Shown here: in pieces, positions 1-64,000 of the stretch
How positions within the stretch are numbered: the first letter of the stretch is position 1
Layout of the letters: each line of letters begins with the position of its first letter
From: Diaporthe sp. PMI_573
Lineage: Eukaryota > Ascomycota > Sordariomycetes > Diaporthales > Diaporthaceae
NCBI GenBank assembly: GCA_021399435.1
Contig: JAJTUP010000029.1
Location: forward strand, 310,001 to 374,000
Direction of reading: 5' to 3'
DNA length: 64,000 nt
Made by a program: the position numbers and the translations under genes
The notes under the pieces: model-generated
Seen by the model: only the letters and a program-made list of their open reading frames with translations
Database searches by the model: none
What the model was told of the DNA's origin: nothing

Positions 1-760
1 AAAGGGCAACGGCCTGATCATCTTACTCCACGGCGGGCCGGGAACTGGCAAGACCTTCACGGCCGAGACCGTGGCTGAGATAGCCCAAAAGCCACTCTTC
101 TGCGTGACCTGCGGAGACATTGGCACCAAGCCAGAGGATGTTGAGAAATATCTCGAATCAGTGTTGTATCTCGGCAAAACCTGGGGCTGTGTGGTACTGA
201 TCGATGAGGCCGAGGTTTTCCTGGAGCAACGCAGCCTCGAAAACCTAGAACGCAACGCTTTGGTTTCAGTCTTCCTGCGTGTCCTGGAATACTACGAGGG
301 AATCCTTGTCTTGACAACCAACCGTGTTGGAACCTTCGACGAAGCCTTCAAGTCTCGAATACTCCTGTCTCTACACTACGAGAAACTGACAAAAGGCCAA
401 CGACGCAAGATCTGGAGGGGCTTCATCAATCATCTGGAGGATACACACCGTGACGCGTCCAGCAATGGCAAAGACAGCAGAGGGGAGCATGACGGAGGCT
501 CCTCGGCGGATTTGCCTGACATCGACTACCAGGAGATCCTCGACTCTCTCGATGAGCTGGCAAGCCATGAACTGAACGGGCGCCAGATACGCAACATTAT
601 CACCACGGCACGGCAGCTTGCCAAGTTTCGGGGGAAGACGTTGAATTACGGGCTTCTTGAAGAAGTTATATCGTTGTCCGGGAAATTCGACGAGTACTTC
701 CGCAAACTGAACGAAAACCAATCAGACGAGCAGATCGCAAGGAGTGATGGGCTCCGATGA
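1..760 (+). CDS. AAA+ ATPase, C-terminal part (5' end outside window)
   Basis: This is the C-terminal portion of an AAA+ ATPase; the frame is already open at base 2, so the start lies left of the window. The Walker A motif GGPGTGKT is encoded at about bases 32-55. It is followed by Walker B (VVLIDEAEVF) and a sensor/arginine-finger region (TTNRVGTFDEAFKSRI). An acidic, low-complexity insert (HRDASSNGKDSRGEHDGG) interrupts the lid. The end (FDEYFRKLNENQSDEQIARS) resembles the lid of the fungal AAA ATPases that carry a DUF7025-type N-terminal region; that link is from memory of the family. The substrate cannot be told. The gene converges on the histidine kinase downstream. Confidence 0.85.
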   Translation, partial: KGNGLIILLHGGPGTGKTFTAETVAEIAQKPLFCVTCGDIGTKPEDVEKYLESVLYLGKTWGCVVLIDEAEVFLEQRSLENLERNALVSVFLRVLEYYEGILVLTTNRVGTFDEAFKSRILLSLHYEKLTKGQRRKIWRGFINHLEDTHRDASSNGKDSRGEHDGGSSADLPDIDYQEILDSLDELASHELNGRQIRNIITTARQLAKFRGKTLNYGLLEEVISLSGKFDEYFRKLNENQSDEQIARSDGLR

Positions 761-1282
761 AAGCCGACACAAGAGCTCGTTCGCTGCCTGCCCTGTCCGC
801 GGGTCTGTGGGAATGGGAATACGGGTTGGGGGGGGGGGGTTGATTATCGAAATTCCTTTGACGGTGGCGGATTTAGTGGGGCTTGCTTGGAGGTCAAAAG
901 AAACAAGGAAGGGTTTACATCAGTTTTTTTCTCCTTCATCTTCTTTTCATTGCTCTCGATCTTTTCAAACATCGTGGTGGTAATAAATTGGTAATTCATC
1001 TGAACCGCGAGGAAATAGGTATCGAAAATGCCCTGGGCATAAAAGCCCGATGCGAGTAAGATGTGCAGCCCATGGTACCATCTCACTTTTGCCCCTCCTT
1101 CTTCCTGGCCCCCTGTAATCCTTTCCATACCAGTAACGCCATCGGGAAAACCATCCGCCACCACAGCATAAGAAGTCATCATCAACTACCGTCCGTCCGT
1201 GGAGCCGCTGAACCGCCGGCATCAACACCTGAATATCCAAAACTCCGAGCCTTCCTCGAAAATGAACTCGTCGACACCTACA
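761..1282. other. Convergent intergenic region
   Basis: This is the space between the 3' ends of the AAA ATPase gene (plus) and the histidine kinase gene (minus). It holds a run of 12 G at 828-839. I see no gene, repeat or RNA. A small open frame at 744-983 plus has no recognisable protein features. Confidence 0.6.
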
Positions 1283-4200
1283 CTACGTAACCTTGCAATC
1301 CAGCCCCACCGACTCTAGCGCCTCGACCAAACGCTTCAGCGCCACCGGCCTCGTCAGGAACATATCGACCCCACTAGCCACCGCGTCCTGCTGGATTCCC
1401 ACGCCCGCCAGGCCCGTCAGGGCGATGATGGGAGTCTGATCCAGCCGGTTCGCCCTCTCGTGCTGACGGATTCGACGCGCTGATTCAAGGCCGTCCATGA
1501 TGGGCATCGAGATGTCGGTCAGGATGCAGCAGTAGTCCGATGGGCAGTGGGCGTACATCTCGGATGACTCGAGGCCGTTGATCGCTGTTACGTATGGCCT
1601 GTTTAGTTTCTTCATGTAGGCTGATAATATCTATGCAGACCACGGTTAGCATTAATGTCAGGAGTCATGCAACGACCCTTGTCCCGTTAGGACAGACTGT
1701 CGACTAACCTGGAGATTGATAGCGTTGTCGTCGACAATGAGGACAGACGCCGGCTTGACTAGCGTCTCCATCGGATTCGATCTCTCCACAACAGGCGTCA
1801 TCACAGCCACAGTGCCACCAAGCGTCGACTCCTCAGGCGGCGTCGGCAGCGGCATGGGGACCGTCTCAGCCGCTGTCTTAGGCGGCGCCCTATCCGCCAC
1901 GACCGTCGCGCGCTTAGACGCAACAACAGTGACGCCGTGGCCCTCCCGCTCCACACGCTCGGGCACAACACTACCCCTACGCCTGCTCATCAAGGGGTCG
2001 TCGACCTGCGTGCCCTTGGTCGCCGACGTGGGCAGGACATCAACAGAAGTCGTGTGGTGCGGGACGAGCTGCTGCGCCGCCGCCTGCTCCTGCTTGGTCC
2101 TCCACATGCCTAGGAGGTGCACGAGGGCCCTGGCGAGCTTGCGGGGGCCGAACGGCGGGGCGAAGAAGTCGAAGGTGCGGATGCGGCTGGCGGCGTCGGG
2201 CAGGTTGTACGAGAAGTTGCGGGTTGCTACTATGGCCTCGCAGACGAAGAAGACGGGGCACTCTGACTCGCCTGCGATGCGCTCCCCGTCGCCGAAGGAG
2301 ACGTTCGAATCGTGGTGGATGATAAGGTCCGGCTGCTGCTGCTGGCTCGCCCTGCTGCTGTCCAGGACCTCCATGGACAGCCAGTCGCGGCACGTGCTCT
2401 CGAGGAAGTGCGCCTGGGACTCGACGAGCTTGCCTACGTCTTGCACGCCGCTGGGCGTGGGACGGCCCTCGTCAGAGTCAGGCGAGTCGAACCCTCGCAG
2501 CAGGATTTTGCGGCCTCTGAGTGTCCGCACAGCCTCTCCGAACCCTGTTGGGTCTCCTGGTACTGGGGCATCTCCTGTGAATGGCAGCGGCAGCGAGACG
2601 GTGATATTGGTGCCCCGCCCAACCTGGCTGGCTACTTTGATTTCGCCTCCTAGGTTTACCGTGATTTGCCTCACCAGACTCAGACCAAGACCTGTCCCTG
2701 GGGCGAAATTGTCTTCCTGGCAGAACGGGGTGAACAGGTGGTTCTGGATGTAGTCCTCACTGATGCCCTTGCCCGAGTCTGAGACAGTGAGCAATATGGT
2801 GGCCCCGACGTTGTGCTGGTACGGCTTGGCCGGTTCCTGTGTGAGGCTCACTTTGATGAACCCGGACCGGGTAAACTTCAGAGAGTTGCCAAATAAGTTC
2901 ATCACGATCCTCCGGAACGCCCCCGGGTGGGTGTTAAAACGCCACGACGTCGACTTTTCGATGTCGAGGAATATTTGCACCCGTTCTTGGGATGGATCCA
3001 CCGGTCCTGTCGCCGGTCGTTGTGCAATCGCGCCTTTGTACTTGGTATAGTCCAAGTCGTCGCGGAGTGATCGCTGAGCGGACATCTTCTCGTGGCTGTA
3101 ACCCGCAAGGACGCTCTCGACAACCTCCTCAACCAGGCAATCCAGCTCGACGGGCAGTGTCTGAGTCCTTGTCTTGCCCTGTTCAGAGCGCTCGCCGGGA
3201 TGGGCATTTACCTTGCCCAGGACGCTGTCCTTCTTGCCCATGTCGGCACGGTCGTTTTCGATGAAGCTGTTGATCTTGCTATAGTCGAGCAGGTGGTTGA
3301 TGGTATCGACCAAGGTCTTGCCCGAGGTCTCGATGATGTTCAGGACGTTCTGTTGCACACTGTCGAGCTTAGAGTCGTGTAGTAATTCCACCGCGCCGAC
3401 CAGTCCGTGCAGGGGGCTCCTCAGCTCGTGCGATATAGACCCGAGGATGTTGCTCTTGATCGTCTCCTCCGCTTTCGTGTTCAGCCGGTAGATCTCGGCC
3501 ATTACACTCAGACCAAAGACCCGTAGGAAAGTGACTGTACCGTCGGTCGTGAAGACTCGTGTCGGGTTTCTCGTCCAGACGAAACCTCCTGCAGACCACC
3601 GTTGATTCTGCCCATCCCAGAGCGGTATCAAGATGACGCTCCTCGCCCCAGGGAAGAGGTTTACCACGGCCTGGGCAGGGCTCCAGCGTCTGGGTGCCGT
3701 AGCTGTCTTCTGCGCAGAAGTGGCATCTAGGTGAATGTCCTCCGGGTCCTGGCTGTCCCGAGACCACTGGCGCGTGGGAGAGGCAGGCCGTCTTAGTGGC
3801 ATGCCCTGCGTGGAAGCCTTGGGCTCCGGAGCACTTGCTGTCTGAATTACGCTTCCGTCTGCGTCGAAATTAAATATCTTGCCCTGAGGGTATCGTCTAA
3901 GCAGCCTCTGCAGGTTCCTGTCCCGTAGCCCCTCGAACTGCCACGGTGACCGATCACCGCCGATGGTCGATCCCTGCATGGTCGAGTAACCGAGGACGTT
4001 GCAGTAGTCCTCTCTCCTCCCCGCCGACTGGGTTTGGCTCGTCGCGTCCTCGTCGTTGCTGAGATAGCTGATGTTGTCCAGGCCGACTGTCGACACCTTT
4101 CGCCCGCTTGTGTCATTATTCTGCTGTCCCACCAAGCCACCAAACGATCGTACTGTGGCGTCGAGAAATAATACGCCATCGACCTCGACAGACTGGCGGA

Positions 4201-5622
4201 TAATGTTGGCTGCCTTTGCGAACACCCGGCTCGACTCGGCTAGCTGTAGGTCGGCCGAGCTCACCTGTGCGACGACGGGCTGCTGTGTGCTTGTGCTCGC
4301 TCCGGAGTGCCGCGAGTCGGGCCGCGGCGTCGAACACCTCGACGAATCATCCGGTGCCAAGCTCGACGACACCTTGGGCCCAGCGTTAGCAGACACAGTG
4401 ATGCCTCGAGGTCCTAGCAAAGGACTTGCCTTGCCCGTCGGAGAAGCCTCAGTCGTCGACACTGCTGGGCTTCGAAGGCCAGGGGATATCGTTGTTTCTT
4501 CACCCCCAGCATTAGCCTCAGCAGCAGTCCTAATCGGCAGCAACGTTGGCCATCCGCCCTTGGCAAGGATCTCCTCCTTTCTCTTGACGCCTTCCGTGAT
4601 GTCAGCCGAGATAACAAGCCGCGATGTCCGCTTGCTCGAGCGCCCGAGCCCACGAGTCGGCCCTTCGAGGACAGGATCGAGCGAGTCTGAGCCCTCGACG
4701 AAGTTCCCCATCCCCCGCACCATTCTCTCCGACCTCCTGTATTTGCCGTACGAGCCTCGATACTCAAGATAGCCCATGATCGTTCGCGACATATCCCGCA
4801 TGAACTTGATGTCGTCGCTGGTCAGCCCTTGCGGCCGGGGCTTCGTGTCGAAGATGCAGTATACCCCGATGTTTATGCCATCTGGGCCCGGGCTGCGTAT
4901 AGGGACACCCGCGTAGAATCTGTTGAAAGGGCGTCCGCGTATATACGGCCTGGTATGGAACCGCCCGTCAGCCGCCAAGTCAGGGACAATAGACACTGGC
5001 AGGTCGTCAGCAGGGCAGGAGCCCGACTCCATATCTGGTGATGCGTCGAAATATGAGCTGGCCGAGGAGACAAGAACATGTTCGCAGATCCCATAGGACC
5101 GCGGGATAGCCGTCCCGCAGAGCCAAAAGCCGCCATCCCCGGCATCTTCTCCGCAGCTGGGCTGCTGGTCCCCTTCTGTAATGCTCATGCGCCGGACAGG
5201 CTCGCGGATGCCCAAGGGCGAGGAGCGTGTGGCCTCGGCGACGACATGCTGGTGGTCTCGGTCGAACAGCGAGATGAAGGCCCGCTTGGCGTTCAGCCTG
5301 TGTACGGCGAGTTGTGCATACGCGGTGAGGCTCGGATCAGTGGCCGAGGCGAAGGTGGAGGGTGGCACAGTGTCGTGCGGGTCGTTCAGGTTCGCGGACG
5401 TCCATCCGAGGTCGTCGTATCTTTGGATGTGGGCATCTCGTCAGCGGGGCTTGCCGAAATGCTGCAGAGGGAGGGAGGGAGCATAGGGTGTGGCTGTCGG
5501 GTGGCTGTCAAGGGCGGGACATACTTGAATGTTTCTCTCTCCCGGACGTTCTCCGACACTCTTGGATCTGCCGCGGGCGCAGATGGAGCGTGTGCCCAGC
5601 TCGGCTGGTCGATCAGGTCCAT
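1283..5622 (-). CDS. Hybrid sensor histidine kinase with GAF and receiver domains
   Basis: Model: three exons, 5622-5525, 5420-1709 and 1630-1283 (1385 aa). Introns 5421-5524 (GTATGT, CTGAC branch site) and 1631-1708 restore one continuous frame. The second intron splits the receiver at VDDNAINLQ / ILSAYMKKLNRPY, a highly typical join. Residues ~50-240 form a GAF-like sensor region. The H-box is ISHELRSPLHG with phospho-accepting His697, followed by N-box (MNLFGNSLKF), G1 (SDSGKGIS) and G2 (GTGLGLSLV). A long Ser/Pro-rich linker leads to the C-terminal receiver with acidic pair D1263/D1264 and acceptor D1309 (LTDISMPIMDG). The usual receiver lysine is replaced in FLTRPV, a variant I recall from other fungal hybrids. 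The protein should be a cytosolic stress sensor feeding a phosphorelay; the stimulus is unknown. Start: first in-frame ATG after an upstream stop. Confidence 0.88.
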
Positions 5623-7689
5623 AGCCCCTTGGAGCAATGGGTCGTTGGCGAGTCGGGGCTGCTACACGCTTCTTCCATGGACTTCTCTCTTGCTGAATCG
5701 CATGATAGCCTATATGGAGGCCGGGATAGGATCAAGGCAGCATAGCACAGGGCAGGACTTGGTTGGGCTGGTTGCAGGTGGTATAATAGGACAGGTCCCA
5801 GACAAGGAATGAAAGACAACAGATGATCGGGCGAAAACTCGGAGCCAATCGTCTCGGCGGCTTGGGTCTCTCCTCCGGAACCCAAACCACTCCAAGTTGG
5901 CCAGGAAACCTTATTCTGCAAAACCCCCTCCAGTCCCGCGCAATAGCCCTCGGGCACCAAACCTGTTCCCTCTCCCAACCTGCCAGCTGCCAGCCTGCCC
6001 TCCCCTTTCCCAGTTGCTCAGCACTGACTCGATCCACACCATCCTTGTACCAGGGTGGGGAGCCCACTGCCGATGAATGACGATCCTGCCGCCCGGGAAT
6101 AACACAAAGTCGGGGCGAGCTTCTAGGGACATTCTAGGTCGTCGATCGGCTGCCCATCTTTCTCCCCTTTCGCCCGGAGCTGCGGAAATGCGGTGTCCCT
6201 TTATGAAAGAATCCCATGTTGGCATGTCGCAAATCGGCAGATCCAGATCCAGATCCGCCTGGGCAGCTTTCCAAGCTAACACGCAGTAGTGAAAAACCAG
6301 CTGTATCCCATCAGCCTGCTAGAATAGGGGTCCTGCTGGTCATGCAACATGGTGACAGATTAGGGGTCCAGTCCAGGGCCTGCATTGCCTTGGGATTGGA
6401 CCCTGACCATTGGCAAGCGCCAGGTTTGAGGCCGACTGGGTGCTGGGCCGGTTGCGTGTATAGTGGGAGGACTAAGGGCTAATACGACTAGGGACCTCAA
6501 TACTGAGGCCAGGCCCGGTTACCCTGGCAGCCCTGGGCATGGGACCACCAGTCCACGCTACTCTAGCGGGATCGACGTTGAAATCCCCCGGCCCCCCGAA
6601 TGGCCCATCGCATGCATGCTGTGCATGCAAACGTGCGTACGTGCGTGGCGGGTCCCATCGTGGCCTTGAAAGTGGGTTGGCTGCTTTCCATTGCGCTGTG
6701 CACAGTCAGGGGCAGGAGGCAGAACAACATCGTTGCGAGAGCACTCGATACTCCGGAACGTAGGAGATGAAAGGAATGAGGGTGGATCGACATTTGCCGT
6801 GGAAACGACAGGCGGTCACGGAGCAAGATGAAACCGCCAGGGAAGCAGTCAGCCTGACGTACTATTCCACCTGAATCGCAATCTAGTCCAACGACAACTG
6901 TCGCTTTCCATCCCCGTGGCTCTCGCCTTTGGGATGAACGTGGAAAAGGCAAGTTGTCCATACCAATGACAATGCCACCTGCGATGATTTGAGATTCACC
7001 AGCCCTGCATAGTCTCCAGCAGGTTGAGGCTTTCAACCAAGCATGGCAATCTTGTTTCTGGGATAAATGAGCCGGCAGAGGTAGGCCGTCAGTGTGGAGA
7101 TAGCATGCGATGCTTTCAGGGGCGCTCTTAGGACCGCACTGATTGTTACACCCAGATTTGAAAAAGACATCCAACGTGAGGGGGCGTTTGAAGATGTCCG
7201 CCCTTGTGGTCAGGGTATAACTCCGGAAGGCCCAGATGGGAACTCATGATCTATGCCAGATTACAGCCAACTTCCCAGAGCTCGTTAATCCGGTGACCCC
7301 GTGTGCTCTTCGGGTTCAACAGAGCCCGGCCCTCAACTCGGCAGTCACCCAACTGAGCGCTACACAGGGCATGATGGTCAAGCACATGTGAAAGTTGTCT
7401 CGGGACAGAGGGCACACAATGGATGGGTTGCAAAGCCCGGCTGAAAATCGCTTCAAGCTGGAGAACGCACTGATTGTGTGGAAAGCGTCAGGGTGGGTAA
7501 ATATATCCAAGTACGCATGGCCGGAGAAGAAGCAAGCTCCAGGTGACCTTATGGCAGTGCAGCCTTCTTTGACGTGGTCAACAAGCTGAATACAACAAGC
7601 GTTGTTGCAGTCTTTCCACAACGTCAACCGATATTCTCTCTCGGACGTCCTTGTTGGCTCTCGCTATATCCCTTCCATCTAAGCCAGTC
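5623..7689. other. Long divergent intergenic region
   Basis: This is about 2 kb between the start of the histidine kinase (minus) and the Cys-rich protein gene (plus), and must contain both promoters. The longest open frame (6563-7174 minus, 203 codons) has no domain-like composition and I do not call it. Around 6605-6655 there is a stretch rich in alternating TGCATG/ACGTGC. At 7285-7365 minus there is a weak tRNA-like pattern that does not fold properly. No motif shared with the rest of the window was seen. Confidence 0.5.
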
Positions 7690-8657
7690 ATGAAGGCCAG
7701 CATCCTCCAGACGGCGTCATACACGGGCCTGTCTACGGCATCAAAGCCTACTGGTGCACTACATTCAGGGACAACGAGCCAAATTCTGCCGGTCACGGCA
7801 GCTGTCGAGAAAGACGCCGAGTTCGACCGCACTGGCGATGCCTCCATCGGGATCAACACGTGTGGCTGGTACGAAGGTGTGCATCCCCAAGCTACTGGTT
7901 CAGCATCCATCAGACTGACGACGGTAGAATAGGCAGGGCGGTGACCTGCGCTGCACCAGCAACATGCGGATACTCCAGCACTTTTCGAGCTTGCTGCGTT
8001 GACCAAGCATGCTCATCCAGCGTCTTCAACACTGCATGCCTCCCGTATGATGACGACGCCTGTCTTGCTGGTACCCCAGGGCCAGCAACAAAATGTTGGT
8101 CCGTATGCTCGCTCTCCCCTACGTTGTCCCTGCATGCAATGGCTGACGTGTGTGATGCGCGTAGCAGTGATACATCGAGCCCTGCATGCCAGACCCTCTT
8201 CTGGCCCACGAGCCCCGGCGCGCCTGACTTGACAGTATTCACAATGGTGGACTGGTGCGCCCCGATTTCAGAGGCCGGCCATGGCATCGTGGCCTCGACG
8301 CCGCCTCCTCAGGCTCCGACGCCATCACCACCGCAGGACTCGGGCTCGTCGCCTTTGCTCAAACCGCCAGCCGGGACAATTCTGGAGGTCTTCCTCGGCG
8401 CGACTCTCATCTTCGTCCTCGTCATTATCAGCTGCGTCATCATCGCCCGAAAGATGCACACGTCTCGAACAGGGGAGGTGGGAACGGATGATTCGTGCAG
8501 TTCTCTCACTGTTTCTGCCTTCCCCGGGCAACTTGGCCAGGAACCTGACATCCCGCTGTCGACGCAACCCGAGATGTCGCGTGGCGCTGGGGAGAACAAG
8601 ATGGACCAGCCTCGTCGCGGTGACGTACAGCACGGATCGGAGGCGGCAAGGGTTTGA
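7690..8657 (+). CDS. Cys-rich single-span membrane protein (fungal surface/sensor-like)
   Basis: Model: exons 7690-7876 and 7933-8657 (303 aa). The 56-nt intron 7877-7932 has a CTGAC branch site and joins NTCGWYEG to RAVTCAAPATCGY. The outer part (residues ~57-170) is rich in Cys with the pattern TCGW...TC...TCGY...CC...C, common in fungal extracellular proteins with one membrane span. A Pro/Ser stalk (STPPPQAPTPSPPQ) leads to one hydrophobic segment at about residues 212-234, followed by a charged cytoplasmic tail of ~65 residues. This layout suggests a plasma-membrane surface protein or sensor. No signal peptide is visible after the ATG at 7690; an upstream exon carrying it may have been missed, so the start is uncertain. 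The ligand is unknown. Confidence 0.6.
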
Positions 8658-9147
8658 GCGGAAGTCTGTTCGCGCGGAAGATCTGGGCTGTACGGAACTT
8701 CGGATGTATGCACTGAACCTATACATGTGATATATATTGCACTTACCTCTCATTCGGGTCCGGTCAAAAGCCCACCTTCTCGAGTGTCGATTAGGTAAAT
8801 CTGATGGATTCTCGGAATTACACCCATTTTCAATCATAGTTCACTGTCGCCAAGCCCCAACCCATCATGATTGTGGGTTGCAGGAGCGTGAAGTGGGCTG
8901 CTGACGGCAGTAAGACGGCTCATCTGTTGGCCGCTCGGCTGTAATCCTAAACAAGCGAATACTCGTGTTCGGTGCTGACGTAGTTTGGCACAGCACCCGA
9001 TACAGCTAGCCAACGTCTTTCTCCGCCAAATCTCATTCCTTCCGCGTATCCCCTTCTATAGCACAACTTTGTTGCAAGTCTAAGAAACTTTTCAGCTTCT
9101 GCATCAATGACATCCTCGTTCATCGGGCAAGGATAGACACTCAGGCT
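8658..9147. other. Intergenic region between two plus-strand genes
   Basis: This stretch should hold the 3' end of the Cys-rich protein gene and the promoter of the TAP-type hydrolase. I see no coding pattern, repeat or motif worth naming. Confidence 0.5.
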
Positions 9148-11058
9148 ATGGATATCAAGCACCCGCCGGACTCTCCGAGCCGCACGAGACGAGCGCGTCA
9201 ATTTAGCTGGAAAGTTCTGGCCTGGCCTGTCGCAACTCTACTTCTCTTGTATACTCTCACACCGCATGTCCAAATCAAGCTGCGGCCCGTTCCTTGCCAC
9301 GAGAGAGCCAGAGTCAAATATGAGGGCGAAAGCGTGTCTTGGGAGCCTTGCGGGGAGATCACTGGTCATCCCCTGGAGTGCAGCAACCTCACCGTTCCCA
9401 TGAACCACTTTGCATCGGCCAACTCGAGCAATGTGAAAGAAGAGGATAAAGTCTTCACCATCCCACTAATTCGTATGCGCGCCAAGAATGCCACGCAGAA
9501 CCTCATCATCAACCCTGGCGGTCCCGGCGGTAGCGGTGTCCAATTCGTCTATCAAATCGGTGACGAGCTTAATACGATTCTCAACGAAGGGTATCACATA
9601 TTGTCATTCGACCCTCGTGGCGTGAATGGCTCTATACCTAAAGCAGAATGCTACCCCGATGAATCAACCAGACGATCCAATTCGAAGCCCATTAGAAGCG
9701 GCACGCTTTCGGACACTGGCGAGATGTATGCTTGGAACAAGAACCTTGCTCGCGCGTGTTATGAAACCATGGGGGAGCACGCCAAATACAGTGGGTGATA
9801 TTCCAGATCCTATATAGACTGTGCGTGTGACACTGACCCCCGGATGCAGTAAATACGCCCCAGACCGCTGCAGACATGAACAACATCCTCGATGCCGTCG
9901 GCCAGGAGGACATGATCTACTGGGGCTTCAGCTACGGGACGACCCTGGGCCAGACCTATGCCACCATGTACCCGGAACGCTCGAAGCGCGTTGTGATCGA
10001 CGGGGTATCAAACATTTTCGACACTTACAGGAGGCTGGATACCGAGCAGAAGTGGGTGAGCGACAGCGACAAGGTCCTTTACGGGTTCTTCGACGAGTGC
10101 GTCAAGGCCGGGCCAGACCGCTGCCCACTCGCATCATTCGGCAGCACCGCCGACGAGCTCTGGGACGCAGTCCTTTCCCGCGTGGACGAGCTCAGGGACG
10201 AGCCTCTCAGCGTATACGTCAATAACACCGTATATGGCACCTTCTCCTACCCGAACTTCCTAACAAACGCCATATTCTATACCCTTTATGCTCCGAAGAG
10301 GTCCTGGGTCCCCGTGGCGGAGCAGCTCGCCAAGTTCCTCGGGGGGAACGCGACGGACATCTGGATGGAGCACGGCCGCGCGGATGTCTTCGCCAGCATC
10401 GGCGAGGCGAACCGCTTCGTGACGTTCAACGACGCGAAATCGGGGCCGGAGTACTGGCCCCAGGACCGCGAGGCGGTGGTTGATGAGATTGTGCGCTTCG
10501 CGAACGGGAGCATCTTCTCGAGGATCGACATGTCCGGGTTCTTCGGAAGGCAACAGTAAGAGCTGACCCAGTACTCTCTTGGCATTCGTTTCTTCGCCTC
10601 TTCTTGGCTTATTGACCTGCCACCCCGCTAACGTGAGCTCCATCGAACGCAGGTGGATCATTCCCCGCACGCACGACTTCGTGCCGAAGGAGAAGGTCGA
10701 GACCGCTCACCCGCTGCTCATTCTGACGACCAGCTACGACCCAGTGTGCCCGATCAAAGGAGCATACGTTGCTCGGGACATATTTGTGGGGTCTCAGATT
10801 GTCGAGTCTAAGGTGTACGGGCATTGCTCTGATGCGATGCCCTCGCTCTGCGTTGCCCGACATGTCAAGGCTTACTTCGACGAGGGCAAGGTCCCAGAGA
10901 ATCACACCACGTGTGAGGTTGAAGGGGAATATTTTCCCAAGTCTGGTGAGGACTCGGCAGCGCTGGATAGTCGGGGTCTTTTGTCCACCAATGACCCTGA
11001 GATGGAACGTATCCACTTGGCACAGAGCAGGCTGGCTCGGAAGTGGCCTGCCTGGTAA
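9148..11058 (+). CDS. Membrane-anchored TAP-type alpha/beta hydrolase (S33-like peptidase)
   Basis: Model: exons 9148-9790, 9850-10555 and 10653-11058 (584 aa); introns of 59 and 97 nt join in frame (AKY/INTPQTAADM and GRQQ/WIIPRT). The N terminus has a basic stretch followed by one hydrophobic segment (VLAWPVATLLLLYTL, residues ~28-44), so the enzyme is probably a type II membrane protein with the catalytic part outside the cytosol. The oxyanion loop NPGGPGGSG, the elbow GFSYGTT with nucleophile Ser242, Asp479 (SYDPVCP) and His507 (YGHCSD) complete a triad. The C-terminal third matches the TAP-like domain of tripeptidyl aminopeptidase relatives. Substrate is likely small peptides or esters; this is family inference. 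Several N-x-S/T sites fit a secreted or lumenal domain. Confidence 0.85.
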
Positions 11059-11915
11059 TGCGCCAGGAGCTCATATATGACTGCAATAAATATCATAGAC
11101 TCAATCTTGAGCACATAGTCGTACCACGAGCTTGTTTTCATATGACTCGCAGCTGTGCCGTCACTTGCAAACCTTGTTCGCGAGTTGATCCTCCGTGGTG
11201 ATCAGCCCCAGGCTGCTGAAAGAATTCTCGAGGTCTGTTTGGTTTGATAGGCAAGGAGTACAATGAGAACCCCCCCCCCGACCCCAATGCGCTCGTCCCA
11301 CATGCAGGTGGTCCGCAAGAAGTTATATAAGTTGATACTAGCTATGGCACCTGTGCACAGTTCGGCGGGGTATGGAGTCCTGATCTGGCCGGTCTGTGGT
11401 GATGTTTAGTGTAGACTTTCTCCGCAATGGCTGAAGAGGGGGCCGAGACCGTCATCTTCGATTCATCGTGTCGCACGGCGAACCTGATGCGTTGACACCG
11501 GTGCCATTCAAGCTCCTCGAAAGCGCCAATTGGGTTTCAATAACATGCCTAGCAGTCTCTACCGTCGCGCCACGATATTTGCACTTGTTTGCTCGAGGTG
11601 ATAATAGCTCCTCGAACGAGGACTAGACTGCTGCGCCGTCTGGACCCAAAAATGGTTAGTCCCATGATCGACCTCATTCTCCAACTCTGGGAACCGCATT
11701 CTGGAACTCTATCGATAGAAGCAAAGCTGCGTAAACAACTCATCCTCGGCAAGAAGCATGAGGTCAGATCCCCTCCCCCGCACTGATTCGTTTCATGGGA
11801 CAACCTTGATAAACACGCGCGCACGCGATGCAGGGGACACCACACCCTCCTCCTCACTTCCCGCTCTATCCTTTTATATTGCACCTCTTCCAACCCCGCC
11901 GTCAAAGCGTACACC
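11059..11915. other. Intergenic region
   Basis: No gene is supported here. There is a run of 10 C at 11270-11279. A small open frame at 11589-11786 has no recognisable features. Promoter elements of the downstream 2EXR gene should lie near the right end. Confidence 0.5.
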
Positions 11916-13208
11916 ATGGCATTCTTGAACAGATTGTGCAACCCCCGGGGAGATGAGATAGATGCGGACTACACCCAAATTCCCAGTACTCCTTCGTTGA
12001 AGTCCACCCTGAAGCCCGTGCCGGAGGACGGGACCTTTCACCTCTTCTCATCCCTTCCCAAGGAGCTCAGGCTGCAGATATGGGAGGAAGCCACACCGCG
12101 GGAGCGAGTCGTTCACGTGGGACTCGGTATATACCGCAATGACGACAAGACGTTCGTGGAGGCCCCTGTGCGATACCTAGAGAAGAACCACCTGGGGAAC
12201 CCCGTCAGCGGCTCCCTCTACTGGATCCTCGTTCAGGATCTTCGACTGGAGCATCCGCTCCTAACTGTCAACAGGGAGGCCAAGCAGGTTGTCCTGAACT
12301 TTTATCGGATCCAGATGCCAGCCCACAGCACATCGGCACGTTATCGGATGTCACCAGGTTACGGCGGATTAAAGACGCTGTATATCAACCCCGAGCACGA
12401 CGTGCTGCAAATTAGCGCACAAGAGCCTGTGAGTCGAACACTGATCGATTTTCTGTGGGATTTGAAGGCATACGACCCCAAGGGCGTGGGATTGCTCAAG
12501 CTGGCAACGAACCTGTTGGAATTCTGTCGTAACGACCTACAGTATCTCAAGCGCTCAGACTTGATGCTCATTCGTCAACGTCACGCACTCGTGGAGACAC
12601 TGAGTCAGCTGCAAGAGGTATGGTTCATTAACGACGAGCCCGTAAAGAATGGGTATGTGCTGGGCAAGGGCAGCCGGGGGGGCACTATTCCTTTCGGGCT
12701 CAGAATAGTGGAGTTTGACAACGTCGGCCCCGAAACAAGGGAGGGTGCAGAGTACGCGCTTACGCGCCTCTTTGTCGGCACGATAGACCCACGGGAGCTC
12801 ATCTGGCGATGGAAGAGGCTGCTGCGCACGTGGCAGATAAGCCACCCACCCGGACAAGTCAAATACCGGGTGATTATGGCGCGGCGACAGTTCCCTGTGG
12901 ACGATGATGCAAAGAGCGTCGGGAGACTAAGCCGGATCATTGACTCCTTGACACTTCGACCCTCCGACCCGTACAAAGAGATGGCTTGCTGTGCATGCGA
13001 GCCTGGCGGCTCATCATTGCCAGAAAAGGTCACACCCAAGGGACCGGATGCGTCGAAAACTGCTGCCGTTGGATTTTGGTCGTTTCCAATCGAAGCGGTG
13101 GGAGAAGTTGGCGAGGGCGAAAACCTCAGTGACATGGATTTTAAGATATGCCGACACCTGGATATGCGGAGCTACTGGCCCGAACTGCTGGTGGCGAGGA
13201 TAGCTTGA
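11916..13208 (+). CDS. 2EXR domain-containing protein
   Basis: This is an uninterrupted 430-codon gene. Residues ~43-75 (FHLFSSLPKELRLQIWEEAT) match the 2EXR motif, an F-box-like start found in very many paralogous proteins of filamentous ascomycetes. The remainder is a mixed alpha/beta region with the usual phrase on neighbouring groups of residues (HPLLTVNREAKQVVLNFY) and no catalytic motif. The function of the family is not established; a role as a protein-interaction adaptor is only a guess based on the F-box likeness. The ATG at 11916 is the first in frame and sits in a sensible context. Its neighbours, two protein kinases, belong to similarly expanded fungal families. Confidence 0.8.
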   Translation: MAFLNRLCNPRGDEIDADYTQIPSTPSLKSTLKPVPEDGTFHLFSSLPKELRLQIWEEATPRERVVHVGLGIYRNDDKTFVEAPVRYLEKNHLGNPVSGSLYWILVQDLRLEHPLLTVNREAKQVVLNFYRIQMPAHSTSARYRMSPGYGGLKTLYINPEHDVLQISAQEPVSRTLIDFLWDLKAYDPKGVGLLKLATNLLEFCRNDLQYLKRSDLMLIRQRHALVETLSQLQEVWFINDEPVKNGYVLGKGSRGGTIPFGLRIVEFDNVGPETREGAEYALTRLFVGTIDPRELIWRWKRLLRTWQISHPPGQVKYRVIMARRQFPVDDDAKSVGRLSRIIDSLTLRPSDPYKEMACCACEPGGSSLPEKVTPKGPDASKTAAVGFWSFPIEAVGEVGEGENLSDMDFKICRHLDMRSYWPELLVARIA

Positions 13209-13383
13209 AGTTCATCTCTAACATCAGGGCTAGATCTAAGGACAGTAAAGTACCTAGAGTGTAGAAATAGCTCCATACAAATGACCCCCACAGAGAAAGA
13301 CTGCACACAGCTGACCAGGTTTGCATGGACGCAAGAAAACACTTGCCAGGCTTTTCGAATTTCCCTCAGAGCGCCCGACTGGC

Positions 13384-15580
13384 TCATGGAGCACCTGGAG
13401 CCCTCCGTCCAGAAGTCGTCCGCAACTCGCCACCACTAAAGACCCTGAGCTTATCGAACCTGTCGTCAATACCAAGATTCCTCAGTGCTTCACCATTAAG
13501 AGGGGCCTTGACAGGGGCATGGCCTTCTTGTACTGTCATGGACGGTTCTTTGTTGGACGGCTTCAACCAGCCCCCATCTCTCTGTGTGCACGCATTTTTG
13601 AATTCGCCAACCTTTTCACAAAGATTTCCGGCTCTGATTCTGCTGATCGGAGGGTCTTCCGACTGTACAATGAGCATCTCGTCCCTTATCAGTCGAAGAA
13701 GTCTTTGAATAACCCTCGGGCAATCTGGATGTTCATATAGACTAACAATGCGCTGCTCTGAGTCAGAAAAGTGTCCATCTATGACACTGTAAGGGTAGAG
13801 TCACATACCTTTGTGACCGCGTCCTTGATCTGGAAGACATATTCGCTCTTAGCGCTTTCTTTCTCTGTGCGCTTTATGTCGAAAAAGACATCTGTCTCGC
13901 CGTTAAGATAAACCGAGTCACATCGACTGAAACGGAAGTCCACTCTTCCGTCCCACCCCTCCAGCGCCCATACGATGAATTCCAGGAAGAGGCACCCCAT
14001 GGTCCATATGTCGAAAGACCGAGAAATATGGCCCTTGGGACCATCCATGTCACACTCTGGCGGTCGATAATTTGGTGTGCGTGGTATGGCCTCGCCCGGT
14101 ATGTTGGATCGGCTTGTGTCTCGATGAACCGCGGCCAAGCCCAGGTCTGACAGCACCAGTGCTCCGCGGCCGCCCGCGCTTTGGCGCTTTATGAACCACA
14201 AGACATTCTCAGGCTTAATGTCTCCGTGTCGGCCATATAGACGCTTGCCCTCCAGGTTTTTCATTGCGTTGCCAGGGTTATGAATGAACGCTACGGCCTC
14301 GACAATCCCGTAGCACTGTTCGATGAGCCATAGCCACAACTCCTCAGACAGGTTTGGCTTCGAGTGTCTCTCCCAATATCCCAACAGGTCGGAGTCGGCC
14401 CATGGGAACAACAGGTAGAAGTCCTTGTGGTTACCGGTCGTTAGGGAGATGGTAGAAAGCAGTGTGACAATGTGCTTGTGCTGTCCACCGAACCTCTTGA
14501 GCTGTTCAATTTCCTGGTCGAACTTTGATTCGTTGTCGGTGAGAAGGTGCTTCAACGCGAATACATTCTTCTCAGACGTCCACTACGAGAGCAAGGGAGA
14601 TTGCGTGTCAGTTGATTCCAACGAGGCTCGGATTACATGACCAGATTAAGACAGGCCGGTGGGGGGGGGGGGGTCGGGGGTCGCATTGGTCGGGAATGGA
14701 TGCTCACCTTCTCTAGGACTTCATGAAAGTCATGCTGCCACGGGTGAATGATAATTTTGTGCACTTCTCCATAGCCACCTGCCAAAGTGACTGAGGCCGG
14801 CAAGGCTGTGTGCTCGCCAGTTCGAACTGATAGCAACGCAGAATCCCCTTGCGGTACTTCCCTCGGCCTTACGTCCAATCGGTCCCAGGGCTGGTAGTCG
14901 CGTTCGGATATATCGAGATGATAGACCTTTCCAGGGCCATCTGGCCGGAAAAAGGGAACGTTCAGCTTCCACTGGTAGTCCTTGCGGATGGTATCGCCGT
15001 CTGATCTCTTCAACTTCTTCGACTTGATTAAGCCCTTGAAGTCATAATCCAAGGAAAACGGTATTTTGGTGTCGTCTATTCCCATCGAGACGAATTCCCG
15101 CACTAGGCTGCCCTCTTCAACTAACATGAGGAGAGCCAAAATCCTTCTATAACCAGTCGAAATTGTCTCCGCTGCATCATCGAGCGTCTTTTCATCATAA
15201 ATTTCACCATTAGTCTCTGCCAGCTCTTGAAGAAGAAATTCCACATCCTTTTTGGTGATCAGACTATCGAATAGCTTTGGGGGCCAGAAGCCCAATTCCT
15301 CTTTTGAGGCAGGACGGCGGACGCTATGCGCTCGCAGTCGATCATGAATGGCATCGCAGATAGGAGTGTCGCTTTCCTCTGAACTATCTGTCCAGCTTGT
15401 GTCATGGTCAAACGCAGGTGGTGAGGCCGGGGTCTGCCATGGATGCGTATCTGCATGCCAATGTCCTTCGCTGTTGCTGGTATCCTTGACGCCGGTCCCG
15501 GATGGTATACTATTTACTGTAGGCCCAGAGTTCAAACGAAATGCAGGGTTTTCAGACATTTTTGCCCCCAGAATTGACAT
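13384..15580 (-). CDS. Serine/threonine protein kinase-like protein A (DLG variant)
   Basis: Model: exons 15580-14708, 14582-13809 and 13752-13384 (671 aa). Intron 1 (14583-14707) contains 13 consecutive G; intron 2 is 13753-13808. The ~290-residue N-terminal part is the helical region seen in a large family of fungal kinases. It is followed by a kinase domain with the ATP-binding lysine in NVFALKHLL, the catalytic loop HGDIKPENVLW, SDLGLA in place of DFG, and YRPPECD in place of APE. The magnesium-binding Asp of the DLG is kept, so activity is possible. The tail after exon 3 starts RIVSLYEHPDCPRVIQ, matching the same position in kinase B at 17.6 kb. Start: ATG at 15580 (15559 is an alternative). 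The target is unknown. Confidence 0.82.
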
Positions 15581-17616
15581 TCCAGACCTGGTAGTTGGTG
15601 TTTTGAGATATGGATTGAAGACTTCAGGAGAAACATTCGAGACGAGGAAGGTGCAAAAATTCGGCCAGGAGAGGGATGATGGTTGTACCAACTTTGCTCA
15701 CATTCGGACCATTGAGGGAGACAAGTACATCTGAGTTGAAGGTGTGTAAATACACATGCATCAGGCTCTGCCCTGTTGGCAGTGAGGCTCTTACACTACG
15801 TCACACAAACATGCTCACCGAAACGAGGCACCCACCTGCCACGGAGCCTAAGCCACGACAGGTGTAGATTAGGCCAAGTTGTGTTGCACACCCTGGGAAA
15901 CTCATTGTCTGACCGCCAATGCAGATGGTGGGTGGTTCGCGAACTGGGCTCACGGAGGCAGCCGCGCAGCCACCCCAAAGCTGCCTGTGGAATTTACAAC
16001 AGCCGGGAATAACCGGCATCGATGACTTACCCCACCCCCGTGTACAAGTATCTGGGTACTTCAGTAGACTACGCACGATGTTTGTATTTACTAATTGCTA
16101 AAGGACTTGATCTGCCGCTGTAACACGTCCGCAGGTACTGCCTGATTAAGTACTTCACTATGGAATTCATTGGGAATCTAGTTGTAACTCCGGAAACTCC
16201 AATACCAGCCATCGACCATGACCAGGTCTACCCAATGCCGTGAGGCCCATTTTCTTATCAATACACCATCCTTCCACCAAGCTGGCGCAATATTTCAGGT
16301 CTGTCCTACAAGACGAGAGGAAAGATGTCAGCAAACAGTTTCGACCGAAACGCTTGGCATCCGCGGCGTGTATCACTGGATTTGACCTACCAGATCCAGC
16401 TGCGGCTGGTCGCTTGAGACCTTGATGCAGTAGACATTGTGCTTCACCTGGGACTTGATGTTAATCCAGCTACCTCAGGCATTGGGATGTGCTCAACTTA
16501 CCTCAACCGCGAAATTTCCCTTCCCATATTGTCTCGACAACAAGTTGGCCAGGGCGATCTGGCTGACGACGAACCTCGAGTGGATACGTTGTACGCCGCC
16601 ATCGTCGATTTGGCGAGCATGGCTGCTGCTGCGGGAGTGGCTAGGCATGTTGATGAAGGAGGAATATGATCAGATCGATGGAATGAATATGATTGCCAGG
16701 CTTATCCGGGTCTCGACGCCTGTTATTGATGAAGGTTTGATGGTGAGAGGGTATTTCAGGGTGATGGCTTCAGGGCGCCCTCAGAACTTTTATCGTGGAA
16801 TCGCTTGGTTGCCTTGCAGCAGCCTGACGCTGGTGATTCACAATGGCAACCCAGGGGCGTATTTTGCGGCCCTTCCGTATACATAGGTAGGTCAGGTACC
16901 CAGAGCAACAGCTTAACCAGAACTCCAATGGGAGCCGAAGCTGGACTTTTTCCACTTTCAAGCAAGGCAAATATTTTGCCTCGTCGGTGATTACGTCTAG
17001 ACTCGTTCCGTGGGAAGGCGCAGCTGATCATCGAAGGGGCCATGGTTTGCCCAAGTAAAACACTAAGCGGCCCGCAGGTTGCACGTTCGGTTGCATTTGG
17101 GGGCCTGTGAGACAAGGGTCTCGAGTGGGTGTCACTGCCTGAGCAACCTGAGATGGGCAGGTCGGTCGGTGAGCCCTCGGCGCTGTGCATGCAGGAGCCT
17201 TTTAGCGCTGACGACACCAAGTTGAGCGGCTCTTCTATGAAGCTGGCTGAGCCATGCTGCCTCCGAGGTGGTGCTGGTGGAATGCATGTGGGAGCCCGTA
17301 TCGCACCATCCTGCCAGCGCCCATGGCTGAGATGAACAAGATAATATGCACTTCGCACCACTCATTCTCTCCCCACACGCATGCTGTCTTTTCACTGTCC
17401 AACCTGGGGCGGTTTGCGTTCCACTCCATACGCGCCTTGCAAGTTTCAAGAAGCCAACTTGTCACCTGCAGGCTGTTCCACCTCAGCCAGCTGTTTGGCT
17501 GTGGTGCTTGACTTTTGTGCAGTATATTTGCCGCCACAGCCTGGGCAACGCCTCCTCCTTGCAGAAAGTGCAAGTAGTCATCCAGTAAAGACTCGAAACT
17601 GAGTCACCCACCGGGC
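15581..17616. other. Divergent intergenic region between two related kinases
   Basis: About 2 kb separates the starts of kinase A (minus) and kinase B (plus) and must carry both promoters. Open frames here (for example 16437-16886 plus and 16756-17361 minus) overlap each other on opposite strands and lack protein-like features, so none is called. I see no repeat or palindrome shared between the two ends. Confidence 0.5.
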
Positions 17617-20370
17617 ATGGCTCCTCCAGCTCCGCCCACGCTCGCAGAGATTCCAGCCTCAGTACGTGGCATGTTGTTGTGGAGTATGTGAAAATGACTG
17701 ACCATCGTCGTTTAGCCAATCCTTCCCGCCGTGCACGATGTACCAAAAGGGCAGCCGTTGATACCCTGGAACGTCAATAATGTTCTAACCAATGAAGACA
17801 TCCGTCTGAAGCTTGACACATCGGTCCCGTTAGAGGCAGAAGACGCAGCCTCTGCAGCATCTTTAAGGCCTTCTTCCTACTCCCCCAGAGACCTGCGTAC
17901 ATTGGTACATCGGGGTTCTCAAAGCCTCTCTCCGAGCCCCAGATCTGATAGATCCGTCTCTGACAACGACGATACATTCACTATACGCACAGACTACGAT
18001 GTTGGATACACCGCTGCCTACGAAGCATATGCTTCAGAAACGGGAAACACTACTGCCCCCCTGGACCCCGTAGATATTCTCTCCCATGTGGGCTCAGTGT
18101 CGAAGTATGAGCCACTGGACAAGCTTCTTAGGGAGTCTTTCGTCACTAGGGGTGGCGGTACAAGTGGCACGAGGCAACAATGGATTCCAATCGGATCCCT
18201 GTTTCAACTCGTGAATGAGAGCCAGGTCTACCACGAGTTGATTGAAGCCTTCAAGGCCGCCCACCTGAAAATAGATCACGCACAGATAAGTGACTATGCT
18301 CGACGAGTTTGTCAATTTCGGGAGTCAAACGACCATGATGGGAAAACATCGCATAGGAAGATCTTTGCTATTCTTGCCCTGATGGATCGTGTTGTGGACG
18401 CGCCATTTTTTGTTCATGACGGATTCACTGACCGAGACCTGCCGGTTCAAAATGTGCGCAACTCCGTGTTCCGCACATGCAGTGGGGGCGAAGAAAAGAC
18501 TTTCAGGGTTCCAGGTCATTGGAAACCACATAGCTTGGACTCCTTCATCATCTACCAAGAACATGTCATGGCGCCGTTCTTTGAAATGGATAGCGATTCC
18601 GTTGCATTCTACAACCTCAACGAGAGATCAGTGCTGCCATTTGTTGAGGACGACCGCAGCCACCGCCGTACATATGGGTACCATGGCACTGTTTACCGTG
18701 TCAAAATACACCCAGATCATCATAACGGCCATGAGGTGAGCGAAGTCGGTTGCTTGTGGGCTTAACAGTTCAGCTAATTCTTGCAATCAGGGCCTGGACG
18801 GCGACGACGATCAAGGAAAGAACCCCTCCTTCGCTGTGAAAGAGCTGAGATGTGAAGATGGCAAAGAGGATGTCTTTCAGAGAGAGATTGAAGCGTGGAG
18901 GCAAGCTGCTGGCACAGCTCTTCACCCTCATCTTATCCGACTCCTTGCAACGTGGCGCCAATCTCAGGTCTGGAACCTCCTCCTCCCCTGGGCAAACGGC
19001 AACCTCTGGGACTTCTATGAGCAGCACCCCGACCCTCAGCCCCATCTGTCGCAAGCCAAATGGATGATCAGACAGCTGCTTGGACTGGCCGGAGCCCTTC
19101 AACGGATCCACCGGAGCGGATCGAATGACCTAGAGACGAAACGCTGGGGTATACACGGCGATATCAAGCCCGAAAACATACTGTGGTATAGAGACAGCGC
19201 GGACCCAAGCAATCCCGGGAATTTTGTGATCTGTGACTTTGGTTTCACCCGTTTTCACACCAAAGCGTCCAGGTCAAGGGCACACTCTGAGGGCCGCGAT
19301 CTCAAATACAGAGCACCGGAACAGGGAGCAATAAGTCGATCGTATGACATGTGGTCCTTTGGCTGTGTGCTCTTGGAGTTTATCACCTGGTATCTGGCCG
19401 GCTTCACTCATGTGGAGGACACTTTTTGTCAGCGGCGACGACAGGATGACAGGGGCGAGCAAATGTACGCCGTAGATAAGTTCTTCAACTTCGACCACAA
19501 TCACCAGCCATGCAAGAAAGATAGTGTCGAAAAGGTGAGATAAAATAGCAGACTTCAGTCTTTCCCTTCAGATTGAATCAGTTGTATGGACTTTGCTGAC
19601 CTTGGGAACAGTGGATTGAAGATCTCCATCGCCACCCTCACTGCAGTCCCTTGTGCAGCGATCTATTGATCCTGATGAAGCGACAGCTATTTGTCATCAA
19701 TTCTCAGAAGCGAGGAACTAGCCGTACCGTTGTTCAAGAACTGAGGAGCATCCAGAAGAAACTGGAGGCCCAAGGGAAGTCCTATGCCTTGGCAGTGGAG
19801 CAAGAGACCCCAAGTGGCCCATGGCCTACGCCGGAAGAGATTGAAGCATTACCTACTGCTGAGGGGCAGATGTTTATGCAAAGCGAAGCCGCGATTATCA
19901 AAAAGACCTGGATGTCCCAGGACAGCGAGGCAAGCCACGAAGGAACTTTGATGGCCCATGGCCAAAGAACTTACGGGGCCGTTAACTCAGTCCTTCGCGC
20001 CACAAGTCACCCGCAGACAGTGACAGCGAATCCAAGACGATCGCTAGGCCAGAACTACCCTATTCGCGTCAGTCTGGAGAACGAAAATGATACGACCCCC
20101 CTCCTGGGAACTTCCATCCAGGCATCGCCGTCACATGGAGCTGCACAGCCTAGTGGACAACGTACACCGGCCTCGACACAAACGACCTTGGATGGAGGAC
20201 TATACACAGATGACCCGGATGGATCTCAAGGTACAATAGTGGCCAAGAGCTTTTCTACCGAGGCAGAATCATGCCTCGGGGGTCAGCAGGGGAGAAGGGC
20301 ATCTTCCATATCACCTCTCGGGGCACTTTTCAAGGCAATATTTGGAAGTTGTCTGACTGGAAGAGATTAG
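17617..20370 (+). CDS. Serine/threonine protein kinase B, paralogue of the 13.4-15.6 kb kinase
   Basis: Model: exons 17617-17661, 17716-18735, 18791-19534 and 19612-20370 (855 aa). All joins keep the frame, and the first intron (17662-17715, GTACGT, CTGAC) is needed because the long second exon has no early ATG. Layout: ~340-residue N-terminal region (IFAILALMDRVVDAPFFV is the family's typical phrase), then a kinase domain with FAVKELR, HGDIKPENILW, ICDFGFTRF and YRAPEQG all intact, then a Ser/Thr-rich tail of about 200 residues. Compared with kinase A the catalytic motifs are canonical. It should be an active cytosolic kinase. The divergent arrangement with A suggests an old local duplication. 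Confidence 0.85.
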
Positions 20371-21725
20371 ATCAAAGCCGGGCGATGGAATCTGCAGTTG
20401 ATCACAGATCGTTGCTCGAAGTCCTAATTACTACTTTACATGAAACCTTGGCTTCGGAAAAGTCCTCAATTGCAAAACCATTTCATATACACGATTTCAA
20501 CGGTCACAAATGAAACCAATGGTAACCATCCTCGGAACGAGAAAGATTCTCAATTGAACGTCCTACCACCCCAGTCAAATTGTTTTAAGAAGCATAATGT
20601 TCGGCAGCTATGGCGTTCAAGACATGGTTGTGTTCCGCCTTCGGAGTCGAGGCCTCGTTAGCAGTTGAGCTGAGAAGTTGCAAGGATAACTGGAGTGTTT
20701 TGCTCCTCAAGTGGCGTACCTCTGTGAGACGGCGCGGCACATTGCACAAGAAACGGTCACGTTCGAACTTTGTGTTGCCGATTTAGCACTTATGTAACCA
20801 AGGGGGGCGAACTCTGGCAGTACAGTTGCTCGAGCAGATCTTACCAGAACGAGGACTTTCTGCCTCGGGAAAAATGCCCGCAGCTCGCGCAGAATGACAC
20901 CCTCATCGGAGTACCTGCTTCGAAAGACTGCAGTAGCCATGGTTTTGCCACGGAAGGAGTTCTGTCAGCAGTTATCGAGTAGTAACGTGGTGGAATAATC
21001 CGCAAAAGTGGCGTGTAAAAACTCTGGTGATGTGACAAGTTGACAGAGCCTTGGGCTGTGTACCTTTATGTACTTCTTGCAAGCACTGAAACAACAGCGG
21101 ACATGTCCGTCGAGACATTTTGTCATGTTGAGTGGCCCAAGGTTGTACAGTTAGTCACCCCAGTCGGGCAACCCTGGCTGACAGCAAGGTAAACTTTGGC
21201 ATTGTGACGAGGATCTACCAAGACCACAGGGAAACGGGAGGGTGCCCGACAGCACTCATGGCCACTTGAGTGGTCACACAGATTCTGAATGCGCACCATG
21301 CAAATGATCCCCTACTGCAGTAGTTACTATGCTGCAGCCTCAAAGTCGCTGGTAACACTGCCACGCAGCTGCCACCTCGACGGAGCCTTGTACGGGACTG
21401 GCGGATAGGTCATAGTCCATGCACAGAGTAAGCTGCAGGACCCGTAAGATGTGACACAAACGGGGCGGAGTTGATGCATGCAGTAGATCACGTGCATGTG
21501 CTGCAGTAGTCTGCAGCTTGAGGGTTCAGTATTCTTGGAACCCCGGACAGAGAGCTCTCTGGAGAATCATGCTCGATCTACCCTCAGAATATTGAGATCT
21601 CCAGACGCATCGTGCCCCGGTAACGATCTTCCTGCGTGCTAGTGGTCATAGATCTAGAGGTTGCCACATACTTCAGAGGTCGTCAGCAAGCCCAGTCACT
21701 TCACAATCCGGCCTAAACACGGACA
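20371..21725. other. Intergenic region
   Basis: No gene, repeat array or RNA could be supported. Small open frames on both strands overlap each other and have no family features. Around 21280-21520 there are several CTGCAGTAGT-like short words, too degenerate to call a repeat. Confidence 0.45.
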
Positions 21726-23722
21726 ATGGATCTTCCGGTTGATAGCTTTGGCCTCACAGAAGCAGACTTGGGCAGAGTATTCCGTTATGCAACTGGACCC
21801 CAACCAACGACGATCATTCGTTTCATGGACAGTGACAAAGTAAGTGAATGCGCACGTATACATGCGACATGAATTGTTTGTTTCAACAAGCTTGAGCCGC
21901 TGACTTCTGACCACCTCAGGAGCCTGAGCTGTGGTCATTATCCACACAGAATGACTGGAATGATTGGCTGTCAAACGTAAGTTCCTCCTTTCAGAGATAG
22001 AAAATCACAGTGGCTAACAGGCATGATAATCGGAAAGGAGGTGCCAGCGTTTGATGCGGGAAAGGGGCTCGTATTGATGTACTTCCAAACACTACCTAAT
22101 TTCCTGGCTGCCTGGTTCCCTCTGACACGAATGATATAGCCTAGCTCTTCGAGCTGGAGAGACCGAGACCATAATGCAGCATATCGAAACGAGGAGGGCG
22201 ACCTTCGGCCAAGAGAAAGCAGACGAGACCTTCAAGAGTAGCTACAATGAGAAGCGCCGCTCCTACAGTTGGCCAAATGGTAAGCAGCTGGTACTGCAGC
22301 CAAACACCTCAAGCAAGCATGAAGCCTCTCCGAAAGACACCAAGAGTTCCGCAAAGGCAGGTCGTCAGCTACGGCACATGCCCTTTGATAAAGAGACCTT
22401 CATCGAGATCGGACATAAGTTCTTCGTTCACGGCTCAATATCTAGGGCCGTTAGCCGTGCTAACGTGCCATTGTTCTCTCGCGCTCGGCTTAGTATGGGA
22501 ATTTCGATTCAAGATTATTGCCTGGATGAAAAGACCAAGGCCAAACATGATGCTATCGGTATGTGGTTCGTTTGTTACTTTCCAAGTGCAGATATTCAGG
22601 ACAAGTAGATGCCCCATATTCTAATCACCTCATCTGCTATGCAGTCTATAATTGCCGCTCAGCCAATACTTGGAGTGATGACCTCGCATTGACAGCCACA
22701 TATTTTCGCCAAAGTCGACTCACATACGGCATACTGCTTGGATGCACTGCAGACATAGAGAGAAGGGTGCTTAACCGGGTCTCTATGGCCAAGGAGCAGG
22801 GCTTTCATCCACTTCTCCTAGCGGGAATCTTTGCCGAGCTTGAGAGAGAAAGGTTGATAGAAGTCGTCGACACGACTATCGATCGAATTGAGGAAGCCAT
22901 CTTCGACCTTGACAGCAGGGGTAGCGCTCTCGACGAACCTTCGCCCCCCGAAGACGATGGCTTGCAGCACCCAGACGGGGAGAGGTATACGAAAAGGACG
23001 GCTTACCTCAACACCACATTCTTGCGTAACAGGCTGGAGATCTGGAAGAGGCAGGTGCTCAAAATGATCGAACACGTTGATGAGCTATGTGCAGTGGGAC
23101 CATCGGACGGCAGTCTGTCTTCAACTCCGCGAGAGGCACAGAATGCCCCCGGGGCTGACACGGATGCTGAGAGAGCGTTCATACGAACGAGTCGCCTGAT
23201 GAGAGAAAGATTGCGCGCGCTTGTAGAGGAGCTGGATGAGAAGATAGAAGACTGTACCATGAGGGTGGAGGGAATGACTATGGCTACGCAATGGGTAAGT
23301 CTACGCCCTGGACCGCGGTGGGGGTTGATGTTGCTGTTCTGACCCGGTGTTAGGCCGACGGCGATACGAACATGGACATTGCTCGAGCGGCCGGACGTGA
23401 TTCCAGTCAAATGAGGTCGATATCCCTGGTCACCATGGTTTTCTTACCTGGGACTTTTTTTGCGGTATGATCATCCCGATGAATATCTTGCTGCATTTGA
23501 GCTAATCAAGTTGATCCTCAGACTGTGTTCTCCATGACCTTTTTTGACTGGGGAGACGGTGGAGCTAGCGTGTCGACGTATATTTGGATATACGTCTTAG
23601 TAACGGTTCTCTTCACATTTGTAACGCTTCTGGCATGGTGGTATTTTCTCATACGCCGACGGAAACAGTCACGGGTCGCTGATCCGTCACTGAGAAACTG
23701 GCACAGACTGCTATGCTGCTAA
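21726..23722 (+). CDS. CorA-like two-span membrane protein
   Basis: Model: seven exons, 21726-21839, 21920-21976, 22038-22078, 22140-22558, 22645-23294, 23354-23464 and 23522-23722 (530 aa); every join is in frame with GT-AG borders. The N-terminal half (FDAGKGLVLILALRAGET, then FIEIGHKFFVHGSISRAVSR) is the soluble domain typical of fungal CorA/ZntB-like proteins. A long charged coiled region (residues ~300-420) follows. The first span begins MRSISLVTMVFLPGTFFATVF and the second is IWIYVLVTVLFTFVTLLAWWYF. The GMN motif that ends the first span of true CorA channels is replaced by SMTFFDW, as is usual in this fungal group, so magnesium transport should not be assumed. It probably sits in the plasma membrane. 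Confidence 0.82.
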
Positions 23723-24445
23723 ATAGCCCGGCCACAGACATGTCATCAAAAGTTGGCCGGGGGAAGGAGGATACGGCCCTTTTATCTATGTTCCCTCGTC
23801 CCAGCCACTTACATTGAGCTTTATTTCAGATTCTCTTGGTGGGGCCGTCCCGGAGTCAACCTCGGACCTGATTTGACACGTGCATGAGTCCGGGTTACAA
23901 CGACGTCAGATGAAGGGTACGCGTCTGTCAATTATATCAAGGCCTGTCTGTTGTTGGCATCGACCCCGCAAGGTTCCCAAGGCCTTGGCATCCAAATGGG
24001 GGTTGGTGGCGTAGCGTGGCCGCGTATATCACGGCCATGGTCTGCCGTTCAGATTGGTTATATTGGCTCGACCTGGCGACCTGGCTGGAAGGATTTCACT
24101 ATCAATTTCCGTTGCTCATTTGTGGCTATTTGGTTCATCCCATGTCGTCGATGCACCTGTTAGTCTTCCAGCCCATCCGGATATACCACCAGTTCACCAG
24201 CGAAAGAAGGTAACAAGGTTTTTTGTGAGACAATGCGTAAATGCATCTTTGTTAGGGTTGACAATCGGTTACGCGTCATACCGTCGACTCTTCGAGTCTG
24301 ATCGCTTTGGTCCAAGTTCATGGCGGGTTTTCCTCCTCATCTTTGCAAAACGCAGAACAGCCATCGCCCCGGCCCCGGGATTGCCTCCGCTCATTCTTCC
24401 CATAGCTCTTGACCTGGGGCCGTTGTCCAGGGAAATATTCGGGAG
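23723..24445. other. Intergenic region
   Basis: This is the gap between the CorA-like gene and the glycosyltransferase-like gene, both plus. It should hold the promoter of the latter. No coding pattern or repeated motif was seen. Confidence 0.5.
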
Positions 24446-25885
24446 ATGGCACATCGCAACATCATGTCCAGTCCAAACAAGATGCTGAACCCGTCCCGCG
24501 GATTTTTGTTCATGCTGATTGTGTTGCTGCTTCTCTGGGGTTTCCATCTTGGCGCCTACCTGGATCCCTCGAGCTCAGGCGCATCCAAGTCATATTTCGA
24601 TTTCAAGTCCACGACCGCCAAGTCACCTCTGTCACCACATGTCCACACCTACTTCGAGCAGGTATTCTCCGTGGAGAGACCATCGGACTATGCGTTCTCC
24701 GCGCTCAAGGCCGCCTGCGAGCGGACGACATGGCAGGAACACAACAAGAATACGTTTCTCAGATGCGACGGCATCAACGCGGGCATGACCTCAATCATGT
24801 CACAAGTCAAAGTCTGCTTCAAGATGGCAATCGATGCCGGCGTGCACATGCTCCTGCCCGATATGCCACTCCGAGACAGCAACGATTTGCTCGAGTTCAA
24901 CCTCATGAACGAGTCGGCATATATGCCTTTCGACCAGTGGTTTGATCAGGACCACTTGCTGGCCTCGATGTCCAGGGTCTGTCCCCAGATGAGGATACGG
25001 CAGACGAGTGAAGTAGGCACACCAGCAATGCCGGTTCTCAATGATTGGAGGATGGACATCGGATCAGCTCCAGGCTTCCAGATGCTTTCTGGGTACTTCT
25101 GGGTTGGGCGGCCTTTCAAGTCCTGGTTCGACGGTGAGCTAGCTGCGATGCGGTTCTTCAGCAGCGTGAGCCACAAGGACGAAACCGCCGAGGATGAGAA
25201 CACCAGCGAGCTGTCCCGATCGACGGCGGCCGAGGACGGCGCAACAATCCTCCAACTAGCATCGCAGTTCCTCCTCTTTCGCCTGACGGACGACCCGACC
25301 GGCCGGGAAGTAGCCCTGTGGAACGACCTCTCACACCTGGTCCGCTTCACCGAGATCCCGCGCAGGCTCACGAATAGGATCCTCTCGCATATCGACCGGC
25401 CCTATTTTGGCGTGCACTTTCGCACCGAGCGTGACAACATCTGGTCCTCGTTCGAGAACCAGCTGAAAGTCGACCTCGACGCGCTCGACCAGGCCTGGGC
25501 TCAGTACGGCTCGCCGTCGCACCAGAAGCCACTGGTATACCTGGCGTGTGGGGACGAGGGCCAGATTGAGAAGTTCTCGGAGGCTGCGGCGCAGCGTGGT
25601 TGGACTGTGACGTCCAAGTACGACATCGCCAAGGACTATCCTGTTACGTTGAAGATGATTAAGGACATGCCTTTTGATTTTCAAGGCGCCGTGGATATGG
25701 GGATCATGCTGGAGAGCCACTTCTTCCTGGGCATAACAGGGAGTGCCTTTTCGACTTCTGTGGCGAATATGAGAGACTCAACGGGCAGGTACAGGGGCAG
25801 CAGCTTGCTTTACCCTGACGATGGAAATGCTCGCACGCACTTGTTTAATGATGGAGACGCTTCTGGATACCCCTGCTGTTTGTAA
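24446..25885 (+). CDS. Type II membrane protein resembling GDP-fucose O-fucosyltransferases
   Basis: This is a single-exon gene of 479 codons. A short basic N terminus precedes one hydrophobic anchor (FLFMLIVLLLLWGFHLGAYL, residues ~20-40), which predicts a Golgi or ER type II topology. The lumenal part contains GVHFRTERD with His324, resembling the H-x-R-x-E signature of GT-B O-fucosyltransferase folds. Near the C terminus is ITGSAFSTSVANMRD, like the conserved small-residue loop of that family. Paired Cys residues (RCDG, CPQM, YPCCL) fit a lumenal domain. The acceptor is unknown and the family assignment rests on short motifs. ATG 24446 was chosen; ATG 24464 is a possible start. It carries no cluster palindrome upstream, so it appears to lie just outside the metabolite cluster. 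Confidence 0.68.
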   Translation: MAHRNIMSSPNKMLNPSRGFLFMLIVLLLLWGFHLGAYLDPSSSGASKSYFDFKSTTAKSPLSPHVHTYFEQVFSVERPSDYAFSALKAACERTTWQEHNKNTFLRCDGINAGMTSIMSQVKVCFKMAIDAGVHMLLPDMPLRDSNDLLEFNLMNESAYMPFDQWFDQDHLLASMSRVCPQMRIRQTSEVGTPAMPVLNDWRMDIGSAPGFQMLSGYFWVGRPFKSWFDGELAAMRFFSSVSHKDETAEDENTSELSRSTAAEDGATILQLASQFLLFRLTDDPTGREVALWNDLSHLVRFTEIPRRLTNRILSHIDRPYFGVHFRTERDNIWSSFENQLKVDLDALDQAWAQYGSPSHQKPLVYLACGDEGQIEKFSEAAAQRGWTVTSKYDIAKDYPVTLKMIKDMPFDFQGAVDMGIMLESHFFLGITGSAFSTSVANMRDSTGRYRGSSLLYPDDGNARTHLFNDGDASGYPCCL

Positions 25886-26123
25886 TTAATAACTGCTGAT
25901 CTCTTTGATATACTCGAATGTTCCAAGATTTCGCAAGCCAAGCTGCCAGGCAGGGAGTTCTGCACGAACTAGGTGTTTCATTAGTTCCCTGGATACCTCA
26001 TTGAAGTTAATTCGTGACTGATGTATGTCTCAGCCTTGATTCACTCTCGATCGGGACGATCATATTAATGTCGTGATGGTAGTAATGTTCGTACCGAGAT
26101 CAGCAAGCCGTGCGCACTAAGAC

Positions 26124-26133
26124 GTGGGGCCAC
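26124..26133. promoter_or_regulatory. Cluster palindrome copy (GG centre)
   Basis: GTGGGGCCAC matches the GTGGNNCCAC consensus seen upstream of the cluster genes. It lies 33 bp from the next copy, in front of the aminotransferase-like gene. Confidence 0.5.
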
Positions 26134-26165
26134 TGTACTCAGCCCTGGAGTGCCCAAGTATCCAG

Positions 26166-26175
26166 GTGGTGCCAC
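26166..26175. promoter_or_regulatory. Cluster palindrome copy (TG centre)
   Basis: GTGGTGCCAC, about 280 bp upstream of the aminotransferase-like ATG. It is the most common form of the motif in the window. Confidence 0.65.
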
Positions 26176-26443
26176 TCACAGTACGTCTTACGAGCAGAAT
26201 CGCGAAATAGAAGAGAGCCATTCAGAAGCACATAACGTTTTCAAAAAAAAAATCAAATTCAACGCAGAATACGACCAGTTGACATCAAAACATCAAGGAA
26301 AGTAATGGTGCCGCTCTCAATATGCATCAAGTTGCCAACGTTCTGAATTCCACAGGTACGTAATCAGGTTCAATCTTCCCAACGGAGAAAATGTTGAAAC
26401 TAACAGGAATGTGGCTTCTAAAGACTGGGACTGTCTCTCGCCC

Positions 26444-27978
26444 ATGAAATCACATCGTAAGTGCGTTTGACCCCTGCTGCAGCTCTTCTCTTCCTAACAA
26501 CTTGGCCCTTGCTCTCAGTTACTACGTATTTAGAATGCGAATATGACGTTGCTTCTCGCACATGGAAATCTGTCCAAGGTCACCGGAGCTCGTCCTCGCA
26601 GTCGGAACGTGAGTCCCCGAACTCGAAGCATGGTAAAAACCCCGAAAGATCACTTTAAGTGTTGAGTAGTACTTAGACTAATTCATATTGGCGAGGAATA
26701 GCTCCACAACGTCAATGCCACGAAACCGTGCGAGGTGCGTTTACAAGTGAATTCCGTCATCAATGTAGAATATCCAATGGTCTGAGACATTCGCAGCTAC
26801 CCTCACGCCGCAGAATACCATAATTCTGTTCAGACCATATGAGCACGCTGCTCATTTCGCATGTTGCTGCGAGGCTGATTCGCTCCCAATTGTGCCGGAA
26901 AATGTATTCGTTGCTTCTCTCAAGGCTGCTGTTTATGCGAACGGTTTCTATGTCGCTCCTCATCACTCAGCCTTACAGTTAGGTAAGTGCCCAATATGCT
27001 ATATCACTCGAATCCTTTAAAATGCTTCAATTGTTCTCCGTCATATATCAGGAAGATGGGGCGGTCAAAAATAGTGTTATAATCAGCAGGCAATTTCTTG
27101 AATGATCATACTGATACTTAATAACACAGATATTCGGATAATGGCTTTCACGTCAGAAGAGGCTGAAGCACATGGAAGATGGGATGAGATCCCCGCGGCC
27201 AAGTTCCGGGTATTTGTAAACTCAGCACCGGCGCGGCACAGAATCAAGCCTTTGGATGTGTTCGCCTCGGATGAGTTTGGACACTTTTCAGAAGCCTTAC
27301 AGGGATCCGCGCTCGATGCTGACTGTATGGAACCTGTCGGGGAAGCTGCCTCGATATCGATATTGCATTTCAGTGGCAGATCCGATCAAAGAGCTGGAGA
27401 CCCAGCCACGTCATCTTTCTTCGGCTTGATTGCTGAAGATGATGGGGAGACCACTATGGTGATACCAGAGACACCCTACACTCTGGACGGTGTCACAAGT
27501 GCCAGCTGTGAGATACTGGCTCGGTCTCTGGGTTGGCACATTGAAAGGCGAGCAGTAAGTTGCGCAATCCTGCATCATGGTGAGCGACGTCTGGCTCACA
27601 CGATTACATTAGGTTGGACATTGCGAGCTTGCCAGTTTCTCTGAGGTCATCTCTACCGCGACGGGACTGATACCCGTCCGATCTATCGCTCTCAAGTCGA
27701 AAGCGAGGGTTTACCTCTACATGAAACCCAACCAGAAAGTCGGAGAAGGTTATAAGCTTCTATCGAGACTTTTAGATGACGTTGTCCTCGGGAGGGCGAC
27801 CCGTGACTTCGGTTGGAATGTTCACTCAGTCTATGATACTAGGTTCGACGTCATGCCACAAGAGAAGCGAATGCATAAGACGGGGGAAAAGACAACGGCA
27901 TTTAGATGCGGAAGTGGTGGAAGCCGCCCAGAGGACTTTTATTTCGCACTTCTTCCAGCCAGGCGATATTGCAATTAA
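26444..27978 (+). CDS. Branched-chain-aminotransferase-like protein lacking the catalytic lysine
   Basis: Model: exons 26444-26456, 26519-26608, 26696-26746, 26797-26982, 27130-27554 and 27613-27978 (376 aa), all in frame. Fold-type IV PLP aminotransferase features are clear: YDVASRTW, IILFRPYEHAAHF, VPENVFVASLKAAVYANGF, FRVFV, TSSFFGLIAEDDG, SCEILARSLGWHIERRAV, SFSEVISTATGLIPVRSI and a C-terminal DDVVLGRATRDFGWNV. The segment that should hold the Schiff-base lysine (GSAK-x-GGNYAP in relatives) reads LQGSALDADCMEPVG with no lysine, so normal transamination is not expected. The frame is nevertheless open across six exons. It may be an eroding gene or a protein with a new role. ToxF of the HC-toxin locus is a family parallel. 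The start is uncertain: coding-like sequence (DWDCLSP) extends above the chosen ATG. Confidence 0.68.
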
Positions 27979-28588
27979 GTTCTTGCAGTACTTTTAGCTT
28001 CTTTCCCGGACAGTGTATTATAGTGTATGATAGTGTACTACAGTATACCCATTTTACTACAGTATGTGTTAGTCGTGAGGTCCAAATGATCTAGGAGTTC
28101 TCCAAATCGTATGGAAGAACAAAGACTTCATCCCATAATGGTCCGGAAGATAAGCTCACGCAGTTTCTTACGGCCAAATCATGATGTGCCAAAGTGTCGG
28201 GTAAATCGCAAGAAATTTCCGATGCTTTTTTTTTCCTGTGATTTCCCCGTCAATTTCATACGTAATGCATGGTGTGGACAGATTCATGTCTGGGACCCGG
28301 GTCTCGGTACCACAAGTTCGGTTCACCAAGCCTATCTCTGCCTGGGCTAAAATTCAATTCAAATTTCGTTTGACTTCAGAATGATGGAAAGTAACACGAT
28401 TCACTTGGCTTCATTGCTAGACTTGTGACGTGTCATCGCTGCTTGAGTGGCGGTGCTCGCTAGACACCCAAGACTGCACTTTTGTGGAAACGATTCTAGG
28501 AATTTCTGTTACAGAGTGATGCACAATGAACTCGATGGCGTTTCCCGTTGTTACTTCAAGAGTGTTGCTCTGAGAGTGGGGCTAACTG

Positions 28589-28598
28589 GTGGCACCAC
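28589..28598. promoter_or_regulatory. Cluster palindrome copy (CA centre)
   Basis: GTGGCACCAC is the reverse complement of the common GTGGTGCCAC form. It is one of a pair whose start points are 25 bp apart, with no evident target gene. Confidence 0.6.
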
Positions 28599-28613
28599 CG
28601 ACAACACGAAGGG

Positions 28614-28623
28614 GTGGTGCCAC
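28614..28623. promoter_or_regulatory. Cluster palindrome copy (TG centre)
   Basis: GTGGTGCCAC, opposite in orientation to the copy 25 bp to its left. Together they look like a functional pair, as at 58.4 kb. Confidence 0.6.
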
Positions 28624-29646
28624 CGGTTGACACGAGTACATTGGGGAGTACCACAGTACACTATCGGCCCTCGAGATCTGAGAACGCTGTAGAAACACGT
28701 GCATCGGAACAAACCATACCTGAGCAGTGCATTGTACCCACTCTAGATCATACAGTATTCAAGTGCAAGGCTTTGGATGAACCGGCGTGACAAAGCACTT
28801 GCCTTTCATTGGGCCCTTGAATAGCTGGACAATTGAACAGAAGCTCACGCCCGCGAGCCCGCGGCAACCCGCAGCCAACCCACAGTCTGCCGAGTATGCC
28901 GTTGTACTGTGGATAGGTCCGAATACGATTCATTCTGCAATTCAATCTATGCATATCAAAATCGCCCTCTAAATATTTTGCCATACCAACACGACCAGGA
29001 CCTGCATATTATCCCCGGAATAAGCTTTGACTACTGCACGTGGGTGGTGTGTAATGGGATGTTGAAGATCAATGCAGGGCATCGGACTCGGATTCGCTAT
29101 TTCCGATGTCTGTGCAAACAAATGGCAGAGCACATCGGAGACAGATCCTTGCGTCAGGTACCGGGCTGATCTGGTGGAGCGGACAACCTCCTCATTCGTC
29201 ACACCCGGCGCGCGGGTAGGGGGCAGTGATCGCCAGACTCCAGATCACACGCGGTAGAATTGGGCCGGTGAATCTTGAGGGTGGTATTGATAGTCGCTAA
29301 AACCTGTTTTCACTTGCAGGGGGGTTCATGTGTTCGTATGTCGAAACGCGTTCTAGACAAAGTATTACAAACTGAAACAAAAAGCGAAATGGGCCAGACG
29401 AGATCATGCATTTTCACCAATGTCTTCCTGGACTTCGCTTGCGCAAAGGAGAGAGAAGTCGGGACAAATGTGGTTTGTTGATGTTCAAGAGATCTGCTTT
29501 GGATAGTCGCATAGTCTATCGCAGTATTGGTCTTTGCCTCATCGTTTTGGATAATGATGCGGTAGAAATATACACACATGGTTCAAAAAAAAAAAAGGAA
29601 ATACCAAGAATCTGTGAACGCAACAGTAAAATTGTATGCTCAGTCA

Positions 29647-30585
29647 CTATTGTTTGCTATCATCTAGCATCCTCTTTACTTCCCCTATAATCTGATCCAT
29701 GTTGCGAAAGAAGAAGCTTATGTGCGCTTCTTCGGGCTCAATCACTAATTTGACATCATTCATGGTAGCTAGAGCCTCCTGGGCCATTCTTGCGGGAACG
29801 TGGACGTCCTTAGCCCCATGATATACCGTCAGCTCACCCTTCCTGACTGGGAGCTCAGACAATTCAAAGTCCCAAGGGCTGCCAAAGAGTTTTGCCTCGC
29901 AAGTCGAGCCCTCGGGTCCATCTACAAAGGCCTCCCGTATGCTTGCGGCAAGGAGGTCAAGGACCTTGCCGCCGTCAGCCTCCGCCGTTTCCAGGTCCTC
30001 CTTGGGGAGGTTCTTGAAGCCCTGGGCCAGCGTTTCCCGAAAACGGCCGGGCTGCTTGGTGTCCCTGGCGATCTTGCCCGTGGTCGCGTCGAACATCCAT
30101 GAAACCAACGAGGGCACCCACGGAGCCAGGTTGAAGATAACCCTGTTCGAGAGCATCATGCCGCCCAGGCCGAGGCTCGAGGGGTACATCCCCGAGATGA
30201 CCACGGCGCCAGCGAGGCGGGAGGCCGGGATGGAACGCACGCAGCCCAGCACGTATGGACCTCCCCCGGAAATTCCCATCACGGCGAAACGCTGGACGTC
30301 TAGATGGTCGGCCAGGGCGAGCACATCTTGTGAGAAGGAGAGGATGCTCCGCCCTGGGTCGTTGGTCGACCCACCGTACCCGGGCCGACTGGGTGCGATG
30401 ATTCGTAAACCGTGTCTTGTGGCTGCTTCGTGAGTGGCCGACCCCTCGTGGTGCGACGCGGGGAAACTGTGGAAGTAGAAGGCGGTGGGTGGCTGGTCAG
30501 CGCCAGTGCCAGTCTCTGCGGTCCCGAAGATGCTGTAGCAGAGCGTTCGCCCGTCCGGCAGGGCCAAGGATCTTGTTTCTGACAT
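29647..30585 (-). CDS. Alpha/beta hydrolase (cytosolic, cluster-associated)
   Basis: This is a single-exon gene of 312 codons. Near the N terminus is an oxyanion region (YFHSFPASHHEG), then PSRPGYGGS, the nucleophile elbow GISGGGPY with Ser106, an acid in YHGAKDVHVP and the histidine in EPEEAHIS, so the triad is complete. There is no signal peptide or anchor. The family covers esterases and epoxide- or ester-cleaving enzymes; the substrate here cannot be read from sequence. A GTGGCTCCAC palindrome lies 268 bp upstream, which ties it to the cluster. The NRPS lacks a thioesterase domain, so a role in chain release, editing or acyl hydrolysis is possible, but this is inference. Confidence 0.82.
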   Translation of the reverse strand: MSETRSLALPDGRTLCYSIFGTAETGTGADQPPTAFYFHSFPASHHEGSATHEAATRHGLRIIAPSRPGYGGSTNDPGRSILSFSQDVLALADHLDVQRFAVMGISGGGPYVLGCVRSIPASRLAGAVVISGMYPSSLGLGGMMLSNRVIFNLAPWVPSLVSWMFDATTGKIARDTKQPGRFRETLAQGFKNLPKEDLETAEADGGKVLDLLAASIREAFVDGPEGSTCEAKLFGSPWDFELSELPVRKGELTVYHGAKDVHVPARMAQEALATMNDVKLVIEPEEAHISFFFRNMDQIIGEVKRMLDDSKQ

Positions 30586-31339
30586 GGTCGTCGCGGCACC
30601 TTTACGGGGCTATTGGTATCGGTTTGTCAAGAAATGGAAAGGATAGTATGAGACTTGACCGCGGGGAAGACATGTAAAAGCTGAACTATCAGGCTCGCCT
30701 GCCGCGGAACGGGAAGTATTGACCGCTGCCTTGGCCTGCTTGACTCGGGGGATACAAAAGATGCGAATCCGAACAAGATCGAGGTGGCACAACGGGTTCC
30801 CCGCAACAACTGTCCGCGCTCCGCGGTGCGAGTAAGGTAAGGGGGAGGCTCTGTGGCTCCACCCCTGCGGGAAAAGCGCCGAACTTGATTCGGGTATACC
30901 CGCTTATACGACGGTGCTATAGCTCGGACGACTTGGCTGCAGCGGGGGCCGGAACTCGGGTGTCGGCGACAGGACGAGAATAGCCGTGCCGAAGCGCTGG
31001 GCCAACATGGCTGACATGCTTCCCTTGCTTCTCTTTTGGTGATTGACACCTCCTAACTTGTTTGGATGACCTTGTGAAGATTTTCAGTGGTTTATTCCTG
31101 TGCAACATGGGACTAGAAGGCTCTTTTCAATTTTGTTATCAGTTGATGTCTTTCGGAGGCCATCAGCTTTTTGTGCACGTTGCACCTGTAAAGTTAGAAT
31201 CATATGATTTACTCTGTGTCTTCGAACGTTTCAAACGTTGACCAGCCATTTATTCGTAGTTAAAATTCCATAGTATGTTCAAATATAGGTAATCACCGAC
31301 ACGAATGTTACTTCCAGCCCCTTGGCCTGCCCTGACAAG
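30586..31339. other. Intergenic region, promoter of the alpha/beta hydrolase
   Basis: This lies between the start of the hydrolase gene (minus) and the 3' end of the MFS gene (minus). It holds one GTGGCTCCAC copy at 30853-30862. No other gene is supported; the right half is AT-rich 3' flank of the MFS gene. Confidence 0.55.
30853..30862. promoter_or_regulatory. Cluster palindrome variant (CT centre)
   Basis: GTGGCTCCAC fits GTGGNNCCAC but has CT in the centre instead of T-N. It is 268 bp upstream of the minus-strand hydrolase gene. Confidence 0.45.
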
Positions 31340-33534
31340 TTACACTGCCATCATCGGATGGTTGTCATTCCCCTTTTTATCGCCATCTTTTCCTTGCTTG
31401 ACACTCTTCCACTCCACAAAGAGCGTGGCGACCAAGGCTCCACAAGCAAGCCCAAGGCTGACCTTGAAGCTATCCTGGAGGCCACGGTTGTATGCAGCCA
31501 GAACTGCTTGGTAGGCACTACTTTGTCCGACGGCTTTAAGTGCTTGCTCGATTCCTGTTGCCCCTGCGGAGAATACAACAGCAGGGTTTACCGTAGGGGC
31601 AAGTTGCTTCAGGGCCGTCGAGAGACTGTTCTGGAAGACAGACTGCCCAACTGAGATGAAGATAGAACCGCCCAAGTTCTGAAAAAAGATGATGGCCGCC
31701 GAGCCCACGGGGATATCTTCCTGTGCGAGCACAGTCTGGACCGCCGCCTGCGGGACCTGAAACCCGGCACCAAGGCCCACTCCAGCTAGGATCTGGTACC
31801 CGATCCATCTAGGAGTTGAGATATCCGCAGAATAAGTGGTGATGAGGCCCGCCCCCACAGCCAAGATAGCGGTGCTGCCAATGAGGAAGGGGTTATAATA
31901 CCCCAGCCAGGTAATGAATCCACCGACCGCGACAGACGACAAAACGAGCCCCAGCAACATGGGTAGAAGCTCAATGCCTGACTGGATGGCAGAAGAGCCC
32001 CGAATGCTCTGAAAGAAGATGGGCAGGTAGTACATGAAGATGTTCGAAGAGCCACCGAAGAGGATGACAAACGTGCAGCAAGAGGCAACAGTCCTCTGGC
32101 TGATTATTCGAGGTGGTATGGTCGCTTTCTCACCGAGCCATATCTGCGTCACCACGAATACGATGGCGAGGACACCGAATCCGACTAGGAGGCCAATGAT
32201 GGGTCCGGAGTTCCAGGCATACTCATTGCCGCCCCACTGGAGGACCAAAAGCAGGCAAGTTACTGCGGCTGTCAAGATCAGGGCGCCGATAATGTCTAGC
32301 TCTTTGATCCGTTCTAGGACAGGCTTATCGGTCTCTGACTTGGGTCGAGGAGGTGGGTGGAGCACCAGCAGCACGACGACAGCCGAGATACCTCCTATGG
32401 GGAGGCTGAGGAGAAAGACTGGGTCAGTCCGGGGTTGCCAAGGCGGTAAAGGGACGAGCGACATACTTGATGTAGAAACACCATCTCCACGTTACATGGT
32501 CCGTGAAGGCGCCTCCCAAGAGCGGCCCCACGACAAAGGCTATTGCCCAGACAGCCCCAAACAGGCTGAAAGCGATCGGACGTTTATCCAAGGGGACTGT
32601 GTCCTCCACCCGGTTAGCGTTCTGGGCCAGGCCAAGATCATCCGCAAGTCATGGCCGCGCACTCACCTATGAAGGATAAAATGACGGTACACCCGGCGAA
32701 AATGCCGGCCACGCCAAGTCCCGCCACGGCTCTAAAAGTTCCCCGTTTCAGCGGACTTACGAGCGGCATGGAAAAGTGGGACAAAGTGGCCAGATGGGAC
32801 TTACCGGCCTCCTACTAGGACGGCACTCGTGGGAGCAACTGCGCAGATCAAGGAACCCAACTCGAAGAGGAAGATGGCGGCCAGGAAGCCCCATTTTGCC
32901 TATGCGGGTTCATCCGAGTCAGTCAGATCCGGCACGGAGCCGCTCTGCTGCCGCGGCGCAGCAGCGTGGAGCATTCAAGGTATTTGACCCACATCAAAGC
33001 TTTTGTAGATTCGCCCGTACGATGGCTGCAGCGCTAGGATTATGCCAGGAACGTCAGAGGGGCTGTAGAGACGGTTTGCTGTGGAAACACGGGTGGAGTA
33101 ATAGTCTCACCAGTACTCGTTAGGAAGTAGGCACTGCCATACCAACCCACATCCTGCAAGTAAATGACCAGTCAGAAACCGCTTAGAAAGAGTGGCCGGG
33201 TGAGAAGCGAGGGGCGGAGAATTTGTGTATCACTCACCTGAATCGTCTTGAACTCGACTGTAATCTTTGGGATGGCTGTGCCAATGATGGTCTGGTCGAG
33301 GGCCACGAGGAAGAGACCCATGAAAAGACCGGACAAGATGAGCATGGTCTTCCAAAGTGGGGGATACTGTGTGGCTGCCTCGTCGACCTCCAACGATTGG
33401 CCATCTCTATCAGCAGCATCACTGTGCTGGGAACTCTTCTGTCCCATACTATGAGAGCTTTGGGCAGGAAGGACAGAAGACGCGTCGGACTTCGCTTCCA
33501 TGGTCGCCAGGTACACTGTGTTTTTGTCATCCAT
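31340..33534 (-). CDS. MFS drug/toxin efflux transporter, DHA2 (14-span) type
   Basis: Model: seven exons, 33534-33238, 33153-33111, 33033-32993, 32899-32805, 32731-32667, 32596-32467 and 32405-31340 (578 aa), all joins in frame. After a hydrophilic N terminus of ~60 residues comes the first span with the family signature [25 protein letters not shown], the degenerate GRIY loop, [16 protein letters not shown] and [14 protein letters not shown] are all hallmarks of DHA2 pumps that export fungal metabolites. The repeated spans and the C-terminal basic tail are complete. It probably sits in the plasma membrane and exports the cluster product, as ToxA does for HC-toxin (family parallel). A perfect GTGGTACCAC palindrome lies 176 bp upstream. 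The many very short 5' exons (41-95 nt) are typical of this family. Confidence 0.9.
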
Positions 33535-34699
33535 GGTCAGTATGCTGTTAGTGACTAATACTTGGTGAATAATGCGAGGCGCGCAGTCGTTGCAAGGGAC
33601 TCTAATATACGAAGCGTGATAAATAGTTGATACCCGTCTGAAGCGTTTGGGAAATACTCGGCGGAGGGTTATTATGCCGACTTGGCTGTGCATCCTTCTT
33701 CTGGACTGTGTGGTACCACCCGCGCGGCCCAATACAGACAATACAGGACTGGCCCATAGCTCGAGGATAAGCGAGAACCTTAATTCCAAGGCTGAGAGGG
33801 GGTGGAAGTACCCTATGGAGCCCTGGTGCAGTAGGGTTCATTTAAAGAGGGGCGTCGTTCTACATGTCGGCATGTATGGACGACCCTGAAACTAAGTTGA
33901 TAGGGAATGGGGCGCATCTCCGCAAGTTCGTAACGGAAGTCTCCCGACTCCCGAACGATTCTGCCCATTGAGAGAGCATTTGACTCGCAGTTTGCCACAC
34001 CTCCTGCAAGGGCTTGGCTAATGACCCCTCACCTGCATGCATGATCTTAGATAGTGTAGAAACAATATTCAACAGAAGGAGGTCGATGGCCAGGCTCTCG
34101 CAGGGGGGGCGCCAGGGCTGAGACCATGTGGCAAAGTGTTCCTGGACATGCATGGTACAGCACTGGCAAAGTACTGGCAGAGTACCTCGATGTAATCATA
34201 GACCTGTACAACAACCACGCGAAAGAAAACGTCCGAAATGCTCAACCCTCCGAACTGCTCAACGTCCCGGAGTCCTCAACCCCCCGGATTGCTCAAATGT
34301 CCGGAACTGATCAAGGGAGATGAGTGTTTTACAGGCCAGTGAATTGCGGAGAATGAGACATGGCGTTCCAAGAAAATTATTACTCGTCGAAATTCGGCAG
34401 CGACACTACACCAAGACCGCGGATATCATCTAAACGACCCATTAGCATGAGTCGAATTAGGTTCAGAGCCCCAGGGACCCAAGAACCTAGGTGAAGTCTC
34501 CACCATCCCGGGTGTTCGGGTGACACTTGCACACGCTTACGAGGCGTGAAGCGCGCACGCTACACCCATGTGTTGGTTCGCATGAACTTAATATTTAGCA
34601 TTGTGCCCTTTCAAGCTCGGATTCGATAAGCTTCCCAAACCATCAAAGTAACGAAATCCTTCGTCTTGTTGTTGCTTTTGTTCAGATCGAAGGGGCAAG
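33535..34699. other. Divergent promoter region, MFS pump / bHLH regulator
   Basis: This 1.2 kb region separates the MFS gene (minus) from the bHLH gene (plus). One palindrome copy is close to the MFS start; none is close to the regulator start. The stretch 34210-34320 is rich in repeated TCAACNNCCGGA-like words (CTCAACCCTCCGAACTG, CTCAACGTCCCGGAG and so on). No gene is supported. Confidence 0.55.
33710..33719. promoter_or_regulatory. Cluster palindrome copy (TA centre, perfect palindrome)
   Basis: GTGGTACCAC is an exact inverted repeat, 176 bp upstream of the MFS transporter ATG and about 1 kb from the bHLH gene. Confidence 0.65.
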
Positions 34700-36109
34700 A
34701 TGTCTTTAGCCACCAAAGCGGCCCGCCCTAAGTCAGGCGCAGCATCAACGAGCAGGCGTGAGCAGCTTATTGCGACTCTGGAGGCCCTGATATATAATGA
34801 CGATGTGGATCTTGACCTCTTCCAACCTGGAGCCCCTTTGCCGCAAGCACGCGATATTACGCAACAGACACCAACTCCCTTTCAGACACCTTCCCCAGAA
34901 GAACGGAGCAATATTCAGCCCGAGTACCAAAATGCCCCAACGGTGGACACCGTTATGGGTGACGCTGCCAACTACTCCCAGCTATACGCCGATCCCTTTC
35001 AATTGTTCGATACTCATCACGATGGCGTCACGGGCAAATCCAACTCATGGTTTTCACAAGTTCCTGACATTGGCTTCGAGAGTAGTGCCACCTCGGTGCA
35101 CTCTTACCCCATTCCACCACCACCACCACCAACACCACCACATCGTCACGGGAACGACGAGAGGACGCATGGTCTAGCATCCTCAGACTACCCACAGATA
35201 AATACGCCTAGTCATGATGACTTCAGCCAATATGACTTCTCGAGGCCACTGACCTCGCCACCAACGAGCCACCCTCCTGAAGTCTCCTCCTACCCATCCA
35301 TCCCCAAATCGCCAAACCCCTTCGTCGACTTCATGTCTTGGGATATGTTCATGGACTTCGGGGCTGGGCCCTCGCCAGCTGCAAGCGAGACAAAAGCCCA
35401 TGATTCCACGAACAGTGCAGATGATTCGTACGACGACCGCCAAGCCTCGGTCTCACCGCCCCCGATGCAGAACCAAAAGGCGGTGCAGCCACCACCTCCA
35501 GGTGCAACAACAGCAACAACATCGCAGGCGAACAGGAGACGGCGCCACCACAAAGACCACCGCCGGGGTGGCTCAAATTGCGCATCACCCTCGCCACCAC
35601 CACCCTCCTCATGCAGACGGGCCAGCCAAGCATCGGACAAGTTCTGCCCGCCCCAGCCAAAGGGCGTACGGGCCCACTCAGCCATAGAGAAGAGGTACAG
35701 GGCCGGCATAAACGAGAAGTTCGAGGCCCTGCGGGGTTGCATCGAGTCGCGCAAGAGGCCGAAGCAGGAGTCTCTGGAGCAGGCGCTGCGGCCGGGGAGC
35801 AAAGGGGCCGCCGCTCGGGGGTCCGAGGGCGGCGAGGGGGTGGGTGGTGCCACCACCTCTGGCACTGGTACCACCACCACCTCGGGGAAGAAAGGGTCCG
35901 GCGGAGGTGGTAACGCGAGCGACGCGTCCTCCGCCACCAGGATGAACAAGGCCGAGGTCCTGAGCGAGGCGGCCGAGTACATCCAGCAGCTCGAGGACGA
36001 GAACGGCGTCATGCTGGACCAGCTCAAGGTGCTCGTCCAGCGGCTGCGGGCGACGCGGATGGCGCTTCAGCCAACGACGCCTATGTGTAGTGCATCGTCG
36101 GCTGCGTAA
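34700..36109 (+). CDS. SREBP-type bHLH transcription factor, likely cluster regulator
   Basis: This is a single-exon gene of 469 codons. Residues 1-300 are low-complexity, Pro/Ser/Asp-rich (PIPPPPPPTPP) and acidic in patches, fitting an activation region. A basic patch NRRRRHHKDHRR may be a nuclear localisation signal. The bHLH begins at residue ~323 with RAHSAIEKRYRAGINEKF; Tyr333 in EKRYR is the SREBP hallmark, where other bHLH proteins have Arg. Helix 2 (MNKAEVLSEAAEYIQQLEDE) starts at residue 415, followed by a short zipper-like helix. The loop between the helices is unusually long (about 60 residues, Gly/Thr/Ser-rich). SREBP-type factors are known to bind CCAC-containing sites as well as E-boxes. 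Its place between the MFS and FAS genes makes it the likely pathway regulator acting through the GTGGNNCCAC sites. Confidence 0.88.
   Translation: MSLATKAARPKSGAASTSRREQLIATLEALIYNDDVDLDLFQPGAPLPQARDITQQTPTPFQTPSPEERSNIQPEYQNAPTVDTVMGDAANYSQLYADPFQLFDTHHDGVTGKSNSWFSQVPDIGFESSATSVHSYPIPPPPPPTPPHRHGNDERTHGLASSDYPQINTPSHDDFSQYDFSRPLTSPPTSHPPEVSSYPSIPKSPNPFVDFMSWDMFMDFGAGPSPAASETKAHDSTNSADDSYDDRQASVSPPPMQNQKAVQPPPPGATTATTSQANRRRRHHKDHRRGGSNCASPSPPPPSSCRRASQASDKFCPPQPKGVRAHSAIEKRYRAGINEKFEALRGCIESRKRPKQESLEQALRPGSKGAAARGSEGGEGVGGATTSGTGTTTTSGKKGSGGGGNASDASSATRMNKAEVLSEAAEYIQQLEDENGVMLDQLKVLVQRLRATRMALQPTTPMCSASSAA
35844..35853. promoter_or_regulatory. Palindrome copy inside the bHLH coding sequence
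   Basis: GTGGTGCCAC occurs within codons for the Gly/Ala/Thr-rich loop of the regulator, with a second partial match (TGGTACCAC) 20 bp on. It may be a coincidence of codon use in the loop, or an internal feedback site. Confidence 0.2.
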
Positions 36110-36517
36110 TTTGTGAATGCCTTTTTCATGTACAATTATTGTAACGAGTAGGATGGGGAGTTCTGGATCTGCACATATGGTTGACCGATTTCAGGCCGGG
36201 AAGGAGGAGGTCTAATGAATGAGCGAAATTATGTATATACAATTCCAACAAGGCTACAAGGTCTTCAGCTTCCGGAGACAATGTAACAATAGGGGCCTTC
36301 AGGCCTGTAGATACACGAAACATGGACAAATGATACAACGAGCACTATATCTTAGCTGTGAATAACTTCAAAATCAACTCGGTTGGAAAGGAGACTAAAC
36401 AGATACTATACGCCGATGAACACAAACAAAGGGAATGCACCGTCTGAACACACATGCATATAAATTGCGCCGAAACAAGAAGACATCTTACATAGCCTGA
36501 AAACAAACAACGCCTAA
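36110..36517. other. Convergent intergenic region
   Basis: This lies between the 3' ends of the bHLH gene (plus) and the FAS beta gene (minus). It is AT-rich, with no gene and no motif. Confidence 0.55.
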
Positions 36518-39500
36518 TTACATCGCAGCAGCCAGCGTCTCCAACCGTGCGGAACCAGTGAGTCCCACAACCATATCCACGTACGCCTTATCAGTCGAGA
36601 AAGGCTTGCCCGTCACATTAGGGATCCACCTCCCAACCAGCTCCTCCGTCTTGATCTTCTCACTGTCGACCGCATTGACCAGGGTCTTGCGGAACAGCCT
36701 CGCCATCGCCGCCATGGTGCTCGAGTGGAACGGCACGTCGATGCCGGGGAGCGGGATGAGCGCCTTGCCGCCCTTGAGCGTCACGTCCGTCGGGAGCTGC
36801 GACGTCGCCTTGGAAGCACGCTCTTCAATCAGCTCACCGCAGCGCGCTGCGATGTCAGGGACCGAGTGGCTCGCCTGCAGCGCATCGGTGACCACCCGCA
36901 GGATGTCGAGGCACCGCTTGTCGCCGGCGCAGACGTACTGCTTCCCACGGACGTTCAGGTTGACCATCTCGAGGACGAGCCCAGTGCGCCGCGCAACAGC
37001 CTTGACAAGTTCTCGCAGGTGCTCCTCCGTGAACCCCTTCCGCACCCTCGACGGGTCAAGGGCAGCCATGCCGAACCCGCTACGGCCCCTCGTGTCGCGC
37101 GGGACGGCCATCTGCATGAGCGTGCCGCGGATAAACACCGTCTTGAGCGCCGCCTGCAGCGACCACACCTCGGTCATGCAGCCTAGGGCGGCGAACTCGC
37201 CCAGGGAGTGGCCCGCGAAGCAGGCGTCCTTGGGCACGCGGCCCAGCGACTTGAGGTGCTCGAAGGCGGCGCGCTCCAGCACGAGGATGGCGGGCTGGGC
37301 GAACTGCGTCATGCTCAGCATGCCCTCCTCGTGCCGGAAGGTGAAGGAGCGCGACTTGGCGTGGAGCCCCTCGAAGAGGACCCGCCTGTCCGACGGGTCG
37401 CAGTCTTCCAGCATGGACTGTGCCGCGAGGTAGCTCTCGCGGACGCGGGTGCCCCGGCGACTGCTGAAGTTGACTGTCAGTGTTGTTGGGTTGCGCTTGA
37501 CGATGTCGCTGAGGGTGAAGCCTGCAAAATAGACAATGGTTAGCAATGTGGACAGAAACCGACGAAGAAAAACATTGTCGTATGTGTACTCACCCCAGTT
37601 GCTCTCAAAGTACTCATCCGCCTCTGCCCAGATGACACGGCTGGGTCGATTGTGGGCAATCATATCCAGGCCCATGCCGGCGAACTGACTTCCCTGGCCA
37701 GTGAAGAGGAACGCTGTGGGCGGAGCTTGGAGCTCAACCACGCCAGCAACGACAACCTCATCTGACCCTTCCCGCTGGGCGGTGAAGCTGAGCACGGTGC
37801 CACCGTGCTGCATGGCGACCTGCTTGATAGATACCGCCAGAGTATCACCTTGGTGCACAACAGAGCGGAAGTCACAGTCGTACCGCCTCAATGTTGAGAC
37901 CGACGCGCCGGGGACTTCCTGCCTGATGAGCTTGAGGACCAGTGCAGCCGTTTGGTTACCCAGGCAGATGGGCTCTCGCCACCCCGAGTATCGGGCAAAG
38001 GTCGCCAGCGTGTGGTTGGGGTTGAAGTCCTTGGCGACCTTGGAGTAGGTGACGCTGTTGCTCGGGACAGCGATCTTAAAAGCCTGGCCGGACTGCGTCC
38101 TCAGCGCCTTTGCCTCGGGGAGTCGCACTTGCTCTTCGGGACGCCTGGCCCGCCTGTTCATGAAGTCGGACACGAGGTCTGTTCCGTTGGTCCTTTGTGA
38201 ATCTGGGTCGACTTGTGCGCACAAGGTCTTTTTGCCTTCATCATCTTGCAACCAGACTTGGCCTGTTGTCTTCCCGCTCAGCTCACGGACAAGTTCAACT
38301 TCAAGTTCCTGACCGCACTGGAACGTCTCTCTTGCGACAGAAGGCTTGAACCAAGGCTTGCTCAGAAGAATTTGAATGTCTGCCTCGGTAGCAAGCGGAA
38401 GTGTCCATGTGCTGGATCCCAGAGTCCCGAAGCATTCCTCGTCCGTAAACCGCTCGTTTAGAACAGAAAACAAGTAGACCAGACCAATAGCCTCTTCGCC
38501 GTTTCGGAAGAATGTCATGCGGAATTCAGCATCAACGCCCGACTCAGTGTTGTGGCGGCCAACCAGTCCCCATTCCACATTCAACTTGTCTCCGATGGCC
38601 AAAGTCCGTTGGCCTTCCTTCACCGAGATTATTGTGCGTCGATGAAGCAGCCTCGAAACATCCCAATTTCCCGCCAAAAGTAGCTGCCAGCTGAGCGTCA
38701 TGCCCAAAATTGTAGAGTATTCGATTGGGACCTCGCCATTGGCACCGAGGTGGTTGGGAGATTGTATGTCCAGGCCCTGACCGTCTGTGGCTGTCATCCA
38801 CTCTAGAACAAGATCCTTGGTGACTTCGAACTCGAGTTTAGTCGTGGTTGGAGGCACATCAGCAGCACGAGGGTCTGGGCCAAAGAACACGCGCTTGAGG
38901 AAATCGGTCAAGCGATCTCTCTGGCCCTCTTGCTGCTCGGAAATAGGGGCATAGGGATGAGAAATGTCATATGTGAACTTGAGCACAAACTCGCTGATGT
39001 TTCCATCGGCAGTGTAAGGATTGAAGACCAAAACGGTGATGGTAGTGTCGTCAATTGAAAGTTTGACATCGGCAGAACCGTCTTTGCCTTGTCCGCCACC
39101 AACATACATCTCGGCGGTGGAGAACCCATCCGTGGTCTGGCCAGAAAAGCGGACCAGAACTCCAGGCTGAGCCTTGAAGATCAGCCTGGTCGGGTTCTCG
39201 TACGCCCGCTCACCACTGACCAACTTCTTGGTTCCCAAGAGATGTCTGCCCCAGTTGCCCAGCTTAGACCCAAGCAAGAGCAGCCATAGGTCGTTGTCGA
39301 TTTCTTCGGGGCAGTCTTGGGCGATCTGCACGCTGTCTGACTCAATCGAGACATACGACGTGCCGATGAGATGTGCGAGCTCGTCGGCCTCGTAGAGTGG
39401 CGAGACCAGAGAAGCAGCCGCCTGGGATAGACCAACGCTGGCTTCCTTATCCAGGTATCCTTGCTCGATACCTTGGAGGAAGTCCGCGACCGGCACGTCA

Positions 39501-42280
39501 GCCTCCGTACAGTGCCGCAGGGCAACCGGGCCGGCGAGGTTGCAAACCCTCTCGGGGTCGGCGTGGAACGTGGCGTCGAGGTTCTCGGACTGCCACAATG
39601 GGTCCTTCTTGAACCAGACGGGGAACTCAGCGTCCAGGACTGGGATGAATGGGACGGGCTTGCGCCCTCTCTGTCCGCAGAGGTCGACAAAGTAGTCGGC
39701 GTCCTCGAGGGACAGGAGGTGTCGGTCCGATTCGGGAATGGTTGCAGCGAGCACCTTGAGTTGCTCCCTCGGATCCGCCAGGCTGCCGACCTGGTCCGGT
39801 GCTCCGCCGAAGCGCTCCATGATGCGCACCATCCAGTCGTCAACTATGCCTCTGTATGACGGCTCCATCCATGTCCCGGTGCGCTCAGGGTGCACAAGGT
39901 CAAGAAGACGTCGAAGTACGCTGAAGTAAGTCATGTCGCAGACGTCTACCGGCTGCATTGATTCGTAGTCCAGGCCAAACCAGACCTTTTGGTGGTCGTT
40001 GTTGAGCCTGGAGATCAACTCGTCCCGGCGTGTCAGGAGGCTCGCCAACATCTTCGCCTTCGGCAGATTGAAAAGAGTCTTGTCAAGTTCGGACCACAGC
40101 AGCATGCCTCGAGTGGCAAGCACATGCATATGCTCACCCAGGTGTGAGATGATCGAGATGACGCCGCCAGCGCCCCCTTCCATGGTACCCAACCAGTTCT
40201 CGTCACCCACACCCGGGGCATCGACCATGGCCTTCTTGACGGCCGGGCTCGTCTTGGCCTCTCGGGTGGTCATGACGCACGTACCGATCAGTGTGGCATC
40301 AAATGGCATCGGTGGCCGCCCGAATGCTTGCGACCACTCTCCAGAGATAAAAGGCCAAGATCCCTCGGCATCTCCAAAGCCGCTGCCACCGACCAGTATG
40401 ACATTGTTGACCTCGCGAATAGCCTGATAGGTGTCGAGTAGGGGCTGGTGGAAGTCCTCCTGCGAGTGATGGCCTCCGGCCCGGCCACCAGTCCACTGCA
40501 GGAGCACTGGCAGCGTGGGATGGGCTCTTGCGATATCGAGGACCTGGAGAATTGCGTCTGACGTGGCCGGCTTCAAGCCGATGTATGACAGCTCCATGAG
40601 CTTGACCCACTCACCAACAACCGCCGCATCCGGAACACCGGCGCCGATGGTGATGCCGCCGATGGGACAACCCTGGCGCACCAGAGTGGTGATCTGGGGG
40701 ATCATCCAGCTCAGGCCCCGCGGGTTGGCGTAGATGATGTTGAGCGTGATGAATCGGCCGGGCTGGATCTTGCTGGCCAGTGATTTGATGGCCGCCGCCA
40801 AGGAGTCGGCGTCATGGTATCCGCCAGTTGCGAACTCAACATAGAAGCCAGCATTCATTATAGCAGCGACGAGATCCACATCGCAAGTGGTGGGTGTCAT
40901 ACCGGCGACCAGCACACGAGGTAAGCCCATCACTTCTGTGAACTTGGATCCAGAGAGCGTCGTCTGGGTGCCTGAGTTAGATTCAGGCAAACAGCGTTCT
41001 GCTAACTCGATCCTTGCGTATGTCTGAGGGTTTGGGTCGTTGGATACGATGGACAGCAGAGGCGGGATGGCAGTCGTGAGCTTCGCCGTGCCGAAAGTAT
41101 CTGTCGGGCAGACGGTGTATACCCTCGTCTTTGGGTCTGACTTCATCTTGTTGATGAATGCGCCCACACCACCGGAGCCGCCAGGGCCAAAATCCAACAC
41201 CTGCCAGCGTCCAGACATGTGTCCCATAATGCCAGGCCAGTCCACAGCTCTCGGGTAGATGAGTTTGCCGATGAGGGGCAAGACGTTGTCTGTGTACTCC
41301 CCAGCATGGGCTTCGAGGAATGAATCCAGCTCCCACACCGGGGCGAGCATGTCGCTTTTGTTGATGACAAACCTCTCCATCTTCTTGGAAAGCGCCGCTG
41401 TGCAGCCCTCGAGGTGAGGGCAGTGAAATGGATTTGAGACGGGTATGAACTGTAAAGAGTACTGGCCTTGACGCTGGGTCGGCGTAGGTGCTCGAAGTCT
41501 GGCACAGAGAGCGACCAGGCCCTCGGGGCCACCAGCTGCGACATAAGAGTCCACATCATTGGTCAGGGCCAGGTAGAGTTTCCGGTCATCTGCGAGCTTT
41601 GCGTTCACTACGTCCATCTCAGCGGACAGCCGGGCGTAGTCCACGCCGGCTACGGAAAGCATGGGTGAGGGTGTGCCCTCGCCTCGCCGCATGCAGTCAG
41701 TTGCGGACGCCTGAGACACGAGGTTTTTGTTGTCCCATACCGCGCTTGCGCACCGCTCGCCGTAGAATGTGCCCGTAATGACAGCATCGGCTATGGCGTA
41801 GAGGGACTCCCAGGAGTCTGCCGCCGCCATGCCGATGGCGACGAAGAGGCCGACCGAGTGGCCGGTGAAGGCGGAGCTTGAGCGGGCCAAATCGCCTGGC
41901 GTCTTGTCTAGGCGCTTGCAGAGAAGCACATAGCGGGCAATTTGCAAAATGGTTGTCACCGCCATGATGGTTGCGTGTGATACGGACGGGGACCGTTTGG
42001 ATGGCCCTGCGATCCAGTCCATGAGGCCATGCTTGACACCATCGGCCTTGCCCGCTGCTGCTGCTGCTGCCTCCTCGACAAGCAGCGGCTGAAGTATATC
42101 GCTGCAGTGCTGGAGGAACTCGTTCAATTCGTCCGTGTATAGTGCATAGAGGTCTCTGAGATCTCTAATGGGACGTCTGGAGAAACCCAATCCGCCCCAC
42201 ACAATGAGCAAAGGGGTGTCGCCCCCAAGGCGGAGGGAGCTGGAGGTCGCGTCATGTATGGATAGAGGCCTGGGAGCCAT
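36518..42280 (-). CDS. Fatty acid synthase beta subunit, secondary-metabolism type
   Basis: Model: exons 42280-37594 and 37521-36518 (1896 aa). The 72-nt intron 37522-37593 has no stop and a length divisible by three, so the frame also reads through it. It is recognised by GTGAGT, a CTAAC branch site and restoration of NWGFTLSDI. Domain order is that of fungal FAS beta: acetyltransferase with Ser142 (TGHSVGLF), FMN-dependent enoyl reductase (TGGRAGGHHSQED, VGGSGFGD), hot-dog dehydratase region (DFNPNHTLATFARY), and malonyl/palmitoyl transferase with GQGSQFAGMG and Ser1668 (AGHSLGEFAAL). The dehydratase keeps the D-x-NP-x-H motif, but the usual ITHGM reads ICLGN. The protein is somewhat shorter than housekeeping FAS beta (about 2080 aa). 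It should pair with the FAS alpha at 58.8-63.9 kb to make a dedicated acyl chain, as ToxC does in HC-toxin biosynthesis (family parallel). Confidence 0.92.
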   Translation of the reverse strand: MAPRPLSIHDATSSSLRLGGDTPLLIVWGGLGFSRRPIRDLRDLYALYTDELNEFLQHCSDILQPLLVEEAAAAAAGKADGVKHGLMDWIAGPSKRSPSVSHATIMAVTTILQIARYVLLCKRLDKTPGDLARSSSAFTGHSVGLFVAIGMAAADSWESLYAIADAVITGTFYGERCASAVWDNKNLVSQASATDCMRRGEGTPSPMLSVAGVDYARLSAEMDVVNAKLADDRKLYLALTNDVDSYVAAGGPEGLVALCARLRAPTPTQRQGQYSLQFIPVSNPFHCPHLEGCTAALSKKMERFVINKSDMLAPVWELDSFLEAHAGEYTDNVLPLIGKLIYPRAVDWPGIMGHMSGRWQVLDFGPGGSGGVGAFINKMKSDPKTRVYTVCPTDTFGTAKLTTAIPPLLSIVSNDPNPQTYARIELAERCLPESNSGTQTTLSGSKFTEVMGLPRVLVAGMTPTTCDVDLVAAIMNAGFYVEFATGGYHDADSLAAAIKSLASKIQPGRFITLNIIYANPRGLSWMIPQITTLVRQGCPIGGITIGAGVPDAAVVGEWVKLMELSYIGLKPATSDAILQVLDIARAHPTLPVLLQWTGGRAGGHHSQEDFHQPLLDTYQAIREVNNVILVGGSGFGDAEGSWPFISGEWSQAFGRPPMPFDATLIGTCVMTTREAKTSPAVKKAMVDAPGVGDENWLGTMEGGAGGVISIISHLGEHMHVLATRGMLLWSELDKTLFNLPKAKMLASLLTRRDELISRLNNDHQKVWFGLDYESMQPVDVCDMTYFSVLRRLLDLVHPERTGTWMEPSYRGIVDDWMVRIMERFGGAPDQVGSLADPREQLKVLAATIPESDRHLLSLEDADYFVDLCGQRGRKPVPFIPVLDAEFPVWFKKDPLWQSENLDATFHADPERVCNLAGPVALRHCTEADVPVADFLQGIEQGYLDKEASVGLSQAAASLVSPLYEADELAHLIGTSYVSIESDSVQIAQDCPEEIDNDLWLLLLGSKLGNWGRHLLGTKKLVSGERAYENPTRLIFKAQPGVLVRFSGQTTDGFSTAEMYVGGGQGKDGSADVKLSIDDTTITVLVFNPYTADGNISEFVLKFTYDISHPYAPISEQQEGQRDRLTDFLKRVFFGPDPRAADVPPTTTKLEFEVTKDLVLEWMTATDGQGLDIQSPNHLGANGEVPIEYSTILGMTLSWQLLLAGNWDVSRLLHRRTIISVKEGQRTLAIGDKLNVEWGLVGRHNTESGVDAEFRMTFFRNGEEAIGLVYLFSVLNERFTDEECFGTLGSSTWTLPLATEADIQILLSKPWFKPSVARETFQCGQELEVELVRELSGKTTGQVWLQDDEGKKTLCAQVDPDSQRTNGTDLVSDFMNRRARRPEEQVRLPEAKALRTQSGQAFKIAVPSNSVTYSKVAKDFNPNHTLATFARYSGWREPICLGNQTAALVLKLIRQEVPGASVSTLRRYDCDFRSVVHQGDTLAVSIKQVAMQHGGTVLSFTAQREGSDEVVVAGVVELQAPPTAFLFTGQGSQFAGMGLDMIAHNRPSRVIWAEADEYFESNWGEYTYDNVFLRRFLSTLLTIVYFAGFTLSDIVKRNPTTLTVNFSSRRGTRVRESYLAAQSMLEDCDPSDRRVLFEGLHAKSRSFTFRHEEGMLSMTQFAQPAILVLERAAFEHLKSLGRVPKDACFAGHSLGEFAALGCMTEVWSLQAALKTVFIRGTLMQMAVPRDTRGRSGFGMAALDPSRVRKGFTEEHLRELVKAVARRTGLVLEMVNLNVRGKQYVCAGDKRCLDILRVVTDALQASHSVPDIAARCGELIEERASKATSQLPTDVTLKGGKALIPLPGIDVPFHSSTMAAMARLFRKTLVNAVDSEKIKTEELVGRWIPNVTGKPFSTDKAYVDMVVGLTGSARLETLAAAM

Positions 42281-43210
42281 GGTGTCTGATGCTTGTGCCG
42301 ACCGGGATCTAGTGCCAACGAGTGTGATTATTGATTAAGGAGCTATGTCTGGAAGAGAGTGTCCGTCTTGGTGTATGGATTGGTTCCTATGTTCGGCAAG
42401 CCGCCAGTCGGTGTACGTCAATGAATGGCCGGCTTCCCTGAGGTAGGAATAAGGGCGAAATGGGGACTATTATCGGTTCCATCGTGAGACCGTCGATAGT
42501 AATACCGTATTCTGAGAATTGAGGCATAACCACCGGGCTGGCTGACTCGTACATTGTCTGTTGAGTGAACAACAGTCTGAAGCCGTGATGCGGCACACAC
42601 GCGTTGTGTCTGGGCCACCTTGCCTGCAAGAATCCGGATCGGTGGTGGTGGTGGTGGGTGCACCATACCCTCGGGTGCGAGTTCCAGGTGGTGCCACCCC
42701 CTTCCCGGCCTGCACGGTAACGCTGGGCACCCCCAAACTCGAGGTCCACTCCACAACTGCACGTGGCGGGGCATTCCTACCGACATACTGCTTCTGGGCC
42801 AGGCACTCTCTGCTACGAACCCTTATCTTGGCTTACAAAGAGCGCGGCAATGGAACACAACACTGTATATTTCTTGCATTTTGGCAGAGGGCGGCACATG
42901 ATCGTACGTCTTCGCGATTGACATGTTCGTAATAAGCGTCTCTTAATGAAATAATTTTGAATCATCATACAGGTCTGATTTATCTACGTCCGCTTTGAAT
43001 TTGCCAAAGATTAGTGACGTTGAGCCTTCAAGTTAGGCGAAACCACGGCAGTGCTCGCATGCATATTCGGGGTTGTCCTGACTGTTGCCCTTCGAAGATG
43101 AACTTATTTCCTCTGACTTTCGGATTCCATTGTGAAATGCTTAGACTATTTACAATCATCATGATTGTCAAAAGAAAGGCCAATATATAATTGTTTTGCA
43201 CCCACATCTT
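42281..43210. other. FAS beta promoter and 3' flank of the oxidoreductase
   Basis: This is 930 bp between FAS beta (starts here, minus) and the oxidoreductase (ends here, minus). It contains one palindrome copy and a short GTGGTG run at 42641-42659. Overlapping open frames at 42387-42932 on both strands have no protein features. Confidence 0.55.
42688..42697. promoter_or_regulatory. Cluster palindrome copy (TG centre)
   Basis: GTGGTGCCAC, about 410 bp upstream of the FAS beta start codon (minus strand). Confidence 0.65.
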
Positions 43211-44206
43211 CTACATAGGGCCTTCGGCTTGCAGTTGCTGTGCCGCTCCGGCCCCAGCCATGAAACCCGTAGCAGAAGCGATAGAAACATACTTGTGCTC
43301 AGAAGCACAATCTCCAGCGGCAAAAACTCCTGGTACCGATGTCTGCTGAAAGCCTCCGAGCTTAATCTCGCCACCCTCATCGAGTTCGACGCCCAAGGCA
43401 TCAACCAGGTCGCTGGCCTGCTCCGTCCCCGCGTGATACATGGCAAAGCTGTGCACATGATCTGACGCAATTCCTTCCTCCGCCCCTTCTAAAACGACGT
43501 GAATCCCTTCCTCATCTCCACCGCCTGGTAACTTCACCATCTCCAGACGCTCGACCACAGCAGGCTCAACGTCGCAGCCAGGGACCTGAGCCGCCACCGC
43601 ACGAAGCTGCGTTGCAACTCGCTTGTTGCCGTTCGTGTAGATGCGCACTTTTGAGGCGAACTGCTTGCAAGTGCGTGCAACACGCAGCACAGTGGATGCT
43701 TCCGCGAAACTGTCCAGGGCTAAAATGCCGACTGAGGCTGCCCCGCGCTGCTCGTGGCCGTGGCACAGCAGGCAGTGGACGACACCTGTACCCCAGCAGT
43801 CATCGAACCCATCGATAAAGGGCAAAAGGTCGCGCACGCCCGTCGCCAAGATGACTTTACGACCCCGCCACTGACCGCCGGCTTCATCGCGAGCCTCGAA
43901 GACGCTGAGCCCCCGAGCTGTTCCTGAGACACGCTCGATGGTTGCCACCTCCCCTTTCACCAATCTGCATTGGTCGGGGTACCGTCGGGAGAGTTCTTCT
44001 CGGCTAGCTGCTAGGAAGTCTCCAGGCGGGCGATGATCCCATGTCGAGACCATGTGCATCTCGCTGGCGTATTTGTTGCGATAATCCCCAGAGTCGAATA
44101 CGGTTACATTATGATTTTGTCGGCAGAGGGACAAAGCTGCGGCAAGGCCTGCTGGTCCGCCGCCTATGACGAGGGCGTCGCTTATCTCTGATGGTGCTGA
44201 AGACAT
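43211..44206 (-). CDS. Thioredoxin-reductase-like flavoprotein with CxxC (GliT-like family)
   Basis: This is a single exon of 332 codons from the ATG at 44206; the open frame above it has no ATG. The FAD-binding GGGPAG is at residues 15-20 and the second nucleotide-binding region starts at VGILAL. The ILATGVRD segment and the C-terminal FAAGDCASEHKYVSIA complete the two-dinucleotide-fold layout. The redox pair is C145/C148 in VVHCLLCHGHE, in the position used by thioredoxin reductases and by dithiol oxidases of the GliT/HlmI type. Such enzymes either close disulfides or oxidise pathway intermediates. The gene is divergent from the NRPS and shares a promoter with three palindromes, so a tailoring or protective role is likely. 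Whether a dithiol exists in this pathway is unknown. Confidence 0.85.
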   Translation of the reverse strand: MSSAPSEISDALVIGGGPAGLAAALSLCRQNHNVTVFDSGDYRNKYASEMHMVSTWDHRPPGDFLAASREELSRRYPDQCRLVKGEVATIERVSGTARGLSVFEARDEAGGQWRGRKVILATGVRDLLPFIDGFDDCWGTGVVHCLLCHGHEQRGAASVGILALDSFAEASTVLRVARTCKQFASKVRIYTNGNKRVATQLRAVAAQVPGCDVEPAVVERLEMVKLPGGGDEEGIHVVLEGAEEGIASDHVHSFAMYHAGTEQASDLVDALGVELDEGGEIKLGGFQQTSVPGVFAAGDCASEHKYVSIASATGFMAGAGAAQQLQAEGPM

Positions 44207-44516
44207 TGTGCGGTTGTGTTCCGGGTTGTTTGTTTGAGAGGTGAATGGCTTAGGAGGCAAGCAAATTAGGAATGAAAATATGTCCGGACTATTGGGATTC
44301 CCAACAATAATTAAGACCTTCCGCTAATTCTTGCTTGACACGTACGAAACTTTCTGATAATAGGTATGGGACGAGTATGACTACAAAAGCATGATAAACC
44401 CCGTGCCCAACTCTGTTCTGACCTGATCCCAATACTTGGGTAGCTTTGTTGCTTGATGTTACAGCTGATTCAGCCAGAACCTCAACCTTTCAACACTGCC
44501 TAATTCCCATTACCAA

Positions 44517-44526
44517 GTGGTTCCAC
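44517..44526. promoter_or_regulatory. Cluster palindrome copy (TT centre)
   Basis: GTGGTTCCAC, 311 bp upstream of the oxidoreductase start and about 440 bp upstream of the NRPS start. Confidence 0.65.
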
Positions 44527-44616
44527 GAAAATCTCAGTGAAGCGTTCTCATGCTGGATATGTCGCGGGTGTGGATAATCAGCATATCTATTTTCAGTTGT
44601 GAACTATGGCAGTGGA

Positions 44617-44626
44617 GTGGTGCCAC
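44617..44626. promoter_or_regulatory. Cluster palindrome copy (TG centre)
   Basis: GTGGTGCCAC, about 340 bp upstream of the NRPS start codon. Confidence 0.65.
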
Positions 44627-44642
44627 CTTTGGATGCGAACCG

Positions 44643-44652
44643 GTGGTGCCAT
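44643..44652. promoter_or_regulatory. Cluster palindrome copy with one mismatch
   Basis: GTGGTGCCAT, 26 bp from the preceding copy; the last base differs from the consensus. The spacing is close to that of the pairs at 28.6 kb (25 bp) and 58.4 kb (28 bp). Confidence 0.5.
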
Positions 44653-44967
44653 ATGTGGGCCCCAAGCCATGTGCAACGCAGGTACCGCTCATGGATCTTG
44701 GTTTCTCACCATGACCCACCAAGGTTTGTAAGAATGCAAGAAAACAGCCGCTGGATAACTGCTTATTACGTCCACATTCGGGAACCTCGTAGAGAGCGAG
44801 TAGGCCGATTTTGTAGCTTGGTATATGTAAATATCATATCATCAATATCCTGCGATTTCACCATCCCAACGAGCAGAGTTGGTAGCCAATTGAAGTGCCC
44901 ATCAATGATCACATCACAGCTTGAGCCAAGCACACTTAAGCGCAACACATACAACCCTACCATCACA

Positions 44968-47900
44968 ATGGCACCTTCTATAGACACATTCGTTTCACCA
45001 GTACCCAATACTATTCCCGAGGTACACAACTCATCAGAAGTCGAACATGCCAAAGCAAAGGCAATTGAGGTGTCTGTGGAATCGGCAGATGAGTGCAGCA
45101 GCAGCGATGGACAACAGTCGGTAGGCGAGAGCCTAGAGGACATGTTGCGGGAGCTATGGGCGGACGTTCTCGACATCGACCCGGAAGACATCGGGCCCGA
45201 CTCACACTTCTTCGAGCTGGGCGGCAACTCTCTCGCAACGGCCGAGCTCGTGGCTGCGGCCACCCACCAATACCCAGGAATGCGGATCTCGCGTGAGATG
45301 GTTTTCCAAGCGCCCTGCTTCGCCGACCTGGCAGCCCTCGTGTCCCTGGCGGGAGCTGGCTCCCCCACGGCAGAGGTGTCATCTCTTCACCCATTTGACC
45401 TGGTCGACGAAGAGGACGTTAAAATCGCAGCCGAGCAGTGCGGCCTCTCACGCGAGCAAATTGAGGACGTGTATCCAGCAACGGCACTGCAAGCTGGCCT
45501 GATGGCTCGCTCACTCAGCATTCCGGGGGCATACATCTCACAGTGGCTCTTCCACCTCGCCTTTCCTGTCGATGCGGAGAGCTTGCGCGACTGGCTGGAG
45601 CGCACAATAGAGAAATTGCCCATTCTGCGGACATCGATGGCGACTTCGGCGGTGCACGGCTTCACACAAGTCATCACCTCGCAAAAAGTACAAGTCAAGA
45701 TCATCCGGGTTGCTTCGCTGGACAAGTGGGAGCAAGACTTCCCACGGCCGGCCATGCCCCTGGGGTCCCCACTCTCCAGGATGAGTGTTGTCGTCGCTGA
45801 GGACCGAGAGACACCTTCAGTGCTCTGGCATGCTCATCACGCCGCGTATGACATGGCTACTCTCGAACTCGTCGCCAGACACCTCGGTGACATCGCATCC
45901 GGGGCAGAAATGCTCCCACCACCACCTAATTTTAATACATTCGTCTCTTACAGTCTCGAGGTTCGGAAAAGCCCGGCGGGGAAGGCATTCTGGACAAAGC
46001 AGCTGCTGGATGTTCCAAGTCCAGCTTTCCCCTACGCCGAGAACGTGGATTTGGACTCGACCCAGGTCGTCGCACCATTCCGCACCAACGCCTTGTACAC
46101 ATACCCACTACCTCACAACGACACAAAAATGAACTTCACCCAGGCCAACGTGTTCCGTGCAGCTTGGGCATTTCTCCTAGGCTGCTATGAGCACTCGAAC
46201 GACGTACTGTTCGGAGTGACGAATGGAGGTCGATACGCACCGGTAGCAAACTGCACCGGCATCGTCGCTCCCATGATAGCAACATCGCCAATGCGTGTGC
46301 AGCTAGACTACTCGTCAACCGTGTCTGACTTCCTCCAACAGACGAGTTTGCAGTCGGTCCAGATCAACGACTGGGAGCAGGTCGGCCTGTCCGCCATCCA
46401 CGACCTCGGGCCCGACGGCCAGCGGGCATGCGGTTTCCGGACGCTGGTCAACGTGCAGACCACAGATGCGGCGCGCCGCAGCCAGTTCCTGATGGCACCA
46501 GACGACGGGCCCGAGGAGGCAGACGCCATGGACTACGGCCTGGTGCTGGAGCTGTTCCCACGCGAGGGCAGCACCGTGCCGCTGCGCCTGTCCTACGACA
46601 ACAGCGCGCTGCGGCAGGACCAGGTCTTCGAGATCGCGAGGCAGCTCGAGCGGGTTATTGCGGCCTTCACGGCGCACCCGGAGGCCACGCTTGACAGTAT
46701 TGCGAACAACATGGGCAGCGCATCGGCCGGCGATGGTGTCGGTGCCAGGACCAGGAAGCATGCGGCTGTCGAGTGTGGTGTTTTGGACGAGATGGTGAAG
46801 GATGTTTCCCTTTGCACCGCCACGCAGGCAGCCTCGATGGCAGCCTCGCTCAAACACACGTCTGCATACTCATCGCAGGTCGTGTTCAAAGTCCCCGAGG
46901 ACATTGGCCGCGACGAGGTGGTAGTTGCGTTTGAAGTCCTCTACCAGCATTCACCGATCCTGAGGACACGCCTGTTCCGTGCCCCCGGCGGAGAGCTGAT
47001 GCAGGCTGTGATTGCCGAGCCGATCGACTGGAGGGAGTGTCTGGACTTGCAGGAGTACACCACCTCGGACAGCGAGCTGGGCTTCAAACTCGGCAGTCCG
47101 CTTGCTCGCTTCGCCCTCGTGCGTGGGGTGCAGCGAGACAGCAGGGTCAACTGGGTGGTCATGACAGCCCACAACGCTGTGTTCGACACGGCCAAGACTG
47201 ACCAGATGCTTCAGTTCCTGAATGCCGCCATCCCCGGGTCGGGCGAGTCTGTGCCCAGCACTCTGTTCACCCTCTCGCCACGGGCCAGCTCAGTCGACGC
47301 TGAGACTCTGAAGAGCTTCTGGGCACGAACACTTCAGGATTCTGCGACTCCAAATTTCCCCGAGGTCCCGGCAGCCCATGATACACTCAGCACCTCCCAT
47401 ACTCAGAAGAGCATCGTGCTGCAGAATCCCGCGCCGGGTTCGTCGTCGGCACTAACGGCGTGGATACACGGTGCCTGGGCTCTCACCCTTACCAAGTACC
47501 AGGACTCTGGCGATGTCGTTTTTGGGGCCGGACTGTCACCTGAGGGGGAAGATCAGCAGAGCTTCGCACCAACGCTGAGTGTTGTACCGCAGCGTATTAA
47601 CGTTGACGACTTGGATTGCAGCATTTCTCGCTTTGTCCAAGCCGTTGAGGCTCAGGTCCAGTCGGCGGGAGCCCACGCCGAGTATGGTATTGACAGCATC
47701 AAGGCCATCAACGAGTCTTGTGCCGCGGCCAGCAGGTTTCAGAACCTGTTGATCGTTCATTCTCAGCCCGAGTACAAACCTGCGAGCGCAAAGATCACCT
47801 TCACACTCGGCGAAGAGTCCGAGACTGGGAAGAACCCGAGCCAAGTCGTGCGTGACTATGCTCTCGTGCTCGAGGTCACCGCGTCCCCGGACAATGGCAC

Positions 47901-50900
47901 CCTGAACGTGGAGGTTGGATACGACCCCGTGGTCCTCGAAGAGGTACAAGTCAGACGTCTCCTGGACCACTTTGAGCACGTACTTCTCCAGACCAGCGAC
48001 ATCACCTCCGAGTCGCCGCTGCGCAACATCTACCACATCGCCCCCTCCCACTGGGAAGAGCTGCAGCAGTGGAACGGCAACGTGCCCGAGCCCCTCATGA
48101 AGGGCGTCCACGAGCTCTTCGAGAGCCGGGTCGACGCCCAGCCAGACGAGCCAGCCATCTGTGCCCGCGATGGCGAGTGGACGTTTGCAGAGCTGGACGC
48201 GGTGTCCGAGAAGCTTGCGAGGTGGCTGAGGTCCATGGGTGTCAAGACTGGGTCTTATGTGCCCCTGCTGTTCGAGAAGTGCGGCCTCACCATCGTCGCG
48301 ATGCTGGGAGTCCTGAAGGCGGGTGGCGCCAGCGTCGCCCTCGACCCGTCGCATCCTACAAAGCGGCTCCAGGGGCTTGTGTCTGGCATGGGCGAATGCA
48401 TTGTCATTTCCAGCGGCCAAAACCGTGAGCTGGCAGCCAGCTTGGGACGTCGTGTGGTTGTTCTTGACGTCAATACCCTGCGGGCACTCGCTGCTCGGCC
48501 GTCTTTGCCTCGGGTTAGCTCGGAGGTCGAAGTCATTCCCGATTCTACCGCATTCGTGCTGTTCACGTCCGGCTCAACTGGTATGCCCAAGGGAATTCTG
48601 ATTCCACACAAGGCCTTCTCTAGTAGTATCAGGGGCCACGGCAAGGTTCTTCGCTTCACAACTGGCCCTGGCTCTCGCAACTTCCAGTTCACGGCGTACA
48701 CCTCCGACGTCAGCATCGGAGAGATCTTCACCTCCCTTGCTCTTGGATCTTGTGTGTGTGTGCCCTCAGACTGGGACCGCAAGAACAATATCGCCGGCGC
48801 CATGCGGGATTTCAACGTGAACTGGTCTTTCTTCACCCCCAGTGTCGCGACCTTGTTGCGGCCGCAAGAAGTTCCGTCTCTGAAGACGCTCGTCTTCGGC
48901 GGCGAGACTGCATCACCGGATAACTTCAAGACCTGGGCTCCGTATCTCTACCTGATCAACAGTTTCGGCCCAGCTGAGACGTCCATCTGGTCCCACTGCA
49001 TCCCGCGCCCCGTCGAGCTGAGCGACTTCGGCAGCAACATCGGCTATGGTGTCAGCTGCGCGACCTGGATCACAGATCCCGACGACTACAACAAGCTGCT
49101 ACCCATAGGAGCCATCGGCGAGCTGCTTACCGAGGGCCCCAACGTCGCTGCTGGCTACCTGAACGCGAGCGAGAAGACCAACGCGACGTTCGTGACGAAC
49201 CCGGCCTGGATGCCGGCGGACCGCAAGTCCATGAGGATATACAGGAGCGGCGACCTCGCCCGGTTCCTACCCAACGGCATGGTGCAGTTCCTCGGCCGGC
49301 GCGACCACCAAGTCAAGCTGAACGGCCTGCGCATCGAGCTGGGCGAGATCGAGCACCAGATCCGCCAGAAGGTCCCCGACACCATGCTCGTCGCCGTCGA
49401 CGTGGTCACGCCTCACCCAGTAGGATCGGGGCGCATCTTAGCCGCGTTCATCGCACCCAAGGACCCTGTCCAGGCCGCCGATGAGGCAGACGACAAGGCC
49501 GCTACATCCAACCTGGCCGCAGACCCCGAGGCGCAGAAGCTCCTCTCTCTTCTCGCAAGCGAGACCACTGAGGCGATGCAGGGCGCCCTCGACGGCCTCG
49601 AGGACGCCATGATCGCCGCCCTCCCGCGGCACATGGTCCCGACCGCCTTCGTGCCCCTCCGCGAGATGCCCCTGACCGCGTCCGCCAAGACGGACCGCAA
49701 GGTCCTCAAGCAGCTCGCGTCCATGGTCCCCGCCGCCGACCTGACGCGCCTGGGCAGCACGGGCGGCGCTGCCCGGCAGCTGCACGCGCCGGGCAGCGTG
49801 ATGGAGCGCGTGCTCGCGAGGTTGTGGGGCGTCGCCCTCGGCCGCGAGCTGGAGCTCGACGTGCGGGATAGCTTCTTCAAGATCGGCGGTGATTCGCTTT
49901 CTGCGATGCGTCTTGTGTCTCTGGCCAGGCGTGAGGGTGTCAAGATTTCTGTGGAGCAGATCTTCAAGATGTCTGTTCTTCAGGACATGGCGCGGGTGGC
50001 CGTTGTGGCGGACAACGAACATGAGGACGATGAGGTTGCTGATGAATCGCCCTCGAGCATGGTCGTTGCCCCTTATGCAGCAGTTGGGGGCGTCGAAGCA
50101 GTCAAGGCCGGTCTTCTCGAATCCGCGGCGGACCAGCTCGGCATAGATGAGAGCGATATCGAAGATATCTATCCCTGCACGCCCCTCCAAGAAGGACTCT
50201 TGGCCGTCTCCCAGGATGCTAAAGGAAGTTACGTCGCCCAGATGGTGCACGAGCTATCCCCTGACACCGATCTCCCCCGGTTCCAGAAGGCCTGGTCCAC
50301 ACTGCTGGATGACTGGCCAATTTTGAGGACGCGTTTCTTCCCATCGCTCCTGGATGATGGTAGTGTTCGCTTGATGCAGGCCGTCGTTAAGACCAAGCCC
50401 CGTTGGCTCAAGCCTCGCACCTTGAATGACTACCTGAAACTCGACGCGAGGGACAAGATGCAGACTGGTGACGGCATGCTGAGGCTGGCAGCGTTCCAGG
50501 ACAAGAAGACACAGAAGCTCTACTTTGTCATGACTATCCACCACGCCGTGTATGATGGCTGGATGCTGGGACTGCTCTTGACAGCCCTGAGGCGAGCGTA
50601 TTCCGGCATGCCAAAGCCGGTGACCGTCCCTTACAACGTCTTCATCAACCGACTCGAAGCCACTGACGCCGAGAAGAGCCAGAGCTTCTGGCAGCGCTAC
50701 GTCAGCGGTGCTCCCCGTCTGTCATGGCCTGAGTTGCCTACACTGGACTTCCGACCCAGGTCCAACTGCGTCCAGACGATCACTTCGCCCCTGCCCAGTG
50801 ATCGCAGCTCCATGAGCTTCACGCCGACGACCTGGCTTCGGACGGCCTTCGCCATCCTTCTCGGTGCATACTCGTGCACCGATGATGTTGTTTTCGCTTC

Positions 50901-53900
50901 CAGCGTGTACGGTCGCGCCTCCGGCCTGTTGTCGTCGGCCGAGCTGGTTGCTGGTCCGACACTGGCCACGATCCCAGTCCGCGTCGGCATTGAGCGCGAG
51001 AAGCTTGTCAGTGAGCTCATGGCGGAGGTGCAGGCCGAGTCCGCAACTATGCTAGCCCACGAGCAACACGGCATGCAGAACATCAGGCGTTACAACATGG
51101 AGGCGCTGGCCAGCGTCGACGCGCAGAGCTTGCTTGTCGTCCAGATCGACGAGCCTCACGCAGCGGCGCCCCAGAACGTGGACTCGGAGGCGGCTGATGA
51201 GCTCAAGTTCACATCGACGCCGCCTTCGGACCTGGAGAATGGCTTCCTGAGCTGTGCTCTCGTCCTCGAGGCGACAGTCTCGGCCAACGGGCTGCACATC
51301 GTTGCCACTCACGACGACAAGGTGCTTCAGCCTGACGAAGTGCAGAGGTTCCTCCGCCAGATGACCCACATTGTGGGCCAGCTGTGCAGTGACGCCCCAG
51401 ACGGCCGCCGCGTCGCTGATCTGAGCCTCGCAGCACCTGAGGATTTGGAGGAGATGCACGAGTGGAACGGGCCTGTCGCAGAACCAAAGAAGGCTCTGGT
51501 CCACGAACTCTTCCACGAGCAGGCCGAGGACCAGCCTGATGCCGAGGCTCTGGTCTCCTGGGAGGGAATGCTGACGTTCCAGGAGCTGGATGATCTCTCG
51601 ACACGCCTGGCAGGCCATCTGTGGGATTCTTGTGGTCTGCGTCCAGGGATGCATGTGCCACTCATCTTCGAGAAAAGCATGTGGGCGGTCGTTGCAATGA
51701 TGGCCGTGCTCAAGGTTGGAGCTGCCAACGTCGCACTCAACCCAGCGCAGCCACCCGAGACTCTGAAGTCACTCTTCTCTGACGTTGATGCTGAGTTCGT
51801 GCTTTGCAGCGAGCAGAACTTGTCTCTGACTCAGGCCAACTTTACTAAATATTTCTGCGTCGGCCCATCAATCCAACAAGACGGTGCCTTGACCGGTGAG
51901 AATGGGGCCGGAGGCAGCATCCGTCCCGATCACCTGGCCTTCCTTCTCTTCACGAGTGGCAGCACCGGTAAACCCAAGGCCATCATGATTGACCATTATG
52001 CATTCAGCAGCAGCATGCGCGGCCACGGCGAGACACTGTGCTACAACAAAGGGGGAAGGAACTTACAGTTCACGGCATATACCTCCGACGTGAGCATAGG
52101 CGAGATCTTCACATCTCTGACACGCGGCGCCACGGTAAGCGTCACTTCACCCCATTCACCCCTTCAACGTTGCTAACCTAGATACCAGGTTTGCATTCCC
52201 TCAGACGAAGAGCGGATGAACGATCTGGCTGGTGCCATGGAGCGCATGCGCGTTGACTGGGCATTCCTGACACCCAGTGTTGCATCTCTGCTGAACCCGG
52301 ATCACGTACCAACCCTCCGAACGCTGTTGTACGGAGGCGAGACAGCCACCGTCACCAACGTGAAGACGTGGGCCAACAGACTGCATCTCATCAATTCTTT
52401 TGGTCCGGCAGAGACGTCCATCTGGAGTCATGCGCACCCCCACTTTACCGAGACCGACATTGGCTCTGATATCGGCTGGTCTATGGGATGCGCCACCTGG
52501 ATTGTCGACCCAGATGACTACAGCCGCCTCATGCCCATCGGTGCTATCGGCGAGCTGGTAGTGGAGGGCCCCAACGTGGCGGCCGGGTATTACAAGAACC
52601 CGGAGAAGACGCAGCACGCCTTCGTCAAGAGCCTGCCCTTCCTCCCGGAGGACAGGCGCAACCGCATCTACCGCATGGGCGACCTGGCACGCTGGATGCC
52701 GGGCGGTCGGGTGCAGTTCCTGGGCCGCAAGGACACCCAGGTCAAGCTGCACGGTCTCAAGGTGGACGTGGGCGAGGTCGAGAACAAGATCCGCGTCGCC
52801 ATGGACGGTGGCGTCGGCCTCGAGGTCGCCGTGGAGATGATCGAGAACCCGTCCGACTCGTCGGACTCGCGCCTGATCGCTTTCATGAACACCACGCCGG
52901 TCGGGCAGCCCCAGGACCGCAACAACGTGACCGTCGTCAACGACGACGCAACGCTGCAGGCCTTTGTTGAGGGCACCAAGAGCCTGCGGGCCGACCTCGC
53001 AGCCGTCCTGCCCGCGTTCACAATCCCCAGCTTCTTCGTGCCCCTGACCAGCATGCCTCTCAACGCATCCGCCAAGACTGACAGGAAGCGCCTGCGCGCC
53101 ATCGTCGTGGAACTGGGCTTCGCGAGCCTAGCCCGCTTTGCCCTCTCTGCCCAGCGCGACGTGCAGCCGCCGAAGACCAAGACGGAGAAGCTGCTGCACA
53201 AGATGTGGTGCACGGTGCTCGGCCTTGCTCCTGAGGACTTTGGCGTGGAGGCTGACTTCTTCGAGTGCGGTGGCGACTCCATCGCTGCTATGAAGATGGC
53301 TTCACTGGCACGTGCGGGCAAAGTGTCCCTGGCGGTGCAGGACGTGTACGACAACCCTGTTCTCGGGGCGTTGTCTCGTCTGTTGGAAGGCAGGTCTGGT
53401 GTGCCTCAAAGCGAGGCGCTTCCCGAGGTTGCGCCTTTCTCTCTGCTGCCCCAGTCAGCCAACACCGAGCTGTTGAAGATCAGGGCAGCAGATCTTTGTG
53501 GCTCGCAGCCGCAGGATGTGGTTGATATTTACCCATTGACCGCAATACAGCGTTCCATTGTGGACCAGACTCTTTCCCGCCCGGGAGCTTTCTGGCTGCA
53601 TAACGTCTTCGAGATTCCTGAGACTGTTGATGTTGGTCGTCTCGAGCGAGCATGGCGCCGTGTCGTGTCAGCGCACGCCATCCTGCGCACGCGTATCATC
53701 AAGACTCGCGAGGGTGAGCTTGTGCAGGCAGTCATTGCATCGCCAGACGAGGTCATGCACGCGGATTGTCCCTCAACAGATGTCGACACTTTCATCGCGG
53801 CCGACAAGCGCAGAGAGCTGGGCTTCGGAAGGCCTCTGACACGCGCTGCTTTGCTCAACAAGAAGTGGTTCATCCTGGCGCTGCATCACTCGACTTACGA

Positions 53901-54867
53901 TGCCTGGTCGATGAGCAAGGTTTTCGAATCTCTCGAGCTGGAGTATGCTCGCCTCGCGGAAGAGACCACTACCGGGGAGCACGACATCGTCCGGGAGCAG
54001 GTCAGCTTCAACCACTTCGTCAAGGCACTCCAAGAGCAAGACAAGGAGGCATCCACTGCTTTCTGGCGCGACACAATGGCCGGTGTATCAACACGGCCAT
54101 TCATCCCCCTCAAGCCAGCAGAGGACCGCTCGACAAGATGCCTCCTGCAACACACCATCACCCTACCTCCCTCGACAACCCCAACGCGCACCCACGGGAC
54201 GCAAGCCGAGCTGGCCTACGCCGCGATAGGCCTGGCCCTGCACCAGCAGCTCCAGACCCCAGACACGGTGCTCCGCCTCGTGTCGACTGGCCGCACGTCC
54301 CAGACCATCCCGAGCGTCGAGGACCTCGTCGGCCCGACGGTCACGATCGCGCCGCTGCGCATGTCCCACCACTCGGACAGCACCGCGAAGCTGGGCGGCT
54401 TCGTCTCGCACGTGCGCGACCAGCTGCGCGCCCTCGCCCCCCACGAGCACTTCGGCTTCGAGGATGCCGCGCGCGCGGGCGGGCCGGACGCCGAGGCCGC
54501 GTGTGCCGTGGCCCCGCAGGTCGTCGTGCACCCGTTCGACCCGTACGCCGAGCAGGCGGCGGGCGGGATCGGGCTCAAGAGGCGGGAGCTCTCTGTCTTC
54601 AATGACGATGGGGCTCCGTTTACCATTGACGTCTCTCTGGTTTCGAAGGGTAAGGTGCTGGAGGGCATGAACGTGCGCGCGTTGTTTTCCGACTCGGTGA
54701 TTGAGGAGCAGGGCGTGAGGCGCCTTGTCGCCGTGCTGGATGCTGTTGTCCGACTCATGGTTGAGGCCAAGGATGACGTTTCTGTTTCTGAGCTCCTTGC
54801 TGCTGTTGGGTATCCGGATTTGGAGAAGGCGCAGCGGGAGATGACCCTGACAAGGGCTATGAGGTAG
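44968..54867 (+). CDS. Nonribosomal peptide synthetase, T-C-C*-A-T-C-A-T-C
   Basis: Model: exons 44968-52134 and 52189-54867 (3281 aa); the 54-nt intron lies inside the second A domain. Domains in order: T0 with Ser88 (ELGGNSL); C1 ~135-560 with HHAAYD (H290, H291); C2 ~590-1030, where the motif is HNAVFD (N736 replaces the second His), so probably inactive; A1 ~1045-1580 (FTSGSTGMPKG, YRSGDLARF, KTDRK); T1 Ser1643 (IGGDSL); C3 ~1700-2155 with HHAVYDG; A2 ~2178-2690 (FTSGSTGKPKA); T2 Ser2753 (CGGDSI); C4 ~2800-3240 with HHSTYDAW. There is no E, TE or reductase domain. The free T0 must be loaded by another enzyme, perhaps with the acyl chain of the clustered FAS. By my alignment the A1 code is DVGFVGSIW and A2 is DVGFLGSIW, so both should select the same or similar residues. 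The terminal C domain is probably the release or cyclisation domain. Confidence 0.93.
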
Positions 54868-55380
54868 TGAGTGTTCGATAGATTGGGCCTGAAACTTTTG
54901 TACAATAGGTGGCTTGGGAATGGAGTTCAGGGGGGGGGCATTGGGTTTTGACTTCCACTCGGAACTTTCTTTTATTTGGGCACAGACACGCAAGGACTAC
55001 GGCAACTTTCTTTTATTTGGGCACAGACACGCAAGGACTACGGCAACTTTCTTTTGTCATTTCATAATCAAATACGATTTGTTTCTTCCAAAACTCCGCA
55101 TTCCCTCACTGTAGCAAGACTTGGAGGTGCTTCTGCTATATATACCAGTGCCGCCCCTGAGTGCCATTGGCATCTTTCATCTTGCTTATAGTATAGGAAT
55201 ACGGGCAATGATTCTGATCAATACTGTCAATTTCAACCATTCCAGTCAATGACCTGCACAGCAGACGGACTTTGATCCTTGAGACTGAACACCATTTACA
55301 AAATTTCAACATCGCAATTTTTGCTGTATATTCTAATGGCATCTAAATACTTCGTTCGTTCTATTACCCTATTTCCACAC
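54868..55380. other. Convergent intergenic region after the NRPS
   Basis: This lies between the 3' ends of the NRPS (plus) and the second hydrolase (minus). It holds 9 G at 54930-54938 and the 41-bp tandem repeat listed separately. There is no gene. Confidence 0.6.
54963..55055 (+). repeat. 41-bp tandem repeat, about 2.3 copies
   Basis: A 41-bp unit starting AACTTTCTTTTATTTGGGCA is repeated exactly at 54963 and 55004, with a third partial copy from 55045 (AACTTTCTTTT). It lies about 100 bp past the NRPS stop codon, probably in its 3' untranslated region. Confidence 0.9.
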
Positions 55381-56358
55381 TCAAAACCCTTCGAGCATGC
55401 AAGACTCCCACAAGCTCGACACTTCGTCAGCCACGAGCTTGGGCTCGGTAGCTATTACCGCATGCCCGCTTCCTGATGCTTGAACAAAACGACTGCTTGC
55501 TGAAAGGAGCATCTGTTGCCTCTGGAGCTCGCAGTCAAGTTCGTCGAATCGGGAATCCACAAATTCGCTGACTTTTGACAGCTCCCGCCTGGCTTCTCCG
55601 TGGACGCCCGCCTGCTGGGTAGCGGAAATAACACGTCGGTAGTCCCGTTTCGTATCACCCCGTATGACACTCACAGGTCTCATCATGAGGGCCATCATCT
55701 CCAGTTGCTTCTTATCAGCAAGGTCTTGGGAGCTTTGTGGTACTGCTTCCATCTCTCGCGCCATGGTCCTCACTTTGGACTCCCGCTCGGCATCCAGCGT
55801 CAACAGACTCAGTTCTTCTGGCGTATAATGATCTCGCCCGGCAAGCAATCCCGTCATGTCGAGCAACGTCAACCTGTCCGGCCCTGCGAGTTCCACAAGA
55901 GGAAGAAGCGGCTCCCGTAGCGTCTTATGTGTGTTCTCCTGGTTTGCATCGACCAGGACCATCCCCACGACAGCGTCCGACCCTGCAGCCGCGAGAACTT
56001 CCCGAGCCACAATCCCGCCGTACGAGTGCGCCACCAGGATGTAGGGAGGTTCGACCCCGGCGGAGGCGAGCACATCCAACAGCTCTGCCGCCATGGTGCT
56101 TGCCGAGCGAGTTGACGATGCCGCGGGGCTACGGCCGTAGCCAGCCCTGTCGTAGCGGTAGCTGCGTATGCGGGAGTCCAGGAGTCGCTGTACTGGGGCC
56201 CAGCTTGAGCTGCTTGCCCCCATGCCTGCTTCGAAGATGACGACTGGCTGGCCTGGTGTCCTTGCTGGTCCCTTGCACGCGAGGAAGAGCTCCGTGCCGG
56301 AGGCCCCTTTCACGATGGCTTCCATGGGAGTAGTTCCGGTCGACCAGTCGAGGCTCAT
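55381..56358 (-). CDS. Alpha/beta hydrolase 2 (cluster-associated)
   Basis: This is a single exon of 326 codons from the ATG at 56358; the frame is open a little further up but without an ATG. The fold is clear: IFEAGMGASSSSW (oxyanion region), YRYDRAGYGRSP, nucleophile elbow VAHSYGG with Ser112, LVDANQEN after the next strand, and the catalytic histidine in GSGHAVIATEP near the C terminus. It belongs to a different branch of the superfamily from the hydrolase at 29.6-30.6 kb. There is no signal peptide. It is divergent from the oxygenase-like gene and shares two palindromes with it. As the NRPS has no thioesterase, this enzyme could act as a stand-alone editing or release hydrolase; that is inference only. 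Confidence 0.83.
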   Translation of the reverse strand: MSLDWSTGTTPMEAIVKGASGTELFLACKGPARTPGQPVVIFEAGMGASSSSWAPVQRLLDSRIRSYRYDRAGYGRSPAASSTRSASTMAAELLDVLASAGVEPPYILVAHSYGGIVAREVLAAAGSDAVVGMVLVDANQENTHKTLREPLLPLVELAGPDRLTLLDMTGLLAGRDHYTPEELSLLTLDAERESKVRTMAREMEAVPQSSQDLADKKQLEMMALMMRPVSVIRGDTKRDYRRVISATQQAGVHGEARRELSKVSEFVDSRFDELDCELQRQQMLLSASSRFVQASGSGHAVIATEPKLVADEVSSLWESCMLEGF

Positions 56359-56676
56359 GCTGTCGTTGAACGTGTGCAATCCTCCACTGATCTGAATTCT
56401 TGGCTATGTTGTTCCCTGTTGAGAATGTGACCAACGTAGGAGGACTGCAATCGCGTTTTTGGTAGGCCGAATGCACTATGTTTCTTTTCCCGGCTAGTTC
56501 ATCCGCAGTACAGCTTCAGCCAGTCTAAGAAAGGCTCATCATGTTTTGACATCTTCGACTGGTTGCATCGTCAAAATCGGCACTCTATCGCTTCCCGACC
56601 ACTGCATGCTCCTGCAGTTGGGTTTCACACATGCACGTCTGCATCACGGCTGCATGACCCACTGAAGTACACTCAA

Positions 56677-56686
56677 GTGGTTCCAC
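56677..56686. promoter_or_regulatory. Cluster palindrome copy (TT centre)
   Basis: GTGGTTCCAC, 319 bp upstream of hydrolase 2 and about 270 bp upstream of the oxygenase-like gene. Confidence 0.65.
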
Positions 56687-56758
56687 CTCCACCGGTTCGT
56701 TGATTCCAAACCCCACTTGTTTACGGGCCCAAAACACCGAGTTATTCATCCAAATTCG

Positions 56759-56768
56759 GTGGTGCCAC
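56759..56768. promoter_or_regulatory. Cluster palindrome copy (TG centre)
   Basis: GTGGTGCCAC, about 190 bp upstream of the oxygenase-like gene. Confidence 0.65.
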
Positions 56769-56958
56769 AGCGCAGGAGCGGAACCTTCCTGATTCATTGC
56801 TACACGCATTAGTAATACCGAGTATTATTAGACACATAATGGGTCCCATTTGATTACTGATTGTCCAGGACAAAGCACACTATTCCAATTTGCATTCATT
56901 GTTGACAGAAGGCACTCTGACAATACTATCAGAAACGCTTGCTTCATATCTTGCTATC

Positions 56959-57897
56959 ATGGATACATACTCAAATTTCGCGGGAGTTCCCGCCATCGAT
57001 GCCTCGATCCTGAACGAGGAGCCCTCAGCCGACCGCAAGAAGCTCCTTCAGCTTCTCGTTGCCTCTCTTTCCACATATGGTGCGATCAGGATTACGGGGC
57101 ATGGCATTGCTGCGCACAAAATACAGCGAGCATTCGAATCGGTAATTGTGCCCAATACACTGTTTCTGATGAGTTCCATGACTAACACTACTAGATAGAG
57201 TAAAGAATTCTTCAGTTTCCCAAAGCAATTGAAATCATCAGCGGCAGGTTCATGTTCGGAGAATGGGTTGTGCCGTGGTTATAGGGAGCTGCAGGTGCAC
57301 ACCGGAGATGAGACGACCACAGCATATGAATATGTAAGTGGAAAAGAATAATCATGATGCTGCCCCCAGCCGCGTCTTGTACTGATTTCACGTGTCTAGG
57401 AATCCTTCTCAGCAGGCCCTTCATACGACAGGCAAGCTCCGACGCCCTGGCCTATAGGAGTGCGCGGAGACACCTTTAAGATGATGATGCAGGCCTTCAA
57501 CCGAGAATGTGCCAGCCTACACTACGATCTACTTCAGATCATCGAGGAGGCCCTGGGGCTCTGGGACGACGAGCTAGCATCTCGTTGGTCCCACAGGAAT
57601 GGTGAAGTCCGTACCAAGCACCGGACTTCTAGCCTCAAGGGAGCAATTGAAGGTTTAATGACGGGATTGCCAGAAGGGAGAGGTATTCACCCTATGCTTA
57701 TGTTGGTATTCCAAGAGACGAGGGGCGGGGAACTCGTCGTCGTCTGCGGCACCAGGATTCGAAAATGGATTCAGAATCAACTATGGTCATCATCTGGCAC
57801 GAAGACAAGGCCGCAAGCTGAAGAATGCGTATGTCTACGGCCTTCCAAGTACTCGTTGGACTTTGTGGGGTATGAGGACATGCATAATACGAGTTGA
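56959..57897 (+). CDS. 2-oxoglutarate/Fe(II) oxygenase-like protein, active site not found
   Basis: Model: exons 56959-57141, 57199-57333 and 57400-57897 (271 aa). The N-terminal part is a good match to the DIOX_N region of plant/fungal 2OG oxygenases: PAIDASIL, YGAIRITGHGI, SSKEFFSFPKQLK, LCRGYRELQ. It continues with a helical segment (LLQIIEEALGLWDDELAS). The core that should hold the iron ligands H-x-D reads GIHPMLMLVFQETRGGEL: the His is there but the Asp is missing, as if a few residues between HP and ML were lost. The distal His-Arg-Val motif is also not seen, and the C-terminal ~60 residues do not resemble the family. The gene is therefore probably non-functional as an oxygenase or a decaying copy. 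Its promoter still carries palindromes shared with hydrolase 2. Confidence 0.6.
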
Positions 57898-58377
57898 GGT
57901 GAGATGGGGAGGGCTGTAAATTGTCACAAAGCGTATATACATAATTATAGCGATGCCATTCTATTCTTTATTTCCGAACACCTTGCTTGTCTCAGATGTA
58001 AGCTCAGAGTTTCTACCCATTGACAACACAGGCCGAGAATTCGCTACACAAGGCCTCGTAGAGCAACTTTCATGTAGCGATTTCTCAATCCTACCCACGG
58101 ATTTTCTCCACGCAACGGAGACACACCAAGATTCTCATACAGTGCATCTCACACACGTCTACTGCACGAAAACATTTACCGCATATCACCAAATTTACAA
58201 GTCATCAATCTAACTAGCCATGTCTTTTTGATTTCGTGAGGCTAAATTGACCTAGGCATCTGCGGATATCTGAGTTCCGGGCTGGTGTTTTTGCCTGAGT
58301 CAGTGCATGTCTCAGTCCCGCATACCAACTCTTACTGCAGAATACGACTGGTTCTGGAGGCACTCGCAGTAGATAGA

Positions 58378-58387
58378 GTGGTGCCAC
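58378..58387. promoter_or_regulatory. Cluster palindrome copy (TG centre)
   Basis: GTGGTGCCAC, about 390 bp upstream of the FAS alpha ATG; first of a pair. Confidence 0.65.
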
Positions 58388-58405
58388 ATCCCGGGCCGCC
58401 GAAGA

Positions 58406-58415
58406 GTGGTACCAC
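58406..58415. promoter_or_regulatory. Cluster palindrome copy (TA centre, perfect palindrome)
   Basis: GTGGTACCAC, 28 bp from the preceding copy and about 360 bp upstream of FAS alpha. Confidence 0.65.
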
Positions 58416-58776
58416 CATTTCCAGCCTATGCCACGCGCCCAGCCCTGCGTGCATGCAGCCAGCCCATGCCATGTTGGGGTGGGACTACCGCCCCTTTGGA
58501 GCCACCGATGCTAAGTGGCAGCAGACATGGGCCCTTCAACTGTAAGACAATTTCAATACTAACTGTAGTAATTAACCTATAATCGCAGGTGATATACTCG
58601 TTATGAACCTCTTGAAGACCACACATCTTGCACTACAACAGAGTTGAAAGAGGACATACGAGCTGTGGTCCTTAATTATTCACTTTCCTTTCTTTTCACC
58701 ACGCTCAAGCTCTGCATACGTTTTTTTAACAGGACCGACGAACTCACTGCCGTCGGATTAGTGTCACTCTCGCAAG

Positions 58777-61700
58777 ATGGCGAACAAAACAGTACGAAGT
58801 GGAGGCCAAATGGAGAATGAGGTGGCCTACGAAATGGTGCTTGCTCTGCTTGAGTACGTTCTCTTCGCAGTGCACGAGGCTCTCGCAAACTTAACGAAAG
58901 AATTATGCTGATATCTCTTCACCTTTGCTGCAGGCACCAACTTTCGTCGCCAGTCCAATGGTAGGTCTATCTGCACCGAATTCCCGTTGATGGTCGACAT
59001 GACTAACAGCCAACCTCAGGATTGCCACGCAAGACTCGTTGTTGAGCATGCAAAAAGAGCACCAGCGATATGTCGAAATAGGCCCCTCAAACACCTTGAG
59101 CACTATGATGAAGAAGACGATGGCTCAGATAGGCGATTCCGGAGATGAGAAAGAGCTCCCCGAATGTCTAACGTATGCGGACGAGTTGGAGGCGATTCGG
59201 AAAGCAGCTGAGCCTGAGCCCGAGGTCGAGGACGAAGAGGCCGCTCCGGATGCTCAACCGGAAAGCGTTCCGGCACCATCTGTGCCAGCACCAACGCCTG
59301 TCGCTGCCCCCGTTGTGCAAGCCGCAGTCGTGGCAGAAATCGAAGATGCGCCTCCTACCGCTGCAGAAGCTGTTGTGACAATCGTGGCTGCTGGACTCAA
59401 AATGGCCAGAGAAGCTGTCGATGTCACCCAATCAGTCAAATTTCTCGCCAAAGGTCAGTTCCACACCATCCCATGACTTGTTCTTGAACAGATGTCTGAC
59501 TCCAATCCACTGTTCAGGAAGATCTGCCCTGCAGAATGAAATTGTTGGCAACCTATCAGCGGAATTCGGACAAGTGCCCGAGGCCGTGGAGACAACACCA
59601 ATCACAGAGCTGTGCCAGGACCTGCAAAGGACATATTCGGGCAAGCTCGGCGCTTTCCTGAATGAATGGCTCGCGAAGAGGTTTTCGGCAAAGCTGGCCC
59701 CATCAGTTTCAGTCTCCAAGCTGCGCGCGCGTCTGAGGAATTCATACGGCCTGAAGCAGGGCCACCAGGACTCGTTCCTCTTGACGATGAACTTTGACGA
59801 CATCTCATCGAAGCACACCGATGAACAGGAGTCATGGAAAATAATTCAGCAGTGGGCGGATTCGTTCATGCGCGCACGTGGCCTGCAGCGCGTGGAAGCT
59901 CAAGTCCAGCAACAAGGCGCGGCTCAACCTGGCTCGCAAACAGAACAAGTCAACAGCCCACAACTTGCTAAATTCGCCTCAGACTTGGCAGCCCTGATGT
60001 CAAAGCATTTCAATGACTCAACCGCCGACCAGACGCAGGACGTCGACACTGAGTCCAATGACGATGCGGAGATAGCAAAGCACCTTGCTGGCGAACTTGG
60101 CGCAGAGTTCATCTCTGGCACGAAGTCCTACTTCAAGCCAGAAATGGTCTACAGATACCAGTCCGGGTGGAACTGGGCCGTTCAAGACCTCTACGTCACA
60201 TTGTCAGGAGTCATCACGCGCGTGGGAACCATTTCGGATGAAGACCTTCAGCTCTGGATCCAGGCTCAGTGTGAACGTCTGCGGGAAAGGAGAACCGACA
60301 GGCTCATCCAGTGCGCGCAATACCTGATGGAGAAATGGGAGAAGGAGAATGAGTCCAAGACGTCGCAGCATTGTCTCCTGCTGCTACGAGACATCCTGAG
60401 GGACGACGAGACACTTTCTGCCGCAAAGCTGCAATCATACGTCTCGCCCACCCGGAAGTCAATTCCCAAGACCAGGATCTCCGAGGACGGTGAGATCACC
60501 TACAGAGAGGTGCCCGCCGAAGCCATGACCCTAAGCAACAAGCCGCTCCTGTCGGAGCAGAACAGTTCATGGGATTCAGTTCCCACCTCTGATAGTGGTG
60601 AGGATACTTCGGGCTCGCTGGTTTCTGGCGGGCTGTGGCCGGTCCGACTTCTTACAAAGGGCAAGGCCGGCGAGTGGGAGACCAACCCTAACTTGACTAG
60701 CCAGCTACACGAGGCCGAGAGGCACCTGGGAATCGAGAAGGCCCTTCCGGTCGAGGGCACGACGCTGATTATCGGGGCTGGGCAGCGTTCCATCGGCTTC
60801 ATGCTCGCTCGCCTTCTGCTCCAGGCGGGCGGTCGCGTTGCGCTGTGCACGGGTCGCTTGACTCCTGAGAACAGGAAGGTCATCTCGCAGATGTACGCAG
60901 AGTCCGCGAAGCCAGGAGCCGAGCTGGTACTGCTGCCGTTCAACCAGGGCAGTGTTCAAGACATCGCCAACATGGTCAACTACATAAACGACACCCTTGG
61001 ATGGGAGATCGACCATCTGGTGCCCTTCGCAGCTATTTCCACGAACGGGAAGAACCTCGAGGACATCGATTCGGTCTCTGAGCTCGCTCTTCGTATCATG
61101 CTGACCAACACCCTCCGGCTCATGGGGAGCATTGTTGGTTCGAAGCGGCGTCGCAACATCCTCAACCACGCCACGCAGGTCCTGGTTCCCCTGTCACCCA
61201 ACCACGGCCAGTACGGCAATGACGGGCTCTACGCCGAGTCCAAGCTGGCGCTGGAGGCACTTCTCAACAAGGCTGCATCGGAGCCCTGGGCTGACTCTAT
61301 GTCTATCTGCGGCGTGAGGATGGGTTGGGCCAGGGGGACCGGGCTGATGACGACCAACGACATCTTTGCCGAGAGCATCGAAAAGCTCGGCGCCAGGACC
61401 TTCTCAGCGGAAGAGATGGCTACCCTGCTGGCACTTGTCATGACGCCCGATGTGACCGAGGCTTGCACCATGGAGCCTGTTCTCTGCGACTTTACCGGCG
61501 GCCTTGGGGCAGTCCCCGGCTTGGGAAGCCAGATCGCTTTGATACGTGACTCCATCCAAGACAAAGTGGCTCTCCGGAAGCTGCTCAAGCAGGAGGCGGA
61601 ACACGACGAGAATGTCCTTAACAGTCGATCCAAGAAGGCACAAACTTTGTCGCCGTCGGAGACCCGAGCCAAGATGCACAACCCTTTCCCTGTCCTCCCC

Positions 61701-63887
61701 GAGAGCTACGAAAATGCAATCCCCCGCAACGCGTCTGATGTGAAGGATCTGTACGACCTCGACTCTATGGTTGTCATCACGGGCTTCGGGGAGATCGGCT
61801 CGGCAGGTAGCTCTCGGACCCGGTGGGAGCTCGAGGCCGAGGGCCAGTTCTCCATCGAGGGCTGCATCGAGCTTGCGTGGATGATGGGTTTCATCAAGTA
61901 CGAGAGGCGCCGCCTCCACAACGGCAAAGACGCCGGCCCAGGATGGGTTGAGGCCGAGTCTGGCGCTCCTATCAAGGACCTGGATGTGAAGGCCAAGTTC
62001 GAGGCACGAATCCGCGAGCACACCGGCCTTCGGATCCTCGAGACGGACTCTGACGAGTGGGCCAACCCGGACCCGCGACTGCGGAACATGCTTCACGAGG
62101 TCGGTACGCAAGAGGACCTGCCGCCCTTTGACTGCTCGTCCCAAGCGGCAGAGGACCTCAAGAAGCGCCACGGGGACGCGGTCGAGGTGTTGAGTGACGA
62201 TGGTTCGTCTGCTTCGGTGCGCATCCGCAGCGGTGCGACCATCTTTGTGCCCAAGGCAATCAACACGGCCTTCTTCGTAGGTGGCCAGGTCCCACAAGGA
62301 TGGGACGCCGCAAGGTACGGCATTCCCCAGGAGATAGCGGCGCAGACTGATCGCCCTGGACTGTTTGCGCTGGTGTGTGCTGTCGAGGCGTTCCTCAGCG
62401 CGGGAATCACAGACGTCTATGAGCTGTACAAGTACATCCACGTGTCCGAGGTCGGAAACACCATCGGTTCCGGTGCAGGCGGTCTCCCGGCTTTCCATAG
62501 GATGCACGAGCATCGTCTTTTGGGGAGAGAAGTCCCGAACGATAACCTCTCGGACGTCTTCGTCGGCACCGCCGCGGCATGGCTGAACTTACTCCTGCTT
62601 TCGGCGTCTGGCCCAATCAAGACGGGCGCGGGAACGTGTGCTACCTCGTTGGAGTCGCTCGACACCGCTTGTGAGCTCATCAGCTCCGGCAAGACCAAGG
62701 TGTGTGTGGCCGGTGGATACGACATCTTCTCACGGCCTATTTACTATGAGTTCGGCGAGATCAATGCCATCATAGACGCTGCTCACGACGAGGAGTGTGG
62801 GCGGGCACCCAACGAGTCGTCGAGGCCGTTCACCACCACTCGTAGCGGCTTCGTCCTCGCTGAGGGTATAGGCATGCAAATTTTGGCCAGTGCATCACTG
62901 GCCCTGGAGATGGGCCTTCCCATCTACGGTATCGTAGCCATGACCCATATGGCATCCGACAAGCTGGGCAGATCAGCCCCAGCCCCAGGTCGTGGTATCC
63001 TCACCGCGGCCAAGCAACCGAGCAGTCTGAGCGGAGGCACAAAGGGCCTCATGGACATATCGATGCGGTCCAAGCTGGTCAAGGCGGCCGTGAACGACAT
63101 CGAATCCAGAAGCAAGGCCCAAGTCGAAGCTGTCGCCGCCGCCGACAGCACAATGACAGCAGAGGATGCCGACGCGTGCGTTCAGAGCCTCAAAGCTGCT
63201 GCAGAACTCGAGAAGAAGGCGGTCCGCCGGACCCTTGGACAGGATTACTGGAAGAGCAACCCGGCGATATCACCCCTCGCGGGCTCGCTGTCCGTGTTCG
63301 GGCTGACGATCGACGACCTCACCTTCGCCTCCCTCCACGGCACAGCGACCAAGCTCAACGACATCAACGAGGCCGCGACGGTGGACCACCAGATGCGACA
63401 CCTGGGACGGCGCAAGGGCAACCCCCTCTTCACCATCGCCCAAAAGTCCGTCATCGGCCACGGCCTCGGCGCCTCAGGCGCGTACGCCATCAACGGCGGC
63501 CTGCAGGCCATGCACGCGGGCCTGATCCCGGGGAACCGCAACGCGGACGACATCGACAAGAAGCTCGAGGCGTACGACTCGCTGCTGCTGACGAACGAGA
63601 ACGTCAGGCTGCGCGACGAGGACATGAAGGCCTTCTCGGTGACGTCGTTCGGCTTCGGGCAGAAGGGCGCGCAGGCGATCCTCGTCAACCCGCGGTACCT
63701 GTACGCCGCCATCGACGAGGACAGGTACAATACCTACCGCGCCAAGCAGGTCCGGCGCTCCAGGCTCGCAGCCAGGGAGTTGGACCGGGGCCTGCACGGC
63801 CAGAACATGTTCAGGGCAAAGGAGGAGTTGCCGTATGTGGGTGACGAGTATGAGTTCATGCTCGATCCATCCGCACGGCGTCCATAA
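58777..63887 (+). CDS. Fatty acid synthase alpha subunit, secondary-metabolism type without PPT domain
   Basis: Model: exons 58777-58853, 58934-58960, 59020-59453 and 59518-63887 (1635 aa). The three short introns rebuild the typical N terminus (HQLSSPVQWIATQDSLL...VEIGPSNTLSTM). Order: N-terminal transferase stub; Ala/Pro/Glu linker; ACP with carrier Ser182 (AKGRSALQNEI); ketoreductase with IIGAGQRSIG and Tyr751 (GLYAESK); ketosynthase with Cys1220 (GTCATSLES), His1453 (SLHGTAT) and His1494 (VIGHGLGASG). The protein stops about 70 residues past the ketosynthase (RAKEELPYVGDEYEF). The C-terminal phosphopantetheinyl transferase domain of housekeeping FAS alpha (about 1850 aa) is therefore absent, and the ACP must be activated by another enzyme. 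Shortened alpha subunits are known for polyketide-starter FAS (StcJ/HexA type). It should form a complex with the FAS beta of this cluster. Confidence 0.93.
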
Positions 63888-64000
63888 ACGTGCGAACGCA
63901 GATAGGGGGGGGGCAAGGAAGATGGTGGTCACAAACTCTATTTCCACGCATAAATGTGGCTCTTATGCGTGGCGTGTGTCGAGACTTCCCGTCCTCCACG

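Follow-up and report, generated by a model that had tools for sequence, protein, structure and literature searches.

A GTGG-NN-CCAC palindrome in the promoters of an NRPS/FAS cluster and its probable recognition by a Gra2-type bHLH protein

Described palindromes, regulators and half-sites

In cyclic tetrapeptide NRPS/FAS clusters the promoters share one short element, like the Api-box and the tox-box of TOXE, the sequences of which we take to be unrelated to GTGGNNCCAC, the palindrome considered here. A closer precedent is the C02 cluster of Fusarium graminearum, for which the palindrome 5'-GTGGtgCCAC-3' has been published (Sieber 2014, PMC4198257, which credits the first report to Gardiner 2009). 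There it is connected to 12 genes according to the text and to 11 rows in Table 4 (P=6.8e-13), and the genes include those for FAS alpha, FAS beta, a flavonol-synthase-like protein and BCAT. C02 is described as the gramillin (NPS8) cluster, its regulator Gra2 as a bHLH protein, and GRA1 as having seven A and C domains (PMC10967133). PMC4198257 makes no mention of 'bHLH' or 'helix-loop-helix', the relevant passages in PMC10056406, PMC10455978, PMC10967133 and PMC10853542 do not join Gra2 with the palindrome, and no title among the matches listed does so. A literature search with GTGGNNCCAC, GTGGTGCCAC, GTGGTACCAC, GTGGTNCCAC and GTGGTGCCACC pointed, among the matches listed and judged by titles and counts, to a regulatory palindrome in PMC4198257 only; the sequence match in PMC1488866 concerned primer design.

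The second system is that of the SREBPs, which according to passages in PMC8431614 contact ATCAC and GTGG half-sites via Tyr12, and of which several fungal members are described as preferring TCANNCCA. The present system has the position-12 tyrosine, the GTGG half-site and the 10-bp length in common with SREBP and its site (SRE, ATCACnCCAC). Unlike in the SRE, both halves of GTGGNNCCAC are GTGG, and GTGG-NN-CCAC is the SREBP GTGG half-site doubled, in register.

The locus discussed here lies within a window of 64,000 nucleotides, the whole stretch of DNA that was analysed, and belongs to a different fungal order than the gramillin host. It shares with the gramillin cluster the same 10-bp palindrome in most promoters, genes for FAS alpha, FAS beta, a transporter and a flavonol-synthase-like dioxygenase, and a Gra2-type bHLH regulator. 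Its NRPS has two A domains, unlike GRA1 with seven, and the locus is not the gramillin cluster proper. Two alpha/beta hydrolases and a FAD oxidoreductase are present in the window but are not named in the C02 table, in which many genes are of unknown function. The sequence-only reading had called the palindrome undescribed, which is contradicted by what PMC4198257 reports; the element is present in the one related cluster with promoter data found in print, C02. New are the further fungal order, the shorter NRPS and the half-site model. The palindrome and a Gra2-type bHLH protein recur together in a second fungal order, and the present account joins three facts that were found printed apart: the gramillin palindrome, the gramillin bHLH regulator and the SREBP GTGG half-site.

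Abundance and placement of the palindrome

We found 14 exact copies of GTGGNNCCAC in the window, against 0.9-1.5 expected, in line with the earlier estimate of about one chance match per 64 kb. Thirteen are located outside recognised coding DNA, exactly where the sequence-only reading had put them, and the single coding copy it had mentioned is an exact match at 35844. Dinucleotide-keeping shuffles of the window contained 1.47 copies on average and 5 at most, and 0 of 100 reached 14. A scan of all 83,732,395 bases of the genome, counted as a whole, recovered 1148 copies, or 1 per 73 kb; at this level the element is rare, and the equal abundance that would have spoken against it was not seen; the same word read backwards yielded 1508 copies, which implies that GTGGNNCCAC is not a generally common word. 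At the genome rate 0.88 copies are expected per 64 kb, giving a Poisson P of 8e-13 for at least 14 copies and of ~1e-9 after allowing for 1308 windows. When one mismatch is allowed the excess is small (48 words in the window vs 34.0 expected). Within the cluster non-coding DNA, defined by our own intervals and comprising 7,714 bases, GTGG-N0..12-CCAC was counted for all 13 spacings: spacing 2 was represented by 13 copies and each of the others by 0 or 1. In an unbiased count of gapped words GTGGNNCCAC shared the top rank with the overlapping GTGGNACCA. The GTGGT-N form, correctly noted before as the prevailing one, accounts for 12 of the 14 window copies vs at most 566 of the 1148 genome-wide (P=0.006), and the flanks of the 13 intergenic copies are near random, with a slight bias for G before and C after (13/26 each).

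Eleven of the 13 intergenic copies precede recognised cluster genes, and wherever the gene start could be placed, in six promoter regions, the sites lie 180-446 bp 5' of it. Further sites, GTGGGGCCAC (26124..26133) and GTGGTGCCAC (26166..26175), are located upstream of a plus-strand aminotransferase-like gene (26461..27975, start and end approximate), which consists of several open frames (26461-26655, 26769-27017, 27102-27641 and 27613-27975) and is class IV/BCAT-like by eye only. It gave weak tblastn matches, two of which were collinear with one genomic class IV aminotransferase (E 0.1-0.2); Pfam gave no aminotransferase hit for three frames, the gene was not among the 11 matches of a PF01063 search of its own genome, and a PDB search with the longest frame was empty. 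The alpha/beta hydrolase 1 (29647..30585, minus strand; PF12697, E=3.1e-10) has GTGGCTCCAC (30853..30862) 272 bp 5' of its start, and the MFS transporter (exons within 31340..33534, minus strand; PF07690) has GTGGTACCAC (33710..33719) at 180 bp. The FAS beta subunit (36518..42280, minus strand; PF08354, E=2.2e-128, PF16073 SAT and PF00698) is preceded at 412 bp by GTGGTGCCAC (42688..42697). The divergent promoter between a FAD/NAD(P) oxidoreductase (43211..44206, minus strand; PF07992, E=4.8e-21) and the NRPS (44968..54867, plus strand, candidate start) contains GTGGTTCCAC (44517..44526), GTGGTGCCAC (44617..44626) and, as had been observed, a 9/10 match, GTGGTGCCAT (44643..44652). The NRPS has the Pfam order T-C-C-A-T-C-A-T-C, and an in-frame stop (52174-52176) falls within an apparent intron. 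A second divergent promoter, with GTGGTTCCAC (56677..56686) and GTGGTGCCAC (56759..56768), separates the alpha/beta hydrolase 2 (55381..56358, minus strand; PF12697, E=1.6e-20) from a 2-oxoglutarate dioxygenase-like gene (exons within 56959..57894, plus strand, end approximate), whose DIOX_N match (E=1.9e-5, 25.7 bits) is under the Pfam cut-off of 27.3. Finally, GTGGTGCCAC (58378..58387) and GTGGTACCAC (58406..58415) are found 5' of the FAS alpha subunit (exons within 58777..63887, plus strand, candidate start 58777; PF18325, E=2.4e-26, and PF00109). The starts of both hydrolases, the transporter, FAS beta and the oxidoreductase could be placed. The genome has another FAS alpha gene, taken as the housekeeping copy, and GTGGNNCCAC is absent from the two loci that were looked at around it.

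The two remaining intergenic copies, GTGGCACCAC (28589..28598) and GTGGTGCCAC (28614..28623), are not 5' of any recognised gene. The promoter placement put forward by the sequence-only reading thus holds for six promoter regions, but not for this pair, as hydrolase 1 lies on the minus strand and starts at 30585. No gene was found in the surrounding stretch of 1.6 kb. A hidden gene was rejected, as eight open frames beside the pair gave no Pfam hit but one at E=0.083, far below the cut-off, and the genome contains no second copy of the stretch. The coding copy, GTGGTGCCAC (35844..35853), covers Gly-Gly-Ala-Thr codons within the bHLH coding region; it is unlikely to be an operator and probably a coding coincidence, since GTGGCGCCAC is also found in two of the three near-identical paralogues, again inside the bHLH gene.

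The reported pairs at 25-28 bp were recovered in three cases, 28589/28614, 58378/58406 and 44617/44643 (the last with the 9/10 copy), whereas the other pairs are 42, 82 and 100 bp apart. Close pairs with a gap of 5-35 matched 6 times in the genome, 3 of them in the window, and the backwards control once; of the two other genomic places, one is a triple on contig C1 that precedes a P450 fragment and is surrounded by ten further frames with no Pfam hit, and the other is a pair located within a subtilase frame (C141). A wider gap of 36-66 with a first copy of the GTGGT type was found at a single place, on another contig. As a proposed marker of the cluster borders the element stands up on the left, where bases 1-25885, out to the edge of the window, contain 0 exact copies; on the right GTGGNNCCAC is absent from 58416 to the window end and from the next 16 kb, beyond which two isolated copies occur, GTGGCGCCAC and GTGGAACCAC. 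The more general proposal of a pathway-specific operator of the NRPS/FAS cluster is, as a prediction, strongly supported.

The bHLH protein and its relatives

The bHLH gene (34700..36106, plus strand; PF00010) encodes a protein of 469 amino acids, which is the sole recognised DNA-binding protein among 33 Pfam-scanned frames (the window has 82 frames of at least 150 amino acids). When 7,996 candidates were scored with a family profile made from 18 sequences, 'Transcription factor gra2 [Fusarium graminearum]' came out at E=4.2e-35, followed by a Fusarium relative (3.2e-32) and, as the next among the 29 proteins listed, by a SREBP (9.5e-8). Gra2 in turn matches the window gene best in this genome, narrowly over the paralogues (39.6 vs 37.6 bits). 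Judged by these similarities, the protein is a Gra2 homologue. In a tree based on 73 columns, a long branch (support 100) sets 16 Gra2-type rows apart from 3 SREBPs. Position 12 of the basic region is the SREBP-type tyrosine (EKRYR/EKKYR) in 31 of 31 rows (P0002-P0032). The family is unlike the SREBPs in its separate tree branch, in the residue after the conserved His, which in the same 31 rows is S, Y or A and not N, and in the C-terminal SREBP domain (PF09427), which was found in P0033 but not in the window protein, for which Pfam up to E=0.001 returned HLH only.

Three near-identical bHLH paralogues (on C40, C153 and C189) have neither an intergenic GTGGNNCCAC nor another cluster protein within ~10 kb on each side, which means that members of the bHLH family also occur away from such clusters. 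The genome also encodes several SREBP-type proteins.

Binding models for the operator

With a probability of roughly three in four, GTGGNNCCAC serves a Gra2-type regulon as its operator, to which the cluster bHLH protein would bind as a homodimer and thereby activate the cluster; the sequence-only reading had hinted at this protein as the putative binder, and the hint is now backed by the homology to Gra2. The genes switched on together would be those for the NRPS, the two FAS subunits and the transporter as well as the tailoring genes. With tyrosine in the place of arginine at position 12, as in SREBPs, a subunit would be able to recognise GTGG rather than the E-box half ATCAC. On the asymmetric SREBP site one subunit would sit on ATCAC and the other on GTGG, whereas here both subunits would read GTGG, resulting in the symmetric GTGG-NN-CCAC of equal total length. 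Since the cluster non-coding DNA contains no asymmetric SRE (RTCANNCCAC) and shows no enrichment of CACGTG (15 copies in the window, 3 in these 7,714 bases and 7 in the 25,885 bases of the left flank), the protein would need a strict GTGG/GTGG reading, and in the passages on SREBPs no SREBP behaves in this way. Other points against a Gra2-type homodimer are the distance of 985 bp between the bHLH start and its nearest site (33710), the pair at 28589/28614 without a gene, and the motif-free paralogues.

A wider proposal, for and against which we consider the odds to be even, is that Gra2-type proteins form a tyrosine-bearing bHLH branch with the GTGG mode fixed in both subunits, which binds only the symmetric, non-E-box GTGG-NN-CCAC, and that factor and operator were kept as a pair across orders while the NRPS changed in size. 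If so, silent clusters and unlinked targets of these factors would come to light when genomes are scanned for GTGGNNCCAC in clusters. Should the operator reading itself be right, it would give a name to the protein that acts on the palindrome, offer a testable account of bHLH specificity shifting from the E-box, and provide a word with which to look for related silent clusters.

It is rather improbable that the operator is bound by another protein, like a zinc-finger or a broad nitrogen/secondary-metabolism regulator, and that the bHLH protein works alongside that protein or in another place. Such a binder would fit with the bHLH gene having no close site of its own, with paralogues that lack motif-bearing neighbours, with the dependence of the C02 genes on FGP1 and nitrogen state described in PMC4198257, and with TRI6, which has been reported to act together with Gra2. 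The Pfam-scanned frames contain no further recognised DNA-binding domain, however, the palindrome and a Gra2-type bHLH protein co-occur in two fungal orders, and GTGG is presented as an alternative SREBP half-site in PMC8431614.

About equally unlikely is that the homodimer picture is wrong in detail and that the bHLH protein binds in an asymmetric or larger complex, either as a canonical SREBP heterodimer or as paired dimers on the close pairs. The recurrence of the 25-28 bp pairs would suit the latter, and bHLH proteins commonly heterodimerise, for which several SREBP-type partners are encoded. Against it stand the symmetry of the eight fixed bases, which is two-fold in all 13 intergenic copies (this follows from how the copies were chosen, but the one-mismatch excess is small), and the fact that ATCA-type half-sites beside CCAC are not enriched in the cluster non-coding DNA. 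An origin of the copies from a dispersed repeat or from an effect of composition, in either case with no regulatory role, is largely excluded: neighbouring repeated short words can stem from a repeat family, but the flanks are near random with a mild G/C bias, only spacing 2 is enriched, the shuffles average far fewer copies, and 11 of the 13 intergenic copies precede recognised cluster genes, with none in the left flank.

As shared elements of the cluster, CACGTG, the asymmetric SRE, TGACGTGA (1 copy in the window, 0 in the cluster non-coding DNA), CCAAT and CGGN6CCG were compared by eye and set aside, being absent or not clearly enriched in the cluster non-coding DNA, and with CACGTG a canonical E-box regulon was rejected as well. 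Another word, ATCANNTGAT, occurs twice in the window, at 31138 and 31199, both within the cluster non-coding DNA.

Occurrence and placement of the palindrome

The palindrome GTGG-NN-CCAC (GTGGNNCCAC) was found 14 times in the window. Every coordinate listed in the sequence-only reading was recovered as a match, i.e. 26124, 26166, 28589, 28614, 30853, 33710, 42688, 44517, 44617, 56677, 56759, 58378 and 58406, with 44643 matching at 9 of 10 positions. The single coding copy it mentioned lies at 35844, within the bHLH coding region (34700-36106, forward strand), and the left flank is free of the motif as it had stated (0 copies in window 1-25885). Dinucleotide shuffles of the window (n=100) yielded a mean of 1.47 copies and a maximum of 5. 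A count over the whole of its own genome (83,732,395 bases, 217 contigs), which the same reading had put forward as a check, gave 1148 copies, against 1508 for the pattern read backwards. Because the genome-wide rate is thus 13.7 per Mb, 0.88 copies are expected in the window (Poisson P=8e-13 for at least 14). Other loci of the genome, together 141,664 bases fetched for other reasons, with slight overlap and two of them adjoining a motif-rich place on contig C1, contained 3 copies, one being a coding copy within a bHLH paralogue.

Among GTGG/CCAC spacings of 0 to 12 in the non-coding DNA of the cluster (7,714 bases, in intervals that we marked ourselves), only spacing 2 was enriched, with 13 copies, and each of the other spacings had 0 or 1. 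When all gapped words with 3- or 4-base halves and gaps of 0 to 12 were counted, GTGGNNCCAC was tied at the top with the overlapping GTGGNACCA, against a background that contained four loci picked for the motif and was therefore biased against this result. We consider the motif to be real and a strong putative operator.

The site centres lie at 272 bp from the start codon of hydrolase 1 (30585), 180 bp from that of the MFS gene (33534), 412 bp from that of FAS beta (42280), 315 and 415 bp from that of the oxidoreductase (44206), 323 and 405 bp from that of hydrolase 2 (56358) and 277 and 195 bp from that of the dioxygenase-like gene (56959). For the candidate starts of the NRPS (44968) and FAS alpha (58777), subtraction places the sites at ~446 and ~346 bp and at ~394 and ~366 bp, respectively. 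Sites 26124 and 26166 precede the aminotransferase-like gene by ~300 bases, as measured to its first assigned frame (26461) rather than to a placed start. The only other FAS alpha found in the genome, on contig C144 (E=1.4e-59) and taken as the housekeeping gene, has no palindrome in its two fetched, overlapping loci, whereas the cluster FAS alpha has two. Both window copies of ATCANNTGAT, at 31138 and 31199, lie near palindrome 30853 and outside recognised coding DNA. Elsewhere, at C1:1730721-1731595 (L026 8722-9596), a stretch of 0.9 kb preceding a P450 fragment contains four palindromes of the GTGGT form; this fragment is possibly an unlinked target of the same factor.

A published counterpart and the Gra2-type candidate regulator

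The sequence-only reading had called the motif undescribed, but it is already in print for cluster C02 of Fusarium graminearum. According to the text of PMC4198257, which attributes the first report to Gardiner 2009, 5'-GTGGtgCCAC-3' occurs in 12 genes of this cluster and in 4% of promoters (P=6.8e-13). The 11 motif-bearing C02 rows in Table 4 of that paper include FAS alpha, FAS beta, a multidrug resistance protein, a flavonol-synthase-like protein and a branched-chain aminotransferase, the latter with the variant GTGGtaCCAC. Agmatine medium is described there as inducing 11 of the 12 motif genes, and all 12 as dependent on FGP1. C02 is reported to encode NPS8, which is linked to gramillins (PMC10512235), and gramillin to be regulated by the bHLH protein Gra2 (PMC10056406, citing Bahadoor 2018). 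No published link between Gra2 and the palindrome was found in the open-access literature searched. The palindrome was therefore known beforehand; what is new is its presence in this lineage and in a different NRPS cluster.

The bHLH protein of the window has relatives in Diaporthe and Gnomoniopsis. Gra2 was not retrieved by single-sequence searches, whether with the whole protein or with its bHLH part. It was retrieved (E=4.2e-35), together with a Fusarium relative (E=3.2e-32), by a profile built from 18 sequences including the window protein, with scoring confined to the 7,996 candidates that had the most words in common; the next-ranked among the 29 proteins listed was an SREBP with PF09427 (E=9.5e-8). 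Conversely, when the genome was searched with Gra2, the window gene ranked first, with 39.6 bits in its highest-scoring stretch; the three paralogues of the window gene came close behind at 37.6 bits or lower, ahead of the SREBP-type genes. A maximum-likelihood tree was built from the joined helices (73 columns) of 3 SREBPs and of 16 among the 31 Gra2-type rows, leaving aside genomic bHLHs whose second helix was not found in one frame; it separated the two groups with an ultrafast bootstrap of 100. Support was low in places within the Gra2-type part, where Gra2 grouped at 77 with the Gnomoniopsis protein and showed no specific grouping with the window protein. In addition, the N-terminal stretch LIATLEALIYNDDVDLDLFQPGAPLPQA aligns with LIASLQALLANDHVDLEILRSGVPWPSA of Gra2. 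By sequence, the window protein is a member of the Gra2 family.

Proposed recognition of the palindrome

SREBPs have been described to bind TCACGTGA and also ATCACnCCAC, through ATCAC and GTGG half-site contacts, because their position 12 holds a tyrosine in place of arginine (PMC8431614). Several fungal SREBPs are reported to prefer TCANNCCA, and in Hms1 helix 1 and the loop jointly decide site preference (PMC6329520). The tyrosine at position 12 is present in the window protein and all 30 relatives (P0003-P0032). The residue after the conserved histidine is N in all five SREBP-type rows (P0033, L011, L013, L016 and L020) and S, Y or A in all 31 Gra2-type rows; L019, a genomic bHLH that lacks the tyrosine, also has S. 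If both subunits were in the GTGG-reading mode, the expected site would be GTGG-NN-CCAC, which is the site observed. Such a doubled reading would explain why the site is two-fold symmetric with a fixed spacing and why neither the E-box (CACGTG) nor the SRE is enriched in the cluster. The window protein probably binds the palindrome; as a candidate regulator it is well supported, and the proposed structural basis can be tested.

Several observations count against this model. The bHLH gene (start codon 34700) has no close site of its own, the nearest lying 985 bp upstream in the region common to the MFS gene. The close pair 28589/28614, which the sequence-only reading had placed upstream of a gene, is flanked on one side by the end of the aminotransferase-like gene and on the other by that of hydrolase 1; no recognised gene was found in the surrounding 1.6 kb (28000-29640), a stretch that is single-copy in the genome. 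Finally, three Gra2-type paralogues (C40:65329, C153:79721 and C189:179656; loci L023-L025 and L027-L032), with 97.9-98.9% mutual DNA identity over about 2.7 kb and about 78-79% DNA and about 69% protein identity to the window copy, are accompanied, over about 10 kb to each side, by neither an intergenic palindrome nor any other protein of the cluster. The regulator gene has thus been dispersed alone. Two of these three carry GTGGCGCCAC inside the bHLH gene.

Cluster genes and flanks

Pfam identified FAS beta, FAS alpha, an NRPS, an MFS transporter, two alpha/beta hydrolases, a FAD/NAD(P) oxidoreductase and the bHLH protein in the cluster, and a DIOX_N exon under its cut-off. The aminotransferase-like gene is weakly identified, by four tblastn matches at E 0.07-0.2, two of them collinear to one query, and otherwise by eye; Pfam, genome and PDB searches were all negative. 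The Pfam domain order of the NRPS is T-C-C-A-T-C-A-T-C, and it differs from the gramillin enzyme, GRA1 being described with seven A and C domains (PMC10967133), so that the cluster is akin in regulation but is not a gramillin cluster. The analysed pieces cut through the second C match, which is therefore incomplete; of the two adjacent C matches, one may represent an epimerisation domain. The NRPS opens (44968-48100) with a carrier domain and lacks an A domain there; two C-family domains come next. This order suggests that loading is external, for example from the FAS. The gene does not look broken, since its in-frame stop (52174-52176) falls within a stretch with the intron signals GTAAGC, CTAAC and CAG. 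To the left of the cluster lies a large histidine kinase gene with a GAF domain (1658-5440, reverse strand), and an O-fucosyltransferase-like gene (24413-25885, forward strand; under Pfam's cut-off) immediately adjoins the motif zone on its left side.
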